Below are positions 1-57,314 of a stretch of 57,314 nucleotides of DNA, piece after piece. Source of the DNA: a virus; IMG/VR virus record IMGVR_UViG_3300042884_000922, positions 1 to 57,314 of that record, one strand, 5' to 3'. The stretch's first letter is position 1; each line of letters begins with the position of its first letter. The translations under genes were made by a program, and so were the position numbers. The notes beneath the pieces are model-generated. The model was not told the origin of the DNA. It saw only the letters and a program-made list of their open reading frames with translations, and ran no database searches.

Positions 1-36
1 TTAGTGATGATGATCTTTGGTATTAAGGAACTCTAA
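1..36 (+). CDS. Possible 3' end of an upstream gene (partial)
   Basis: Frame 1 from the first base is open and ends at TAA 34-36, giving a C-terminal tail of about 11 residues (LVMMIFGIKEL). It ends 12 bases before the next start codon, as expected in this tightly packed genome. Too little is present to identify a family, and an open frame this short could occur by chance. Confidence 0.3.
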   Translation, partial: LVMMIFGIKEL

Positions 37-42
37 TATAAT
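37..42 (+). promoter_or_regulatory. Candidate -10 box (TATAAT) for the first gene
   Basis: TATAAT sits six bases upstream of the ATG at 49. No convincing -35 hexamer is visible at the usual spacing. If it is used, the transcript would start at or next to the start codon, as seems to be the case for several other genes here. Confidence 0.35.
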
Positions 43-48
43 AAACGT

Positions 49-528
49 ATGGGACTTGACATGTATATATTTAAAGTTAAGAAGACTGCTCACTCTATTA
101 AAGAACTGAGCGATCTTAATCGCAATCCGCAACCTGGACAGCCAGAAGTTGCGGAGTTTGAGCCATTGCAGCGCCCGTATGAAGATACGTGTCCTGATTA
201 TTACTCAATCTTCCAAGAGGTTGCATACTGGCGTAAGTTTAATGCACTGCATCAGTGGTTTGTTACAACTGTTCAGGCAGGTATTGATAAATGCGATCTT
301 TATGAACTAGATAAAGATATTCTTTTTGAACTGTTAGAGATTCTTGAGGATGTTTACCATCTTAAGAATCCTAGTAAGCTGCCTCCCACACAAGGATTCT
401 TTTGGGGATCAACTGAAGTAGACGACTACTATTGGGATAAAGTAGAGCGCAGTATTCAAACAATTTCGGGTTTGATTGACTATACAGATTGGGATAACGA
501 ACGCCTCTTCTATCAATCTTCTTGGTAA
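49..528 (+). CDS. MGLDMY-family phage protein of unknown function
   Basis: The protein is 159 aa and begins MGLDMYIFKVKK, the signature of a small conserved protein found in many phages and some bacteria. To my knowledge no function is established. It is rich in aromatic and acidic residues, with several Trp/Tyr-Trp pairs in the C-terminal half (FFWGSTEVDDYYWDK), and has no signal peptide or membrane segment. No clear Shine-Dalgarno sequence precedes the ATG. It lies just upstream of thyX, whose ATG at 534 follows its stop by five bases, so the two are probably co-transcribed. The family assignment rests on recognising the N-terminus, and no role can be inferred beyond the nucleotide-metabolism neighbourhood. 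Confidence 0.7.
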   Translation: MGLDMYIFKVKKTAHSIKELSDLNRNPQPGQPEVAEFEPLQRPYEDTCPDYYSIFQEVAYWRKFNALHQWFVTTVQAGIDKCDLYELDKDILFELLEILEDVYHLKNPSKLPPTQGFFWGSTEVDDYYWDKVERSIQTISGLIDYTDWDNERLFYQSSW

Positions 529-533
529 AATTT

Positions 534-1202
534 ATGATAAATAAAGTAGAACTAATTGGACATTATGGGTGTGATGAAACTATCTCTTGTAGTGCATGGA
601 CAAGCACATCACGAGAATTAACTGATGAAAAGAAATCGCGCATTCCTGGACTCATCAACATGTTGTGGTCTAATGGTCACGAAACACCGTTTGAAAAAGG
701 CAGCGTGCATTTTCTTGTTGATACTGACATTGCCTCTCATATTCATCTGCTCAAGCATCGTATTGCTAGCATTAATGCTGAATCAGCACGATACAAAGAA
801 CTAAAGGAAGACAAGTATTATCTGCCTGAAGATTGGCGAGATATCAAAGCAAATACAACAAAGGTATTCTTTCGAAACCTTGATGAAGGTGCTGATTGGG
901 TTAAAATCTTAGAGCAATACACAAAACTTGGTAATATGCTCTATCATGATTGTCTTGCCGACCTTACACCAGTTCTTGGTCGTAAACGAGCGAAGGAAAG
1001 TGCTCGATTCTTTAAGACATACAACAGTCAAATTCAGGCTGATGTTCAATTTAATATGCGTAGCTTTGCAAACTTTTTGAAGTTGAGAAACTCTGAGCAT
1101 GCACAGCTAGAGATACGTGAGATCTCAGCAGAGATGCTCCGACTTGTATCAGAAATTGAAGGAGAGCCATTTAAACATACATTAGCAGCATGGAATATCT
1201 AA
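534..1202 (+). CDS. thyX: Flavin-dependent thymidylate synthase ThyX
   Basis: This protein makes dTMP from dUMP using FAD, NADPH and methylene-tetrahydrofolate, supplying thymidine for phage DNA synthesis. It is 222 aa, the usual ThyX length. The family signature RHRX7S appears as K74-H75-R76 with the nucleophilic-region Ser at 84 (KHRIASINAESAR), the first Arg being replaced by Lys. The C-terminal signature is also present around residues 170-190 (FNMRSFANFLKLR, then HAQLEIREIS). An upstream in-frame TTG at 522 would overlap the previous stop; the ATG at 534 gives the normal N-terminus (MINKVELIGH) and is preferred. ThyX is common in T4-like phages of marine bacteria. Confidence 0.95.
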   Translation: MINKVELIGHYGCDETISCSAWTSTSRELTDEKKSRIPGLINMLWSNGHETPFEKGSVHFLVDTDIASHIHLLKHRIASINAESARYKELKEDKYYLPEDWRDIKANTTKVFFRNLDEGADWVKILEQYTKLGNMLYHDCLADLTPVLGRKRAKESARFFKTYNSQIQADVQFNMRSFANFLKLRNSEHAQLEIREISAEMLRLVSEIEGEPFKHTLAAWNI

Positions 1203-1363
1203 AATATGAACACATTGACACTACAACAGCAAACTTGCTTTGGCTTATAACTTGTCAAAGCGAATCAAAGGGTGACAGTTTGAGAGCGTCTTATGAAAGC
1301 GCTCTCTGCAAAATTTGCGAACTTAAAATGCAAGCTGATAGTTATCGCTGCAAAACTTATTAA
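1190..1363 (+). CDS. Small unknown protein overlapping the thyX end
   Basis: This is a 57-aa open frame starting at ATG 1190, inside the last four codons of thyX and in another frame, and ending at TAA 1361-1363. It begins MEYLKYEHIDTTTANLLWL and contains four Cys (TCQ, LCKICE, RCK). Overlapping starts of this type are the rule in the window, and the ORF fills an otherwise empty gap between thyX and the promoter at 1373, which supports it being a real gene. I recognise no family. It could be a chance frame. Confidence 0.5.
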   Translation: MEYLKYEHIDTTTANLLWLITCQSESKGDSLRASYESALCKICELKMQADSYRCKTY

Positions 1364-1372
1364 AGTTTCTTA

Positions 1373-1401
1373 TTTACTTTTAATCTAAAATGGTGTATAA
1401 T
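1373..1401 (+). promoter_or_regulatory. Sigma-70-like promoter
   Basis: TTTACT (1373-1378), a 17-base spacer, and a perfect TATAAT (1396-1401) form a good vegetative promoter. The ATG of the next gene is at 1408, only six bases after the -10 box, so the mRNA would be leaderless or nearly so. It probably drives the run from 1408 to gp59. Confidence 0.65.
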
Positions 1402-1407
1402 AGTCTT

Positions 1408-1674
1408 ATGACAAACAATAAGTTTGATAAAGAAAAAATACTGGAGCAACTTCAAAATGGAGTCGTACTCGTCACTTTTACCAAAGCTGATGGCACAGTT
1501 CGTAGTATGAAGTGTACGCTTCAACCTAGTCTGCTTCCTCCGCATACAATCAAAGAAAAGACGTGTGCGAGCGGAGAAAACTGTGACTGCATCAAGGCAT
1601 ATGACCTTGAAGTGAATGGGTGGAGAGCCTTTAAAATTTCTAGAATAATTTCAATTTTTGACACAAATGAGTAA
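1408..1674 (+). CDS. WYL_2 / DUF2693-like small protein
   Basis: The protein is 88 aa from ATG 1408. The middle and C-terminal part match a small SH3-like family common in T4-like phages (TFTKADGTVRSMKCTL, then YDLEVNGWRAFKI). These proteins are called WYL_2 or DUF2693; I know of no demonstrated function. A Cys-containing insert (KTCASGENCDC) lies between the two conserved blocks. An in-frame ATG at 1390 exists, but it lies upstream of the promoter's -10 box, so 1408 is the likelier start. The stop overlaps the next start (ATGAGTAA). Confidence 0.65.
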   Translation: MTNNKFDKEKILEQLQNGVVLVTFTKADGTVRSMKCTLQPSLLPPHTIKEKTCASGENCDCIKAYDLEVNGWRAFKISRIISIFDTNE

Positions 1675-2884
1675 TGCATTTAAAGCTGGACGCGTAATTG
1701 CGCCTGACGCAAAATGGACAGGTGACGAACCAGACTGGAATGGTTGGGAAACTTGGCCAACCGAAAAGTTTTATAAGACACGGGCACGTGCTTTAGGGTT
1801 TTATAATTACTACTTGGATACTGCCGCGATGAAGCCACTCGTGCTTGATTGGATGAAGATCAACGGGTATAACAAGGATGATGTCTCTGCAATCAAAGAG
1901 GCAAACCCAAATGTTTTACCAAGCACTGTTGGCAAACTTGTACGATGCTTGACCCGTGGAATGCCAAGCATACACCCGCAGGCAACAGATTATTTTGCAA
2001 CACTTCCTTTTCATGATGAGCCGCCAGTTCCAAAGGATGACGCATCAGTTGTGCATTACGAGTTAAAGCGTGCTATTACTCTTTTGCGAGCAAGTTCATT
2101 GGCAAATGACGGTGATGGCACAAAAGTCAAAGTTCCAACTCCTAGTCCGCTTGACCGTATACGCGAGAGGGTGCACAAAGAGATTGTTTCACCACTTGAA
2201 GATTGTCTCGAGCAGTGGGCGGTCACTCGTTCTGGAAACGCATCCTTTAATATGTCAGTTGCATTACGGGACTCTAAGATTCCTGCACAAGGCTGCAAGA
2301 CTATACTTGATTGGTTAGAAAAGAACCATACTGAGTATAACGGAGCGCTTCAGCGTGAGGATGAACAACTTGTTGAGGGATATTCATACTTATCAAAGCC
2401 TGAACTTCGAAAAATCGTAAAGTCTCTAGAGAGCATGATTGACGATGTTCGTAACCACACAAAAATTAAAAATTCTACTCGCAAGCCACGTAAGAAAAAG
2501 GTTAAAGATGCGAGCAAGCAGGTGTCTAAACTAAAATATCAACAACACTCTGCTGACTGGAGTCTTGATTCGGTTTCGCCGAATCGCATACCTTCTTCCC
2601 AGAGACTCTACCTCTTTAATACAAAAACACGTGCACTAAGTGTATATGTCGCCTCAGGCGCATCCGGGTTTGAAGTAAAAGGAACATCATTAAAGGGCTA
2701 TGACACTTCAATCAGCTTTGTAGCGACTCTTCGTAAGCCTAAAGAGACACTAAATAACATTTTAAGTTCTACACCAAAGCAACTTGAAAAGCTATTTTCA
2801 AACTTGTCAGTTAAGAAAAAACCGGCTAACGGACGTATAAATGAACAAATGGTAATCGTAAAGGTCGTTGAGAATAAACTATGA
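1667..2884 (+). CDS. Conserved-looking phage protein, function unknown
   Basis: I do not recognise this protein with certainty. It is 405 aa from ATG 1667; a TTG at 1658 is also in frame, but the ATG overlapping the previous stop fits the local pattern. The N-terminal region is rich in Trp (DWNGWETWP). A very basic stretch lies near residues 265-290 (RKPRKKKVKDASK) and could bind nucleic acid. A C-terminal block (LYLFNTKTRALSVYVASG, then KGTSLKGYDTSIS) reads like a compact beta-rich domain. Because it lies in the block leading to gp33, gp59 and gp32, a role in DNA or transcription is possible but not shown. The stop overlaps the next ATG by four bases. Confidence 0.6.
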   Translation: MSNAFKAGRVIAPDAKWTGDEPDWNGWETWPTEKFYKTRARALGFYNYYLDTAAMKPLVLDWMKINGYNKDDVSAIKEANPNVLPSTVGKLVRCLTRGMPSIHPQATDYFATLPFHDEPPVPKDDASVVHYELKRAITLLRASSLANDGDGTKVKVPTPSPLDRIRERVHKEIVSPLEDCLEQWAVTRSGNASFNMSVALRDSKIPAQGCKTILDWLEKNHTEYNGALQREDEQLVEGYSYLSKPELRKIVKSLESMIDDVRNHTKIKNSTRKPRKKKVKDASKQVSKLKYQQHSADWSLDSVSPNRIPSSQRLYLFNTKTRALSVYVASGASGFEVKGTSLKGYDTSISFVATLRKPKETLNNILSSTPKQLEKLFSNLSVKKKPANGRINEQMVIVKVVENKL

Positions 2885-3153
2885 AAAGTTTAAAAATTTA
2901 CACAATTATCAGTTGCAAAGACTGTCATGAATTTCATAAAATTGTAGATGAAGTTTGCAAAGAGTTGAATATGTCTAAACAACTCGTTGACATTGATAAA
3001 GAAGAAAATTTAAAAACTAATTTAGAAGAGATGGTAAAATACAATGTCATGAGTATACCACATACATTAGTATACAATGACGGAGTGCCGCACCATGGAA
3101 TGTCTGGAATATTAACTAAACAACAATTATTAGAACTAATAAATAATGTCTGA
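2881..3153 (+). CDS. Thioredoxin/glutaredoxin-like protein
   Basis: The protein is 90 aa with a thioredoxin-fold layout: a beta strand (KIYTIISC), a CxxC redox site C12-K-D-C15, and a cis-proline loop at S58-I59-P60 followed by HTLVYNDG. This is the usual size of phage glutaredoxins such as T4 NrdC, which pass electrons to ribonucleotide reductase. CKDC is unlike the usual thioredoxin CGPC or glutaredoxin CPYC, so the partner is uncertain. It starts within the stop of the upstream gene (ATGA) and overlaps the gp33 gene by eight bases. Confidence 0.8.
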   Translation: MKSLKIYTIISCKDCHEFHKIVDEVCKELNMSKQLVDIDKEENLKTNLEEMVKYNVMSIPHTLVYNDGVPHHGMSGILTKQQLLELINNV

Positions 3154-3382
3154 AGAACTGCCTATAAAAATTTTAACAAAGCAGGAGTTTGCTCTTGAAA
3201 TTGAACGTCGTGTTCGCCTCAAATCCATAGGATATCTTGAAGCAATTATTGACTATTGCGATGACCATACAATAGATCCAGACGACATTTCAAAACTTGT
3301 TGTCGGCAGTCTAAAAGAAAAACTTGAAGCCGAGGCACAGCGCAATAACTTATTGCCTAGGAGCGCATCACTATTTGCATGA
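3146..3382 (+). CDS. 33: Late transcription co-activator gp33
   Basis: The protein is 78 aa and matches the short gp33 family of T4-like marine phages: a charged N-terminus, an EIERRV helix, a KSIGYLEAIIDYCDDH block, and a KEKLEAEAQRNNLLP tail. In T4, gp33 binds host RNA polymerase at the beta flap and links it to the sliding clamp, activating late promoters with sigma factor gp55. The C-terminus ends in a hydrophobic SLF-type peptide (SASLFA), which resembles clamp-binding tails; that detail is inference. The order gp33-gp59-gp32 is the T4 order and supports the call. The many TATAAATA late promoters in the window are its expected targets. Confidence 0.8.
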   Translation: MSEELPIKILTKQEFALEIERRVRLKSIGYLEAIIDYCDDHTIDPDDISKLVVGSLKEKLEAEAQRNNLLPRSASLFA

Positions 3383-3996
3383 TAACTCAGGACGCACGAG
3401 TCTCTGGTTTTGAGACGTGGTCAATTTATATGGCCATGAAATTACATTTTAGTGAAGGCAACTATGATGCATTTAAATTTAATTTTAAGGGTCCGCGTTT
3501 AAAGGAGAGCACCTTTCAGTCTCGTCGTGATCGGTATTTTTTTGAAAAATTGGCTCGTCGTTATGTTAAAAAGAAAACAGTAATTGAATATTTTTTAGCC
3601 AACCTGCTCTCCGGAAACGAATGGATTGGAAACATGTCTGAAGAGGCCTATACACTTTGGACTTCTAAAATACAGCGATTACAATACAGCTTTAAAGAAG
3701 AGCTCACTGCATGCAAGTCGATTACTGACAACTTTGATGAACTGTTGCAACCGCGCGGCTCGCAAATACCACTCTATGATTTTGCGGCGAGTGGTCGAGT
3801 CTCTGTAGAGACGCTATGCATACTTGATGTCTTATGCAACTATTCATGTCGTATCGTTGCAGGAGTGTCTGATCCAATGGGGCTTTACGCCGCCATGACT
3901 CTAAAGATAAATAACTACAAGCCATTTATTCGTAACTTACCATTACAACAAAAAGCTTTTCAAGAAATTGTAATAAAAACATTTACAAAGCCTTGA
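3379..3996 (+). CDS. 59: Replicative helicase loader gp59
   Basis: In T4, gp59 loads the gp41 helicase onto gp32-coated forked DNA and couples recombination to replication. This protein is 205 aa (T4 gp59 is about 217 aa). It keeps the N-terminal arrangement of T4 gp59: a short lead, an aromatic block (FETWSIYMAMKLHF), YDAFKFNF, then an RRDRYFFEKLARRY block close to the T4 RRDKYFFQKLSEKY. The following helix ending in GNEWIG also matches. The start overlaps the gp33 stop (ATGA). Position between gp33 and gp32 agrees with T4. Confidence 0.9.
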   Translation: MITQDARVSGFETWSIYMAMKLHFSEGNYDAFKFNFKGPRLKESTFQSRRDRYFFEKLARRYVKKKTVIEYFLANLLSGNEWIGNMSEEAYTLWTSKIQRLQYSFKEELTACKSITDNFDELLQPRGSQIPLYDFAASGRVSVETLCILDVLCNYSCRIVAGVSDPMGLYAAMTLKINNYKPFIRNLPLQQKAFQEIVIKTFTKP

Positions 3997-4009
3997 AATA
4001 TGTTATAAT
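3982..4009 (+). promoter_or_regulatory. Sigma-70-like promoter of gene 32
   Basis: TTTACA (3982-3987), a 16-base spacer and TATAAT (4004-4009) form a strong vegetative promoter inside and just after the gp59 end. The start of transcription should fall near 4015, giving gene 32 a leader of about 50 bases, unlike the near-leaderless genes elsewhere. The -10 box lies in the left arm of the inverted repeat at 4001-4030. Confidence 0.6.
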
Positions 4010-4030
4010 AGCCAAGTGGTTATTATAACA
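4001..4030 (+). promoter_or_regulatory. Inverted repeat over the gene 32 promoter start
   Basis: TGTTATAATA (4001-4010) and TATTATAACA (4021-4030) are perfect 10-base inverted repeats around a 10-base loop. The repeat covers the -10 box and the expected transcription start, so it could be an operator, or a hairpin at the 5' end of the mRNA. No U-run follows, which argues against a terminator. Confidence 0.55.
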
Positions 4031-4067
4031 TCACACAATAACAATACACTGCAATACAAATAAACAT

Positions 4068-4991
4068 ATGTCATTTGATAAACTAAAACAAAATCGGGCA
4101 GCAAGCATCAATAAACTTGTTGAAGCTGCAGAAAAATTGAGTACACCAAAAGCTTCATACGGAGACGATCGTATTTGGAGCCCAGTAGTTGATAAAGCTG
4201 GAAACGGTTATGCCGTGATTCGCTTTTTGCCAGCGCTTGAAGGTGAAGATCTGCCATGGGTTCGCTTTTGGGATCATGGTTTTAAGGGACCAACTGGTCG
4301 TTGGTACATTGAAAATTCTCTTACCAGTATTGGTCAACCTGACCCGGTAAGTGAGATTAACAGCGTGCTTTGGAACAGCGGCAATGAAAAAGACAAAGAG
4401 ATTGCTCGCGAGCGTAAGCGTCGTTTACATTATGTCTCTAATATTCTAGTGCTTAGTGACCCAGCAAATCCAGACAACGAAGGTAAAGTTTTCTTGTACA
4501 AATATGGCAAGAAAATCTTTGACAAGATTATGGATATTATGCAACCACAGTTTCAAGATGAGACTCCAATCAACCCATTTGATTTTTGGGCAGGTGCAAA
4601 CTTTAAGTTGAAAATTCGCAACTTTGAAGGTTATCGTAACTATGACAAGTCTGAATTTGAAGGAGCTTCTGAACTCTTTAGCGGAGACGAAGCCAAGCTT
4701 GAGAAGACTTACAATTCGTTGTACTCATTAAAGGACTTTATTGATCCTGCAAACTATAAGTCGTATGCAGATCTTAAGCGCAAGCTTGTTGAAGTACTTG
4801 GTGCTGAAGCGCTCGCTGGTTCTTCTACTGAACCAGCAAGTGTAAACGTCGCGGCGGCAGCGGTAGGCAAGTCGGCTGAACAGACTCCAAGTTATAAAAG
4901 TACTGAATCGACATTCTCTGCATCAAGCACAGATGACGATGATGACGATGAGTCGCTTAGCTACTTTGCAAAGCTAGCTCAAGGCGGTTAA
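4068..4991 (+). CDS. 32: Single-stranded DNA-binding protein gp32
   Basis: gp32 coats single-stranded DNA during replication, recombination and repair. This protein is 307 aa (T4: 301). The core matches T4 gp32 closely: GNGYAVIRFLP, a DHGFK...GRWYIEN block, and NILVLSDPANPDNEGKVF followed by YKYGKKIFDKI. A Ser/Ala-rich linker leads to an acidic C-terminal tail (TDDDDDDESLSYFAKL), the part that recruits partner proteins. The T4 zinc-binding segment (one His, three Cys) is replaced here by a Cys-free stretch around residues 83-105, and the protein has no Cys at all. A strong terminator follows at 5014-5046. Confidence 0.95.
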   Translation: MSFDKLKQNRAASINKLVEAAEKLSTPKASYGDDRIWSPVVDKAGNGYAVIRFLPALEGEDLPWVRFWDHGFKGPTGRWYIENSLTSIGQPDPVSEINSVLWNSGNEKDKEIARERKRRLHYVSNILVLSDPANPDNEGKVFLYKYGKKIFDKIMDIMQPQFQDETPINPFDFWAGANFKLKIRNFEGYRNYDKSEFEGASELFSGDEAKLEKTYNSLYSLKDFIDPANYKSYADLKRKLVEVLGAEALAGSSTEPASVNVAAAAVGKSAEQTPSYKSTESTFSASSTDDDDDDESLSYFAKLAQGG

Positions 4992-5013
4992 TCACTAACT
5001 CTAACTCTATATG

Positions 5014-5046
5014 AAACGGGGGATAGATTCGCTCTATCCCCCGTTT
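5014..5046. terminator. Strong bidirectional hairpin terminator
   Basis: A perfect 13-bp stem (AAACGGGGGATAG at 5014-5026 and its complement at 5034-5046) encloses a 7-base loop. The A-flanked left arm and T-rich right flank make it usable on both strands. It lies between gene 32 (stop 4991) and the convergent tape-measure-like gene (stop at 5051). Confidence 0.85.
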
Positions 5047-5050
5047 ATGT

Positions 5051-6931
5051 TTATCTAGCCATTAAATTTAAATTACTGCCAGTCACAATAGGATCATAGA
5101 TTGCCTGCGTATTATTTACGCGACTTGTAGTATTGTTTGTAGTATTACCACCATAATTATTTACTACTATTGGCGCTACAAGAGTGTTTGCACTGCTTTG
5201 ATTTAAAGTTTGACCTGTATTATTTTGTGGTCTTTCGAAAGATGGTGTAGATATATTTGTAGTAATATTCGAACTCTTTAATAGTTCATCAGAGCGTGTA
5301 GCTGCTTCAGGAGTGCTATAGTCTAACTTCATGTCTCCTAAATCACCGCTAATCTTTTCGTTTCGCAGTTGGTTTAAATATTCAGCATCACTTAATACGC
5401 CATCCCCGTCAGTATCATAACCTTTTGTTTTTTGTAACTGTTTCGCAGTTTCTTTAGCGACGCCAGACGAATCCATTGCTTTAGATACTGCTCCTGTAGT
5501 TTCAGTCACTACATTTTCTTTCATTGCTGGTTTTTTCATGCCAGCATATTCGTATATTGATTCTGGTATTGCTTTTGCTGCCCAATATAATGGATCAAAT
5601 CCACTTGTATGTTTTTCAGGATCTGGCAATACTGCGCGCAATACAATTTTAGGAAATTCAAATATACCCTTAAACCCTTTAGTACTTATTGATTTCAATG
5701 CTTCTTTTAACATTTTAGGTATTGTGGTAAATGGAGCCAGCATTAAATCAAATATACTCTCACCAAAATCAACAAGACCTTCTACAAAACTTTCTATAAT
5801 AGCACTAAACGAAAAACTATCTAGTAACTTTTCAACTTGCTTGAAACCTAATGCTCCTGCTATCCAAGAGATTCCTCCTTTAATCATATCAAGTATTCCA
5901 CCAACAAGTCCATTTAGTAGACCACTTAATCCTCCTTTAATCGCTCCTTCGACACCATCTTTTTTATAGCCAGCAATTGCGCCCGTTACAGTATCCCATA
6001 ATCCCATTATTATTGTTAGAGGCAATGCTAATTTTGCTAATAGCCCTCCAAACATTTTACCTACCTTAAAGGCAACAGAGAATTTATTAGCAATTGCAGT
6101 ATATTTAGTTCCTATTGATGAAATAAAACCTTTTATGCCTGAAATCAATCCTTCACCCTTTGGTAAAAATTCTCCTATTGCTTTTAAAAGATCCGCAAAT
6201 GGTGTATAAAAAGATTTTATCTTTGAGACGAGACCTTTAAACATATCACTCTTATCTAATACGCCCTTTAATGCATTTTTACTAGCATTTAATCTTGAAA
6301 GTGCACCTTCCTTTATAGCAGTAAAAAAACCAGAAACGCTTGTGCGCAATGAATTTGAAAATTCACTTATTGCTTTTATAGCTTTTGTATTTTTAAAGCT
6401 AGTTAATATATTAGAATATAGAGTCTTAATTCCGTTAACAAGTCCTGATGTAAAAGATGAAATTGCTTTGCCTACTTTAGAATTTTTTAATGCACCAATT
6501 ATAAGTGCTGATAACTGACCAAAAAACCCAACCAGCATTCCAGTTAAAAACCCGGCAGCTCCTATAACTGCTCCTAATATTCCACCAATACCAATTCCGC
6601 TATCATCTTTAAGAGGACTCGGCAATCTCTCTTTATCTTTTTTGCCAAGTCCTCGTAACGCTTCAAGTAACTCGCGACGATTCTCTTCAGCTTGCAAATC
6701 GTTTCCAACAAATATATCTAAAAATTTAAATATATTTTTGTGTATTCCAGTTATTTGATCTAGAATTTGCGTAAAGATAGGCGCAGTCTCTTCAGTTCGT
6801 GACTCGCTTTCTTTTACGAGCGAATTGTTTAAACTTTCTACCGAATCAAATATAAGTTCATTTACATGATTATTGTCCTGCAATTCTCCTATAATTGAAG
6901 TTAGTAGTTTTGGTGATTCTGTAGTTTCCAT
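5051..6931 (-). CDS. Tail tape-measure-like protein with an EF-hand loop
   Basis: The protein is 626 aa, close to T4 gp29 (590 aa). Residues 1-100 are charged and helical. From about 110 to 440 it is a run of Gly/Ala-rich hydrophobic helices (GIGGILGAVIGAAGFLTG and similar), as in tape-measure proteins. A canonical EF-hand loop lies at 506-517 (DTDGDGVLSDAE). The C-terminus is Asn/Thr-rich (VVNNYGGNTTNNTTSRVNN), also usual for tape measures. The start overlaps the stop of the gp51-like ORF (TAATG), so it follows gp26 and gp51 like tape-measure genes after their assembly chaperones. I see no direct T4 gp29 motif, so the role rests on architecture and position; a membrane-active baseplate protein is an alternative. 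Confidence 0.6.
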   Translation of the reverse strand: METTESPKLLTSIIGELQDNNHVNELIFDSVESLNNSLVKESESRTEETAPIFTQILDQITGIHKNIFKFLDIFVGNDLQAEENRRELLEALRGLGKKDKERLPSPLKDDSGIGIGGILGAVIGAAGFLTGMLVGFFGQLSALIIGALKNSKVGKAISSFTSGLVNGIKTLYSNILTSFKNTKAIKAISEFSNSLRTSVSGFFTAIKEGALSRLNASKNALKGVLDKSDMFKGLVSKIKSFYTPFADLLKAIGEFLPKGEGLISGIKGFISSIGTKYTAIANKFSVAFKVGKMFGGLLAKLALPLTIIMGLWDTVTGAIAGYKKDGVEGAIKGGLSGLLNGLVGGILDMIKGGISWIAGALGFKQVEKLLDSFSFSAIIESFVEGLVDFGESIFDLMLAPFTTIPKMLKEALKSISTKGFKGIFEFPKIVLRAVLPDPEKHTSGFDPLYWAAKAIPESIYEYAGMKKPAMKENVVTETTGAVSKAMDSSGVAKETAKQLQKTKGYDTDGDGVLSDAEYLNQLRNEKISGDLGDMKLDYSTPEAATRSDELLKSSNITTNISTPSFERPQNNTGQTLNQSSANTLVAPIVVNNYGGNTTNNTTSRVNNTQAIYDPIVTGSNLNLMAR

Positions 6932-7107
6932 TATTTTTTACGTCGTTGTTCTTCTTCTTTTAAAAATTTTAATAATAATGAGATGTATACTTCCCTCTCC
7001 CACGGCAACATATTATCCAATTCAGTTAGGCTGTATTTATGATGTTGTAGCAGCGCAAAATTTGTTTGATAATAATTACTTAATGATTCATGCGAGAGGG
7101 TTATTCG
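6931..7107 (-). CDS. gp51-like baseplate hub factor, no start codon of its own
   Basis: This minus-strand frame ends at TAA 6933-6931 and encodes, over about 58 codons, a sequence like the short gp51 family of T4-like marine phages (YYQTNFALLQHHKYSLTEL, then WEREVYISLLLKFLKEEE). In T4, gp51 is a catalytic factor for baseplate hub assembly. No ATG, GTG or TTG exists in frame before the conserved part; the ATG at 7092-7090 is in the gp26 frame and stops after three codons. The frame is continuous with the -1 frame of gp26, entered at the heptamer T TTT TTC (7113-7107). It is therefore probably made as a gp26-gp51 fusion of about 292 aa by a -1 frameshift. A non-AUG start (ATA 7104-7102) or a sequencing error in the T6 run are alternatives. 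Confidence 0.6.
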   Translation of the reverse strand, partial: RITLSHESLSNYYQTNFALLQHHKYSLTELDNMLPWEREVYISLLLKFLKEEEQRRKK

Positions 7108-7808
7108 AAAAAAGAGTGTATGCCAGATAGTGTTATATCATTACTCTCTTTGCATGATGTGCAGTTAAAATGTATAGTTTTTTCTAATTTTGGAGAATTT
7201 TCAATAAAACTTTGTAGTTTGCCTAACTGTTCATGGTTTAATGAATTTACGAATGTGACCAGTTCTTCTCTTGGTGTATCATCTGTTGGATATACCTTTG
7301 ACTCGTCGAATATGGATTCGATTGACGAGATAATTATATCTGTAATTAGGTCTCCTTCACCTTTTGAAATGTCTGATAGCTTAGATATGTCTTTCGTCTT
7401 GATGTATCTCATGTTAACACCTACTTTTGGAGTCAACATAATTACTTTTTCTACATTTTTAGGAACAGTTACTGATATTTCATCAATGTTTATTGCGATA
7501 GGATTTTTATGATCACATTTTTTACACTTTACTAAAATGTTTGCAACTTCCCCCACGCTCTTTGAACGCAACTTTAAAAAAATATATTCTAGATCAAATG
7601 TGGTAAGATCATTAGGATTAACTTTTTCAAATGTACATGAACGTACGATGTCTTTCATTGCAGAGATCATTTGAGACGTCTCGCCAGACTCTTGAGCTAT
7701 AAGAAGTATTTTTTCTTCCTTTACTAAAAAGGGACGATATTCAACAGTTTTACCAGTTGATGGTATTGTAATATTATATTTTGGTATTTCAAGTGTTGGT
7801 AATGGCAT
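7101..7808 (-). CDS. 26: Baseplate hub protein gp26 with zinc-ribbon Cys pairs
   Basis: The protein is 235 aa and matches the T4 gp26-type baseplate family. It starts with a short beta region (TLEIPKYNITIPSTGKTV), continues with a FLVKEEKILLIAQES helix, and carries two Cys pairs, C95-K-K-C98 and C216-T-S-C219, which would form a zinc ribbon. T4 gp26 (208 aa) is needed to assemble the central hub of the baseplate. The gene lies between the tail-tube-like gene (four-base gap) and the gp51-like frame. Its last codons contain the heptamer T TTT TTC three codons before the stop, which could allow ribosomes to slip into the gp51-like frame. Confidence 0.8.
   Translation of the reverse strand: MPLPTLEIPKYNITIPSTGKTVEYRPFLVKEEKILLIAQESGETSQMISAMKDIVRSCTFEKVNPNDLTTFDLEYIFLKLRSKSVGEVANILVKCKKCDHKNPIAINIDEISVTVPKNVEKVIMLTPKVGVNMRYIKTKDISKLSDISKGEGDLITDIIISSIESIFDESKVYPTDDTPREELVTFVNSLNHEQLGKLQSFIENSPKLEKTIHFNCTSCKESNDITLSGIHSFFE
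7107..7113 (-). promoter_or_regulatory. Candidate -1 ribosomal frameshift heptamer
   Basis: Read 5'-3' on the minus strand the bases are T TTT TTC with the zero frame as X XXY YYZ, a classic slippery pattern, placed immediately before the GAA codon and stop of gp26. Slipping back one base continues into the open gp51-like frame. No strong stimulatory stem-loop was seen downstream by eye. Confidence 0.5.
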
Positions 7809-7811
7809 AAT

Positions 7812-8336
7812 TTATATATGGTTCGTTATTTCATATTTATCATAGGTCAGAGTGACATTAAATTTTGCAACTTCATCATCAGATGCGCTGTTTAATTCTA
7901 TAGTTTGTGCGCTTATTGGATAGGCATCCAATAATTTATGACTATAGACCTTTTCATTACGATCATTCAGTTGATTTATAATGACATCTCTACAATATGA
8001 TTTTCTATATTTCAAATAATATTCATCTGCATTTGTTTCAATAATTTTTGACATCCATGTGTCAAAAAACTTTTTTGTATAATAGTCTTGGGTGAGTAAA
8101 AAGGTTAATTCCACATCTTCATACATAATCCCAGTGGGGTATTTTGTGGCATGACGTATATGACTATATTCTGTAGTAAATATCTGCATACCAGGAAGAG
8201 ACACACTTTCGCATAGTAGGTCTATGCTTTTTGAAAGTTTTCCAACGTTGTCAAGTATTTCTATGCTAAATTTATTAGAACGAGCAAGTCCGTGCCGCGC
8301 TACTATTTCAGATTTTATTGTCTCTATATTATTCAT
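7812..8336 (-). CDS. Tail-tube-like protein (gp19/gp54 type)
   Basis: The protein is 174 aa. It has the layout of T4 tail-tube proteins: a SNKFSIEI strand, LLCESVSLPGMQ, a KYPTG-YEDVELTFLLTQDY block, and a C-terminal DAYPISAQTIELN...FNVTLTYDKYEI strand pair. In T4, gp19 forms the tube, and gp54 starts tube polymerisation on the baseplate with the same fold. Its place in the gp4-gp26 baseplate block favours a tube-initiator or baseplate role, but the exact T4 equivalent cannot be fixed by eye. The start is taken as ATG 8336-8334, which overlaps the upstream stop (ATGA). A start at 8360 would add eight residues. Confidence 0.65.
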   Translation of the reverse strand: MNNIETIKSEIVARHGLARSNKFSIEILDNVGKLSKSIDLLCESVSLPGMQIFTTEYSHIRHATKYPTGIMYEDVELTFLLTQDYYTKKFFDTWMSKIIETNADEYYLKYRKSYCRDVIINQLNDRNEKVYSHKLLDAYPISAQTIELNSASDDEVAKFNVTLTYDKYEITNHI

Positions 8337-8917
8337 ATCAATCCGCGGGTACTTCCCCAAAGAGTTTGTTTAGTTTGGCCAATAAATGATTCGGTCGGCA
8401 AAAATAGTGCAATTTCCCATTCGGTTGGTAGTATTTCGACAGTCTTTGATGAAATCTGGTTATATAGGTAATGTTTAAAACACGGCGCAAAGGCACGAAG
8501 TTTTGCTGTGCTATTAAGTAGATTATATGATAGACGAAAGCGAGTGGATTCATCAAGTTTTTTATTATTTGTATAATCCATAAGACGATCAAAAAAAATG
8601 GCACGCTGTCGTGGCGGAAGATAATGTAGATTTAGGCCATAAAATCCTCCCTTTGCAGGGCCGACCATAAGTATAAGTGGAAAACGATCATAGTATGGCA
8701 ATGTCTCTTTATGTTTAGGATCATATAAAAACATAAACATACGACCAATAAGTGGACGAGCACGTGTTACGAGACTGTCATCAGTTAAAACCTTTGATGG
8801 AGATATATTTGTCAGAGTTCTTATTTTTTTATAGAACCAATCTTTAGACTCTGCAGTACGAGGCAAAAACCCCGCCCGGTCTGCATCTGACTGTATTTTA
8901 GAAAAAAGAGACGGCAT
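8333..8917 (-). CDS. Conserved T4-like protein, possible gp2 (DNA end protector)
   Basis: The protein is 194 aa. Its central block (RMFMFLYDPKHKETLPYYD, then FPLIL and GLNLHYLPPRQRA) is one I associate with a conserved protein of T4-like marine phages. By position next to gp4 it could be gp2, which caps genome ends in T4 and is gp4's neighbour there. The T4 protein is longer, so this rests on synteny and is tentative. ATG 8917 is preferred over ATG 8935 because a late promoter box (TATAAATA, 8930-8923) lies between them, five bases before 8917, the same spacing as at other late genes. The stop overlaps the tail-tube-like gene. Confidence 0.5.
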   Translation of the reverse strand: MPSLFSKIQSDADRAGFLPRTAESKDWFYKKIRTLTNISPSKVLTDDSLVTRARPLIGRMFMFLYDPKHKETLPYYDRFPLILMVGPAKGGFYGLNLHYLPPRQRAIFFDRLMDYTNNKKLDESTRFRLSYNLLNSTAKLRAFAPCFKHYLYNQISSKTVEILPTEWEIALFLPTESFIGQTKQTLWGSTRGLI

Positions 8918-8922
8918 ATATC

Positions 8923-8930
8923 TATTTATA
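8923..8930 (-). promoter_or_regulatory. T4-type late promoter box
   Basis: A perfect TATAAATA on the minus strand ends five bases before the ATG at 8917. It would drive the leftward run from the gp2-candidate to the tape-measure-like gene. Confidence 0.65.
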
Positions 8931-8937
8931 TGCAAAA

Positions 8938-9393
8938 TTATGTCAATAGTTTTATTCCAAGACCTTTGATTGTGTCTTCAGTCCATACTTCAAATGACCA
9001 TCCCCGATCTGCGCAATATTCTCGCGCGGCCTCCCATTTTGATATATTTTTTGCATATGTTAATACCTCGGTAATATATGCTCGAGTCTTACGCGTCTTA
9101 ACCTTCGGTTCTTGTGTTTGCTTTTTTGGTTTTATCTCTATTAGATAAGTCTGTCCACTAGCAAAAATTATCTTAAGGTCAACAAAATAGCGGTGTGTTT
9201 TGCCATCCGATCGGCAACGATATGGTATGACGGTTTCTTCACTGCTCCATCGTGTTACCTCTGGGGTGTCATCGCACCATCTAAATACCTGCCGTTCCCA
9301 AAGAGAACGATACACTACAATCGAAGAATCACCATCATATTTTTCTCTATTCTTTACGGGATATTTACCACGATAATAGTGTCCCTTTGGCAT
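8938..9393 (-). CDS. 4: Head completion protein gp4 (endonuclease-like)
   Basis: The protein is 151 aa (T4 gp4: 150). It aligns along its whole length with T4 gp4: KNREKYDGDSSIVVYRSLWE, a WSSEETVIPYRC block, HRYFVDLKI, LIEIKPKKQTQEP, then YAKNISKWEAAREYC and TEDTIKGLGIK. The D...EIKPK pattern (FVDLK, YLIEIKPK) is a PD-(D/E)XK-type nuclease core, in keeping with reports that this family resembles nucleases. In T4 it is needed to complete filled heads before tail attachment. The start at 9393 is divergent from gp48 and 15 bases from its ATG. Confidence 0.9.
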   Translation of the reverse strand: MPKGHYYRGKYPVKNREKYDGDSSIVVYRSLWERQVFRWCDDTPEVTRWSSEETVIPYRCRSDGKTHRYFVDLKIIFASGQTYLIEIKPKKQTQEPKVKTRKTRAYITEVLTYAKNISKWEAAREYCADRGWSFEVWTEDTIKGLGIKLLT

Positions 9394-9400
9394 ATAAATA
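9393..9400 (+). promoter_or_regulatory. T4-type late promoter box for gp48
   Basis: A perfect TATAAATA ends eight bases before ATG 9409. It overlaps the first base of the divergent gp4 gene. It would drive the baseplate run from gp48 onward. Confidence 0.7.
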
Positions 9401-9401
9401 G

Positions 9402-9409
9402 TACTTATA
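9402..9409 (-). promoter_or_regulatory. Near-consensus late promoter box for gp4
   Basis: On the minus strand TATAAGTA (one mismatch to TATAAATA) ends eight bases before the gp4 ATG at 9393, the mirror image of the gp48 arrangement. The two late promoters lie within 17 bases of each other and point apart. Confidence 0.45.
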
Positions 9410-10308
9410 TGGCTTTGACTTCACAGACTCCTTCATTTTCAAAGGGTGCGACATACAGTTCTATGTATTTTCCCAATGATCTCACCAAGGGCAATCGACC
9501 AATTATGCAAATGTCCTGCAATAAGGCTAGAAATAATCTCAATGATAAATTTTTTATCTTTTTACCAATGCCTCAAAGTTTAGCATTTTCTGACGCCGCG
9601 ACATATAATGACGCAGAACTTAATATGGCTGGTGTGGCTGCTGGCGCGCTAGGAGCAGCCTCAAGCGGAGGCATGGCGGGCGCTAAAGACTATATTAGTC
9701 GAGCAGTTGGTGGTGCTGTACCAAATAGTTTGGGAGAATTAGGTCAACTTACTGCTCAAATGGCGCCATTATCAGACGAAGTAAAGAGTGCAGTTAGTAT
9801 TGGTTTAGGGACAACTCTAAATAAAAATATTACCACAGAATTTACTGGAATGTCGACTCGTCGATTTCAATTTCAAATGAAATTTATGACAAAGAGTCAA
9901 GAAGAGTCACAAACAATTCGTAATATATGCCGGGCATTTCGTATTGGTCTCTATGCTGAAGGAAATTCTTTACAACTTCAATATCCTCCAACATGGACCA
10001 TAAAATTTTTACACGGCAGTACATTAAATGATCTCGAATATATACCAAAAATATATGAGTGTTATCTCGACACAATGTCTACTACATATAATTCTAGTTC
10101 AAATTTGTGGTTCGAAGATGGCGCCCCGCTTGAATGTGATTTAGCCCTAACATTTATAGAAACTCGCGCACTTACTGCAGCAGACATAAAAGATTTGGAT
10201 GATACTGCATTTAGCGAAATTCGTAATAAAAACGTAGAAGTTCAAACTTCTCCATCGCGCGTCAGCGTTATAACATCAACAAACACATCATCCAACCAAT
10301 TACCATAG
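9409..10308 (+). CDS. 48: Baseplate tail-tube cap gp48
   Basis: The protein is 299 aa (T4 gp48: 364). In T4 gp48 caps the hub and, with gp54, nucleates the tail tube. Recognisable parts are FIFLPMPQSLAFSDAATYN, a Gly/Ala-rich loop (GVAAGALGAASSGGMAGAK), RRFQFQMKFMTKSQEES, and the C-terminal LECDLALTFIETRALT. The frame stays open upstream to 9193, but that part runs antisense through gp4. ATG 9409 directly follows the late promoter and is the real start. The stop is followed by the gp53 start after one base. Confidence 0.8.
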   Translation: MALTSQTPSFSKGATYSSMYFPNDLTKGNRPIMQMSCNKARNNLNDKFFIFLPMPQSLAFSDAATYNDAELNMAGVAAGALGAASSGGMAGAKDYISRAVGGAVPNSLGELGQLTAQMAPLSDEVKSAVSIGLGTTLNKNITTEFTGMSTRRFQFQMKFMTKSQEESQTIRNICRAFRIGLYAEGNSLQLQYPPTWTIKFLHGSTLNDLEYIPKIYECYLDTMSTTYNSSSNLWFEDGAPLECDLALTFIETRALTAADIKDLDDTAFSEIRNKNVEVQTSPSRVSVITSTNTSSNQLP

Positions 10309-10309
10309 T

Positions 10310-11500
10310 ATGTATTTTAATAGATTTCCAAAAATTCGATATAATGTTAATGGTAATGAACTATCATTTGTTGACATTAGTCGCATGGTTAAAGTAAATA
10401 AGTCTAGAAGCATACCTGATACATACACTGACTATTTGCTCTATACAATACCAGATGGAGTAAGACCTGATATATTGTCTCATATGCTCTATGGCAAACC
10501 TGATTATTATTGGACATTTTTTGCAATTAACGAGCAATTAAAAGAAAATTTATATTATGACTGGCCGTTGTCATATCAAAAGTTTGAGCGTATGATAGAG
10601 TCTGAATATGATCGGTATAGCGCAATTACGTTTAAACCAATATATGATATTGTTGGAGAATATAATAATAAAACATATGCTCCAAATTCACGAAATATAT
10701 TTGAAAATGCTGTTTTAGATGAAAAATATTTGCCATACCTGCAGATAGTGGCAAAAAATTCAAATACATCATTTGACTATAATTCTTCTCTAGTTGCCCC
10801 GGTTGATGGCAATCTATATGCAAAAATAGCAAAATATGATAGCCGCATGTGTCAACTAATTGTCTATGACATTAGAAATCCAAATAACGGAGACAGACTT
10901 GTAGAGGATCGAACGGCGTTTACTAATAAGAGTGCATTCTATTTAAAATTTGTAAACCCACATAAATTTGCTACAATAGACTATTATAAAGTCTATGATA
11001 TCGAAACAGAATGGTTATATAAATCATACATTCTCTATAGAGATGACTGTTTGGTAATTGATGATCTTATATCTAATAGATTGGACACATACAGTATAGC
11101 AATAGCAAAAGAAATTGAAGAAGTTTTAGAGTTTAGAAATGATGTAAAAAATATTCGTGACTATTTTAGAGATGAGACAATAACTGATAGATTTTTTTAC
11201 TCTACAAATTTCACTGGAGATTCGCCCGAAACATCAAACTATGCATACGCCTGGGAAAATTATCGATACGCAGCACACCAGTATTACGACACTGATGAGT
11301 ATGGCAATGAATATGAAATTTCAACCCTTGACCAACTTCATCCAGACAAAACGTCTGATTCTCTTTCTCGCTTTCCAAAATATTACAGCAACTATGACTA
11401 TGAATATAGTTTAAATGAAAAAAAATCACAGATAAAGACAATTCGTCCTGATAAAATTCGAGAATTCGTCGAAATCTATATGTCCGAAATTACACAATAA
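10310..11500 (+). CDS. 53: Baseplate wedge protein gp53, with C-terminal extension
   Basis: In T4, gp53 joins wedges into the closed baseplate. The N-terminal 110 residues carry the gp53 signature: VRPDILSHMLYGKPDYYWTFF, LKENLYYDWPLS, then a FERMIESEYDRY helix. The protein is 396 aa, about twice T4 gp53 (196 aa). The added C-terminal part is rich in Tyr/Asp/Asn (YYSNYDYEYSLNEKK) and has no domain I can name. It is followed by the hub gene after three bases (start 11504). No Shine-Dalgarno sequence is visible before the ATG. Confidence 0.85.
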   Translation: MYFNRFPKIRYNVNGNELSFVDISRMVKVNKSRSIPDTYTDYLLYTIPDGVRPDILSHMLYGKPDYYWTFFAINEQLKENLYYDWPLSYQKFERMIESEYDRYSAITFKPIYDIVGEYNNKTYAPNSRNIFENAVLDEKYLPYLQIVAKNSNTSFDYNSSLVAPVDGNLYAKIAKYDSRMCQLIVYDIRNPNNGDRLVEDRTAFTNKSAFYLKFVNPHKFATIDYYKVYDIETEWLYKSYILYRDDCLVIDDLISNRLDTYSIAIAKEIEEVLEFRNDVKNIRDYFRDETITDRFFYSTNFTGDSPETSNYAYAWENYRYAAHQYYDTDEYGNEYEISTLDQLHPDKTSDSLSRFPKYYSNYDYEYSLNEKKSQIKTIRPDKIREFVEIYMSEITQ

Positions 11501-11503
11501 GTT

Positions 11504-12955
11504 ATGTCAACCAATAGTGTACCAAATAGAAACACTCCAAAAGTATCGCAATATGATACACAACTTGGCGTTATACCATCTACATACTCAATAAAGGCAT
11601 TTGATTTAACAAATTCAGAGGAGATAACAAAAAGTATAATTCCAATTGTCAAGGAATTTTCCATGACTGAAGAACTCTTTAGTCCAGTAAACGTTTTAAA
11701 TATAAAAATTTATGACGATATAAATTTCTTTGAGGAGATGGGATTAAACGGCCAAGAAAAAGTCTATTTAAAAATTGAAATAGAATGTTTAGTTTCTTCA
11801 GATTCTAAAGAAGAAAATTTAGAAACTAGAAATGGCGGCAGCAAAGTGCGTAAAAAAACCTATGAATATACATTTGCTGTAAAAGAATATCCAAACTATC
11901 AAAAGGATATAAACTCACAGGGTGTCCAAGAGTATAATATGATATGCATACCAACTTATGCATATCTGAGTGCGTTATCACGAATTAGTCGTGCAATAAC
12001 AGGCCCAGTAATTGATAATATCAAAAATATATTTACAAATGATCTTTATCTTGGGAAAGACAGTAAAGATGAAAAACTTGAAGTTGTTGGCAATCCAATG
12101 ACACAATTTGAGGGCATTATTACAATTCAATCTCCATTAAAGGCAATCGAATGGCTAAGGTCAAAACTGTATGATGATATTTCTTCTCCGTTTTTTATCT
12201 ACCGACCTCTTCGTGAAAATAAAATATTCATACATTGTTTAACAAACATAACTGAAGAAGAAAAATATCGAGTCTTTAGATATATTCCGTTTTTACAAAA
12301 ATCTGCGCAAAACGCCTCAGACGAAGCGTATAATAGAATATATAATTTACGAGGAGTCGTAAAAATGGATAAACTTGCTCAAGCTTTAGGTGGCGGATTT
12401 TCTTCTAAGGTGCAACTAACAAATATTACAAAAAAGTCAGTCACTGAAAAAACACTAAACTATGCTGAGTCTATTTCTAAAAAAATTACAAGCAAATTAA
12501 ATCCTCTTACTTCATACATAAAAAGTATTGTATTTTTAAATAACAATAATAGATCATCATCTGGATCTTCTAATAATAAGGCCTCATTAGAAGACTATGC
12601 TGATGCAAATACGGTAAATGTTCAGTCAAACACGTCAGCAGATAATTCTCTTTCAGCTGATGACGTAATTGATAATCTTATATTACAACAATCTTTGATA
12701 TCTCGGTTAGAATCTAGAAATCAAGAAATTGAAGTTAATGGAGACATGCATCTAAATCCAGGTCAAAAAATTGACATGCAAATTGGTAGAATGTATAACC
12801 CAAAAAGAAAAGAAAAGAGTGATGAACTTGATACACAATACGCTCAAGATGATATTGATGAATTTTTATCTGGAATCTATATTATTGGGATTGCTGCACA
12901 TACATTTAAAGAAGGACTCTATCGTACGCGCTTAAAAGTATTTAATGATATATGA
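11504..12955 (+). CDS. Baseplate hub subunit, gp27-like
   Basis: The protein is 483 aa, against 391 aa for T4 gp27. gp27 forms the trimeric ring that holds the gp5 needle. Support comes from its place between gp53 and the gp5-like OB protein, from the N-terminal half (EFSMTEELFSPVNVLNIKIYD, as in hub domain folds), and from the C-terminal GIYIIGIAAHTFKEGLYRT strand pattern typical of gp27/gpD/VgrG-like hubs. A Ser/Asn-rich linker (residues about 345-375) separates the parts. It overlaps the next gene by four bases. Direct identity to T4 gp27 cannot be claimed by eye. Confidence 0.65.
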   Translation: MSTNSVPNRNTPKVSQYDTQLGVIPSTYSIKAFDLTNSEEITKSIIPIVKEFSMTEELFSPVNVLNIKIYDDINFFEEMGLNGQEKVYLKIEIECLVSSDSKEENLETRNGGSKVRKKTYEYTFAVKEYPNYQKDINSQGVQEYNMICIPTYAYLSALSRISRAITGPVIDNIKNIFTNDLYLGKDSKDEKLEVVGNPMTQFEGIITIQSPLKAIEWLRSKLYDDISSPFFIYRPLRENKIFIHCLTNITEEEKYRVFRYIPFLQKSAQNASDEAYNRIYNLRGVVKMDKLAQALGGGFSSKVQLTNITKKSVTEKTLNYAESISKKITSKLNPLTSYIKSIVFLNNNNRSSSGSSNNKASLEDYADANTVNVQSNTSADNSLSADDVIDNLILQQSLISRLESRNQEIEVNGDMHLNPGQKIDMQIGRMYNPKRKEKSDELDTQYAQDDIDEFLSGIYIIGIAAHTFKEGLYRTRLKVFNDI

Positions 12956-14040
12956 ATATTAACAATTGGTTTACTGGAATTGTAGAAGACGTTAATGATC
13001 CATCTCAACAGGGACGAGTTCGTGTTCGGTGCATGAACTATCATAATGGCAATATTACTGAACTTCCAACAGAAAAATTGCCATGGGCAACATGTATTAT
13101 GCCAGTCACCAGCGCTGGGGTGTCTGGTATTGGTCAAAGCCCTACAGGACTTGTGCCAGGATCATGGGTACTTGGATTTTTTAGAGACGAAAATGATTTG
13201 CAAGATCCAATTATAATCGGTAGTATATCTACCGAAAAAGGCTATGAAATTGGATATAGCAATAATGTTGATGTAACTCCAAGTTTCTATTCTAGCGGAG
13301 AAACTTTAAAATTACTACCAACCGCAGCATCGCTCTATGGTTTCGCAGATCCACATGGAACCTATCCATTACGCACAGGAGCTGATATTCCTGATTCGTC
13401 GACTACGTCTCAAAACGCATTTAGCGCAAGTTTCTATGCAAAAAATAACGCTTCCTTAAATATTGCTGGGGTTGGAGTTGCTGATAGTGTAGTTGAAAGC
13501 AACCTATCATCATTTGAAGATGCTCCAAAATCAACTACACTTAGCGGTAGTTTGAGAGAAAAAATAATTTCGGTTGCGCGTGGTGAAGCTGGAGGTAGAA
13601 CAATAGAAGGACCAGCCAAAAACGATCACCCTAATATTAGAAAATATTGGAGTTATCTTGGTGCTGGAAAACCTCCTTTGCCGTATTGCGCAGCATTTGC
13701 ATCTTGGGTAATTGCTCAAGCTGGTCTAGATGAAAAAAAATGTCCAAAAACTGCAAGCTCTCAAGCTTTCATAACATGGGCAAAGAACAATACAGATATT
13801 GTAACTCTTACAGTCAACCCTACGCGAGGAGTGAAAGCTGGTGACATTATTGTATGGTCATCAGGCGGGGGAAAGGGCCATGTCGGCTTTGCTTCTGGAG
13901 ATTCAGACGACAGCGGAAGGTACGAAGCAATAGACGGTAATAGTAGTTCTGGAACTAGGGATGGCAAAGGCAAAGAGGGAGTGTTTGAAAAACCGAAAAA
14001 CGTGCGTGGCGCAAAGGCGCTAATTTCATGGAAAATATAA
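12952..14040 (+). CDS. gp5-like baseplate protein: OB fold plus CHAP-type peptidase
   Basis: The protein is 362 aa. Residues 1-98 are a gp5/VgrG OB fold (NWFTGIVEDVNDPSQQGRV, FFRDENDLQDPIIIGS). From about 205 to 362 lies a CHAP/NlpC-type hydrolase with a plausible triad C246 (PYCAAFASW), H310 (KGHVGFA) and D328 or N330 (EAIDGNSS). T4 gp5 instead carries a GH24 lysozyme between OB fold and needle. The role would be local cutting of peptidoglycan peptide bonds as the needle pierces the envelope. The needle domain is missing here and is found in the next gene. The start overlaps the hub stop (ATGA). The specific bond cleaved is not known. Confidence 0.8.
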   Translation: MNINNWFTGIVEDVNDPSQQGRVRVRCMNYHNGNITELPTEKLPWATCIMPVTSAGVSGIGQSPTGLVPGSWVLGFFRDENDLQDPIIIGSISTEKGYEIGYSNNVDVTPSFYSSGETLKLLPTAASLYGFADPHGTYPLRTGADIPDSSTTSQNAFSASFYAKNNASLNIAGVGVADSVVESNLSSFEDAPKSTTLSGSLREKIISVARGEAGGRTIEGPAKNDHPNIRKYWSYLGAGKPPLPYCAAFASWVIAQAGLDEKKCPKTASSQAFITWAKNNTDIVTLTVNPTRGVKAGDIIVWSSGGGKGHVGFASGDSDDSGRYEAIDGNSSSGTRDGKGKEGVFEKPKNVRGAKALISWKI

Positions 14041-14058
14041 CAGATATATAGGTATAGT

Positions 14059-15159
14059 ATGGCTATAGATTTTTCAAATATTACAGGTGGCATAGCTGGT
14101 TTAGTTAGTAAAGATTCAACAGCTAATGGCGGCGCGTCAACACCCGCTCAGTATGGCAGTAGTTGGGGTCCTCCAGCTTCTCCAGATACAAGCGTCTATC
14201 CGTTTAATAACGTGGTTGAGACTCGTTCGGGCCATGTATTTGAAGTTGATGACACGTTGGGCAACGAAAGAATCTATACGGGTCATAAGTCTGGAACCTA
14301 TCATGAGATTAATGCTAGTGGTGATTCTACAGTAGTTGTGCATGGCGATCGCTATACAACAATACTCGGCGAAGATAGTATCGTTATAAGTGGTGATGTT
14401 AATATTACCGTAAATGGCAACTGCAATACTACTGTCGCTGGCGACTATAACCTACGAGTAGATGGTAACTACACAGAAACAATTACTGGCACACGACGTA
14501 CAAAGGTTGGCGCAAATGACTTAAAAGAGGTTGTAGGACAGGAGGCTACAAACATTGGAAACGGCCGCAAATTGGTAATTCACGGCAGTGATAGTGTAAC
14601 ATGCAACGGTGACGCTGAAACACTCACAGTTGGATCAAGCAATACAACCATCGGAGGCGAGAATAACACAACATCACTCTTTGGAACAAATTTTATTGCA
14701 TATGGTAAATTTAATGCAACATCAGTGGTAGGTGGAATGAGTTTAACTTCTCTAACTGCAATGACTATTGGTGCTTCGACGAGTTTAGGAGTTTCATGTG
14801 TTGGCGCCCTTAATACTTATGGAAACCTAGTCACAAATACTTCAGCAGGGGCAATTGTAAATAATGCAGGTGGGGCAATTACGACCACTGCAGTAGGGGC
14901 ACTTTCTAATACTGCGGGAGGAGCGCTAATAAATTCTGCGGGTGGAGCACTTACTAATACAGCGGGCGGAGCACTTACTAATACAGCAGCCGGCGCATTA
15001 AGTAATAGTGCAGGTGGCGCTCTACTCAATACGGCGGGAGGAGCACTTATCAATACCGGAATATCTATAGTGGATACTGCTGCCACTATAACAATAGTTG
15101 GAGGAGGAAACGTTTCTGTAATTGGCTCTTCGTTAGCACTCGTACCAAACCCATGTTAA
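14059..15159 (+). CDS. Central spike (needle) protein, gp5 C-terminal type
   Basis: The protein is 366 aa and looks like a triple-stranded beta-helix needle, equivalent to the C-terminal domain of T4 gp5 as a separate protein. The middle has short strand repeats (DVNITVNGNCNTTVAGDY and VDGNYTETITGTRRTKVG). From about residue 255 to 335 there are octapeptide repeats of the form GGALxNTA (about ten copies), the same period as the T4 gp5 needle. The N-terminal part (SGHVFEVDDTLGNERI) resembles the gp5/VgrG strand entry. It ends VPNPC. A weak late-promoter-like box (TATAGGTA, 14047-14054) sits four bases before the ATG. Confidence 0.75.
   Translation: MAIDFSNITGGIAGLVSKDSTANGGASTPAQYGSSWGPPASPDTSVYPFNNVVETRSGHVFEVDDTLGNERIYTGHKSGTYHEINASGDSTVVVHGDRYTTILGEDSIVISGDVNITVNGNCNTTVAGDYNLRVDGNYTETITGTRRTKVGANDLKEVVGQEATNIGNGRKLVIHGSDSVTCNGDAETLTVGSSNTTIGGENNTTSLFGTNFIAYGKFNATSVVGGMSLTSLTAMTIGASTSLGVSCVGALNTYGNLVTNTSAGAIVNNAGGAITTTAVGALSNTAGGALINSAGGALTNTAGGALTNTAAGALSNSAGGALLNTAGGALINTGISIVDTAATITIVGGGNVSVIGSSLALVPNPC
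14880..15060 (+). repeat. Imperfect 24-base tandem repeats coding the needle octads
   Basis: Units of 24 bases code GGALxNTA-type octapeptides in the needle gene. The copies differ mostly at third codon positions, so the protein repeat is kept while the DNA has drifted. Confidence 0.8.
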
Positions 15160-15180
15160 GTACAACCAAATTATAATTTT

Positions 15181-16914
15181 ATGCCAGAAGAAAATACAGA
15201 GACCGCTTCCGAAACCATTAATAGTACTGTAGATGATGCAGAAAAATTGGCGGTAAAGACAGATTTTTTGATTAGTGAAGGACTGGCAGCGGCGACCGCA
15301 GCTGAGGGCACTCTTGATTCGGCAGTCACAAATGCTCTTGATATCAATGACATTGAGATTGTTACACAGGCTAATCGTGTCATGGATCTTGCGCAGTGCG
15401 CAAAAAATATACCTGCTGCGCTGCTAGGACTCGCAATAAAAAAGGGAATATCATATCTTGCTAATTTGCCAATCACTGGAACAGCACTTGATATTGTTCA
15501 AATAATAGCTCTTATTCAAAAAATAATGGATCAATATGCTCTCTTGATGTTGCTAATTGAAAAATTAAAAGATCCAGAGACACTACTCATGATGTTAGCA
15601 AATGCTAAGATATTACAGGGCCAAAGTTTGATCCAGAAAATTGATGAAATCAAAAAGAACTTTCCTGGCGTAGAGGGACTTGATGGTGTGTTAAACAGTA
15701 TAGAATCACTTGACTTGTGTAATGCTGATTTTTCCCTTGAATATTTGCTTGGAGGAATTAAAAAATTACCACTAACTGAAATACCTACAGCAGTGGTATC
15801 TTTAAGAAGCAAATATGGCGGCGTTGTGACAGACAATTTAGACCGTAACCTAAAGGGAGACTATGATTCTGTGTTATTTAAGATACGAGAAGGCACTTTG
15901 AAGGATGACTCTCGTATAAATGAGTTGCGCAAGGCCGCAAGTAATGGTAGCGATACACAGGGTCTTCGGCACTATAATGAAATGCTTACGCTTGTAAATG
16001 TATTGGCATACAGTTATCATGACGATATTAAAAAAGCTGGAAAAGACGAGTCTCAATATGCAAGCATAAAGTCAAAATATGAACAAAATGTTGCAACTGA
16101 ACTGCAAAAGAATGGAGGTTCATGGAGTGCTGAGACTATAAATGATTTTAAAGGCCGCACTGCAACTATAGGCGCCGCGTTTAATTCAGGCGCCTCATCT
16201 GTTGGAGCTTTTTACAACCCAACTGTGAAGGGGGAAACAACTCAATATTCTACAACTGGAAATCAAGAGTATGGCGGGCTATCAAAGGAAGCATATGATC
16301 TTATGTTATTTTATGAAGTCGGCGGAGGTAAATCTTCATATGAAAAACTATACAGCAAAGCAAATTGGCCTGGCGGAAAAAGCGGCATAACTATTGGGAT
16401 TGGTTATGATATTGGAATGAATCGCCGCGGTACTTTTGTTTCAGATTGGACTGGAATACTTTCGGACTCAGATCTTAATAGATTAGCAGACTGTGCTGGC
16501 ATAATTGGAAGTGCGGCTAAAAATAAAGTTTCTTCTGTAAATGATATATCAATATCATGGGAAGCAGCCCAAGCGGTGTTTGTAAAGAAAACAATACCAC
16601 GATACAAAAGAGAGTGTCTTATAGCATTTCCAGGAGCAGATAAATTGCATCCAAGCGCGTTTGGAGCACTTTGCTCGATGGTATTTAATAGAGGTCCATC
16701 TACATCTGGTAAAAGGCGCGAAGAAATGGCAAATATACGCGCTGCCATTATAGGACAAACCAAGGTTACCGATATATACGATTATATTGCAAACCAGATT
16801 ATTGCAAGTAAACGAATATGGGCAAATACCGGTCAGAGTGGACTATTAAAACGAAGAGATAAAGAAGCAGCACTTGTTCGATCAGCAAAAGGAAGCAGCT
16901 CAAATGTTGCTTAA
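15181..16914 (+). CDS. Baseplate protein with C-terminal T4-lysozyme-like domain
   Basis: The protein is 577 aa. The first ~330 residues are helical and Ala/Leu-rich with no family I recognise. From about 364 onward it reads as a lysozyme/muramidase-type glycosidase domain: a candidate catalytic Glu E379 (MLFYEVGGG), T404-I-G-I-G-Y-D410 (as in the lysozyme T-x-G-x-G motif), SMVFNRG (499-505), and a terminal LLKRRDKEAALVRSA helix. It lies between the needle gene and gp25, so it is probably a virion muramidase that works with the CHAP-type protein. Holin/endolysin function is less likely given the position. Confidence 0.75.
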   Translation: MPEENTETASETINSTVDDAEKLAVKTDFLISEGLAAATAAEGTLDSAVTNALDINDIEIVTQANRVMDLAQCAKNIPAALLGLAIKKGISYLANLPITGTALDIVQIIALIQKIMDQYALLMLLIEKLKDPETLLMMLANAKILQGQSLIQKIDEIKKNFPGVEGLDGVLNSIESLDLCNADFSLEYLLGGIKKLPLTEIPTAVVSLRSKYGGVVTDNLDRNLKGDYDSVLFKIREGTLKDDSRINELRKAASNGSDTQGLRHYNEMLTLVNVLAYSYHDDIKKAGKDESQYASIKSKYEQNVATELQKNGGSWSAETINDFKGRTATIGAAFNSGASSVGAFYNPTVKGETTQYSTTGNQEYGGLSKEAYDLMLFYEVGGGKSSYEKLYSKANWPGGKSGITIGIGYDIGMNRRGTFVSDWTGILSDSDLNRLADCAGIIGSAAKNKVSSVNDISISWEAAQAVFVKKTIPRYKRECLIAFPGADKLHPSAFGALCSMVFNRGPSTSGKRREEMANIRAAIIGQTKVTDIYDYIANQIIASKRIWANTGQSGLLKRRDKEAALVRSAKGSSSNVA

Positions 16915-16920
16915 TTTTAT

Positions 16921-16928
16921 TATAAATA
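16921..16928 (+). promoter_or_regulatory. T4-type late promoter box for gp25
   Basis: A perfect TATAAATA ends six bases before the gp25 ATG at 16935. Confidence 0.7.
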
Positions 16929-16934
16929 GAATAT

Positions 16935-17366
16935 ATGGCTCAACTGTCTGACTATAACTATGAACCGCGTTCTAGTAATATAGCAAGAGATCAACTCTAT
17001 AGTGATCTAGATCTTTCATTTCGCATACATCCAGTCATTAAAGATATTATGCCTCTGCGAGATGCAGAAGCTATTAAAAATTCATTAAAAAATCTGATAT
17101 TTTCATATATGTACAGCCGGCCTTTTTCGCCGTATATACAATCAAATATAAGAAATTTACTCTTTGAACCAAACACTATTTTCACTCAGCTGGCTATAAA
17201 AGATACCCTCACGCAAATAATAAGAGATCGTGAGTCTCGTATAGACAACTTTGAAGTAGATGTTGAAGATCAGACAGACACAAATTCATATAAAATAACA
17301 ATTACATTTCAAATATCATATGATATTGCAGAACAAACCGTGCTTTTTATAGAAAGATTGAGATAG
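16935..17366 (+). CDS. 25: Baseplate wedge protein gp25
   Basis: The protein is 143 aa (T4 gp25: 132), a conserved wedge component that bridges baseplate and sheath and is related to lysozyme-like wedge proteins of P2 and type VI systems. It has the family layout: DLDLSFRIHP, then DAEAIKNSLKNLIFSYMYSR, FSPYIQSNIRNLLFEP, and a terminal strand pair (SYKITITFQISYD). It begins six bases after a late promoter and abuts gp6 directly (stop 17366, next start 17367). Confidence 0.9.
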   Translation: MAQLSDYNYEPRSSNIARDQLYSDLDLSFRIHPVIKDIMPLRDAEAIKNSLKNLIFSYMYSRPFSPYIQSNIRNLLFEPNTIFTQLAIKDTLTQIIRDRESRIDNFEVDVEDQTDTNSYKITITFQISYDIAEQTVLFIERLR

Positions 17367-19268
17367 ATGGCAATTACACAAAGATCAATTAACGTTTCAG
17401 AGTTGGATTTTGATAGTATAAAATCTAACCTTATAACCTATTTTAAACGCGATGACTCGCCATTCAAAGATTGGAATTTTCAAGGCTCTGGCTTAAATAC
17501 AATTCTTGATGTCTTGGCGTATAATACTCATTATAATGCAATGTTGGCACATATGAGTATCAATGAAACATTTTTAGATACTGCTCAACTTAGATCAAGT
17601 GTTGTATCAAATGCAAAACTATTAGGCTATATACCAAATAGTTTTAATGCACCAAAGGCAGTTATTGCAATTTCATTTGCGCCTAAAGCAGATTCAGCAA
17701 TCAATAAATTTATTGTATTGCCTCGGGGCTCTAGATTTTCAAGTGTATTAAATGGAACAAACTATATTTTTAGTACAGTAGAGGCTCATCAACTCACCTA
17801 TGACGCTTCTATCAATCGATATACTGGCGCTGTGCCAGTATATGAAGGAGTTTTTCGCACGCAAAAATATCAAGTAAATGCTAATTTACAATATCCTGAA
17901 TATATACTTGATTCAATAAATGTAGATATATCTAAAATTTCGGTGCGAGTGTATGCAAATGGAGACTCATCAAACTATACTGTTTTTACAAAATTTGAAT
18001 CATTTGATATTATTAGTTCAGAAAATCCTCTATATTTTATACAAGAAAATACCCTAGGACGCTACGAAATTAGTTTTGGTGATGGCCGGTTTGGTAAAAG
18101 GCCAAATAATCTTAGTATTATAGAAGTTGAATATTTTGTTACAAATGGCTCGGCCGCGAATGGTTGTGTCCAATTTAATTATATTGGCGGTCTATTTGCA
18201 GAAGATACACAAGACGTTGTTATTAACACTCCAATTATATCTCTCTTTACTGATAATGAAGGAAAATCATATGGCGCTTCTGGCGGCACAGAAAAAGAAA
18301 CACTTGATAGTATACGCTTTAATGCGCCTCTCGCGTATGTTGCCCAAAATCGCGCAGTAACTATAAATGACTATGCATCAATTATTAAGAGCGAATTTCC
18401 AAAATCAGAATCAATATCTGTGTGGGGAGGAGAAAACCATATTCCTAAAAGTTATGGTAAAGTTTTTGTTTCAATCAAACCAAAGGATGGACTCTATCTT
18501 TCAGAAGAAGATAAAAACTTTATCTATTCATTTTTACGCCCAAGATCAGTGTTGACTATACAACCAGTTATAGTTGATCCATATTATGTTAAATTGTCTC
18601 TAGATGTGCTTATCAAATATAATAGAAACATTACAGATCTCAGCAAAACTGAACTTGAACAAAAGATAAAGTCATATATCATAGACTATAATGATACTAC
18701 GCTTGAGTCATTTGATAAAGTGTTTACCTATTCATCTCTTCTTTCAAATGTTATACGACAGGATCCATCAATAGTAAATGGTCATCTACGTGTATATCTT
18801 ACCCAAACATATAAAAATATACCAACTCAAAAGGAATCTTTTATAATTGATTTTGGTGCTCCGCTTGATGTAGATGACGGAAAAACAATAACATTTTCAA
18901 CTGGATATTATGATGCGACTATAGGTTATGATGTTTATATAGGAGATGTTGAAGATCCAAAAGATCCACAAAAAAGAATATTGTATAGCTATTATAGAAA
19001 GGCTGATGGCACATACATCAAGCGAAACCTAAATATTGGTTATATAGATTTGAAAACTGGAGTTGCATACATAAACACTCTTCCAACAAATGGACCAATT
19101 GATATTACTCTTGAAGTTATACCACAATCAAATGACATTGTTCCTGACCGAAATCAAATTATAATAATAGACACAAATCGTTTGTCTGTAATGGCAGATG
19201 TTGATGTCATTGCAACCGGCGGCATGGCAAATTCAAGCTACTATATACCATTTAAACGAGATCGATAA
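17367..19268 (+). CDS. 6: Baseplate wedge protein gp6
   Basis: In T4, gp6 dimers form the inner ring linking six wedges. This protein is 633 aa (T4: 660). It begins with the conserved segment SELDFDSIKSNLITYFK followed by FKDWNFQGSGLNTILDVLAY and AQLRSSVVSNAKLLGY. The J-like region (SFGDGRFGKRP) and the EKETLDSIRFNAPLAYVAQN block match the baseplate J family shared with P2 and type VI secretion. It starts at the base after the gp25 stop, and is followed by the gp7-like gene after six bases. Confidence 0.9.
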   Translation: MAITQRSINVSELDFDSIKSNLITYFKRDDSPFKDWNFQGSGLNTILDVLAYNTHYNAMLAHMSINETFLDTAQLRSSVVSNAKLLGYIPNSFNAPKAVIAISFAPKADSAINKFIVLPRGSRFSSVLNGTNYIFSTVEAHQLTYDASINRYTGAVPVYEGVFRTQKYQVNANLQYPEYILDSINVDISKISVRVYANGDSSNYTVFTKFESFDIISSENPLYFIQENTLGRYEISFGDGRFGKRPNNLSIIEVEYFVTNGSAANGCVQFNYIGGLFAEDTQDVVINTPIISLFTDNEGKSYGASGGTEKETLDSIRFNAPLAYVAQNRAVTINDYASIIKSEFPKSESISVWGGENHIPKSYGKVFVSIKPKDGLYLSEEDKNFIYSFLRPRSVLTIQPVIVDPYYVKLSLDVLIKYNRNITDLSKTELEQKIKSYIIDYNDTTLESFDKVFTYSSLLSNVIRQDPSIVNGHLRVYLTQTYKNIPTQKESFIIDFGAPLDVDDGKTITFSTGYYDATIGYDVYIGDVEDPKDPQKRILYSYYRKADGTYIKRNLNIGYIDLKTGVAYINTLPTNGPIDITLEVIPQSNDIVPDRNQIIIIDTNRLSVMADVDVIATGGMANSSYYIPFKRDR

Positions 19269-19274
19269 ACATAT

Positions 19275-22200
19275 ATGATTTTAAGCGTTGCAAACAGTCG
19301 TCCACGTAATATGCAAAGTATACAGGTACAAGACCTGTTGCCAGAGCACATCTCTAATGATGCAAATATAGATTCGCTTACTAGGTTTTTAGAAGATTAC
19401 TATGACTATATGAACGCTGAAGGTCAACCTTCGCGTGAGATTGCATCATTAGCGCAAAATAAAGATATAGATGCTGCTACAGAAAAATATCTCGATGAAA
19501 TTGAATTATTGATTGCAAAATATACACCACGATCAAATCTTATAGATCGTGAAAGACTACTAAAAATAATAAATCACTATTATACCGTTCGTGGAACAGA
19601 AGAAGGAACAAAACTGTTTTTTAAACTTTTTTATGGAGAAGACATTAGTATAAACTATCCTAGAGAACGAATCCTTGCTGCGTCTGACGGTTCTGGAAAA
19701 TATGAAAATTTTTCACTAATTACAATTACTCTTGAAGACGGCACTACAATTAATGTCAAAAAATTTCTAAATATAGTTGACAACCCCGATCTCCGAGTCT
19801 ATGGTCAATATGAATATAACCCAGATCTTAGACTCTATGAAAATATTGGAAAGGTTGTTGAAAATGAATATAGTCGTCCTCAATTAGGTGATTCCATACG
19901 TGGATCAGAACTTAATAGTTATGTCGGTCATGTTGTCGCGATGAGTGCAGATGGCTCTACAATTGCTGTGGGAGATCGTAAATCACGGGTAAAGGTTTAT
20001 CGTTATAATAGTGCTGATTCGCTTTGGATTCAATTTGGAGCCACGCTCACGGGTCAAAGTGAAAGCGTTAATTCTATAACTTTAGTTGACTCGAGCGATA
20101 TAATAACGCTGTCTTCTCATGGTCTCAATAATGGCGATGAGGTTTCATTTACGAATATTGTTAGTACTATTGGACTACAAGAGGGAAGAGTCTATTATGT
20201 AGCAAATAAAACTGCAGACAACTTTAAAATTACAGACACACCGGGCGGAAAGGCACTGCCATTTTCTGGTAATGGATCAGCAAATCTTGTAGTCTATAAA
20301 AGATTTGGTCATGCACTTGCACTAAATGAGGACGGAACACAACTCTTAATTAGTGAACCTGGCTATAGTTCTGGTTCATATAGTGGTCGTGTGCTGCTCT
20401 ATCGTTATGACACCAAAACGTCTGCATGGGTTCTTGCAAAAATGGGCGATAGTCCCGAAAAATCTTCAACTGATGTTGTATATTATGGTCTAAACTCTCT
20501 TGGTGATAATGTTGCCGTATTTGGGCATGCCGTGGCATTTAATGAGGTGGGAGATTCAATTGCAATAAGTTCAACAGGTCATACAGCTGGAACACACCTT
20601 GACTATGTATCAACACTAAAATATAAAACTGACCCTCCAATATACAAAACAGTAACAATAAATGATACAACTGATGTTATTACATTGGCTTCTCATGGGT
20701 TTAAAACTGGTGATGCTATATCATTTGTGTCAATTACAGACGCAATTGGTGCACAAATTGACAAAAAATATTATGTCATAAACACTACGCCAGGTACATT
20801 CAAAATAGCTGAAAGACTCTATTCCGGCCAAATGGAAACTGCAACTGCTCAGGGCACAATTACTGTCTCTGGCAATGCTCGTGTAGTTTTAACTTCAAAC
20901 GCAATTGTTGGAGGAACAACTACATTAAACGTTCCAGTAGCAGCTATGGTTGAAAAGTCTGGAAGCATTTCTGGTACAGCAACTACCACAACTATTACTG
21001 GAATTTCATCAACGGCTGGATTAATTGCCGGCGGAAAATTAATCAAAACAGGTGGTGAAGCCGGATTAGGTGAAAATCCTGTAATTACCGCGGTTGCTGC
21101 CAATGAAATCACGTTTACTACGACGACCCCAAATTCGCCAGGCACTATTACATTTAACCAACTTGCAGACACTCCTAATGATTGGGCACAAAGGGTACGT
21201 AACGCTCTGGATCAAAATACTGAAATTTCATCAAAATTTGAGGTAGTTGTTGATCTTAATAAAATTACACTCATTCGTCATCCGGTCTCTAGGGGGATCT
21301 ACGCGGCTGTTGACACAACACTCAATATTTCAATCACAAATAATACGTGTGCAGGTATAGTCAATGCTCCAATATCATCCGATGTGTATGATGGCATCCC
21401 AGTTAATTTTACTGCGGCTGGATCTGCTGTTATACAAACCTATTATAGCAGTTGGCAATCCCATGGAATATTCCCACTTGACGAGTCCACTCTTCGTCAA
21501 GTTACATTTCGTCAGAGCGACGATAAAATAATTCTCGCAAATCATGGATTAGTAAATGGTAATAGTGTTGTCTTTAATATTGTAAGAGACACTGACGGAA
21601 TTGTTGCTAAACGTGAATATTTTGTAGTAAATACATCGCCAACTAATTTTCAGGTTGCATTAACTGCTGGCGGGGCTGCAATTCAATTTACACGAAACGG
21701 AACTGGAACTCTACTTCCACAGTCCAGCGGAATTGGAAAAAATATAAACATACTAAACGGAGAAAATTTTGGGTGGGCACTCTCTTATAATAGAAATGGT
21801 TCTCGTCTCGCAATAGGCATTCCAGGTGCTGGAAGCGGAAAGATTGGAAAATGCGGAAAGATTAATGTATATGACTATAATACCTCAAGCGAAAAATGGA
21901 TTTTACTTGAAAACAAGTCGCTCTATGGCACAACATCTCCCGGTGAAAAATACGGAACTTCAGTTTCACTTAGTGGTGATGGCAACACACTCATCGGCGG
22001 CGCACCATATCGAGCTGGTACCCGAACCTCTTCACAGATAAATGTTGGAGCAGTAATTTCATATAGTTGGAAGGGTCAATATTGGAAAAAGTATGGAAAG
22101 GTTCCACTCTACGGAAAATATGTAGAAGGACTCTATGGCTTTAAAGTCTCTTGTAATAGTGATGGCTCTCGTCTAGCCGTTTCTACACCTGGTCGTGAAA

Positions 22201-25200
22201 TAAAGTTTGGAGACGCAAACATAAACACATATAGTTATGTTCAACTCTATGAATTTGATAGACCTACAGATATGTGGATCGAGCAGTGGCAGTCCCTAGA
22301 AAACAAAACATACGACCTATATCTTGGGCATGCTCTTGCTATGGATACTACAGGTCAACGGCTCGTATGTGGTACGCCATATAACTTTGATCCAAAAAAG
22401 GCGCGCAGAAATGGTACAACCTTTACTGGGGCAGCTCCAGAAAACAACAAGCCGGCATATGTGAATGGCTCTCAAAATATAGCGTATACTGGCACACGAT
22501 GGAAATATACAAATAGCCAACCCCGTAATGTCATATTTACTAATACAACCGATATCATTACATTAAATTCTCATGGATTTGAAAATGGAAACGAAGTCGT
22601 TTTTAGTACAGTCGTTAATGGTATAAACGTCAATCAGGTATATTATGTCGTTGATAAAACCGCAGATAACTTTAAAATTTCTATAAGTGTTGGTGGAAAC
22701 GCATTAGTATTTAACGCCGATGGAAACGGTGTACTATCTAGATCTGCTCAATCTGCAAATCTTGGTGATGAAGACTTTCCATGGTTAGCAACGTGGCCAG
22801 CGTTGACAACAACTCCAATATTAGCATTTGAACGAGCTGGATCGGTTGATGTTTATAGTGTGGAAAAAGTAAATAATTCATTTGCATCTGATCGAACAAC
22901 ACGAATCTCTAAGTTTAGTGAAGAAATTAATGGTGTCAAACAAGAAAACTGGGCGATATATGACATCTTTTCCGAGGCGATTATTGACAACTATCGTTAT
23001 TCATATATAACTGAACCATCTGGCGGAATAAATTTTAACTATGAATATAGTACTTTAGACTATTTAAATATTGAAAATAGTTCTGGATATACAGCATCTA
23101 CAACAGAACCATTTGTCACGGTATATTATAAGGCAGCGCTTAAACCTGTCAATGGAATCTATAGACTAGGCACAGATAATAATATTGAAATTATTTGTCA
23201 AGGTCACAACTACAAACCAGGCTCTCAAGTAAATATAAACTTTACGAGTGGAGACCTGGTTGATTCAATCTTTACTGTTGACTTTGTCTATAGAACAAAT
23301 ACTGAAAATGATACTTTTATCGTAAAAAATACAAGTCAAAATATTAAAAACGTAACCTTTGAAGCTGCCAGCAGTATTGTTGCATTTACAGATCACGATT
23401 TGCCAACCGGAACAAAGGTTTCTTTTTCAACAATAAATGTAACCACAGGCATAACTCAAAATGTCGACTATTATACGATTCGTATAGATGAAAATTCATT
23501 TCAACTTTCAAGTACCCAATTTGGCCAACCAATAGATCTAGTTAATAATGGTTCTGGTGTTATGAATTTTAAAAGAATATTTGGTAACGGAACAGTTAGT
23601 TTAGACGCTGCTCCGCCAGCTCACCCGTATGAAGTGCATTCTTGGATTCCAGTTACAACTGAATCATTTGATTATGTCAATCCAATTGTTGTCTACGCGA
23701 TTCCTGACGATATTCGTTGGATAAAGGCTAATAATAAGGGAACACTTTCAGACTATTATAAAATACAAGATGGTGACTATTACCAGATACATAGTTATGA
23801 AATAAAAACACAATTACCGCCACAAGGTTGGATAGATGAGTTTAAAGGATTTTGTCATCCTTCTGGTTATGAGCTCTTTTCACTTTTGGAGGTCATTAAC
23901 TTTTCCAAAAATAACTGGGTTGATTTTATTGAATACAAATATGGAAATCGAGATCACATACCGCCACGTATTCGCGATCTCATTAGTAAAAAAGAGAAAA
24001 ACATAAAGTTGCCTACAGACCTTTACGAAATGTTGAGTACGTTTGGTGGACAACACACGCCGCGTTCACAGTATGGTCGCGGAATGGATAGAGATCTTAT
24101 TATCTTAATATTTGTTAAGATGTTGGATGATTTTGGCAAGACATACACCCAACGAAGAGATAATGGCGCTATTATGTTTATAAGAAACATGGTTCGTCGT
24201 CTAAATACATATCTCTCATTTCATCTTAGCACAAAATATGAACGTGGCACAAACTGGGAAGACGTAAAGTTTATGGGTGATGACCTTGATGGCCAGGATG
24301 ATGTGCTCTATAACAATGTAGGCAAAGTTGTCGTTTATTCATATAATTCATCTACGAAAAAATGGAGTCAACTTGGTGACTCTCCACTTGGTCAACGGGG
24401 CGATATTCGTCAACGTGGTTTAGACAATACACCAGTTAATAATGATAAAGGAATTTTCTCATTAGAGCAAGTGTTGCTTAACGAAGGAGATTCATTTGGT
24501 TATAGTGTAAGCTTTAATTCACTCGGAACACGATTTGCGGTTGGCGCACCATGGAATGATAATGATGCTGACAGCAATTTTTCAGATGACAATGATACTG
24601 ACAACGACTATCGAAATGATGGCGCAAACTTATCAGGTTTATTAAAAAATATTGGCGCAACATACATATATGACTATACATATGACAACGTTTCCCAATC
24701 TGTAAAATGGATGCCAGTTGGAAATCCTATAATAGGTGAAGCGGCTGGCGATCTTTCTGGTTGGAATATTATGTTAAATGATAGTGGCTCACGAGTTGTG
24801 ATTGGAGCACCAAACTCTGGATCAAATGATGCCGGACACGTTCGGGTTTACGAATATATTAGTGGCGTGTGGACGCAACTTGGCGCAGACATTGATGGTG
24901 TTGCAGCAAATGACCGAACCGGAACATGTGTAAGTATAAACTCAAGCGGTTCAAGAATTGCAGTTGGCACCCCATACAACAATGGCGAGGTTGGAAGCGT
25001 AAAAATATATGAGTATATCTCTGGTTCATGGACAACAATTGGTACAATTGCTGGACCAACGGCCAATGATCGTTTTGGTTGGAGTCTTTCATTAAATGAT
25101 GCTGGAGATAAAATTGTAATTGGAGCTCCACAAGCTGGTAGTAATTCTTCTGGACGAGCCTATGTCTATACATACACTGGATCGACCTGGACTGCACATG

Positions 25201-25823
25201 GCGGAGAAATTGTTCCAGATGTATTGTTTATTGCAGACTCTGGAGCAGCAACAGAAAATTTTGGTTGGGATATCTCTATAAACGGGACTGGAACCCGAGT
25301 TGCAGTTGCTTCCCCACAAACGGATTTTCTTTCTAGAAACAATCGGGGCTATATTATGGTGTACGAACTCGTCTCTGGTGTGTGGACTCTACTCGGTCAA
25401 ACAATAGAAGGAGAGCTTACAAACAGCAATGGAGGATTAAGCATATCGTTTAATACTAGTGGTTCGAGACTTGTAGTAGGTTCGCCAAACGCTGGCGGTG
25501 GACACACAAAAGTATATGAATATGACCCTATAACATATCGATGGGGACAAATTGGCAATGATCTTTGTGGTGATGCCTTCCCATATAAAAATGGTTGGAG
25601 TGTTGATATAAATTCTACAGGCGATCGTATTGTTGTCGGTGAAAGTGGCAGCAACAGTCGTACCGAAATTAGTGATGGACAAAGTCTAGGCAACGGTCTT
25701 TTAGATTTAAATCCTGAAAGCTATATGCTGCTATCAAAGGCTCCGAACTCGTCAAAAATATTAAATATACCAACACACATAACTCGTTATAAAACTACAA
25801 AACGTATAGCACTGTCTATATAA
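19275..25823 (+). CDS. Giant gp7-like baseplate wedge protein with beta-propeller and FCCH-like repeats
   Basis: The protein is 2182 aa (T4 gp7: 1032). Residues 1-190 form a conserved wedge-type start (LTRFLEDYYDYMNAEGQPS, YYTVRGTEEGTKLFF). A second conserved part lies near 1495-1650 (DGDYYQIHSYEIKTQLPPQ, FKGFCHPSGYELF). Between and after them are FG-GAP/integrin-type beta-propeller blades (about 215-430, 830-1040, 1738-2140; for example GSRIAVGTPYNNGEVGSVKIY), one with an Asp-rich loop (DNDADSNFSDDNDTD). Five copies of a ~65-aa domain resembling the E1 FCCH fold occur near 275, 465, 750, 1090 and 1365 (core: ITLxSHGxxxGDxVxF...YYVxNxTxxxFKI). Position after gp25-gp6 and before gp8 supports gp7. 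The repeats are probably surface modules. Confidence 0.75.
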   Translation: MILSVANSRPRNMQSIQVQDLLPEHISNDANIDSLTRFLEDYYDYMNAEGQPSREIASLAQNKDIDAATEKYLDEIELLIAKYTPRSNLIDRERLLKIINHYYTVRGTEEGTKLFFKLFYGEDISINYPRERILAASDGSGKYENFSLITITLEDGTTINVKKFLNIVDNPDLRVYGQYEYNPDLRLYENIGKVVENEYSRPQLGDSIRGSELNSYVGHVVAMSADGSTIAVGDRKSRVKVYRYNSADSLWIQFGATLTGQSESVNSITLVDSSDIITLSSHGLNNGDEVSFTNIVSTIGLQEGRVYYVANKTADNFKITDTPGGKALPFSGNGSANLVVYKRFGHALALNEDGTQLLISEPGYSSGSYSGRVLLYRYDTKTSAWVLAKMGDSPEKSSTDVVYYGLNSLGDNVAVFGHAVAFNEVGDSIAISSTGHTAGTHLDYVSTLKYKTDPPIYKTVTINDTTDVITLASHGFKTGDAISFVSITDAIGAQIDKKYYVINTTPGTFKIAERLYSGQMETATAQGTITVSGNARVVLTSNAIVGGTTTLNVPVAAMVEKSGSISGTATTTTITGISSTAGLIAGGKLIKTGGEAGLGENPVITAVAANEITFTTTTPNSPGTITFNQLADTPNDWAQRVRNALDQNTEISSKFEVVVDLNKITLIRHPVSRGIYAAVDTTLNISITNNTCAGIVNAPISSDVYDGIPVNFTAAGSAVIQTYYSSWQSHGIFPLDESTLRQVTFRQSDDKIILANHGLVNGNSVVFNIVRDTDGIVAKREYFVVNTSPTNFQVALTAGGAAIQFTRNGTGTLLPQSSGIGKNINILNGENFGWALSYNRNGSRLAIGIPGAGSGKIGKCGKINVYDYNTSSEKWILLENKSLYGTTSPGEKYGTSVSLSGDGNTLIGGAPYRAGTRTSSQINVGAVISYSWKGQYWKKYGKVPLYGKYVEGLYGFKVSCNSDGSRLAVSTPGREIKFGDANINTYSYVQLYEFDRPTDMWIEQWQSLENKTYDLYLGHALAMDTTGQRLVCGTPYNFDPKKARRNGTTFTGAAPENNKPAYVNGSQNIAYTGTRWKYTNSQPRNVIFTNTTDIITLNSHGFENGNEVVFSTVVNGINVNQVYYVVDKTADNFKISISVGGNALVFNADGNGVLSRSAQSANLGDEDFPWLATWPALTTTPILAFERAGSVDVYSVEKVNNSFASDRTTRISKFSEEINGVKQENWAIYDIFSEAIIDNYRYSYITEPSGGINFNYEYSTLDYLNIENSSGYTASTTEPFVTVYYKAALKPVNGIYRLGTDNNIEIICQGHNYKPGSQVNINFTSGDLVDSIFTVDFVYRTNTENDTFIVKNTSQNIKNVTFEAASSIVAFTDHDLPTGTKVSFSTINVTTGITQNVDYYTIRIDENSFQLSSTQFGQPIDLVNNGSGVMNFKRIFGNGTVSLDAAPPAHPYEVHSWIPVTTESFDYVNPIVVYAIPDDIRWIKANNKGTLSDYYKIQDGDYYQIHSYEIKTQLPPQGWIDEFKGFCHPSGYELFSLLEVINFSKNNWVDFIEYKYGNRDHIPPRIRDLISKKEKNIKLPTDLYEMLSTFGGQHTPRSQYGRGMDRDLIILIFVKMLDDFGKTYTQRRDNGAIMFIRNMVRRLNTYLSFHLSTKYERGTNWEDVKFMGDDLDGQDDVLYNNVGKVVVYSYNSSTKKWSQLGDSPLGQRGDIRQRGLDNTPVNNDKGIFSLEQVLLNEGDSFGYSVSFNSLGTRFAVGAPWNDNDADSNFSDDNDTDNDYRNDGANLSGLLKNIGATYIYDYTYDNVSQSVKWMPVGNPIIGEAAGDLSGWNIMLNDSGSRVVIGAPNSGSNDAGHVRVYEYISGVWTQLGADIDGVAANDRTGTCVSINSSGSRIAVGTPYNNGEVGSVKIYEYISGSWTTIGTIAGPTANDRFGWSLSLNDAGDKIVIGAPQAGSNSSGRAYVYTYTGSTWTAHGGEIVPDVLFIADSGAATENFGWDISINGTGTRVAVASPQTDFLSRNNRGYIMVYELVSGVWTLLGQTIEGELTNSNGGLSISFNTSGSRLVVGSPNAGGGHTKVYEYDPITYRWGQIGNDLCGDAFPYKNGWSVDINSTGDRIVVGESGSNSRTEISDGQSLGNGLLDLNPESYMLLSKAPNSSKILNIPTHITRYKTTKRIALSI

Positions 25824-25837
25824 TTAGAAAAAAACCA

Positions 25838-25845
25838 TATAAATA
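25838..25845 (+). promoter_or_regulatory. T4-type late promoter box for gp8
   Basis: A perfect TATAAATA ends five bases before ATG 25851, in the short gap after the gp7-like gene. Confidence 0.7.
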
Positions 25846-25850
25846 ACAAC

Positions 25851-27350
25851 ATGGCTGCAATTATTACTGAAACATTTAGACGCAAAATGAGAGACCTCTT
25901 GGAAGAGGACATGATTGCCAATCCATATTATATTGGAATTGGTAGGTCAAATCCTTGGGAGCCAAATTCATCTGGAAATATTGAATCTTCAACAACATTT
26001 AATGTTCCAATTCCTAAAGGAACTCCAGCAGATGATCTTGAGACACTTAGCAATCTTACATCACTTATAAAAATCACAGAGGATAATATAAGTGCCGCAA
26101 TTCCAAAGATTGTATGGAAATCTGGAAACACATATAAGCCGTATACCCCGTATGACGAAAGTTGTTTTTATAGTGACCAAACTACCTTGTTTCCTTGCTA
26201 TGTTATAGTTGAAGAATTGACTACAAAGCCAATCTTTTTATGTTTAAGAAAAGGAACTGGGGCAAGTACGCAAAAACCAAGTATTGCAGCCTTTGGTTAT
26301 CAAGCGCTTAGTGACGGTTATGTTTGGGTCTATATACAAGACTATATTAATCTTGATAATACAATAAATAGCAATGCATTTGTTCAAATTCATAAGAAAA
26401 ATCTACTTCAACGAGGAGCTTTACAGTCAACTATAAATGCATGCAAAACAACTACTGGAGGAAAGATATATGGCTTTACTATAGTAAATTCTGGAAGTGG
26501 TTATTCAATTGACAATCCTCCGGATCTCTATATAAGTGTGACACGATCAACTGATACTGGTTCTACTCTCCCATCTTCATTAAATGGCAGTTTTAAACTT
26601 GTAGCCGATGTTAACGATGATACTATAAATGGTGTACCTGTACTTGGTATAATATCTGGTTGGACATTTGCATCTGGCCAAAATATAACCACTCTACTCG
26701 GCGACGTGAGTAATACAAATATAATTTCTGCAAGCATTGAGATTAGACCAAGGGATGGCACAGGCGGATCTGGCGCGTTGATTATTCCGCACATTTCACC
26801 ACTTAATGGCTTTGGTTATCATCCAAGTAAAGATTTGCCTGGTTGGTATATGGGGGTCTATTCAAAATTTGAAGATGATACAGACGACACATTTTATACA
26901 CCATATCGTCAAATTTCAATAGTTAGAAAGCCATCATGGGATGGAGAACTTGGAGCAAGTCCTCCAAATACGCTTCGTGCGCTTCGCTGGTTCTCTTTAG
27001 ATCTCGCTGTAACATCTCTTGACACAGATATTAGTGGGGAACCTATAAAAATACAGTATACCGGGGCAATAACAAATCCAATTATTGGATATGCAGACCT
27101 CGTCTATGATGATCTTACTCGTGATACAAAACGACTGTATTTTCATCAATGTTATTCAGGCGGGTTTGGCAATATACCAGCCACCGGAAGTATACTGGTT
27201 GGAGATAGACAAACTGCAATACCATATACCGCAGTAAATACCGGAGAATATATATCAAACACCGGTGAGATTGTATTTACGGAAAATCGTAAACCAATTG
27301 AACGTGCTCCGCAACAAGCTGAAGAACTTAAGATTATAATTCAACTATAA
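25851..27350 (+). CDS. 8: Baseplate wedge protein gp8
   Basis: The protein is 499 aa (T4 gp8: 334). It matches T4 gp8 at several points: a GIGRSNPWEPN loop near residue 27 (T4: TFGRSEPW), ALSDGYVWVYIQDY, YRQISIVRKP, and the C-terminal GEIVFTENRKPIERAPQQAE (T4: GEMIYMENRPPI). In T4 the gp8 dimer joins gp7 and gp10 in the wedge. The extra length comes from a central insert (about residues 200-320) with Gly-rich strands (SGSGYSIDNPPDLYIS) that resembles repeats in the gp10-like protein. It begins a new late transcription unit. Confidence 0.85.
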   Translation: MAAIITETFRRKMRDLLEEDMIANPYYIGIGRSNPWEPNSSGNIESSTTFNVPIPKGTPADDLETLSNLTSLIKITEDNISAAIPKIVWKSGNTYKPYTPYDESCFYSDQTTLFPCYVIVEELTTKPIFLCLRKGTGASTQKPSIAAFGYQALSDGYVWVYIQDYINLDNTINSNAFVQIHKKNLLQRGALQSTINACKTTTGGKIYGFTIVNSGSGYSIDNPPDLYISVTRSTDTGSTLPSSLNGSFKLVADVNDDTINGVPVLGIISGWTFASGQNITTLLGDVSNTNIISASIEIRPRDGTGGSGALIIPHISPLNGFGYHPSKDLPGWYMGVYSKFEDDTDDTFYTPYRQISIVRKPSWDGELGASPPNTLRALRWFSLDLAVTSLDTDISGEPIKIQYTGAITNPIIGYADLVYDDLTRDTKRLYFHQCYSGGFGNIPATGSILVGDRQTAIPYTAVNTGEYISNTGEIVFTENRKPIERAPQQAEELKIIIQL

Positions 27351-27359
27351 ATTAACATA

Positions 27360-30300
27360 ATGCCAATTACAACATTCGACGCTGAGTATTACGATGACTA
27401 TACACTAAACAGTGTTGACAAAAAGAATTATGTAAAGATTCTCTTTAAACCTGGATATAGTGTTCAGGTGCGAGAACTCAATCAGATGCAAAGCATGCTG
27501 CAAGATCAGATTCATCGTCTAGGCAGCACGCTCTATACACAAGACAAAGCAATACTTGGTTGTAAGGTTAATTTTGTACCAAGGGTGCATAGAATAGATT
27601 TTAATCTTACTCTTGATGAAAATCTTGACAAAACTACTGTTTTAGAAAACATTACAACAATTACATCAACCACAAATGGACTAAGCGCTACTGTTTTTGG
27701 CTATAAGGATGTTGAAGAAGAAATTAATGAGCCAGACGCCATTCGGTTTTATGTAAAATACACAAACAGCGGCACAGACGGCATGACACGGTTTGATGCC
27801 AACTCTTCATTTGATTTTATTTTAAATACTGAATCTGCTCCTGAACTTGCGGGTTATACAATTAGTGCTGATCTTATCAATGACGATGAAGAATTTGCCT
27901 CTAGCATAACAGCCGAAGAAGGCATATTCTATATAAATGGTTCATTTGTTGCGCTTCCAAAACAGGTTGTCTATATAGATCATGAGATGCAATCCGAGGT
28001 GTTAACTGGAAATATTGCATATCGAGTAGATGAAAATATTATAACACATCTTCAAGATGAAACGCTTCTGGATAATAGCGCTGGCACATTAAACTATACT
28101 GCTCCAGGCGCTGATCGTTATCAAATTGATATGTCATTACTTTGGTTTCCAGCTGATGATTGGACAAATCGGGACAATACAATACAATATGTAAAGATTG
28201 GAGAGGTTAAAAATTCTCGACTCTCTGAAAATATTAGCCCTAACAGCCCACAATATGTCTACAATCAAATTGACAAAACACTGGCGCTTCGAACACAAGA
28301 AGAGTCTGGAAATTATACTGTAAATCCATTTCCACTTGTGCTAAACGACTTTTATAATGGCCAAAACTTGCTAGCAAAATATATGGTTGCTGGCAATCGT
28401 TATCGCATTGAGGCACTTGGATCTGCGTCGGCTGCTCAATGGGTAGCAGTTGGAGTTGCCGACATCGCCTCTGCTAAAATTGGCACAGAATTTGTTGCAA
28501 CTGGTGCTTTATCAAACCTAATCACTGGCGCCTTCGTAACTGAGGTTGCATTTATACGCGGTCGATATGGATGGGATGATCTCGATTTGATTCCGGGCTA
28601 TGAAGGCTATTATAGCATTAGTAGTACTGATGCTGATAAACTTACTGCAATTAACAAAGCAAAAGAATCATTTTTAGCTACAGTTGATAAGAGTTCTGGT
28701 TATGTAGATGGCTATAGGGTGTTTTTAGACTCTCCTCTTGACATTGAAACTAAAAAAGCACGCACGCGCAGTACATTTCCACTTTCAGTAAATCTACCAT
28801 TTGGTAACTATTTTAAAGTAAATCCATACGGGGCTTCTTTTGTATTACCTCCAATACACGACATTGAGGCACTTTACGAATTGCGTGATGGTGAAAACGG
28901 AGAAGGCACAATAATTGGAACATGCCGGGTAAAATCATTTGAAGCAGCTGGTGCAAATGATTTTCTTCTCTATATCTTTGATGAAAAGATTACTGTTGCT
29001 GGCAAAACCTTAAGCAACATTGCATCTATACGTCGTAACAACTTTATTTGCAATAAAGTCCTAAATACTTCTCTGTCTTCGACATCACAAAAGGGACTGG
29101 TGTATAGTTTGCCATATTCCGAATGCGACCCGACGGTAGGAGTAACAACACCATCTGTTTCTGCGTATCGTCGATATAGTGGAAACACTAGCAGTACAAC
29201 ACTGTCTTTGGTTGTGGGGTCAGAATTAAATGAAACATTTGATGACTCATCTTCAGTGCTTGTCTATGTTGGTGGCACGCGAATAACAAGTGGAATATCA
29301 CTTACAAGTGACGGCAAGGGGATTACAATTGAAGGCGTGACGTCTGGACAACCATATTCAGTGATTGCAGCAATCACAAGCAATACTCCACCGACGCGAA
29401 AGATTTTATCGACAATTACATCAACTATTGATTCAGCATCTGCAATAATAGATAATGGCGTTCAAATATTTGAATTGCCGCATACCGATCTCGTTGAAAT
29501 AATTTCCGTAACCAATACCCGAGGTGGAGTAGCAAGTGATGTAACTTCAATGTTTAGTGTGACGTCAGACGGATTGACCGACACATATTATACAAATGCA
29601 AAAATACAATATACTGGGTCTGGTTCATTGTCCGGGTCATTTGCAATACGCTATCGTTATTTTTCTAGAAGCGGTGGCGGAGCACTTCAATATTTTACAG
29701 CAAATTCATATTCGTCAATTGCTCGGCGATATATCAAAAACACTGAGTCAGGAATTAGTCTTAGGGATACTTTAGACTTTAGACCTGATTTATTAAAAAA
29801 TGTCCCCCGTTCTGGTCTGCTTCCAAACCCAAATTCCACATTTAGAGCAAATGCACAATATTATTTGCCACGAATTGATAAAGTAGTTGTAAATTCAAAC
29901 AACGCATTTTCTGTAATTGAAGGCACTCCTTCACTCTTTCCAAAAGAGCCAGAAACGCCTGCAAATGCTATGTGCCTCTACGTGTTAAACGTGCCGGCAT
30001 ACACAGAAGATCCTTCCAAGATTGGTGTACGATATATTGATAATCGCAGATATACAATGCGAGACATTGCAAAACTTGATAAGCGCATTGGAAATTTAGA
30101 ATATTATACTTCACTGTCATTACTAGAGCGTTCAGCTACTGAAAAATCTCTCTTTGAAGGAACGAGTGAGAGATTTAAAAATGGAATAATTGTTGATAGT
30201 TTTTTAAATCACAGTATTAGTGATAGTGCTCGTAAAGAGCATGTATGTAGCATAGACAAACGTCGTGGAGTGCTTCGTCCCGGCTTTAAGACGCATAAAA

Positions 30301-32897
30301 TTGAGTTGCAATATAGCACAAGCGGTGCACAAAATGTAAAAATACATACTGACATTATAACACTAAATTATGCTGAACAAAAATTATTTGAACAGCCGGT
30401 GGCAGTAGACAGCATTAGCGTTCAACCATATCTCTATGCCCAAAGTGTTGGAAATATATCACTCTATCCCGCAGTAGATGATTGGAAAGATACAGAAACT
30501 CTTCCAGCGCGTATTGTTGAAGATGACAGCGCATATAGAGCGATAGAGGAGCTTATAAAAGAAAATCCAGAATTGATTGGTACTGAATTTGGTAGTTGGG
30601 CAGTCACTAGTCAAAGTAGCATTGTTACTGGTACTAGTAGTGTGAATTCTACACAATCTGGAGCTCAGGGTCTACGAACAGTTACCACAACTACTCAAAA
30701 CATACTTACCACAACCAACGAACTGCGAACTGGAACACTCACTACTCTAGGTTCAAATACTGTAGAACGCAGTCTTGGAGAGTCAGTGACAGATGTTAAT
30801 CTTATTCCTTATATGCGTGGTCGTGTGGTATGGTTCTTCGGCACTGCATTTAAACCAAATACAAATCTCTATGCATTTTTTGATGATATTGCTATTGGTG
30901 CCTATGTTGCTCCAAAACTCACTGATGATGAACTGTTAGAATATTTTGAAGAAGATGTTTCTGGAATTGGTCGTCGTCGTCGTCGTCGTTGGAGCAACAG
31001 ATTAATAAGAAATGGCCTTGTAACCTTTAATAATATATTGCCAAAAGATTTGCCAAATCCGACAAATAATGGTTGGCAAAATTTTGGCAGTCAACTAAAG
31101 AGTAATGATGAGGGAGAAGTTTATGGACTCTTTGTTGTACCAAACAACGAATATCTAAGATTTAGAACGGGCGAACGTGAATTTCGTCTAACATCATCAG
31201 ACAGAAATTTGACTACTGCTGATACCTATGGTATGACGAAATACGCGGCAAGCGGGCTTTCTGTGCAAAAGCAAGAGACAATTCTTGCCACAAAAGAACC
31301 AGAGTTTGTAGTCACTCCAATAAGTGAAAGCCGCACCACACAAACAACATCAACAAATGTTGTTCAAACCTTTGGAAACTGGTATGATCCTTTAGCTCAA
31401 TCATTTGTGGTTGATTCTAAAACCTATAAAGAAGGTCTATTCCTAACTTCAATTGATCTTTATTTTGAAAAGAAAGGTCAAAAGGCACCAGTAAGCATAT
31501 ATATTGTGCCTACACAAAATGGTTATCCTACGCAAAAAGTAGTGCCATATTCTAGAGTCTCTGTTCGCGCTGATGATGTGCAAATTAGTTCTGATGCTTC
31601 AGCAGCTACAACATTTGCATTCTCAAATCCTGTATTTTTACAGGCTGACGGCGAATATGCATTTATTGTAGAGTCTCCAGATCCAGACTACAAGGCATGG
31701 ATAGCAATACTTGGACCAAAACAAACTGATGTTACTACTGGTCTAGCATACGCTAAACAAGAGTTTCTTGGAGTATTTTTTACAAGTTCAAATGCTTCAA
31801 CTTGGACAGCACACCAAGAAAAAGACTTAAAATTTGTTATGCGACGAGCAGAATTTGTCTCATCTCCTGGTGTTGTTAAATTTGATGGTGTTGCTCCTCT
31901 TGGTATTGATACAATCAATATAACAAATGGCGGTTCTGGATATACTTCTCCACCAATTGTAACTATAGCTCCTCCCCCATCTCGCCCAAGTCCAGCAAAT
32001 ACAGCTGATCATGCTGCAAAAGCAGTTGCAATTGTAGATACTGTGACTGGTGCTGTTACTAGAATAAAAATAATAGACAAAGGATTTGGCTATACATCAT
32101 CAACTGCGCCAAGCATAACTATAGCGGCTCCTCCAAATGGCGGCACACCTGCAACTGCAACATGTGTACTCTATACCAGAAACTTTTCTCTAGTAAATTG
32201 CGCCCAAAACACACTATTATTTGACTCTGCTACTATAAAGAGCGAACTTGTAATAGACAACATCACTTCTACACCAATTCCTTTAAATCGTGGTGAAGAC
32301 ACAATAATACCCAAGGGACTTGTTGATACAAGCAACAATAAATTTTCAGTTAGCAACCCGTGTGTAGTCACTTCAACATTAACAACTGCAGATCGTTCAA
32401 TATCTCCGGTAATTGATATCTTAAAAAATTCAATTATTGCTGTAGAAAATGTTGTAAATTCTGAAGCTTCCCTATTTAATATTGTCACTGGAGTTGATAC
32501 CGAAACTACAGCTGCGGGCAGACGGGCAGCCGCACGGTACCTAACAAGACCAGTGTCCTTAAATGACCCTGCAGATAAATTGCATATATACATTGCTGCA
32601 AACAGACCAGCCTCCACGACAAATATTCGCGTCTATGCGCGCGCACTATACTTTGGGGGTGATGATGAAAATATCTATGATAATAAATGGACATTATTAG
32701 AGTCAAGAAAATCATCTGATTTAGTAACTCTACAGCCAATACCAGTAAACGCAAATCCTAATGTCTATCCTGAAATAGCATATGTTTTTGATCCAACAGT
32801 TGACTTTACCACATTTCAAGTTAAGATTGTAATGGTTTCGAATAATATAGTTGAAATACCAACAATCAAAGACTTTAGAGCCATAGCAAGTGTATAA
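27360..32897 (+). CDS. gp10-like baseplate/fibre-connecting protein (DUF4815 type)
   Basis: The protein is 1845 aa. The first 65 residues carry the DUF4815 start common in T4-like marine phages (KKNYVKILFKPGYSVQVREL, then MQSMLQDQIHRLG). In these phages the protein is the large wedge component placed where T4 has gp9/gp10, near fibre attachment. There is a middle helical region (MRDIAKLDKRIGNLEYY), an Arg6 run (GRRRRRRW, about residues 1205-1210), a Gln/Thr-rich stalk, a jelly-roll-like part (DPLAQSFVVDSKTYKEG), and two Gly-Tyr-Thr-Ser repeats near 1515-1600 (GGSGYTSPPIVTIAPPP). The stop overlaps the next ATG by one base. Confidence 0.8.
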   Translation: MPITTFDAEYYDDYTLNSVDKKNYVKILFKPGYSVQVRELNQMQSMLQDQIHRLGSTLYTQDKAILGCKVNFVPRVHRIDFNLTLDENLDKTTVLENITTITSTTNGLSATVFGYKDVEEEINEPDAIRFYVKYTNSGTDGMTRFDANSSFDFILNTESAPELAGYTISADLINDDEEFASSITAEEGIFYINGSFVALPKQVVYIDHEMQSEVLTGNIAYRVDENIITHLQDETLLDNSAGTLNYTAPGADRYQIDMSLLWFPADDWTNRDNTIQYVKIGEVKNSRLSENISPNSPQYVYNQIDKTLALRTQEESGNYTVNPFPLVLNDFYNGQNLLAKYMVAGNRYRIEALGSASAAQWVAVGVADIASAKIGTEFVATGALSNLITGAFVTEVAFIRGRYGWDDLDLIPGYEGYYSISSTDADKLTAINKAKESFLATVDKSSGYVDGYRVFLDSPLDIETKKARTRSTFPLSVNLPFGNYFKVNPYGASFVLPPIHDIEALYELRDGENGEGTIIGTCRVKSFEAAGANDFLLYIFDEKITVAGKTLSNIASIRRNNFICNKVLNTSLSSTSQKGLVYSLPYSECDPTVGVTTPSVSAYRRYSGNTSSTTLSLVVGSELNETFDDSSSVLVYVGGTRITSGISLTSDGKGITIEGVTSGQPYSVIAAITSNTPPTRKILSTITSTIDSASAIIDNGVQIFELPHTDLVEIISVTNTRGGVASDVTSMFSVTSDGLTDTYYTNAKIQYTGSGSLSGSFAIRYRYFSRSGGGALQYFTANSYSSIARRYIKNTESGISLRDTLDFRPDLLKNVPRSGLLPNPNSTFRANAQYYLPRIDKVVVNSNNAFSVIEGTPSLFPKEPETPANAMCLYVLNVPAYTEDPSKIGVRYIDNRRYTMRDIAKLDKRIGNLEYYTSLSLLERSATEKSLFEGTSERFKNGIIVDSFLNHSISDSARKEHVCSIDKRRGVLRPGFKTHKIELQYSTSGAQNVKIHTDIITLNYAEQKLFEQPVAVDSISVQPYLYAQSVGNISLYPAVDDWKDTETLPARIVEDDSAYRAIEELIKENPELIGTEFGSWAVTSQSSIVTGTSSVNSTQSGAQGLRTVTTTTQNILTTTNELRTGTLTTLGSNTVERSLGESVTDVNLIPYMRGRVVWFFGTAFKPNTNLYAFFDDIAIGAYVAPKLTDDELLEYFEEDVSGIGRRRRRRWSNRLIRNGLVTFNNILPKDLPNPTNNGWQNFGSQLKSNDEGEVYGLFVVPNNEYLRFRTGEREFRLTSSDRNLTTADTYGMTKYAASGLSVQKQETILATKEPEFVVTPISESRTTQTTSTNVVQTFGNWYDPLAQSFVVDSKTYKEGLFLTSIDLYFEKKGQKAPVSIYIVPTQNGYPTQKVVPYSRVSVRADDVQISSDASAATTFAFSNPVFLQADGEYAFIVESPDPDYKAWIAILGPKQTDVTTGLAYAKQEFLGVFFTSSNASTWTAHQEKDLKFVMRRAEFVSSPGVVKFDGVAPLGIDTINITNGGSGYTSPPIVTIAPPPSRPSPANTADHAAKAVAIVDTVTGAVTRIKIIDKGFGYTSSTAPSITIAAPPNGGTPATATCVLYTRNFSLVNCAQNTLLFDSATIKSELVIDNITSTPIPLNRGEDTIIPKGLVDTSNNKFSVSNPCVVTSTLTTADRSISPVIDILKNSIIAVENVVNSEASLFNIVTGVDTETTAAGRRAAARYLTRPVSLNDPADKLHIYIAANRPASTTNIRVYARALYFGGDDENIYDNKWTLLESRKSSDLVTLQPIPVNANPNVYPEIAYVFDPTVDFTTFQVKIVMVSNNIVEIPTIKDFRAIASV
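30972..30989 (+). repeat. (CGT)6 microsatellite coding Arg6
   Basis: Six CGT triplets lie in frame in the gp10-like gene and code a run of Arg before WSNRL. Length changes by whole triplets would keep the frame. Confidence 0.85.
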
Positions 32898-33118
32898 TGA
32901 GAGCACGAGTACTTGAAAATGATAGTCTTGAAAGAGATTTAACAACAGGCGCAATCATTAACGCTGACGCGTCTGCATACACAAATGCATTACAACGTCG
33001 TCATCAGCAAAAAATGTTAGACGCGGAAAGAAAAAGAGTGCAGTCAGAGTTGACAGCTTTAAGGCAAACATGTGAATTTTTACAGACCCAAATAAACGAG
33101 TTAAAAAAATCAATATAA
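32897..33118 (+). CDS. Small coiled-coil protein next to the fibre gene
   Basis: The protein is 73 aa, with an N-terminal segment (DLTTGAIINADASAY) and a C-terminal coiled coil (residues about 38-73). I recall similar short proteins between the gp10-like gene and fibre genes in T4-like marine phages, but no function is known to me. The coiled coil suggests a trimeric collar or fibre-attachment role, which is inference. The start shares a base with the upstream stop (TAATG), and the late promoter of the fibre gene overlaps its end. Confidence 0.7.
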   Translation: MRARVLENDSLERDLTTGAIINADASAYTNALQRRHQQKMLDAERKRVQSELTALRQTCEFLQTQINELKKSI

Positions 33119-33121
33119 ATA
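33114..33121 (+). promoter_or_regulatory. T4-type late promoter box for the first tail fibre
   Basis: A perfect TATAAATA overlaps the stop of the coiled-coil gene and ends six bases before ATG 33128. Confidence 0.7.
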
Positions 33122-33127
33122 TATTGT

Positions 33128-36100
33128 ATGGCAATTTCAGACAACGATCAACACACACCATTTGCTAGCATTGTAACTGATGGAGTCACTTCAATTGATT
33201 CATTTAATACGTGGCGTAAAAAGACAAATGGTATCATCAAAGTTATAGATGACGGGCTGATTACTCGTTATATTGCTGACAGGGCAATTACTCCTCCCAA
33301 GTTGTCTCAGGGCCGCCCTTATTGGGATTCTAACGGTGACTTTAATACAAATGGAAATAATATAAAACTTGGTTATGCGCGTGGTTCTAATATAAATGCC
33401 TATATTGGTGCTGATAGGTCCGCAGATGGCGTGTCTTCTTTATTTTTCCAAACAGAGCGCGCAACTAGCGGAGTTGGGACAAATGCTGCATCAATTATAA
33501 GAGCAGCTGGAGCAAGCGGACTCTTCAGTATATCAAACTCCGGCGGGGGCATCAATATAAACACTGAAGGTTCAAATACTACTACATTTAGAATTGGCGA
33601 AAATCCTATTGCAAACTTCAATACCGCTGGTCTTGCCGTCACAAATGAGATTACTGCAAAAAATGTAAAGTTGACAGACGTCACGCCATATTATCGTTTA
33701 AGGTCAAATTCTTCTGGAGCGTTACCGTGGAATTTAGAAAGTTCAGGCACCAGACTCTATATACGAACCGGCACCACGGCAATTACAACGACACTTGAGT
33801 TGCCTGGAACTGCATTTTCTCGCAGCGGCACTACTCCTGGTAATATAGTTGTAGTAAATGCTCCAAATCATGGCTATGCAACAGGAAGTATTGCAACAAT
33901 CAGTGGAATATCTCCGACTGATTTTCGTGGCACATTTGTTATAACAAATACTGGAACAAATACTTTTACCTATATTACTCCGACCACCGGCACCATTAAT
34001 GGTGGAACTGGGACTGCTAGCATTTCAATGCTAATTAACCCAGCAACTCCTTTTCAAATTTTAAATGATAACTCTGTAATTGTTGGCGGGAGTCTTACAA
34101 GCGCTGCACGAAGTGGAGACGAGTTTACTGTACTAGGAGACTCATATTTAAGTGGTTCACTGACTGTCACTGGATCTGACACTGCAATAGGTCATTCTAT
34201 TGGATCATCACTTGCTTCTCTTTCAATTGGCATTAATAGAACTGGCGATGGATCAAGCGCTGTAAAATTTTATAGCAGCAAAACAAACAACACTACAGAG
34301 ACAGCATCAATAACTCGCGACAGCAAAGATCTTATAATAAACAGCAGCGGTACGGGGACAACTTTCTATCGTCAAGGCACTGGTGGAACTCATAAACTTC
34401 AAATCCGAAGTCAAAATAATACAGATTGGTTAGATTGTTTAACATTAGAATCGTCCCAGAAAGTTATAATACCTGGCACCTTAAAAGTAATTGGAGGATT
34501 TGATCAAAGCGCTCCAATTCCGACAATATCTACAGCTAAGCGATTAGCAACAGGGTTTGGTGATGGAGTTGGAACAATAGTTACCGCAAACCCAATCCCG
34601 GGCGGGGCAGATATTACTACAGATTATGGGTCAACTCAAAGCTATTTTAAATTTGGAACTAGCATATCACAAGATTATTTCCTAATTGTTGGAGGTGCTC
34701 GTACTGCGTCAGACCGAACTGGAATACTGATACGCAGTCATGGGCCAACTGGAAGCACAAGCATAAATGAATGGACACCAACAACCAACACAGACACATA
34801 TAACACAGACGGACTCTTTATTGAAAAGGGTTCAGGATTAAATGGAGACGCAACAATTTATAATTCTGGAACTGGAAAATTTACAATTCAGAATCGCGGA
34901 GAGGGAGATATACAGTTTGTTACAACTTCTTCAACTACGTCAAATACAGTAAACCGCTTGAAAATTAGCGGCAGCACCGGTGCTGCTACATTTTCAAATA
35001 CAGTTACCGCAACCGGTTTTATAGGACCATTAACTGGAAAAGTCACTGGCGACCTTGATGGAAACGTCACTGGCGACCTTGATGGAAACGTCACTGGCGA
35101 CGTCACTGGAACCTTGCTTACGGTTGGATCCGGAGTTACAAATCGCATAAAGATTGATAGCAATCAAATTAGAGTCAATGGCACCCTCAATATAAACAAG
35201 ACGAGAACATCTGGCGACAATGCACAAACTGCGCAAGACACAATTATATACAACGGCATTGCCGGCGAAATTGCAAAGTTTGTAGGTTCAACCCGTTCTG
35301 TTGTATTTAGCGGCGATGCTGAAATTTCCCCCACAAAAAAATTAAATATCAAAGAAACGAGTGCGAACGTCACACGAGCTCGCTTGCAAATTGGTGATTG
35401 GTATATTGGCCAAAGCAGCGCATCAAATGGAACAAAAGACTTTTATATTGCGACATCTGACGCTGCTACAATAGCGTCTCCTCGTCTGCTTATAAATGCG
35501 AACGGCAAAATAACAGGAACAATTACAAATGCAGATGTTGCAGTGACTATTTCGGGCATCTTGCCAGTCACTAATGGAGGTACCGGGTCAACTAATGCCG
35601 CGGACGCGCGAGCTGCTTTGGGGGCGGCCCCATTAAATTCTCCAACGTTTACTGGCACGCCAAAGGTAACGACTAGTCCAGCGTCAAATTCAAATGACAC
35701 CACGATTGCTACTACTGCGTTTGTTATCGGCACAACTAGTGCAGCAATTGCAGCAAACGCCCCAACAAAAACTGGTGGCGGCGCATCTGGAAATTGGCCC
35801 ATTAATATAACTGGCAATGCAACAACTGCAACAACTGCAACAACTGCGGCAACATGTACTGGTAATGCCGGCAGCGTTACAAATGGAGTATATATCAGTA
35901 CCGATCAAACAATTGATGGCATAAAAACATTTAGCAAGGTAGTTAGACTGTCAGATGCCGGTATTATGTTTAATTCCGATGTTAATAAAAATACTGGATT
36001 TACATGGTCAACGGAAGGCGCGATAGATATAACGGTCAATAATACAGTTCGCGGCTCATTTAAAAACACTGGTTGGAATGGAAATGTTGTTGGTAATGTG

Positions 36101-37252
36101 GATGGTAATGTTACTGGTTACTTAACCGGTAGCATATCAGGGTCATCGGCATCATGTTCTGGTAACTCTGCAACAGCAACAAACTTATCCACTGTTCGCA
36201 CAAACTGGGCTACCAACGGGACATTAAGTGCAGTAGTTGGGCAGTTAGGATGGAGACACTATGGAAATAACCATACAATTTTTGACGCGTCAAACTCTAA
36301 ATCTCCAGATGGCACAACTATTAATAATAAAGACGCAGCCGTTGCTTGGACTGGCACATATCCAACTCTTATGGGTTGGAATGGAAGTCAAACATATGGA
36401 GTGCGTGTAGACAGTGCACGTGTTTCAGATTCTTGTAGCGGAAACTCTGCAACTGCAACGAGTGCCGCCTATGCAACAAATGCCGGAAATTCATCTACTA
36501 CAAATCAACTTAGCACTACTGGATTAACGACAAATGGAAACCAAATAAATCCAGGTTCATCTGGAGAACTTGCACTAACCTATCAAAATTCAAATGGTAC
36601 GACTGCTGATTTTTATGATACATCTATTTTTGATGGAAAACAAAACCTAATTACTAAGTTTCATGGCAATGGTGGACTACAATATAATGTAGGAGATATT
36701 GTTATTAATAATGCTAATCCTACATTATATTTGCAGGACACTAATCATCGTAGTGCAATGGTTCGCGTAAATGGTAATATTTTCCATATATTGCGTGGTG
36801 GTGCTAATAGCACAACATGGAATAATGAAGGAGTCGCATGGCCTCTAGAAATAAATTTAAATAATAATTGGGCAACCTTTGGTGGTAACATTACTGCAAA
36901 TGGCGCAATACGCGCTACAAGTGATATAATTGCATTTAGTAGTTCTGATAAAAATTTAAAGACAAATATCAAAAAGATTAAGGATCCGCTACAAAAGATA
37001 GCTCAGCTTAGCGGAAATACGTTTAAATGGAACTCTAAAAAACAGGATGTCTATGAAGGTGAAGATGTCGGCGTAATAGCTCAAGAGGTAGAAGAGATTA
37101 TACCATCAGCTGTTGTAACGCGTGAAGATGGCACAAAGGCAGTACGATATGAAAAAATTATTCCGCTCTTAATTGAGTCTATCAAAGAATTACATGCATT
37201 AAACAGCACGTTATTTGGTAGAATAGAACAACTAGAAAAGCAACTGAAATAA
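33128..37252 (+). CDS. Long tail fibre with C-terminal S74 self-cleaving chaperone
   Basis: The protein is 1374 aa. The N-terminal ~70 residues (FNTWRKKTNGIIKVIDD) are probably the attachment part. The shaft is Gly/Ser/Thr/Asn-rich with short repeats (VTGDLDGNVTGD at 35040, SATATNLST), plus an FCCH-like module (NHGYATGSIATI) and typical fibre joints (AADARAALGAAPLNSPTFTG). Residues 1271-1374 form an intramolecular chaperone of endosialidase type: the catalytic S1273-D1274 pair (SSSDKNLKTNIKKI), VIAQEVEEIIPS, and a final coiled coil. This domain trimerises the fibre and then cuts itself off before the Ser, releasing about 100 residues. The probable role is receptor recognition. Confidence 0.85.
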   Translation: MAISDNDQHTPFASIVTDGVTSIDSFNTWRKKTNGIIKVIDDGLITRYIADRAITPPKLSQGRPYWDSNGDFNTNGNNIKLGYARGSNINAYIGADRSADGVSSLFFQTERATSGVGTNAASIIRAAGASGLFSISNSGGGININTEGSNTTTFRIGENPIANFNTAGLAVTNEITAKNVKLTDVTPYYRLRSNSSGALPWNLESSGTRLYIRTGTTAITTTLELPGTAFSRSGTTPGNIVVVNAPNHGYATGSIATISGISPTDFRGTFVITNTGTNTFTYITPTTGTINGGTGTASISMLINPATPFQILNDNSVIVGGSLTSAARSGDEFTVLGDSYLSGSLTVTGSDTAIGHSIGSSLASLSIGINRTGDGSSAVKFYSSKTNNTTETASITRDSKDLIINSSGTGTTFYRQGTGGTHKLQIRSQNNTDWLDCLTLESSQKVIIPGTLKVIGGFDQSAPIPTISTAKRLATGFGDGVGTIVTANPIPGGADITTDYGSTQSYFKFGTSISQDYFLIVGGARTASDRTGILIRSHGPTGSTSINEWTPTTNTDTYNTDGLFIEKGSGLNGDATIYNSGTGKFTIQNRGEGDIQFVTTSSTTSNTVNRLKISGSTGAATFSNTVTATGFIGPLTGKVTGDLDGNVTGDLDGNVTGDVTGTLLTVGSGVTNRIKIDSNQIRVNGTLNINKTRTSGDNAQTAQDTIIYNGIAGEIAKFVGSTRSVVFSGDAEISPTKKLNIKETSANVTRARLQIGDWYIGQSSASNGTKDFYIATSDAATIASPRLLINANGKITGTITNADVAVTISGILPVTNGGTGSTNAADARAALGAAPLNSPTFTGTPKVTTSPASNSNDTTIATTAFVIGTTSAAIAANAPTKTGGGASGNWPINITGNATTATTATTAATCTGNAGSVTNGVYISTDQTIDGIKTFSKVVRLSDAGIMFNSDVNKNTGFTWSTEGAIDITVNNTVRGSFKNTGWNGNVVGNVDGNVTGYLTGSISGSSASCSGNSATATNLSTVRTNWATNGTLSAVVGQLGWRHYGNNHTIFDASNSKSPDGTTINNKDAAVAWTGTYPTLMGWNGSQTYGVRVDSARVSDSCSGNSATATSAAYATNAGNSSTTNQLSTTGLTTNGNQINPGSSGELALTYQNSNGTTADFYDTSIFDGKQNLITKFHGNGGLQYNVGDIVINNANPTLYLQDTNHRSAMVRVNGNIFHILRGGANSTTWNNEGVAWPLEINLNNNWATFGGNITANGAIRATSDIIAFSSSDKNLKTNIKKIKDPLQKIAQLSGNTFKWNSKKQDVYEGEDVGVIAQEVEEIIPSAVVTREDGTKAVRYEKIIPLLIESIKELHALNSTLFGRIEQLEKQLK
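35042..35107 (+). repeat. 24-base tandem repeat in the fibre shaft
   Basis: Two exact 24-base copies (35048-35071 and 35072-35095, beginning GGCGACCTTGATGG) are followed by a partial copy. They code VTGDLDGN repeats of the fibre shaft and could change fibre length by recombination. Confidence 0.8.
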
Positions 37253-37253
37253 T

Positions 37254-37865
37254 ATGGCACAAGGATTTATAGAGTCTACAAATATATCAATATCCAGTAT
37301 AAACAATTGCAAAGCCCTGCATACAGCCACAGCTTGGAATCAAGCAGACAGTTCAATAAATGGGCTAAGAAATTGGTTTAGAGACAATATAGGAAACCGT
37401 GGTGGTTTTCATAATAATAGAAAGTCTGGCGAGTATGCAGCCTTTTCGGATTTTAGCAACACAACTATATATGGGTTATATGCAAATGGGTGGAGTGAAA
37501 CGACAAGTACATATGCAGACGCTAACAATGGGGGAGTAACATTTACGGCATACGCAGGCGATGGCAACAAATGGAGTTTTAGATTTTATTTAGAAACGAA
37601 AGGATGGGTATACCCTAGCACAAATGATAGTAATACAGGTACAGCATTTCATGGTTTAAATTCTGGCACATATGATGCACAGATAACACATCGAAGTTTA
37701 CCAGGAACAAGTTTTAAAATACATATTGGTTATGGCGGTGGAGGGACATCTCTAGTCGTTAATTATTGGAATTCAAATTTGGGTAGAACTGTGTCTGAGT
37801 CACATGATATACGAACAACACAAAAGTTTGTTATAGATCCCCCAAGACTTAAAAAACTTAGTTAA
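37254..37865 (+). CDS. Unknown small virion-type protein downstream of the fibre
   Basis: The protein is 203 aa. I do not recognise a family. It is Asn/Gly/Ser/Thr-rich and looks mostly beta (YGLYANGWSETTSTYAD, FRFYLETKGWVYPS, KIHIGYGGGGTSLVVNYW), like a globular fibre tip or accessory adhesin. The start MAQGFIESTNISIS lies one base after the fibre stop, so it is co-expressed with the fibre. It could be a fibre-tip adhesin or a capsid decoration protein; neither is shown by a motif. Confidence 0.55.
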   Translation: MAQGFIESTNISISSINNCKALHTATAWNQADSSINGLRNWFRDNIGNRGGFHNNRKSGEYAAFSDFSNTTIYGLYANGWSETTSTYADANNGGVTFTAYAGDGNKWSFRFYLETKGWVYPSTNDSNTGTAFHGLNSGTYDAQITHRSLPGTSFKIHIGYGGGGTSLVVNYWNSNLGRTVSESHDIRTTQKFVIDPPRLKKLS

Positions 37866-37876
37866 TAGATAGCATA

Positions 37877-37884
37877 TATAAATT
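37877..37884 (+). promoter_or_regulatory. Near-consensus late promoter box for island unit 1
   Basis: TATAAATT (one mismatch to TATAAATA) ends five bases before ATG 37890, the same spacing as other late genes. It would drive the genes from 37890 to 46122. Confidence 0.6.
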
Positions 37885-37889
37885 ATATT

Positions 37890-38810
37890 ATGAGTTATTA
37901 TTTTGAATTAGTTAAAGATTTGAATTCATCTATTGTGATCGTTGAACACAAAGACACATATAAATTTGTGACATGTAGCGATAAATATACTCCATCTAAA
38001 ATACGCAACGGGGAAAATTTAAGTGACGTTATACACTGCTATGATATAGTCAATGAGAAAATAATTGCAATACCTCTAGTTGAAATTATGCGTCATTATC
38101 ATCATGATATTGATAATATTGATGATAATGACGCAGAATATTTACGCAGAGCAAACATATTGCGTGATAAAATTAAAGGCTATGTCGTTGAAAATGTCAA
38201 TGTGTCATTTACTCAAATATATAATTCTTATGTTAAAACTATCTTTATAGATATCTACAATATTGAAAATACGTTGATTTTAGATTTTTTAAGCCGCACA
38301 AAATTTGCTTTAACACATAATGATTTTGTCTTGCCTGTAGTCCCTGAACATCGAAAACAAAGTGTTATCAATCTATGTAAATCGATAATATCATCTAAAT
38401 TAGATGATATATTATCTGAATTAAATACTATAAAGCAATCTAGTGACGACACTGAAGATATTGCAGACATTGATACAATTATACAAATGTATGAAGATAC
38501 TGTAAATGAAATTGACTATACAAGTTGTAAAAGTTTAATTGATTATTTTAATGTTTATCCTTCGCTATTATTGCCACGCCCAAAAGAAATAGATATATTA
38601 TTAGATGAATTTGGAAAAATATATAACCAAAGCGATGACTATGTTGATTTTATGAATATAGTTGACGATTTGTTGACATATAACGAAATGCGGGAATTAC
38701 TAGATGAATTAAATACTCTTCAACCAACATATAATCAAGAATCTAATGAAATGAATTTAACGAAGTTCAAAGAATATTTAAAGTATAAATTAAATAATGG
38801 ACATAAATGA
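37890..38810 (+). CDS. Unknown acidic protein, first gene of island unit 1
   Basis: I do not recognise this 306-aa protein. It is acidic and mostly helical. The first 60 residues look beta-rich (YYFELVKDLNSSIVIVEHKD). A His/Asp-rich patch follows (MRHYHHDIDNIDDNDAEY), which could bind metal. The C-terminal half is a run of amphipathic helices (ILSELNTIKQSSDDTEDIAD, FMNIVDDLLTYNEMRELLDE). It has no membrane segment or signal peptide. It directly follows the late promoter at 37877, and its end overlaps the first radical SAM gene by 14 bases. It might be a carrier or target for the modifying enzymes, but that is a guess from position only. Confidence 0.6.
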   Translation: MSYYFELVKDLNSSIVIVEHKDTYKFVTCSDKYTPSKIRNGENLSDVIHCYDIVNEKIIAIPLVEIMRHYHHDIDNIDDNDAEYLRRANILRDKIKGYVVENVNVSFTQIYNSYVKTIFIDIYNIENTLILDFLSRTKFALTHNDFVLPVVPEHRKQSVINLCKSIISSKLDDILSELNTIKQSSDDTEDIADIDTIIQMYEDTVNEIDYTSCKSLIDYFNVYPSLLLPRPKEIDILLDEFGKIYNQSDDYVDFMNIVDDLLTYNEMRELLDELNTLQPTYNQESNEMNLTKFKEYLKYKLNNGHK

Positions 38811-39828
38811 TTTTAGCGTACACTCTTTTGATGTTGACTATTCTACACCAAGAAATAACAGAGCAAAGCTAGACACAGGATTTCATTGCAATTATAAATG
38901 CGAATTTTGCTATTATCTGAATCATCTGCATCTCAAGACTTCGTTTGAAAAGATAAGAGAGCGAGTTGACTATATACGTGCATACGGCATAACCCAGATT
39001 GATCTTTCTGGTGGAGAAAGCTCTATACACAAAGACTGGTTCCAGATACTCGACTATTGCAACTCTAAATTTGAGCATATAAGCTGTCTTAGCAATGGAT
39101 CTGCATTTTCGAATGAAAAATTTTTAGTGCAGTCGAAACAACACGGACTAAAAGAGGTGTTGTTTAGTCTGCATGGCTATAACGAAGAAGTGCATGACTC
39201 TATAGTTGGTAAAGTTGGTGCATGGAAAAAGATACATTCTGCTATAGCTTATTGTAAAAAACACGATATACGAGTTCGAATAAACTGCACAGTCTATCAA
39301 AAAAACTATAGTGGTTTAGAGAGTTATGCAGAAGTTATAAAAAACATTGATCCATTTGAAGTTAACTTTTTAACACTCAATCATTGGGATGATTCGAGTA
39401 CATTTGAACCAATAGATGACTATGTCGCGCTTACTGACGCTATAAAGGGGTGTATTGATCTTATAAAGGATCAGATACGTCTAATTAATGTGCGCTACAC
39501 ACCTTATTGCTTTATGGTTGGTTATGAAAAGTATGTATGCAATCACTATCAGCACGTCTATGACATATATGATTGGAATAAAGAAATATATAACGAAACT
39601 TTAGATGTTTCTAAAACATATAATGACAAAGAAAAGATAGATTTAGGATATACTGCTGCGAAGGAAGAAAGATTGCGAACCTATAAAAAACCAATAGTGT
39701 GCATCCGTTGCAAATATTTTAATATATGTGATGGCATAGAAAAACAATCAAACGTAAAAGTATTGCCAGTTCGTGGTAAAAAAATAACTGACGTAAATTA
39801 CTATAGAAAAGATTTTTATGACATATAA
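38797..39828 (+). CDS. Radical SAM enzyme 1
   Basis: The protein is 343 aa. The [4Fe-4S] site is C31-N-Y-K-C35-E-F-C38, the standard CX3CX2C motif. The SAM-contact glycine motif is S71-G-G-E74-S, where the other copies mostly have GGEPT. Next comes FSLHGYNEEVHDSIVGKVG, close to radical SAM/SPASM peptide-modifying and sugar enzymes, and INCTVYQKN. The C-terminal CIRCKYFNICDGIE gives three Cys for an auxiliary cluster (shortened SPASM or twitch). Of the seven, this one is most like known SPASM-type enzymes. It overlaps its neighbours by 14 and 11 bases. The substrate is unknown. Confidence 0.85.
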   Translation: MDINDFSVHSFDVDYSTPRNNRAKLDTGFHCNYKCEFCYYLNHLHLKTSFEKIRERVDYIRAYGITQIDLSGGESSIHKDWFQILDYCNSKFEHISCLSNGSAFSNEKFLVQSKQHGLKEVLFSLHGYNEEVHDSIVGKVGAWKKIHSAIAYCKKHDIRVRINCTVYQKNYSGLESYAEVIKNIDPFEVNFLTLNHWDDSSTFEPIDDYVALTDAIKGCIDLIKDQIRLINVRYTPYCFMVGYEKYVCNHYQHVYDIYDWNKEIYNETLDVSKTYNDKEKIDLGYTAAKEERLRTYKKPIVCIRCKYFNICDGIEKQSNVKVLPVRGKKITDVNYYRKDFYDI

Positions 39829-40726
39829 TGGAGAAAATATTGTCAGTTGCGGAATAAAAAATTATAATTTTAAAACATTTACTTGGAAACTTATAGATGT
39901 ATGTAATCAGCAATGTTCGTATTGCAATGAAGGATTTGGGTCAGAACAATTTAGACCAAAATCTTCTTTTTTTAAAGACGAGAAACAACTTACATCATAT
40001 AAAAATGTTTTAAAGATTCTTAAGTTACGTTCTATCGGAAAATTTGAAGTGGATATTATAGGAGGAGAACCTACTTTGCATCCAAATATACACGATATAT
40101 TATTTAATATTAATTCTATAGAAAATTGTGAAGAAATAAGTTTACTAACTAATTTGAAAAAACCTTTTTCATTTTTTGAAAAATTTAATGATGAAAAATA
40201 TAATAAGCTATTATTTTGTCCATCAATTCACTTTGAATACTACACTCCAGAATTATTAGATAAATGCATTAAAATAAATAATTTTAAATATACTAAAATA
40301 ATCCCTATAGTTATGTTACATGATAATCCTAAGTATTGGGATAATATGGAAATTTTTATTAGCAAACTAATAGAATATAATGTAGAATATACTATATCAT
40401 TTATAAATTCGTGCTATGATTATATAGTAAATTATACTCCAGAATTCTATTCTAGATTTAATAAATTTTTTACTTATGATGATAACAAATATCTATTTAA
40501 TAATAAACTACTTCTTGATAAATATGATATACATTCCAATCAATTGATGAATTTTACGGGTTGGAGATGCAAACCTTGTCGTTATATTATAAAGCATACT
40601 GGAGAAATATCAAATGCATGTACCGGGAAATCATTTAGTTTTATTAATAATGATTCATTTATAACATGTGGTGTTGATAAATGTGGATGCAATATACAAT
40701 GGAACTATGAAAAATATAAACCATAA
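39818..40726 (+). CDS. Radical SAM enzyme 2
   Basis: The protein is 302 aa with C29-N-Q-Q-C33-S-Y-C36 and the GGEPT motif at 82-86. A SIHFEYY segment follows in the position where the other copies carry a similar Ser/Tyr-His motif. The C-terminus is Cys-rich (WRCKPCRYI, NACTGKS, CGVDKCGC), enough to hold one or two auxiliary iron-sulfur clusters. Low-complexity AT-rich codons are used (many AAT, ATA, TTA). The gene overlaps both neighbours. The substrate cannot be told from sequence. Confidence 0.85.
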   Translation: MTYNGENIVSCGIKNYNFKTFTWKLIDVCNQQCSYCNEGFGSEQFRPKSSFFKDEKQLTSYKNVLKILKLRSIGKFEVDIIGGEPTLHPNIHDILFNINSIENCEEISLLTNLKKPFSFFEKFNDEKYNKLLFCPSIHFEYYTPELLDKCIKINNFKYTKIIPIVMLHDNPKYWDNMEIFISKLIEYNVEYTISFINSCYDYIVNYTPEFYSRFNKFFTYDDNKYLFNNKLLLDKYDIHSNQLMNFTGWRCKPCRYIIKHTGEISNACTGKSFSFINNDSFITCGVDKCGCNIQWNYEKYKP

Positions 40727-41687
40727 GTTTCTTAGCTTAGATAATAGCTATGACTTGTATCTAACAATGACTTGGGTACATGACCACAATCATGGCATAT
40801 GTGGTCATGTCTATGAAATAATAGACTATTATCTTTTACTGAGTAAAAAATTTAAAGTAGGTATATTGATATGCGAAGATATGACATGGCAAATGTTTGA
40901 ATCTTGTATTCGATCAAAATACTCTCTTGATGAAAGCACTATTTGTTGCATAAAAAATGATATTACTTTTTGTAATCGACCAAAATGGGTACTTGGACTG
41001 GATACAAACATTTTGTTTGTTGATGGAGGTCTACTAAATTCAATTGCAGCGTTTGGCGTAAACTTGATGGTTAAAAATATATTTTCTTTTAAGTGTAATC
41101 CAGATGATACACACTACAATCTGCCTTATAAAAATATAACTCTATTGCAAGACAATCGTGTATATGATGATAAAGATTCTGAAACTGCAATACAATACAT
41201 AAAAAAGATAGGGTTTAGATACTATAAAGAATATGACTCCGTAAAAACAGATACAGCTCTGCTTTATTGCACTACAAATTGTAAAAAACTATGCAACGTT
41301 TCCATACTAGACATAGTTTTTGAATATGGTTTTAAAAACTATATGCTGCTCACAAATGACCGTGAACAGTATGCATCGTTGTCAAACAGTTTTAAGCAGA
41401 TAAGTTTTCCAACTATGCCTGTAGAAGATATTTTTCAAAAATTTGATAGCTACATCTATACTCCTACAGGAGGAGGTATTACAACTCGAAAGTTTGACTG
41501 CAGTCCACGATTTATAGTTGAATGTGCTCACTATGGAAAAAATGTCATCTATCATGCAATAGATCACGATTATTTAGAGATTGACCGTGGTTTAAAATGG
41601 AGAAGATATGATATAGAAAACAATCTTAAAGGTTTATATCTAGATGATTCTGATGAGCTTATAGATATACTATATGATCGGCTTTGA
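40707..41687 (+). CDS. Unassigned enzyme-like protein, possible glycosyltransferase
   Basis: The protein is 326 aa from ATG 40707, which overlaps the preceding gene by 20 bases. An in-frame ATG at 40668 would extend it further into that gene and is less likely. The N-terminal part (YDLYLTMTWVHDHNHGICGH, then VGILICEDMTW) and a C-terminal Gly-rich loop (YIYTPTGGGITTRKFDCSPR) followed by FIVECAHYGKNVIYHAID resemble the nucleotide-sugar-binding half of GT-B glycosyltransferases. I cannot name a family. Its place between radical SAM genes 2 and 3 fits a glycan pathway. Confidence 0.5.
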   Translation: MKNINHKFLSLDNSYDLYLTMTWVHDHNHGICGHVYEIIDYYLLLSKKFKVGILICEDMTWQMFESCIRSKYSLDESTICCIKNDITFCNRPKWVLGLDTNILFVDGGLLNSIAAFGVNLMVKNIFSFKCNPDDTHYNLPYKNITLLQDNRVYDDKDSETAIQYIKKIGFRYYKEYDSVKTDTALLYCTTNCKKLCNVSILDIVFEYGFKNYMLLTNDREQYASLSNSFKQISFPTMPVEDIFQKFDSYIYTPTGGGITTRKFDCSPRFIVECAHYGKNVIYHAIDHDYLEIDRGLKWRRYDIENNLKGLYLDDSDELIDILYDRL

Positions 41688-42696
41688 AAATAGAGTAACA
41701 TCATTTGAAATGATACCCCACTCAGAGTGGTTTGACTATGATTTAAAGGTTACATTAAAGCCTACATTTAAATGTAATCATAAATGTTGGTTTTGCACAG
41801 AATATGATAATTCTACAAAATCATGGACAAAAGAGCAGTGTGATCTGGTGCTCCAAAAATTAAAGGATATACCACAAAGCAAAAAGCGTATATTTTTTTA
41901 TTTTTATGGTGGTGAACCTACACTCAGTAAACATTGGGAATATCTAAACTATCGACTTGTTGAAATTTTCAAAGATCGCGAACTTTTTATACAAACACAA
42001 ACAAATCTTAGTCTCAAGGCAGAACGATTAGAGAGGTTTTTACAGCGCATAAACACTATAAAATCTGACTCACATAAGATTGATATTTGTAGTAGTTATC
42101 ACCTAAATAAACAGCGCGTGAATGAGTTTGTAGAAAAGATGCATATATGTGATCGCTACAACTCTTTAGGTTTTTGTTTTTTTAGTACTGAATTGTTGCA
42201 TAAAGAACAGACTTTACGAGAAATACAATCTATCATTGATGCGTATCCTTCTAAATTAAAGATGCGATTTACTGAAATATATAATCTACAATATAGAAAT
42301 ATTCCAGAATATGCCGAGTATTTAACGGATTCGTATTTACTTGGAGATGATCATGGTAAGAGTTTGGAATTTCGATATTGGCTAAAATATTATCCAGAAT
42401 TACGACAATATTTTGAAAAAGCATGGGACTTTAAAGTAAATGATCAGATTTTTAATTTTTCTGAAGTGTCTGCATACAATATTCATATGAAATTTAAGTT
42501 TATGAAATGTGAATGTGGAGTTAAAAATATGGTTATTGATCATAATTTAAAAGTATATCATTGTAACGATGATTTTTATAACAATAGAAATATTACGAAT
42601 CTATCAGACTTAAATTTAGAATGCTATTTAAATAAATCAGTTAGATGTCTAAATAATGCGTGTTATGATGGACTCGATCATAAAAAAATATTATGA
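41674..42696 (+). CDS. Radical SAM enzyme 3
   Basis: The protein is 340 aa. The cluster motif is C34-N-H-K-C38-W-F-C41, followed by FYFYGGEPTLSKHWEYL. The shared mid-domain motif reads ICSSYHLNKQRVNEF. The C-terminal region has further Cys (KCECGVKN, VYHCNDDF, RCLNNACYDG) that could bind an auxiliary cluster. The start overlaps the previous gene by 14 bases, and the stop overlaps the GT2 gene by four, suggesting translational coupling with that glycosyltransferase. Confidence 0.85.
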   Translation: MIGFENRVTSFEMIPHSEWFDYDLKVTLKPTFKCNHKCWFCTEYDNSTKSWTKEQCDLVLQKLKDIPQSKKRIFFYFYGGEPTLSKHWEYLNYRLVEIFKDRELFIQTQTNLSLKAERLERFLQRINTIKSDSHKIDICSSYHLNKQRVNEFVEKMHICDRYNSLGFCFFSTELLHKEQTLREIQSIIDAYPSKLKMRFTEIYNLQYRNIPEYAEYLTDSYLLGDDHGKSLEFRYWLKYYPELRQYFEKAWDFKVNDQIFNFSEVSAYNIHMKFKFMKCECGVKNMVIDHNLKVYHCNDDFYNNRNITNLSDLNLECYLNKSVRCLNNACYDGLDHKKIL

Positions 42697-43313
42697 TAAG
42701 TATATTGATACCAACTCATAGACGACCTCTTTTATTTAAACGGTGTATTAGTAGTGTACTAAATCAAATTACTGATATACAATATGAAATTTTAGTTAAT
42801 AATGATAGTCATGATATAGAAGAAATTTATGATGATAGAATTAATATTAAATATTTTTATAACAAATATTCAGATTTATCTTTAGTTTACAAATCCCTGT
42901 TTGATGCAGCAAAATATCCATATATTTTTTATCTAGAAGATGATGACTATATGCTTCCAAATTTTTTTACGCATATAGATTTTTCTGTTGACATAAATTT
43001 TTGTGAATATATAAGTTTACCTCATATTCAAGAAAATACTCAAATTGCATTATATCGTCAAAAAATTAATAGAAAATATGCACATTATATTAATGCTAAA
43101 AATTTTATAACCAATGCTAATATGGAATATTTTCAACTGTCGCAATTGTGTGCATTTAGGAAAAGTTTATTAAATGAATTTCCAACTGGTAATAATATCG
43201 AAAATGATTTGTTGCTTTTTAAGAATATAAGTAAAAATGCGTCATCTTTTAATTATATTCCTAAAAAATTATGGGTGCAAACTACACATGGAGGAGATAA
43301 TATTAGTTTTTAA
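42693..43313 (+). CDS. Family-2 glycosyltransferase
   Basis: The protein is 206 aa, a small GT-A-fold glycosyltransferase. The start (MISILIPTHRRPLLFKRCIS) is the family-2 signature. The acidic metal/nucleotide site is D83-D84-D85 (YLEDDDYMLPNF). FRKSLLNEF in the second half fits the acceptor part. It is shorter than most GT2 proteins and has no membrane segments, so it is probably a soluble enzyme adding a single sugar. It overlaps radical SAM gene 3 (ATGA). The donor and acceptor are unknown. Confidence 0.85.
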   Translation: MISILIPTHRRPLLFKRCISSVLNQITDIQYEILVNNDSHDIEEIYDDRINIKYFYNKYSDLSLVYKSLFDAAKYPYIFYLEDDDYMLPNFFTHIDFSVDINFCEYISLPHIQENTQIALYRQKINRKYAHYINAKNFITNANMEYFQLSQLCAFRKSLLNEFPTGNNIENDLLLFKNISKNASSFNYIPKKLWVQTTHGGDNISF

Positions 43314-43314
43314 T

Positions 43315-44274
43315 ATGGAATATATTGAACAATTTAGAATACCTAGTAAAGAACCAGCATCTGGTTCTTATGGTTTATCACATTCCTTTCGCCTGCACTG
43401 GGATATTAATACTATATGTGATAAAAATTGTTTTTATTGCTATGCACGTGAGCAATTAAAATGGAATGAACTGTCATCAAAACCAATATTAGATAATATA
43501 CTCGAACAGTTAAAAAATATCAATAAACCGTTAGAGGTTATTTTATTGGGTGGAGAACCATCAATGCATCCGTTATATTTCTATGTGTTGCGCGAATTAG
43601 AAAAAATTGATCATTTAAAATGTAGTGCTGTATTGAGTAATTGTGGCAAAACAGTAAACTATAAATGGATTGACCGTCATTCACAGTTTAAAAAGTTTTG
43701 GTTTAATTTTTCTTTTCATCCGTCTGAAACAAATGATCTCGATGATTATACGAGTAAAATATTATATGCAAAAAAACAAGGTTATAATGTACTCGTTCAC
43801 GTGTTATTAGTGGGTCATGCTTGGGACGAAAAAATTTCACATATAGTAAATTTCTGTCATGACAATAATATACACATGAAACCAAACGTGTTGTATACGC
43901 CAAAAGATAGTAGTGACTATCTAAATAAGTCTGAAAAATATAAGCAATGGATCTCTAAGTATAGTGATAAATTTGAGAAATATTTGTATTTCTCAAAAAA
44001 ACAATTGGAAAGAAATATTCCAGGAAATCAAACACTTCAAAATTTAATATTAGATAAAGACTATATTTTGTTAAATGATATAGACGTCTATCTAAATGAT
44101 TTAAATAAATTTAAAGGTTGGAAATGTTTACAGAATAATTATGTCGTTGAAGGTTCAAATAATGCAAAAATTATGAGAATGTGCGATAATACGCAAACTG
44201 GTGAATATATGATATGTCCGCTTGAACGCTGTATGTGTCAAGGATTACTTACTAATGAAAAATTTAAAATATAA
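43315..44274 (+). CDS. Radical SAM enzyme 4
   Basis: The protein is 319 aa from ATG 43315, one base after the GT2 stop. The frame is open upstream to 43237 but only inside the GT2 gene. The cluster motif is C35-D-K-N-C39-F-Y-C42 and the GGEPSMHP motif follows. The shared mid-domain motif is FNFSFHPSETNDLDDY. The C-terminus ends with CPLERCMCQG, a compact three-Cys set for an auxiliary cluster. It overlaps radical SAM gene 5 by 20 bases. Confidence 0.85.
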   Translation: MEYIEQFRIPSKEPASGSYGLSHSFRLHWDINTICDKNCFYCYAREQLKWNELSSKPILDNILEQLKNINKPLEVILLGGEPSMHPLYFYVLRELEKIDHLKCSAVLSNCGKTVNYKWIDRHSQFKKFWFNFSFHPSETNDLDDYTSKILYAKKQGYNVLVHVLLVGHAWDEKISHIVNFCHDNNIHMKPNVLYTPKDSSDYLNKSEKYKQWISKYSDKFEKYLYFSKKQLERNIPGNQTLQNLILDKDYILLNDIDVYLNDLNKFKGWKCLQNNYVVEGSNNAKIMRMCDNTQTGEYMICPLERCMCQGLLTNEKFKI

Positions 44275-45142
44275 TCAGATAGAAACTGATACATCTCGCT
44301 TTGGTTTTACTCTAGAAATACATCTAACTGAGATGTGTAATTATAATTGTTCATATTGTAATCTTCATAATATGAATAAATATTCGGTTATTGATTATGA
44401 TAAGTTATTTAGTATAAAATATCCACCAAATACTCGCGCTTTTATTTTAGGCGGAGAACCGACAATTGATAAAAATTTAATAGATTTAATTAAAAAATTA
44501 AATGAGTATAAAATATACAATATAGACATACAAACTAACCTTTCAACTAACATACATAAAATAGTTGAAAGGTTAGAAAAAAATAATTTAAATGTTAAAT
44601 TTTTCTCGTCATTTCATAATGAATTTGCAGACTTTAAATCATTTGTCGATAAAAATAAATTTTTAGTTGAATCAAATTATTATGGAGGCATTCATTATAT
44701 GTGGTCAAGAGCATTTGGAAAATTATCTTTAACTAGATTTAATATTTTAAATAAGTTATTTGATAATGTTTCGCTTGAACCATTATTGCCGCATTCATTT
44801 GATGAAGATGAATGGAATAAAAAAATAGAATTGCATGCATTTAACGAATTAAATTTAATGCATTTTAGTAAACGACTGTCTCCAATAATAGAAATAGATG
44901 GTGTTGAAATGAGCATTGGTGATGCTCTACTAAATAATTATGAAAGGGGATTACGCGGAATAAAGTGTAGTATTCCAAAATATGCAATAACGTTTTCAGT
45001 TACACAAAATAAATTTTTTAATTGTTGTTTTGATTTGGTTGCAAATAACGAATTCTCATATGATCAATGGAAAACTGGGGAGTGCAAATGCAAACATAAA
45101 ATGTGTTGTGCTGATATAGAATATCCTAAAATTCGAAAATAA
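44255..45142 (+). CDS. Radical SAM enzyme 5
   Basis: The protein is 295 aa from ATG 44255; an in-frame TTG at 44222 is less likely. The cluster motif is C28-N-Y-N-C32-S-Y-C35, then ILGGEPTIDKN, then the shared motif KFFSSFHNEFADFKSF. The C-terminal Cys set is KFFNCCFDLV and CKCKHKMCC. The stop and the next start share a base (TAATG). The Tyr-rich segment YYGGIHYMWSRAFGKL differs from the other copies. Confidence 0.85.
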   Translation: MKNLKYNQIETDTSRFGFTLEIHLTEMCNYNCSYCNLHNMNKYSVIDYDKLFSIKYPPNTRAFILGGEPTIDKNLIDLIKKLNEYKIYNIDIQTNLSTNIHKIVERLEKNNLNVKFFSSFHNEFADFKSFVDKNKFLVESNYYGGIHYMWSRAFGKLSLTRFNILNKLFDNVSLEPLLPHSFDEDEWNKKIELHAFNELNLMHFSKRLSPIIEIDGVEMSIGDALLNNYERGLRGIKCSIPKYAITFSVTQNKFFNCCFDLVANNEFSYDQWKTGECKCKHKMCCADIEYPKIRK

Positions 45143-46122
45143 TGTTTACGCATGATAAAATAACTAACATTGAAATAGACTTAATAGATGTTTGTAATCT
45201 ATCATGTCCAATGTGTTCTCGCAATGATTTTGTATCAAACCAAAATTTAAAAGGATGTGTTAAATATTTACCTCTTGAAAAAAACATAGAGATATTAGAT
45301 AGATTTGTCAATCTTAAACATATTTCATTTATAGGAATACGCTCAGAATCAACTCTATATAAAAATTTTATACCTTTTTTGAAATATATTAAAGGCAGAA
45401 ATATAACAGTTGATATAAGCACAAATGCAACTGCTAGATCTGATGATTGGTGGAAAGAATTGGGAGAAACATTAGATTCTAATGATAGCATTAAATTTGC
45501 AATTGATGGATCAACACAAGAAATTTACGAAAAGTATAGACGCGGAGGAAATTTAAATAATATATTAAATCATCATCATATAATCAAAGACAATTCGAAG
45601 TGTAAAAGAGTTTTGCAATTTGTCATGTTTTCTTATAATCAACATGATTTACAAAATATAATAAAATTAAAAAATGAATATCAATTTGATGATTTGTTAG
45701 TTATACCAGCATCATATACAATAGACAATCGCGAGGATACAATGTTAAAATCACCTACGTCATTAGATTATGATCCAACTGATTTTAGTCCGCCACGAAA
45801 AATTTATACTGTACATAAATTTTTAGAAAAATATATTAAAAAAAATAATACCAATCTAAAAATAGAATGCACATCATATAAAAATAATAGTTTGTTTATT
45901 AATCATATGGGAGGATATTCATTGTGTTGCCATCATAATGGCTATATGATTCGTGAAAAGACATTTCATGATAATCAAGACATGAACTTTATAAATAATG
46001 AACACATGACAAAAGTTATAAATGGTAAATATGATTTTTGCCGAATGTATTGCACAGATTTGTGTAAAAAATACATAAATTCTGTATCACACATAGATGG
46101 TATTTTAGTTGATACTATATAA
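45142..46122 (+). CDS. Radical SAM enzyme 6 (SPASM-like)
   Basis: The protein is 326 aa with C18-N-L-S-C22-P-M-C25 close to the N-terminus. It lacks the GGEPT motif and has FIGIRSESTLYKNF in that place, followed by DISTNATARSDD and FAIDGSTQEIYEKYRRGGN. The last two blocks are typical of SPASM-type radical SAM enzymes. The C-terminal Cys (GGYSLCCHHNGY, DFCRMYCTDLCKKY) fit a SPASM-type auxiliary cluster site. It therefore differs from the other six and may have another substrate. It ends the first island unit. Confidence 0.85.
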   Translation: MFTHDKITNIEIDLIDVCNLSCPMCSRNDFVSNQNLKGCVKYLPLEKNIEILDRFVNLKHISFIGIRSESTLYKNFIPFLKYIKGRNITVDISTNATARSDDWWKELGETLDSNDSIKFAIDGSTQEIYEKYRRGGNLNNILNHHHIIKDNSKCKRVLQFVMFSYNQHDLQNIIKLKNEYQFDDLLVIPASYTIDNREDTMLKSPTSLDYDPTDFSPPRKIYTVHKFLEKYIKKNNTNLKIECTSYKNNSLFINHMGGYSLCCHHNGYMIREKTFHDNQDMNFINNEHMTKVINGKYDFCRMYCTDLCKKYINSVSHIDGILVDTI

Positions 46123-46125
46123 ATA
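46118..46125 (+). promoter_or_regulatory. T4-type late promoter box for island unit 2
   Basis: A perfect TATAAATA overlaps the end of radical SAM gene 6 and ends 13 bases before ATG 46139. It would drive the second island unit up to 52905. Confidence 0.65.
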
Positions 46126-46138
46126 AAATATCATCCAT

Positions 46139-46750
46139 ATGATACAGAAGCAGAATATATTGAAAATATATAATCAATATTTAAAACCCAATTTTTGTTC
46201 TCCTTCCATAATTAAAGTTATAGAAGGAGACTGTATTATAATTTTTAAGAGTAATAATGTGTATTATTTGTTATACCTAGAATATGATATAAGTGAAGCA
46301 GTTCATCAATCTCTAAATAAAATATATTCAATTGCTAATAAAATATCTTTATTCCCAAAATTTAAATATAGTAAATCAACTGGATACGAATATTTTTATA
46401 TTTTTGAACTGCCATTTAAATCTAACTTTAAACAAGTTTCTGAAAAAAATATTTATAATATCAAAGATTTTTTAATTAAAAAAATTACGAGAAATAAAAA
46501 CTTACAATGTAGATACAGTGATAAAATTGAAAAATTTATACAAGAAACTGATAATTTTTATATAAGGTGGGACGAATTACCAAACTATGCTAGTTTTAAA
46601 CCTATTGACAGCAATGAAATATTTTATATTTTTGAAAAATTAGATTCTTCTCAAATATATGAAGACGAATTTAACAATTTATGTTTTATAGGTATTAATA
46701 GTATTCTTCCAGTTAAATATAAAATATCATTTAAACACATAAAAATTTAA
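46139..46750 (+). CDS. Unknown protein, first gene of island unit 2
   Basis: I do not recognise this 203-aa protein. It is Lys/Ile/Asn/Tyr-rich. The N-terminal half looks like alternating strands (IIKVIEGDCIIIFKSNNVYY, LLYLEYDISE, YEYFYIFELPF), in the style of a kinase-type or aminoglycoside-phosphotransferase N-lobe, but no catalytic motif follows. Like the first gene of unit 1, it precedes a radical SAM gene and is co-translated with it (TAATG overlap at 46750). A substrate-carrier role is a guess. Confidence 0.55.
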   Translation: MIQKQNILKIYNQYLKPNFCSPSIIKVIEGDCIIIFKSNNVYYLLYLEYDISEAVHQSLNKIYSIANKISLFPKFKYSKSTGYEYFYIFELPFKSNFKQVSEKNIYNIKDFLIKKITRNKNLQCRYSDKIEKFIQETDNFYIRWDELPNYASFKPIDSNEIFYIFEKLDSSQIYEDEFNNLCFIGINSILPVKYKISFKHIKI

Positions 46751-47838
46751 TGAATTATATTGCTACAAAATTAGAAAATATAAAATCAATAAGAGGAATT
46801 AATTCATTAGATCATTTTTCTATAGAAATCCAATCTACTACTCGGTGTAATTATAAATGTCATTATTGTACAGATTTAAGAATTAACGAAAATTATAATG
46901 TTATTTTTAATAAAGAGAACGTTAAAAATTTATTATTATCAATAAAAAAAATATTTAACAAAAAAATACATATTTTTATATATGGCGGTGAACCTACATT
47001 ATATCCAGATTTATTAAATTTAATAAATAGCATAACTGAAGTTTTAGAAAATGAAGACGTTATTTACATAGCATCAAATCTAAGTATTAGTGAAAAACGA
47101 TTAATAGAATTTTCAAATAATATAAAGCATAAAAAATATGTAAAATTTAGTGTTAGTTATCATAGTACTGAGTGTAAAGATTTAAAAAAATTAATTAATA
47201 AATGTTTATATCTTAAACAAAATAATTTGTTATTAGATATAAATGTAATGTATAATTCTAAAATCAATTCTTTAACTACATTTAATTTACTATGTTTGCT
47301 TTTTGGCAAACATATGTGTAATATAGAACCGCTTTTTAACAGTAGAATAGATCAAAGTATCGTAGACAATAATAACAGCCACTTAGAAATAGATTATATT
47401 CACGATAAGTTTAATATTGATCAATTAGAAAAATTAAGTAAATTTACATATTCAAAAAATATAATTTATTCTGATTATAATGATAATACTACATATATAA
47501 GTAGAGGAGAACTTTGGCACGACAGAAAAAATAATTTTTATGGAATGTCATGTGAAGTTTCTAAATGGAAATTACATATTGATTGGTATGGAGACACATA
47601 TAGTTGTTTTAATCAACAATTTTCAAATAATAAACCACTTTTTAATATTAATGAAACTGGGATTGATTATGAAACCATATTAAAAAATACTAAATGTATT
47701 GTTTGCCCTTTTAATATTTGTTTTCATGATATACATATTAAAAAAGAATTTACAAATGATTCTACAAAACCAATGATTCTCAATAGATTTTTCGGTACAA
47801 AACAATATAAGACTTCTAGGAAAACACATGTTACATGA
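46750..47838 (+). CDS. Radical SAM enzyme 7
   Basis: The protein is 362 aa with C33-N-Y-K-C37-H-Y-C40, then IFIYGGEPTLYPDL and the shared motif FSVSYHSTECKDLKKL. Two Cys-containing C-terminal blocks (GMSCEVSKW, then DTYSCFNQQ, and CIVCPFNICFHD) could hold an auxiliary cluster. The gene is among the most AT-rich in the window, with long AAT/ATA/TTA runs. It overlaps the transketolase N-half gene by 11 bases. Confidence 0.85.
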   Translation: MNYIATKLENIKSIRGINSLDHFSIEIQSTTRCNYKCHYCTDLRINENYNVIFNKENVKNLLLSIKKIFNKKIHIFIYGGEPTLYPDLLNLINSITEVLENEDVIYIASNLSISEKRLIEFSNNIKHKKYVKFSVSYHSTECKDLKKLINKCLYLKQNNLLLDINVMYNSKINSLTTFNLLCLLFGKHMCNIEPLFNSRIDQSIVDNNNSHLEIDYIHDKFNIDQLEKLSKFTYSKNIIYSDYNDNTTYISRGELWHDRKNNFYGMSCEVSKWKLHIDWYGDTYSCFNQQFSNNKPLFNINETGIDYETILKNTKCIVCPFNICFHDIHIKKEFTNDSTKPMILNRFFGTKQYKTSRKTHVT

Positions 47839-48505
47839 ACTAATTAATTTTTCTAAAGCCAATAGTTTATCACATATACCATCGGCTTTATCGATGCTTG
47901 ATTATATCAGCGTTTTATTTGAAAATAAACATATAGTTCCATTTAGAGATAAAATTGCGCTAGGAAAACCATTTGGTTCTCAAGCATATTATTTAGTATG
48001 GAAACATTGTGGTTATTTAGATAATATTGAAAATCTTTCAATTGGCGTAAAACACACTGAAATACCATTTGTTAATTTTAGTGAAGAGACTATGGGAAAC
48101 GCTTTAGGAGTTGCAGCAGGAATTGCGCATACCACATATAATAAAGTGTATGTCAACTTAAGTGATGCTGCTCTTCAAATGGGTTCAACTCTTGAAGCTA
48201 TTGCATATATTGGTGCAAAGCAATTAAAAAATATAGTAGTTACAGTTGATTTTAATCAAATGCAAGTTACTGGAAAAACTAATGATATAATTTGTATAAA
48301 ACCAATTTCAAATCTATTTAAAAACTATGGTTGGCAGGTGATTGATGTAGACGGACACGATAAAAACAAATTGCAGTTAGCATTTGATAACATTCATTCA
48401 AATAGAAATACACCATTAGTTTATTTTTGTCATACAATTAAAGGACATGGCATAGATTATATGGAGACTGATCCAATAACTTGGCATTATAAATTATTAG
48501 TATGA
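47828..48505 (+). CDS. Transketolase-like N-terminal (TPP-binding) subunit
   Basis: The protein is 225 aa and matches the pyrophosphate half of transketolase. ThDP/Mg-binding region: VNLSDAALQMGSTLEAIAY, then TVDFNQMQVTG (usual transketolase: GDG...N). The transketolase C-end signature KGHGIDYMETDPITWHYK is present. Standard N-domains are ~270-320 aa, so this is shortened. It pairs with the next gene, which supplies the pyrimidine half; together they would make an active ThDP enzyme. A likely reaction is moving or adding a two-carbon unit onto a sugar, or aldehyde ligation. The exact substrate is not visible. Confidence 0.8.
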   Translation: MLHELINFSKANSLSHIPSALSMLDYISVLFENKHIVPFRDKIALGKPFGSQAYYLVWKHCGYLDNIENLSIGVKHTEIPFVNFSEETMGNALGVAAGIAHTTYNKVYVNLSDAALQMGSTLEAIAYIGAKQLKNIVVTVDFNQMQVTGKTNDIICIKPISNLFKNYGWQVIDVDGHDKNKLQLAFDNIHSNRNTPLVYFCHTIKGHGIDYMETDPITWHYKLLV

Positions 48506-48981
48506 GAAATTCACTAGATAAATTTTTAAGTCGGTATGATAATCCCAACTTATATTTTATGCATGCTGATATGTGGAACTTTCCATTATTTAAAAATAAA
48601 TATCCACACCGCTGTATAAATGTTGGTGTACAGGAAACTAATATGATTAATATTGCTGCTGGTTTAGCGAGTCAGGGTAAAACAGTGATTGTCTACGGAG
48701 TAGCTGGATTTGTCTACCAGCGTGCATACGAACAGTTAAAATTTAGCGTAACACATTTTGGAAAGAGTGTTACGCTGGTAAATGCTGGAGCAAATGGATG
48801 TTATAATAAATGTGGAGCAGGTCATATTCCTGATGATGACTACACACTTATGGATGCATTAAAAATAAATAAATATGAACCTCAAACGCGTCGCGAATTT
48901 ATTCGTTGTTTAAAAGATTGTATAAGAAATAAACAAACTAACTTTATACGCTTAGGTTGGGATAATTGTGTATGGAAATAA
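48502..48981 (+). CDS. Transketolase-like pyrimidine-binding subunit
   Basis: The protein is 159 aa and corresponds only to the middle (Pyr) domain of transketolase. INVGVQETNMINIAAGLAS contains the Glu that activates thiamine, followed by GKTVIVYGVAGFVYQRAYEQ. The C-terminal third domain of normal transketolase is absent. Archaeal and biosynthetic two-gene transketolases are known, but their second subunit is usually ~310 aa. It overlaps the first half by four bases (ATGA), so equal amounts are expected. Confidence 0.8.
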   Translation: MRNSLDKFLSRYDNPNLYFMHADMWNFPLFKNKYPHRCINVGVQETNMINIAAGLASQGKTVIVYGVAGFVYQRAYEQLKFSVTHFGKSVTLVNAGANGCYNKCGAGHIPDDDYTLMDALKINKYEPQTRREFIRCLKDCIRNKQTNFIRLGWDNCVWK

Positions 48982-49547
48982 ATTTAGTAACTGGCTCTCG
49001 TGGTTTTTTATGTGGTCATTTGTGTAAGCATTTGCCTAATACTCTTGATTACGGAAATGTCTTGAATTATTATGATATCAATTATGTAGATGCGGTCTAT
49101 CATTTTGCTAGTCCAAGTGATGATTATGATTTTGCCGATTCTAATAAAACTATAGACACTATAGTAAATGGTACAATTAATATGCTAAAAGTTGCTCAAA
49201 AAAATAATGCGAAATTTATTTTTGCCAGTACGCTTGGAGTAGAATCCCCAAATAATGTGTATTGTTATAGTAAGTTATTGATGGAAAAATATATAATAGA
49301 TAACTATGATAACTATGTTATATTACGCGTTCCTCGTGTTTATGACAAGAGTCGTAAAAAGGGATTAATGAAAAAATTAAGATTGAATATGGTTCCACAA
49401 TCAGACAATAATAACACAGTTGACTATATTACACTAGATTCTTTTATTAATCAAACTCTTGCGGCGTCAAAGAATAAAAATATTGTGTATAGTTATATGA
49501 GTATGTCATCAAATACGATTGGAGAAATATATAAATTATTTGCATGA
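48972..49547 (+). CDS. Short SDR epimerase/dehydratase-like protein
   Basis: The protein is 191 aa from ATG 48972; TTG 48966 also lies in frame. It is a short-chain/extended SDR: NAD-binding loop VTGSRGFLCGH (G8, G11, G15), VYHFASPSDDYDF, and the catalytic Y97-C-Y-S-K101. Extended sugar epimerases are ~300 aa; this one ends soon after the Rossmann core, so much of the substrate domain is missing. It may pair with the next SDR gene. It overlaps the transketolase half by 10 bases. Confidence 0.8.
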   Translation: MEINLVTGSRGFLCGHLCKHLPNTLDYGNVLNYYDINYVDAVYHFASPSDDYDFADSNKTIDTIVNGTINMLKVAQKNNAKFIFASTLGVESPNNVYCYSKLLMEKYIIDNYDNYVILRVPRVYDKSRKKGLMKKLRLNMVPQSDNNNTVDYITLDSFINQTLAASKNKNIVYSYMSMSSNTIGEIYKLFA

Positions 49548-50398
49548 AAATTTTAATTACTGGTGGAGATGGTTTTATAGGCAAAAATCTTATAGAACAA
49601 TGGACAAGTTTTTATGACATTACTTCAATTGACAAATTGTCTGGTATTGATATTTTATCTGACTCGCCAGCATTAGAATATGCAATAATAAATTGTGATA
49701 TAATTTATCATTTAGCAAGTCCTGTTGGAATAAACTTAATAGATCGACACCAAGAATCGTTTTTAAATGATATGTTAAAAATAAATCTTAAGGTATTTAA
49801 CCTTGTAAAAAAATATGATAAAAAAATTGTATTTTTTAGCACGTCTGAAGTCTATAAAGATAATGTTGCAGCGTCTGAAAATGATGATTTAATAATTGGA
49901 AATCCAGAATATCCACGATGGGGTTATTCCAGCGGAAAATTAACATCAGAATTTTTATGTAAAAGTCTGTGTAAAAAATCAATTATAATTCGTCCATTTA
50001 ATATTTGTGGTAAATATGATAAAAAGGGAGTGCTGTACCAGTTTATCAAAAATATTAAAAATAATCTAAATGTTATTATTCATGGAGATGGTCATCAAAC
50101 TCGTTCTTTTTGTGATGTGCGAGACCTTATTGAATTTTTAAATATTATAAACCACTTAGATTTTTCTGGAGAAATATATAATATTGGAAATAGTAATAAT
50201 TTTATTTCTATGCATAATTTAGCTAAATTATGCATATCACTTGCCAATTCTAATGTTGAAATAGATTATGTAGATTATAAACACTGCTTTTCAGAAAAGC
50301 ATAGAGACATTTATAATAGACGTCCCAATTGCATGAAAATGAATGCTTTATATGTGCCAAAATATAATATTACTGATATAATACAAAATTTGTTATGA
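49544..50398 (+). CDS. NAD-dependent nucleotide-sugar epimerase/dehydratase
   Basis: The protein is 284 aa, a near full-length extended SDR. The start has ITGGDGFIGKN (G7-G8-D9-G10-F11-I12-G13), then FFSTSEVYKD, and catalytic Y128-S-S-G-K132 (WGYSSGKLTSE). IIRPFNICGKYDKKG and GDGHQTRSFCDVRD are the substrate-side motifs of UDP/GDP-sugar epimerases and dehydratases. It would change a nucleotide-sugar during glycan precursor synthesis. It overlaps both neighbours by four bases. Confidence 0.85.
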   Translation: MKILITGGDGFIGKNLIEQWTSFYDITSIDKLSGIDILSDSPALEYAIINCDIIYHLASPVGINLIDRHQESFLNDMLKINLKVFNLVKKYDKKIVFFSTSEVYKDNVAASENDDLIIGNPEYPRWGYSSGKLTSEFLCKSLCKKSIIIRPFNICGKYDKKGVLYQFIKNIKNNLNVIIHGDGHQTRSFCDVRDLIEFLNIINHLDFSGEIYNIGNSNNFISMHNLAKLCISLANSNVEIDYVDYKHCFSEKHRDIYNRRPNCMKMNALYVPKYNITDIIQNLL

Positions 50399-51042
50399 GA
50401 AAAATATTAATATTTGCTGCTCATCCTGATGATATTGAATTTGGAATGGGTGGAACTTTAGCAAAATTAACACAATCATATCATATTACCGTTTGTATTT
50501 TTTGCAAAGGGAATAAACCCGGGCGTGAGGATGTAGAAAATGATAGATTACGTGCATTTAATTTTAATAAAAAACAATTAAAAATAAATGAAGTTATACA
50601 ACATTCATATTCTGATGTTTCTCTTGACACAATTCCATTTATAGAAATATCATCCTTGTGTAAAAAAATAGTAGACGAAGTTAAACCGTCAATAGTATTT
50701 ACACAATATTCGGGGGATATACATCAGGATCATAGAATAGTTTCTCAAGCAACTAGAATCGCATGTCGTCCAAGAGAATCATGTAGCGTACATGAACTAT
50801 ACGAATATTCAATACCGGGAAGTACTGAATGGTCGTTTACTGATACAAAATTTAATACATTTTTTGATATTTCTAACTATACTAGTATAAAATATGAATG
50901 CATATCACGATATAAAACTGAAGTAAAAACTGAGATTGACCCGTTAAATTTAGAATATATAAAACACAGAGATCTTTATTATGGTGGATTGTTTGGATAT
51001 AGAGCAGCTGAACCGTTTATAAACATTTTTTCAAAGCGATGA
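50395..51042 (+). CDS. LmbE/PIG-L family N-deacetylase
   Basis: The protein is 215 aa with the LmbE zinc signature at 9-13 (AAHPDDIEFGMGGT; H10, D12, D13) and the second metal His at 110-113 (HQDH). Family members remove acetyl groups from GlcNAc-type or related amino sugars on lipid, thiol or antibiotic carriers. FCKGNKPGRED in the middle is also usual. In this cluster it would probably deacetylate an N-acetyl amino sugar. It overlaps both neighbours by four bases. Confidence 0.9.
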   Translation: MRKILIFAAHPDDIEFGMGGTLAKLTQSYHITVCIFCKGNKPGREDVENDRLRAFNFNKKQLKINEVIQHSYSDVSLDTIPFIEISSLCKKIVDEVKPSIVFTQYSGDIHQDHRIVSQATRIACRPRESCSVHELYEYSIPGSTEWSFTDTKFNTFFDISNYTSIKYECISRYKTEVKTEIDPLNLEYIKHRDLYYGGLFGYRAAEPFINIFSKR

Positions 51043-51761
51043 AAAAGCAAAAAATTATTATTGCTGGATATGGAGAAATAGGTCAAGCAATACACCAATT
51101 TTATAATCAGCATGATTATGAATTAAGTATAGTCGATATTGACGTATCATTATCTCAATGTCATTGCGACATCTTGCATATTTGTTTTCCATATTCTGAT
51201 AATTTTATAGTTGAAGTTGAAAAATATATTTCATTATTTTCTCCTCATCTCGTTATAATACACAGCACAATATATCCTGGAACATCAGAAAATATAAAGT
51301 TTAATAATTTAGTATACTCGCCAGTTGTTGGTGTACATCCACATCTTCATGAGTGCATAAAGATATTTAAAAAATTCGTTGCTGGAAAAACTAAGCAGTC
51401 GATCATTGAGGCGTGCAATCATTTTTCTGAACTTGGAATTGCATCTACCATGTTTAAATGCTGCAAATCGCTTGAAACCGCAAAGACTCTATGTACACTC
51501 TATTATGGTATGTGCATAGCTTTTCATGATGAAGTGCATGATTTATGTAAAAAAGAATCTATTGACTATTCAGAAGTAATGACTCTTTGGAATTCTGAAT
51601 ATAATTCTGGCTATAAAAAAATTGGAAAAGATAACGTAATACGACCAGTGCTGTCTCCAGCTCATGGAAAAATTGGAGGTCATTGCGTTATACCAAATGC
51701 CGAGATGATCGCTTCATATTTTAACAGTCCAATAATAGACTATGTTTTGAGATTAAAATGA
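51039..51761 (+). CDS. UDP-sugar dehydrogenase-like protein, C-terminally shortened
   Basis: The protein is 240 aa. The Rossmann start is IIIAGYGEIGQAI (G10, G12, G15), followed by ICFPYSDNF and VIIHSTIYPGTSEN, close to UDP-glucose/UDP-ManNAc dehydrogenases. Near the end, GKIGGHCVIPN has C216, at the place of the catalytic Cys of the family (GG-C-P motif). Normal enzymes are ~400-450 aa with a second UDP-binding domain, which is missing here. It may work with a partner or have a different substrate. Overlaps of four bases on both sides. Confidence 0.7.
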   Translation: MKKQKIIIAGYGEIGQAIHQFYNQHDYELSIVDIDVSLSQCHCDILHICFPYSDNFIVEVEKYISLFSPHLVIIHSTIYPGTSENIKFNNLVYSPVVGVHPHLHECIKIFKKFVAGKTKQSIIEACNHFSELGIASTMFKCCKSLETAKTLCTLYYGMCIAFHDEVHDLCKKESIDYSEVMTLWNSEYNSGYKKIGKDNVIRPVLSPAHGKIGGHCVIPNAEMIASYFNSPIIDYVLRLK

Positions 51762-52288
51762 AACCGACTCTAATGATACATGAATTTCAAGAAAGGTATC
51801 TTGATCTTCCGTTAGAAAAATATACACTTACGTTTGACGATGGGTTGTATAGTCAATATGCATTCGTCGACGAGTTGTTGAGAATAAACACAGAAAAGAT
51901 ATTTTTTATTAGCAGTGATATAGTCTGTCCTGAAGATCAGACACAAGACACATCTTTAGTTTGTTGTAGAGATGCTCATGAAAAGGCATTCGTTGGAGAC
52001 TATAGCAACTATATGAAATGGTCACAAATAGCGCATATAGATGGACTGGATCAATGTCAGATAGGATGTCATGGACATAAACATATTCATAATATAGTTT
52101 CTGATCCTTTAGTGATGCTTAAAGACAGTCGAAGAATGGTGCAAACATTTAATTGTCATTTGGGTTATGTTCCAGATGGTTTTTGCTTTCCATATAATAT
52201 AGAGTCTCTTATATATAAAACAATACTACAAAAGTATGGGTTTAAGCATTTTTATGGAGGTGAGAGAATAGATATAGATGAATTATGA
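51758..52288 (+). CDS. Polysaccharide deacetylase-like (NodB family) protein
   Basis: The protein is 176 aa. NodB motif 1 is T25-F-D27-D28-G29 and motif 2 is C104-H105-G-H107-K-H109, giving the Asp-His-His metal site. FCFPYNIESL matches motif 3 in shortened form. The protein is smaller than usual (~200-250 aa), so the C-terminal motifs may be partly missing. It would remove N-acetyl groups from a polysaccharide or glycan. Two different deacetylase families (this and LmbE) in one unit suggest more than one acetylated site or carrier. Confidence 0.8.
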   Translation: MKPTLMIHEFQERYLDLPLEKYTLTFDDGLYSQYAFVDELLRINTEKIFFISSDIVCPEDQTQDTSLVCCRDAHEKAFVGDYSNYMKWSQIAHIDGLDQCQIGCHGHKHIHNIVSDPLVMLKDSRRMVQTFNCHLGYVPDGFCFPYNIESLIYKTILQKYGFKHFYGGERIDIDEL

Positions 52289-52905
52289 ATATAGATGCAA
52301 TTACAGTATCGATAGACTATAGCGACTATCTTGAACAGATAGTTAGCAACAAAGATAAATTTGATCGTTGGCTTATAGTTACGCACTGGAGTGATAAAAA
52401 GACCATAGAAGTGTGCAAAAACCACAATTTAGAATATATTCTAAGCAAAGAAATCTATGCAAACGGGTCGTGTTTTGCAAAGAGTCGCGCGATCAATGAA
52501 GCTATACATTACCTCAATCCTCAAGATTGGTTGTGTGTTGTCGATAGCGATTCATTGTTACCAAATGATTTTAGAACTGTTGTCGACTCCGGTGTAAATG
52601 ATAAAGAAGCCATATATGGTTGCATAAGATATACTGTAGAAGGTGTTAAAAAAGTTGAAAATTTTGATGGTTCATATGTCTATCCTGCTGGGTTTTTTCA
52701 ATTATGGCATACGTCTAAATTTTGTGACTATTATACAGGAGAAATGACTAATGCCGAAGGTGATATTCAACACAAAAATAGGTTTGAAAAGTCTCAACTT
52801 TTACCATTAAAACTTGTTGACCTTCAAAAAGAAACGGGATTTAAACAAAATTGGTATGGTCGTGGGCCAATAGGCAAAACCCGGCATAAACTTTATAGAT
52901 TATAA
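52285..52905 (+). CDS. Small GT-A-fold glycosyltransferase-like protein
   Basis: The protein is 206 aa. The core YANGSCFAKSRAINEAI and LCVVDSDSLLPNDF (D87-S-D89) match a glycosyltransferase-like GT-A fold with the DxD metal site. The start (MNIDAITVSIDYSDYLEQI) has the usual first strand. No membrane segment is seen. It is the last gene of the second island unit, and its stop overlaps the first TATAAATA box upstream of the second tail fibre gene. The donor and acceptor are unknown. Confidence 0.75.
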   Translation: MNIDAITVSIDYSDYLEQIVSNKDKFDRWLIVTHWSDKKTIEVCKNHNLEYILSKEIYANGSCFAKSRAINEAIHYLNPQDWLCVVDSDSLLPNDFRTVVDSGVNDKEAIYGCIRYTVEGVKKVENFDGSYVYPAGFFQLWHTSKFCDYYTGEMTNAEGDIQHKNRFEKSQLLPLKLVDLQKETGFKQNWYGRGPIGKTRHKLYRL

Positions 52906-52938
52906 ATACATATAAATACATATAGATACATATAATAT
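52901..52938 (+). promoter_or_regulatory. Tandem late promoter boxes at 10-base spacing
   Basis: TATAAATACA is repeated at 52901 and 52911, followed by the variants TATAGATACA (52921) and TATAATATAT (52931), directly before ATG 52939. This gives two perfect and two near-perfect TATAAATA boxes, one helical turn apart. Confidence 0.65.
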
Positions 52939-55900
52939 ATGGCGACTGATACCAAAATTATTTTAAAGCGTTCTAACGTAATAGGGGCAGCTCCAAATTC
53001 TGAATATTTAGAGTTTGGAGAGCTTGCCTTCAACTATAGAGATGAAAAACTTTATTATCGTACTTTTAGAAATGGTGCTGAAGCCATTACAAATTATGAT
53101 TTTCAAAGGGTAATTCCAATAGAAAAGGGCGGCACAGGAAAAACTACTATCGCAGAGGCTCGAGCGGCCCTAGAAGCTGCTCCCTTGCACGACCCATCCT
53201 TTACTGGGATTGCTTCACTTGCTGCTGCAGCGATTCAACCAGGAACAACTCTTGACGCCTCAGACGCAAATAGTCGCCGACTTGCCACTGTTGGCTATGT
53301 ACGGGCTGAAATTGCAGATGACGCCCCTACAAAGACTGGTGTCGGAGCGTCTGGAGATAATTGGAATATAGGAATACTGAGAAATGCCGCTACAGCTTCA
53401 AAATGGTTTGCACCAATATCAATTAGTCAAGGGACCGCAAGTGATCTTAACTTTACTGTAAATTTTGATGGCAGCGCTAATGTTACTACAAATCTTACAA
53501 TAAACACCAATCGTAGAGGCGTCATACAAGAAGCGTTATTGTTGCGTCCAAGCACAGACATTCAGGCATATGACGCTGATCTTCAGGCGATTGCTTCGAT
53601 CGCCGATAACTCTGTTGGGTTTTTAAGAAAAACTGCAAAAGATACATGGAGTCTCGATCCTGAGACCTATACACCAACTTCGCGAACACTTACAGTCACA
53701 ACACAAAATGGCATTGAAGGAGGAGCTGCTCAAACTCTCGCGAATAACCGTACCTGGACACTCGGGCTGACTACAACTGGAGTCACTGCTGGAACATATA
53801 ATAATAATTCTACACAGACAAATTCATTTGCTGTAGATGTCCGTGGCCGAATTACTGCAGTGGGTGCGCCTGTAACAATTACTCCACATTTTGATAGTAT
53901 AACAAACACACCCACAACACTCGCTGGTTATCGTATCAGTGATGCATTAAATATTTCTGCCGCAGCACAAACGAAAGCTGGAAATCTTACTGCTGCTAAT
54001 TTTATAAAAACTAATGGTACATCTTTGCAATTCTTAAAGGCCGATGGCTCAAGTGATGGTACGGCATACACACCACAAGCGCGCACACTTACATTCACTA
54101 CCGGCAATGGTATTACTGGTGGCGCGCTGGTGCCGGTAACTCTAGCTGCTGATAGAAGTTGGACGTTTGGCCTTACCGGACAGGCATTAAATGTTCATAA
54201 CTTAGCCACTAATGGATTTTTTGTACGTGATTCGCCTACAACTGTGGCTGCTCGTAGCATTGCGGTTGGATCTGGATCTGGATTAGCCATCGCTAGCCCA
54301 GATGGTGTGTCTGGCAACCCAACAATATCTTTGGCAACAAGCAATCTCACATCTCTTCGTGATTTGTCTACGACTGGTTTTTTAACTCGCACTGGGTTAA
54401 ATACATTATCTGCAAAAAGTATTGCAGTGTCAGGAGTTGGTCTTAGCATAACAAACGCTGATGGAGTCAATCCTGGCAATCCTACATTAACACTGAGTAG
54501 TACATCGGCTAATGTAAATAACTCACTTGTAGCACGAGACTCTTCTGGAAACTTTGCTGCAAATACAATTACGGCTAACACATTTTCTGGTTCGTTGTCT
54601 GGAAGTGCAACAACTTCAGTTAATTCATCAGTGTTTTCAGCAGCTGCAACAAATGCAACATATGGAATTATATTTGCTAGTGATTCCGGCTTGAGTGAAA
54701 TGCTATGGACTGATTTAACTGGTTTAAATTATAATCCATCTACAAATACATTAACTGCATCAACATTTTCTGGTAATGCTTCGACTGCAACAACTCTTGC
54801 GACTGGACGAACAATATCATTAACAGGTGATGTGACATACACAAGTCCATCATTTAATGGCGGTGGAAATGTTACTGCAGCAGCAACTATTGCTAATGAG
54901 ACTGTTACAGGAAAATTTTTAACTGGTCTTGGTGTGCCTATATTAGGAGAAATTCATCAAACAGACTCAATACTTCACGCTTTTAGAAAACTTCAGGGCA
55001 ATTCAAATATAAAAGCAAATACTGTAAGCCCAACATTCTCTGGCACAGTAATACTACCAATTGGCACATCAAGTGCAGTTCCGCTGATACTTCCGCCTGC
55101 TGGAGTATTAAACACGGATACTGCTGCTGCAGGGTCTATTCAATTTGTTAGCGACAGTCTGTCTATAGTAAACAGTAGTCTCGTTAGAAAAACAATTGCA
55201 TACACTGATTCAAATATAACTGGCAATGCTGCCACTGCAACAAGTGCTGGTAAATGGACCTCTGCAAAAAGCATTTCAAATACTAGTAACCCTGGAAACA
55301 GCGACATAATATTTGATGTATCGCTTGACGGCAGCGTCAATGTTGTGCCAACGCTCACTATAAACTCTGCGCGGACGTCACAAATACGGTCTGCGCTTGG
55401 ATTGGCAATTGGACCAAATGGTATTCAGGCATATGATGCTGACCTTGCGGCAATTGCAGCTCTCGCAGATGGCGACGATGATGGCAGCACGGTTGATACA
55501 GGTTATCTACGTAAAACTGGAGACAATACTTGGATTATTGATCAAAACACGGTACCACCTGGCGCTGAAGAACTCTATACAATAAGCGGGCCTGATATTA
55601 CTGGTGCATCAGGCTTGGCTAGTCGTAATATAGTTGCATCACTTAGCCCTATAGCTGGTCTTACAGCAGGAACATACAATGGCGGAACATCTGGCACCAT
55701 TTCTGCAATCACTCCATTTACAGTTGATGCTAAGGGACGCGTCACGGCTACTGGGTCTGCAGTAACAATCGCTCCTGCTTGGGGGTCTATTACTGGAAAA
55801 CCAACTACCCTCTCCGAGTCTGGCATCTTAGATGCTCAAGCCCTAAACTCAAACCTAACTTCAATATCGACACTGGGAACTACTGGTTCAAATGGATTGC

Positions 55901-57314
55901 TTCGACGAAATGCAGGTAACACATGGTCATTTGATACTGCGTCGTATGTACCGACGAGTCGCGCTCTTACAATTACAGGGGCAGTAAATTCTGGAATTAC
56001 AGTAACTCCAGTCGGAGCACAAAGTGTCGCGGTGCCGCAAGATTTAATGGCGGATCGTGGTTGGTTAATTTCATTGGAAGCTGGAAACCTTACACAATTA
56101 CGTGACCTCGGCACAAACACGGGAATTATTGTGCATAATGGTGCGGCTGGTGGCGGTATGGTCACTCGTAGCATTGCCTCTGGAAACGCTGCTGAAATAA
56201 CAATAACAAATGGTAATGGCGTCTCTGGAAACCCAACAATATCTTTGACGACAAGTAATCTCACAAGTCTTCGTGCCCTCACTACAAATGGTTTCTTGGC
56301 TCATACTGGAACAAACACTATAACCCCGCGAAGTATTGTAATTGCATCTGGCAGTACAGGACTGAGCATCACTGATGGTAATGGTGTGTCTGGCAATCCG
56401 ACAATAACACTGAGTAGTACATCATCTGCTGTGAATAATTCGCTTGTTGCACGAGACTCTTCTGGAAACTTTGCTGCAAATACAATTACGGCTAATACAT
56501 TAACTGCATCAACATTTAATGGCGGCGCGACACTATCAGGAACTCCTACTGCACCAACTGCAGCTGTTAGTACAAATAGCACACAAATCGCAACAACTGC
56601 ATTTGTAATTGGCCAGGCCGCCGACGTGGCACCGCCAATGGACGGAATTGCCTCAGCTGGCTCTTCTACCCGCTTTGCTCGCGCTGATCACGTCCACGCT
56701 ACTGATACAACACGTGCACCATTAGCTTCGCCGACCTTTACGGGAACTGCAACTGCGCCAACAGTCTCTGCTGGAAATTATTTAGTAACGGGAAACTCAA
56801 CAACCGCATCAGGAGCTGCAGTTCAAAGAGTTCTCAGTAAAACTATTCCTGTTGGGAATATAGCACGTCTTGCAGAATTTACTGCAGCAGAAGGCAATGT
56901 TGCAATAGAAATTCAAGTTTCTTCAAATACAAATAGCAACTCTGGAACGTCAACATACATATTTCAAGGTGGTTATTTGTCACTACAAGGGACTAATCCG
57001 CCTACAAACTCAGCTGATTTTTATAGACTCTATCCATTTAGTGATGGTCGTGGACACGGAGAGGGAACTGATACAGGTCTGGCCACCACTCCGTGGATGG
57101 TAATGATTTATCAAGTCCAACACTCAGGCTCAACTGGTGGATATGGGGTTGCTATTGTAAACAGTTCAGCTACAGTAGCTAGATCTGTAACGGTAACAAT
57201 TACTGAACTGCGTCGCGGAATGTCATTTATTGATAGAAGTGCCGACTCGACAGTTTCATTTGGTACTTCAGCCGGAAATCTCTATAGTCATACAAATCTA
57301 CTTGTCGGTAATCG
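52939..57314 (+). CDS. Giant tail fibre protein, 3' end outside the window
   Basis: The frame is open from ATG 52939 to the window end (1458 codons, no stop). It starts MATDTKIILKRSNV and continues with a fibre-type attachment segment (EYLEFGELAFNYRDEKLYY). The shaft is Ser/Thr/Asn/Gly-rich with typical fibre joints (IPIEKGGTGKTTIAEARAAL, APLHDPSFTGIAS). Two related modules of about 90 residues (near residues 450-545 and 1095-1190, with NNSLVARDSSGNFAANTIT) share a 47-base exact DNA repeat. Near the window end the sequence turns globular (IARLAEFTAAEGNVAIEIQ, FQGGYLSLQGTN). Several long minus-strand frames here are shadows. It is probably a host-recognition fibre. Confidence 0.85.
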   Translation, partial: MATDTKIILKRSNVIGAAPNSEYLEFGELAFNYRDEKLYYRTFRNGAEAITNYDFQRVIPIEKGGTGKTTIAEARAALEAAPLHDPSFTGIASLAAAAIQPGTTLDASDANSRRLATVGYVRAEIADDAPTKTGVGASGDNWNIGILRNAATASKWFAPISISQGTASDLNFTVNFDGSANVTTNLTINTNRRGVIQEALLLRPSTDIQAYDADLQAIASIADNSVGFLRKTAKDTWSLDPETYTPTSRTLTVTTQNGIEGGAAQTLANNRTWTLGLTTTGVTAGTYNNNSTQTNSFAVDVRGRITAVGAPVTITPHFDSITNTPTTLAGYRISDALNISAAAQTKAGNLTAANFIKTNGTSLQFLKADGSSDGTAYTPQARTLTFTTGNGITGGALVPVTLAADRSWTFGLTGQALNVHNLATNGFFVRDSPTTVAARSIAVGSGSGLAIASPDGVSGNPTISLATSNLTSLRDLSTTGFLTRTGLNTLSAKSIAVSGVGLSITNADGVNPGNPTLTLSSTSANVNNSLVARDSSGNFAANTITANTFSGSLSGSATTSVNSSVFSAAATNATYGIIFASDSGLSEMLWTDLTGLNYNPSTNTLTASTFSGNASTATTLATGRTISLTGDVTYTSPSFNGGGNVTAAATIANETVTGKFLTGLGVPILGEIHQTDSILHAFRKLQGNSNIKANTVSPTFSGTVILPIGTSSAVPLILPPAGVLNTDTAAAGSIQFVSDSLSIVNSSLVRKTIAYTDSNITGNAATATSAGKWTSAKSISNTSNPGNSDIIFDVSLDGSVNVVPTLTINSARTSQIRSALGLAIGPNGIQAYDADLAAIAALADGDDDGSTVDTGYLRKTGDNTWIIDQNTVPPGAEELYTISGPDITGASGLASRNIVASLSPIAGLTAGTYNGGTSGTISAITPFTVDAKGRVTATGSAVTIAPAWGSITGKPTTLSESGILDAQALNSNLTSISTLGTTGSNGLLRRNAGNTWSFDTASYVPTSRALTITGAVNSGITVTPVGAQSVAVPQDLMADRGWLISLEAGNLTQLRDLGTNTGIIVHNGAAGGGMVTRSIASGNAAEITITNGNGVSGNPTISLTTSNLTSLRALTTNGFLAHTGTNTITPRSIVIASGSTGLSITDGNGVSGNPTITLSSTSSAVNNSLVARDSSGNFAANTITANTLTASTFNGGATLSGTPTAPTAAVSTNSTQIATTAFVIGQAADVAPPMDGIASAGSSTRFARADHVHATDTTRAPLASPTFTGTATAPTVSAGNYLVTGNSTTASGAAVQRVLSKTIPVGNIARLAEFTAAEGNVAIEIQVSSNTNSNSGTSTYIFQGGYLSLQGTNPPTNSADFYRLYPFSDGRGHGEGTDTGLATTPWMVMIYQVQHSGSTGGYGVAIVNSSATVARSVTVTITELRRGMSFIDRSADSTVSFGTSAGNLYSHTNLLVGN
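54532..54578 (+). repeat. Exact 47-base direct repeat in the second fibre, copy 1
   Basis: This block, starting GCACGAGACTCTTCTGG, recurs exactly at 56449-56495, inside a longer region of similarity between two fibre modules. It codes ARDSSGNFAANTITA. Confidence 0.85.
56449..56495 (+). repeat. Exact 47-base direct repeat in the second fibre, copy 2
   Basis: Exact copy of 54532-54578 in the same orientation and reading frame, about 1.9 kb downstream. Recombination between the two would remove or duplicate about 640 residues in frame. Confidence 0.85.

Follow-up and report, generated by a model that had tools for sequence, protein, structure and literature searches.

A conserved slippery heptamer and a covarying downstream stem point to a −1 frameshift joining gp26 to a gp51-like frame in a T4-superfamily phage contig

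The window, by which we mean the whole stretch of DNA analysed here, is the 57,314-base IMG/VR virus contig IMGVR_UViG_3300042884_000922. On its minus strand, a T4 gp19-like tail tube gene (7812..8360; PF06841, E = 2e-12) lies directly upstream of gp26 (7101..7808, 235 aa), which is followed by a gp51-like frame (6931..7107) and a tape-measure gene (5051..6931, 626 aa). The gp26 protein matches PF12322 (T4_baseplate; E = 8.9e-58, 196 bits at a cut-off of 24.5) and phrog_150 (E = 4.4e-65), and is the candidate short form, equivalent to TAC-N or G. It is the sole PF12322 match in the contig, which is a fragment, and a second copy could lie elsewhere. The preliminary description had taken the gene after gp26 for a tape measure, and this is borne out by phrog_58 (E = 1.6e-15) and other tape-measure families. 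The ATG of this gene overlaps the gp51 stop as TAATG. The site of interest is thus flanked by a tail tube gene (PF06841) upstream and a tape-measure gene (phrog_58) downstream, and the order tail tube - gp26/gp51 - tape measure is the order V - G/GT - H of lambda.

The 3' end of gp26 reads ..TCT TTT TTC GAA TAA. As had been claimed, the heptamer TTTTTTC (7107..7113, minus strand) stands in the phase T_TTT_TTC of the gp26 frame, immediately before the last codon and the stop, and the gp51-like frame is in −1 relative to gp26. The motif has the X_XXY_YYZ form and lies in phase ahead of the gp26 stop. The last codon and stop, GAATAA (7101..7106), form a spacer of 6 nt between the heptamer and a predicted 3' stimulatory stem. 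The 5' arm of this stem is CCCTCTCGCATG (7089..7100) and the 3' arm is CGTGGGAGAGGG (6993..7004), both on the minus strand. CCCUCUCGCAUG (7100-7089) and CGUGGGAGAGGG (7004-6993) can form this duplex with a single mismatch.

From 7107, the −1 frame is open for 58 codons up to its TAA at 6933-6931. Its translation across the slip is FF, then RITLSHESLSNYYQTNFALLQHHKYSLTELDNMLPWEREVYISLLLKFLKEEEQRRKK, with the stop at 6931, and it matches phrog_634 ('baseplate hub assembly catalyst'; E = 1.9e-27). The first ATG, GTG or TTG is the 30th codon after the slip and lies inside the conserved domain, in agreement with the earlier reading that the frame has no start before its conserved part. The fusion gp26-51 would be 292 aa long, also as first calculated.

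Elsewhere in the window, the gene at 12952-14040 (plus strand) combines a gp5-type OB domain (PF06714) with a CHAP domain (PF05257) in place of a T4-type lysozyme. Near the contig end and close to gp32 (4068-4991), the plus strand encodes a ThyX-type thymidylate synthase (PF02511; 522-1202) and a small thioredoxin-like protein (2881-3153).

AlphaFold2 modelled gp26 with high confidence (pLDDT 93.4). A fold search of the PDB with this model gave no match at E ≤ 0.001 (HK97 gp13, 2ob9, was at rank 26 with a probability of 0.20), and a sequence search of the PDB with the gp26 profile gave no match. Hence, we do not claim a common fold with the HK97 and lambda chaperones. In BFVD, baseplate-hub proteins of the gp26 family and unnamed or uncharacterised phage proteins were among the best matches, with no named tail-assembly chaperone from a different type of phage. 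The most divergent gp26 proteins gave an alignment too heterogeneous for scanning, which was set aside.

In this AT-rich contig, TTTTTTC occurs 26 times (29 expected). By itself the heptamer is therefore unremarkable, and we dropped its presence in the window as sole proof; the comparison with relatives decides. We gathered gp26 loci by similarity of the gp26 protein without using the heptamer as a criterion. The sources were four close IMG/VR contigs, 80 further ones, isolates from the phage collection, and one extra contig; a few isolates of the last phage-collection group were chosen by gp51 similarity. Outside the Ackermannviridae, T_TTT_TTN is present in 105/105 loci, always with the gp51 frame in −1. 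The carriers include Kyanoviridae, Pelagibacter and Methylophilales phages, pf16, Cr30, Pootjesviridae (RL38J1), Menderavirus, phiM7, and X1, the Straboviridae KVP40, phiAS5, and S13, and the related Vibrio phage D490.

For statistics, we used a non-redundant set of 87 loci whose gp26 proteins are less than 70% identical. In this set, T_TTT_TTN lies 0-3 codons upstream of the gp26 stop. All 87 loci have the slippery site, while 30.7 are predicted from codon usage given the amino acids (joint log10 p −40.3, on the assumption of 87 independent loci). Of 62 Phe-Phe pairs inside these gp26 genes, 2 are slippery. The site is thus constrained beyond what the protein and the codon usage require.

Ackermannviridae are the exception, with the heptamer in none of 16 loci (PhaxI and 15 IMG/VR loci). 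The gp51-like frame is kept in −1 there, and ATT TTC ATT TAA stands at the place of the heptamer. One possibility is a one-tRNA slip on T_TTC. As a separate observation, all 16 loci share the same 29 nt around the gp26 stop, despite variation in the codons upstream.

The stem is conserved beyond coding needs. The fold z of the window is −2.94, and over the 87 loci the duplex has a mean z of −1.94 against synonymous shuffles, compared with −0.12 to −0.30 for control duplexes at five gp26 positions. The pairing joins third-codon positions to one another, and these covary (columns 18/117, Fisher p = 4e-7; columns 15/120, p = 6e-4). In a 76-sequence alignment, two-sided changes were counted in 59 cells, against 33 ± 5 after shuffling (0/500), a test that, like the other shuffle tests on the stem, is inflated by the relatedness of the sequences. 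In the same alignment, 73% of the cells pair in the stem and 40-62% when it is slid. The control slid by −3 has a covariation score of 0.191, against 0.188 for the stem, but far fewer of its cells pair. Of 77 sequences, 28 can form the 12-bp stem with 11 or more pairs. Pairing is weak or differs in some relatives (locus L063, S-PM2, and HTVC008M), and phages further away may rely on structures of another kind. Rfam had no match in the window. A 3' RNA structure a few nucleotides past the heptamer is common, though not universal, in G/GT-type systems; the stem found here, 6 nt downstream, would likely stimulate frameshifting.

We also considered a Shine-Dalgarno-like stretch upstream as a stimulator. 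Most relatives have such a stretch (73/87 at or below −4 kcal/mol), and its energy is −6.1 as observed against a synonymous-shuffle mean of −5.1. The window lacks it (anti-SD energy −1.5; median −5.7). As the stretch is absent in the window and mostly follows from the encoded LEGL elsewhere, we do not claim it for this phage, and the candidate was dropped.

A T run at the 3' end of a gene could also lead the RNA polymerase to slip, and the long form would then come from mixed mRNAs and not from ribosomal frameshifting. Runs of 7-8 T are present in 33/87 loci, which is in favor of this explanation. The remaining 54/87 loci, including the window, have only six T, and a six-T run is short for known polymerase slippage. 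Moreover, polymerase slippage requires neither a fixed codon phase nor an RNA stem 6 nt downstream. We thus consider transcriptional slippage very unlikely.

Another explanation takes gp51 as a gene in its own right, with initiation by translational coupling or at a non-standard start after the gp26 stop. The preliminary description expected relatives to lack a normal ATG for this gene. This holds for most loci, although not for all: 11/87 have an ATG and 19/87 an ATG, GTG or TTG soon after the heptamer. Several of these starts overlap the gp26 stop as TGATG or TAATG (Cr30, KVP40, phiM7), and public records annotate gp51 as a gene of its own. The start-bearing relatives, with Cr30, KVP40, and phiM7 among them, nonetheless retain the heptamer. 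Within 15 codons after the heptamer, the −1 frame has no ATG in 69/87 loci and none of ATG, GTG, and TTG in 48/87. Neither the window nor most relatives offer a usable start ahead of the conserved domain, and the conserved protein itself starts at the heptamer, with the motif FF[RL]I.L.H..L..Y directly after the slip site despite the missing early starts. A separate gene leaves the constraint on heptamer and stem unexplained, and the window has no Shine-Dalgarno-like sequence upstream. For these reasons, independent initiation of gp51 appears very unlikely as the general explanation. Four loci (L013, L016, L020, and L103) have both the heptamer and a start codon that overlaps or adjoins the gp26 stop (TGATG or TAATG); these lineages might additionally produce the gp51 tail on its own.

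The public records themselves vary. In those of S-RIM8, HTVC008M, Melnitz, Sf-CH8, and phiAS5, gp51 is annotated from an internal ATG, with loss of conserved sequence, and in those of Syn30, S13, and ACG-2014d, it is unannotated. None of the records viewed (L006-L009, L017, L104, L110, and L111) joins gp51 to gp26.

An assembly or sequencing error in the T count, splitting one continuous fused gene, would be conceivable because homopolymer runs are error-prone and a one-base change in the T run would fuse the frames. The six T and the absent start, for which an alignment of relatives had been proposed as a check, are kept in L002, an IMG/VR contig from a different sample with an identical gp26, and in relatives at 79, 66, and 67% identity; an assembly indel is therefore unlikely. 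As the frames are split in all other loci too, many of them from independently sequenced isolates, we regard this explanation as practically negligible. Hardly more credible is a decaying gp51 remnant without use in the window phage, which would fit the lack of an own start, since the protein is conserved and stop-free over 57-71 codons in the 87 loci and the best phage relative is 77.6% identical.

The preliminary description stated that T4 makes gp26 and gp51 as separate proteins. The two genes do exist in T4, on opposite strands, but gp51 is not unrelated to gp26: it is paralogous to gp26 and carries the gp51 tail as a fused addition. T4 gp51 matches PF12322 over residues 1-201 (E = 3.9e-52), with the gp51 tail behind this domain, and also matches phrog_634. 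A comparison of T4-type gp26 with gp51 by hhalign gave a probability of 99.1% (E = 6e-19). An HMM built from the −1-frame tails alone matches the C-termini of 6/6 T4-type gp51 proteins and no T4-type gp26.

We surveyed the PF12322 copy number in 26 genomes. Two copies and no heptamer were found in 6/26 (T4, Aeromonas 25, RB43, KARL-1, phiP4-3, and FL15). The other 20 have one copy, together with the heptamer in all (19) but the Ackermannviridae phage PhaxI. The C-terminus of T4 gp26 is still GLKEFF, with the codons TTC TTT. In a tree with a midpoint root only, the fused gp51 proteins cluster in one supported group and the gp26 copies in another, except for a short, long-branched RB43 sequence beside the gp51 group. 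This fits a single duplication that replaced the frameshift. RB43 has its PF12322 genes in tandem on one strand, with the fused gp51-like gene first and the shorter gp26-like gene second, and differs in this from the divergent pair of T4. The window phage has the PF12322 domain and the gp51-type C-terminal extension of T4-superfamily tail-assembly chaperones, with one PF12322 gene and a slippery site in the available fragment instead of two gp26-family genes.

We consider it highly probable that a programmed −1 frameshift yields gp26 and the 292-aa gp26-51, and that the two are a chaperone pair of the G/GT type for tape measure and tube. This reading is supported because the slippery site is invariant beyond codon usage, the −1 protein is conserved, the stem covaries, and the gene order is shared. 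The sequence shows the frames, the missing start, the constrained heptamer and stem, the −1 protein, the gene order, and the T4 paralogy; the occurrence and efficiency of frameshifting, the stimulatory part of the stem, and the action on tape measure and tube are inferences from it. gp26 would be the abundant short chaperone. A minority of ribosomes, slowed at T_TTT_TTC by the RNA stem 6 nt downstream, would move back by one base and continue in the gp51 frame, which would yield gp26-51. By analogy with lambda gpG/gpGT, the short and the long form would jointly serve the tape-measure protein of the next gene and the tube: gp26 may coat the tape measure, and the gp51 tail may recruit the tail-tube subunits encoded just upstream.

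The G/GT equivalence proposed at the outset is thus supported by heptamer, −1 protein, stem, and synteny, although the idea is not new for T4-like phages. A review from 2016 listed T4 as an exception to G/GT frameshifting (PMC5009743). According to the papers citing it, Vladimirov, Gautam & Davidson 2022 (Virology 566:9-15) identified the tail-assembly chaperone genes TAC-N/TAC-NC of T4-like phages as gp26/gp51 (PMC10885494, PMC12846349). As cited in the PRFect paper, that work found that some T4-like phages have a short gene and a long fusion gene without frameshifting (PMC10885494), and in the phage Adele paper it is the source given for poly-T slippery sequences in the TAC-N genes of T4-like phages (PMC12846349). 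The principle of a gp26/gp51 frameshift is therefore already published, and the window phage is a further member. As described in these citing papers, the T4-like TAC-N/TAC-NC proteins share with it the family PF12322 and the same logic of a short and a long form. T4 and its close kin use two genes with a ready-made fusion as the long form, whereas the window phage apparently uses one gene and a frameshift.

Known systems outside the superfamily resemble this one in part. Lambda G/GT has the same short and long forms, but its heptamer differs from the one here, a long-range stem is predicted here, and gp26 has neither a detectable match in sequence nor a significant one in structure to solved chaperones. 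In P2 E/E', a −1 frameshift also extends the chaperone upstream of the tape measure in a phage with a contractile tail, although the proteins differ from gp26/gp26-51 (PMC5009743). Vandenendeviridae/Andersonviridae, such as phage Adele, have a −1 frameshift at a poly-T motif (GTTTTT) near the 3' end of TAC-N, and the downstream frame was likewise mis-annotated as a separate gene (PMC12846349). The phage family and the motif are others.

For the T4 superfamily as a whole, we think it reasonably probable that a single invariant −1 signal, T_TTT_TTN, often with an upstream SD-like stretch, ancestrally set the ratio of short to long form. A lineage resembling the Kyanoviridae would have added a dedicated long-range 3' stem of up to 12 bp, 6 nt downstream, and the signal would have been lost once, in the T4 branch of the Straboviridae, when a duplication gave the stand-alone fused gp51. 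If this is true, the new parts are the RNA stem and the clean split into one-copy and two-copy phages. The stem seems to be new, as we found no description of it in the literature that could be searched.

The findings would correct the annotation of gp26/gp51 in many records of Kyanoviridae and related phages, where gp51 is cut to an internal ATG or omitted. With the stem, they also supply a specific RNA element that can be assayed for its influence on the ratio between short and long form. The frameshift appears to be common to most T4 relatives, and T4 itself uses a second, already fused gene. These two means of setting a protein ratio, a frameshift in most of the superfamily and a duplicated, fused gene in T4, lend themselves to a natural comparison, and the difference explains in part why T4 seemed an exception to the G/GT rule (PMC5009743).

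Follow-up and report, generated by a model that had tools for sequence, protein, structure and literature searches.

Gene content of the island

The window analysed here, meaning the whole stretch of 57,314 nt, is probably a fragmentary record of an uncultured T4-like phage. Adjoining its tail-fibre genes lies a swappable block of 19 genes (the island, positions 37890-52905), which encodes seven radical SAM enzymes and otherwise mostly sugar enzymes. The 19 ORFs form a dense array on one strand and overlap at 16 of the 18 junctions; the first-pass annotation had recognized this array correctly but counted 18 genes. The GC content of 0.280, compared with 0.394 on the left, 0.438 on the right and 0.383 in the remainder of the window, agrees with its statement that the island is more AT-rich than both flanks. 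The island had also been placed exactly between two tail fibre genes, which holds on the left, where fibre A is followed by fibreB, but not on the right, where the neighbour matches structural and head-decoration families and is not clearly a fibre. No tRNA genes were found in the window, and megablast of the region 36-54 kb against named phages gave no match. The features are:

33128..37252, + strand: fibre A, tail fibre of 1374 aa with C-terminal Peptidase_S74 chaperone, left flank (Pfam PF13884, E 2e-16; PHROG tail fibre families)
37254..37865, + strand: fibreB, putative virion/adhesin protein of 203 aa, proposed target
37877..37884, + strand: TATAAATT, T4-type late box (7/8 letters) preceding unit 1
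37890..38810, + strand: g1, fibreB partner of 306 aa, beta then helical
38797..39828, + strand: g2, radical SAM enzyme, apparently phage-specific, class core (PF04055, E 1.7e-16)
39818..40726, + strand: g3, radical SAM protein (PF04055)
40707..41687, + strand: g4, GT-B glycosyltransferase by predicted structure, second core gene (phrog_24441)
41674..42696, + strand: g5, radical SAM protein (PF04055)
42693..43313, + strand: g6, GT2 glycosyltransferase (PF00535, E 1.6e-10)
43315..44274, + strand: g7, radical SAM protein (PF04055, E 1.3e-8)
44255..45142, + strand: g8, radical SAM protein with CxxxCxxC, below the Pfam cut-off (26.3 vs 29.5 bits)
45142..46122, + strand: g9, radical SAM protein (PF04055, E 5e-12)
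46118..46125, + strand: TATAAATA, exact late box ahead of unit 2; it overlaps the g9 end
46139..46750, + strand: g10, protein of 203 aa without Pfam or PHROG match
46750..47838, + strand: g11, radical SAM protein (PF04055, E 4e-10)
47828..48505, + strand: g12, split transketolase, short N-terminal half (PF00456)
48502..48981, + strand: g13, transketolase pyrimidine-binding half (PF02779), C-terminal domain match absent
48972..49547, + strand: g14, short SDR of about 190 aa (PF01370)
49544..50398, + strand: g15, SDR of the NDP-sugar epimerase/dehydratase type (PF01370, E 7e-32)
50395..51042, + strand: g16, PIG-L de-N-acetylase (PF02585, E 5e-19)
51039..51761, + strand: g17, short UDP-sugar-dehydrogenase-like protein (PF00984, E 7e-5, just under cut-off), C-terminal domain match absent
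51758..52288, + strand: g18, NodB-type polysaccharide deacetylase (PF01522; phrog_26430)
52285..52905, + strand: g19, GT2-like glycosyltransferase (PF13704, E 2.5e-4, below cut-off)
52901..52918, + strand: two TATAAATA boxes preceding the right flank gene
52939..57314, + strand: right flank, structural protein, incomplete at the window end (phrog_697 structural, phrog_3018 head decoration; without Pfam match)

Radical SAM and sugar enzymes

The seven radical SAM enzymes listed by the first-pass annotation were all recovered. Six of the seven pass the curated Pfam cut-off for PF04055, with g8 below it, and the mark of the superfamily, CxxxCxxC in the PF04055 domain, is present in 7/7, as are at least three cysteines within the last 75 residues. 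SPASM/twitch radical SAM enzymes have a C-terminal domain that holds an auxiliary Fe-S cluster. None of the seven matched the SPASM model of Pfam, and the matches of g3, g5, g8, g9 and g11 to the twitch-family model NF033640 are weak and far below the cut-off.

The sugar enzymes named before were likewise found. The split transketolase, the two SDRs and the two deacetylases (PIG-L and NodB-type) exceed their cut-offs, the match of the UDP-sugar dehydrogenase-like protein lies just under its own, and the GT2 glycosyltransferases lie over (g6) and under (g19) theirs. The third glycosyltransferase, g4, has no Pfam match and is of the GT-B type according to its predicted model, in which two Rossmann-like domains superpose on the GT-B enzyme PimA (4n9w; VIA-align, Z 14.3, rmsd 3.6 Å, 258 of 325 residues aligned). 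The g12 protein aligns to the split transketolase 6yak and partly keeps a stretch that we take to be the cofactor-binding motif of transketolases. GxxGxxx and YxxxK in g14 are presumably SDR motifs, and we take HPDD in g16 to be of the PIG-L type. Loci for surface polysaccharides typically contain SDRs, deacetylases, UGDH-like proteins and GT2 enzymes, which was counted against the adhesin decoration proposed below.

A scan of viral contigs found g2 at 46 loci, 44 of them strong, compared with a single weak partial match (26%) in 84,980 cell genomes; the latter scan relied on two short peptide patterns, by which diverged relatives may be overlooked, a limit shared by the viral scans. Among 50,697 phage records, 16 contain a g2 relative, and 15 of these are Campylobacter phages (46-49% identity). 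By these sequence searches g2 is apparently phage-specific and nearly confined to phages in the collections searched; given its 44 strong loci in viruses and the one weak match in cells, it seems not to have been taken over from the surface-polysaccharide genes of a host. A role as viperin or in other kinds of defence was rejected due to only partial matches: g2 scores 60.7 bits against a curated viperin cut-off of 180, and PADLOC pVip gave a partial match. All ten viral contigs with g5 relatives also contain g2. A single-sequence scan of the viral contigs with g9 gave no confirmed relative, and Campylobacter phage proteins resemble g9 at about 32% identity (9 places in 3 records).

Late promoter boxes

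The window has 10 TATAAATA sites, no more than the 11.9 expected by number; their placement, in contrast, is enriched, with 6/10 lying 0-30 nt before a start against 1.2% expected (p 6.5e-10). One exact copy ends 6 nt ahead of the start of fibre A. The same placement is seen in the relatives G001 (6/6), G002 (2/4) and G006 (2/2), and it is not significant in G003, G004, G005, L028, L032, L034 and two Campylobacter stretches. The placement in the window is that of T4-type late promoters. Within the island, a late box had been reported before each of two units; unit 2 indeed has an exact box, while that of unit 1, TATAAATT, agrees in 7/8 letters. Judging from box placement, the island would be expressed late.

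Phage glycosyltransferases often act on DNA (PMC12619734), and the island could accordingly serve hypermodification of the phage genome. We regard this as very improbable, because no thymidylate- or cytidylate-modifying family and no nucleotide kinase family appears among the island matches, and because the presumed late expression and the fibre linkage speak against it.

fibreB and its partner g1

Because fibreB has no match in Pfam, PHROG or named phages (50,697 phage records), we infer its role as a virion or adhesin protein from its position and composition. Relatives were found in eight viral contigs, seven of which carry g2, and the eighth ends directly after the fibreB gene. An independent viral scan with g1 also returned eight contigs, with g2 in 8/8. 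No g1 match was found in the same named phages, and Foldseek searches of PDB and BFVD with its AlphaFold model (pLDDT 81) gave nothing at E 0.001, which does not in itself establish a new fold.

Islands of the same class in other phages

Multi-radical-SAM clusters of phages as such have been published (2010, 2020), and the island is not unique in this respect. New is a class of islands built around the apparently phage-specific g2 and the predicted GT-B enzyme g4, which comprises 38 dereplicated viral contigs; our search of the open-licence PMC literature brought up no description of such g2/g4 islands together with fibre partners. Before counting, copies with near-identical gene strings (L030, L040, L046, L047, L051, L055, L066) and the weak partial match L065 were removed, whereas L053, L054 and L056, which appear related, were retained. 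The set of 35 metagenomic contigs also excludes the Campylobacter phages L059, L060 and L063. In this set, a g4 family gene lies at most three genes from g2 in 32 contigs, a fibre-like gene at most seven genes upstream of g2 in 31, and a partner gene is present in 33 (g1 in 12, F5 in 21). A gene counts as "fibre-like" if, within that distance, it matches the family model of F9 or of fibreB or shows an S74-type motif; nine contigs qualify by fibreB kinship alone, 22 by F9 or the motif, and four (L034, L042, L048, L056) have neither, with L034 carrying a fibre A relative. L042 and L048 contain g2 but lack a fibre-like gene, a partner and an adjacent g4. Profile comparison of F5 with g1 and of F9 with fibreB revealed no homology, so that the likeness of the two fibre/partner pairs is one of position only. 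This lack of homology, the exceptions L042 and L048, the 9/31 fibre-like contigs assigned by fibreB kinship alone and the scattered genes of Campylobacter phages were counted against adhesin decoration.

The frequencies of fibre-like and partner genes bear on the possibility that the enzymes act in small-molecule or cofactor metabolism boosting the infected host, in which case the fibre linkage would be incidental. Such a role was proposed for the radical SAM genes of Campylobacter phages (PMC2853527), whose related genes are scattered, and heme and MoaA families are among the NCBIfam matches of g2, which all remain far below cut-off. However, a linkage in 31/35 and 33/35 contigs, the presence of glycosyltransferases and deacetylases and the presumed late expression make this improbable.

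In sister islands, the slot of fibreB and g1 is occupied by a protein of the F9 family, which in many cases has CTCNCNY repeats and an S74-like end. All 27 records with two tandem CTCNCNY repeats, which are not independent and form about 18 groups by our reading, carry 3-16 radical SAM genes; as a yardstick, 16/50,697 phage records contain g2 relatives and 2,402 contain gp6 relatives. An ORF with the radical SAM motif lies within five genes in 22 of 26 CTCNCNY stretches (L097 was excluded because it has no ORF bearing the motif); the misses are L082 and L091, both shorter than 2.5 kb, and L084 and L093. By form alone, these sister islands resemble RiPP loci, with a repeat-bearing putative precursor beside a putative maturase. 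Our search of the open-licence PMC literature found no account of CTCNCNY. The window contains neither the CTCNCNY repeat nor, in six frames, a CxCxCxxCxC array as in a RiPP precursor, and since fibreB has a single cysteine, CTCNCNY-type chemistry cannot be its own. It is conceivable, albeit doubtful, that the islands represent a viral post-translational modification system for receptor-binding proteins modified by radical SAM and sugar enzymes, RiPP-like in the CTCNCNY islands, whose fibre-like proteins are variable, and by g4-g2 on fibreB here. If true, phages would extend adhesin chemistry past the 20 amino acids.

Exchange between phages

In G002, nine common enzymes are 61-98% identical (g17 98%), compared with 47% for fibreB and g1 and 39% for a large flanking protein; in G001, g2 is 86% identical against 31-47% for six flanking proteins. 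As judged from these identities, the enzyme block is exchanged between phages that are far more diverged in their remaining genes. Across relatives the middle of the islands is variable and the ends are conserved; only both ends of g3 remain in G001, and G004 has no match to it. A scan for near relatives with gp6, which has relatives in 2,402 of 50,697 phage records, returned only L121, a near-identical short contig. The swapping of the island middle also fits O-antigen-like diversification and was counted against adhesin decoration as well.

Proposed function

A variable middle between conserved ends is consistent with remodelling of the host surface, where a late change of LPS or capsule would bar other phages and keep progeny off debris, and the fibre linkage would reflect co-inheritance of adhesin and receptor change. 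The enzyme types of the island fit this explanation, as do a DegT-type aminotransferase and a cytidylyltransferase of sister islands, along with a weak arginine-deiminase/amidinotransferase match there. It also has a precedent in the LPS genes of the pelagimyophage host-recognition cluster, whose glycosyltransferases were read by the authors as modifying the host O-chain (PMC7029224). However, none of the 19 island proteins nor fibreB has a membrane segment (hydropathy only; KD 1.6 over 19 residues), and nothing therefore points to a flippase, a polymerase or a transferase of the membrane. Such segments are few in the class, too: from three ORFs before to twelve after g2 in the 35 contigs, 7/484 ORFs reach KD 1.8 (hydropathy only), with an SDR and a deacetylase among them as judged from the first residues. 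Export by the host could serve instead. Since g2 is nearly absent from cell genomes and the partner genes are tied to a fibre-like gene, we consider host-surface remodelling, the main alternative, possible but rather unlikely.

Dozens of other phages contain blocks resembling the island next to small fibre-like proteins, and such blocks probably decorate a phage surface protein, with the host surface as the less likely target. We propose, with about an even chance of being right, that the island is an exchangeable late cassette by which a virion adhesin, most likely fibreB, is decorated in the cytosol. The cytosolic SDRs, the short dehydrogenase, the split transketolase, the two deacetylases and the radical SAM enzymes would build or rework an unusual sugar-type group, which the glycosyltransferases g4, g6 and g19 would transfer to a co-produced virion protein. 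The acceptor would most likely be fibreB, held by its partner g1, and decoration would precede tail assembly. We infer a glycan-like product, a virion protein as its target and fibreB as that protein.

The first-pass annotation had suggested an unusual sugar or a modification of fibre or capsid, which agrees with the fibre linkage, the co-occurrence of g1 with g2 in 8/8 contigs and the lack of membrane segments, but not with the scattering in Campylobacter phages. The recurrence next to fibre genes that it set as a check was observed in 31/35 metagenomic relatives; the Campylobacter phages correspond in part to the scattering that it named as refutation. Viral radical SAM genes have been read as host-boosting metabolic genes; the g2/g4 islands allow a different reading, in which a dedicated chemistry would be tied to adhesins. 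Together, g2, g4, the partner and the fibre-like protein form a defined gene set that can be searched for in isolates.

Comparison with known systems

In the gtr serotype-conversion clusters of temperate phages, glycosyltransferases change the host surface, sometimes near receptor-binding genes. They rely on the membrane flippase GtrA and the bactoprenol transferase GtrB, whereas the hydropathy of the island proteins stays below KD 1.6 throughout. Virion glycosylation is described for mycobacteriophages, with glycans on capsid and tail-tube proteins (PMC12619734); these phages are unrelated to the island phage, and the passage on virion glycosylation mentions no radical SAM enzymes. A Baltic Sea study listed 261 viral 'ahbD' genes and called functional inferences rather speculative (PMC9301287).

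The host recognition cluster of pelagimyophages is a hypervariable island in the structural module, between the VrlC and gp14 genes, with tail fibres, glycosyltransferases and, in some phages, radical SAM cassettes (PMC7029224, 2020). The g2-g4 core, the fibre partner and the transketolase/SDR/deacetylase block of our island are not named in its passages on this cluster, and tblastn of g2, g4, g5, g9 and g12 against 50,697 phage records retrieved no Pelagibacter phage.

A further close likeness is to the group II Campylobacter phages CP220 and CPt10 (Eucampyvirinae, Firehammervirus), which, like the window, are T4-like with many radical SAM genes. Their radical SAM proteins number 11 and 12, and five belong to a cluster that is swappable (PMC2853527, 2010), so that seven such enzymes, which had been called unusual for a phage, are unusual but not novel. 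The Campylobacter module combines a multi-radical-SAM cluster with a putative glycine amidinotransferase; the island has no amidinotransferase match, and an ADI-family gene occurs in 5/38 class loci, one with a weak Pfam match (E 0.0044). In contrast to the island, the related genes of Campylobacter phages are scattered over the genome, and g2 has no adjoining annotated fibre gene. A shared feature is that radical SAM genes with sugar-transferase-type proteins lie about 3 kb from a baseplate lysozyme gene. CPT_0162-0164 show the order SDR, PIG-L, deacetylase as in the island, without g17 between them. One or more of these cultured phages carry relatives of g2, g4, g5, g9, g12, g15, g16 and g18, at about 25-49% identity, and F5 relatives as well.

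Genomic context and layout of the island

The window (57,314 bases) is probably a fragment of a virus genome. Baseplate genes of T4 type, for the tail tube cap, wedge subunits and hub/lysozyme, lie in its left part, and the hub/lysozyme protein is split over two genes (12952-14040 and 14059-15159) that match positions 16-181 and 312-575 of a single profile. A gp6-like wedge protein is closest to Methylophilales phages (34%), followed by Pelagibacter phages and cyanophages. A 13.8-kb contig (L121, IMGVR_UViG_3300042397_003862) encodes a protein 100% identical to residues 1-612 of this gp6-like protein. The genes at the left end of the island are:

37254-37865, fibreB, putative adhesin of 203 residues, left of the island
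37890-38810, g1, partner protein of 306 residues, first island gene
38797-39828, g2, radical SAM core enzyme, same strand as g1
40707-41687, g4, glycosyltransferase, same strand as g1

The island (37890-52905) comprises 19 ORFs on one strand, overlapping at 16 of 18 junctions; the dense array described in the first-pass annotation therefore stands, but with one gene more than the 18 counted there. Its higher AT content is confirmed (GC 28% versus 38% elsewhere in the window). A 16-base gap (46123-46138), with TATAAATA at 46118, splits it into nine and ten genes.

In total, TATAAATA is no more frequent in the window than expected by chance. Six of its ten sites, however, are placed before starts (p 6.5e-10), as are all six in the related viral contig G001; in other relatives this placement is weaker or absent. 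Sites ahead of ATG include 16921, 25838, 33114 and similar ones, also in G001. The gap between box and start codon is 4-8 bases in 10 of 12 cases pooled from both. A T4-type late promoter box sits at -13 to -6; if this geometry applies, transcripts would begin at or adjoining the start codon, and late mRNAs would be nearly leaderless. Of the two late boxes proposed to lead the units, the second is found at 46118, whereas the first matches at only 7 of 8 positions. Judged from box placement and this imperfect match, late expression of the island is likely.

Enzymes of the island

Pfam matches comprise seven radical SAM proteins (six above cut-off), two GT2-type proteins (g19 under cut-off), the transketolase halves, two SDRs, a PIG-L and a NodB deacetylase, and a UGDH-like protein slightly below cut-off. 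By its predicted fold, g4 is a GT-B glycosyltransferase; among its top-scoring structural neighbours are glycosyltransferases acting on lipids, small molecules and proteins, so that the fold does not fix the acceptor. The transketolase halves are short (225 and 159 residues) and lack the third domain, and part of their cofactor-binding stretch aligns to a solved split transketolase. The UGDH-like protein (240 residues) lacks the C-terminal domain, and one SDR has only about 190 residues. Certain substrates of these short enzymes may differ from ordinary nucleotide sugars. The core enzyme g2 (38797-39828) partially resembles viperin (PADLOC pVip, E 5e-21), which could mislead automatic annotation, and also a heme synthase (ahbD), perhaps the origin of some viral "ahbD" calls.

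Recurrence in other phages

As a single query, g2 retrieved six viral contigs, and a g2 alignment retrieved 46 loci, two of them weak. Removal of seven near-copies and one weak locus left 38, including three from Campylobacter phages; the loci extend at most 10 kb either side, and absences at their far ends carry no information. Of the 35 non-Campylobacter loci, 32 have g4 no more than three genes from g2, 33 have a partner gene (g1 in 12; F5, the other partner family, in 21), and 31 encode a fibre-like protein up to seven genes upstream; nine of these 31 were classed only through kinship to fibreB, whose own virion role is putative. An association with fibre-like genes thus recurs in these loci, while the arrangement in Campylobacter phages speaks for a looser link.

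The recurrent order is fibre-like protein, partner, g4/g2, variable radical SAM and glycosyltransferase genes, TktN, TktC, SDR, SDR, PIG-L and deacetylase. Within the stretches covered, TktN occurs in 19 of 38 loci, GT2 in 23, DegT-type genes in 8, ADI-family genes in 5 and tryptophan-halogenase-like genes in 8 (L044:18640-19917, PF04820 E 4e-67, and seven others). Relatives of the latter are found in cyanophages, Pelagibacter phage HTVC008M and Campylobacter phages. Three related contigs (G003-G005) showed no match to the structural proteins of the window beyond the fibreB-g1-enzyme module, so that what stays linked to the enzymes is the small fibre-like protein with its partner rather than the large fibre genes. 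The enzyme set of G004 has shrunk to g2, g4, g5, one further gene, g18 and g19. Of g3, G001 (L016:1-320) retains just the first 32 and last 39 residues, so that this radical SAM gene carries a natural internal deletion.

Against 84,980 cell genomes, the g2 alignment gave a single partial match (26%), and among named phage records full-length relatives occur in Campylobacter phages only. All 10 viral contigs with g5 relatives and all 8 with g1 relatives are g2 contigs, as are 7 of 8 with fibreB relatives, the eighth stopping directly past the fibreB gene; these scans rely on short peptide patterns, which diverged relatives can escape.

Exchange of the enzyme block

At the DNA level, 38264-42696 (74%) and 49549-52918 (82%) align to the related contig G002, with only short patches elsewhere. 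The nine enzymes common to both are 61-98% identical, compared with 47% for fibreB and g1 and 39% for a large flanking protein; relatives of gp6 and gp8 in G001 are 43% and 34% identical to those of the window. Since the enzymes are far more alike than the other genes, the enzyme block has moved between phages after those genes diverged. Unlike this block, fibreB and g1 diverge at the pace of structural genes. The middle of the island (g6-g14) is swapped in G002 for other genes, including, as judged by eye, one amidinotransferase-like gene and one truncated aminotransferase gene. At 51039-52288, g17 and g18 are 98% and 90% identical to G002, the remaining seven shared enzymes 61-84%; this stretch may be a hot spot for recent exchange.

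Sister islands with cysteine repeats

In many relatives the fibreB slot is occupied by F9, a fibre-like family with a variable N-terminal part and a cysteine array of CTCNCNY copies or a CxCN variant. The array is present in 17 of 18 dereplicated members, and 12 of 18 have a Peptidase_S74-like end by a loose pattern (Pfam E 1.4e-5 in the one member tested). Fibre-like proteins with CTCNCNY arrays include L062:6945-7643, L036:5972-6730 and L013:6813-7601. Scanning for two tandem copies of the heptad yielded 27 contigs, every one of which has three or more radical SAM genes; a radical SAM gene lies within five genes in 22 of 26 repeat stretches. The records form about 18 groups and are not independent. 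Among them are stretches in which no g2 is visible (L086, L092, L094, L095, L101). This link hints more strongly than any other finding that radical SAM enzymes of the class act on virion polypeptides. The window contains no such array and fibreB a single cysteine, so that the hint is not directly transferable to it.

Possible function and comparison with known systems

We consider the chances about even that the island enzymes decorate the virion. Remodelling of the host surface by the same enzymes is possible, and we regard it as the less probable reading. Three grounds favour decoration of the virion: g2 occurs almost exclusively in phages and is common to Campylobacter phages and metagenomic phages; partner genes accompany the fibre-like gene; and hydropathy reveals no membrane component, island proteins having no membrane segment and the class as a whole showing one in 7 of the 484 ORFs close to g2. 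None of the three is decisive.

The literature searched contained no account of the g2-g4 core, the fibre-partner linkage or the cysteine-repeat link, nor the string CTCNCNY. Radical SAM gene sets have already been published in phages, so multi-radical-SAM islands as such are not new. Timms et al. 2010 describe 11 radical SAM proteins in CP220 and 12 in CPt10, with a swappable module of five (PMC2853527), and five radical SAM genes are mentioned for CC_R7 (PMC12398825). In the CP220 sequence (FN667788.1 11829-17450), an F5-family protein lies next to one annotated as a base plate hub subunit; the genes that come next are radical SAM, sugar-dehydrogenase-like and again radical SAM. IBB_35 has, besides six radical SAM genes, a deacetylase gene, an LmbE-like gene and a UGDH gene, and its authors proposed surface polysaccharide degradation (PMC3322345), and pelagimyophages carry radical SAM cassettes within the host recognition cluster, where the authors favour O-chain modification as the role of the glycosyltransferases (PMC7029224).
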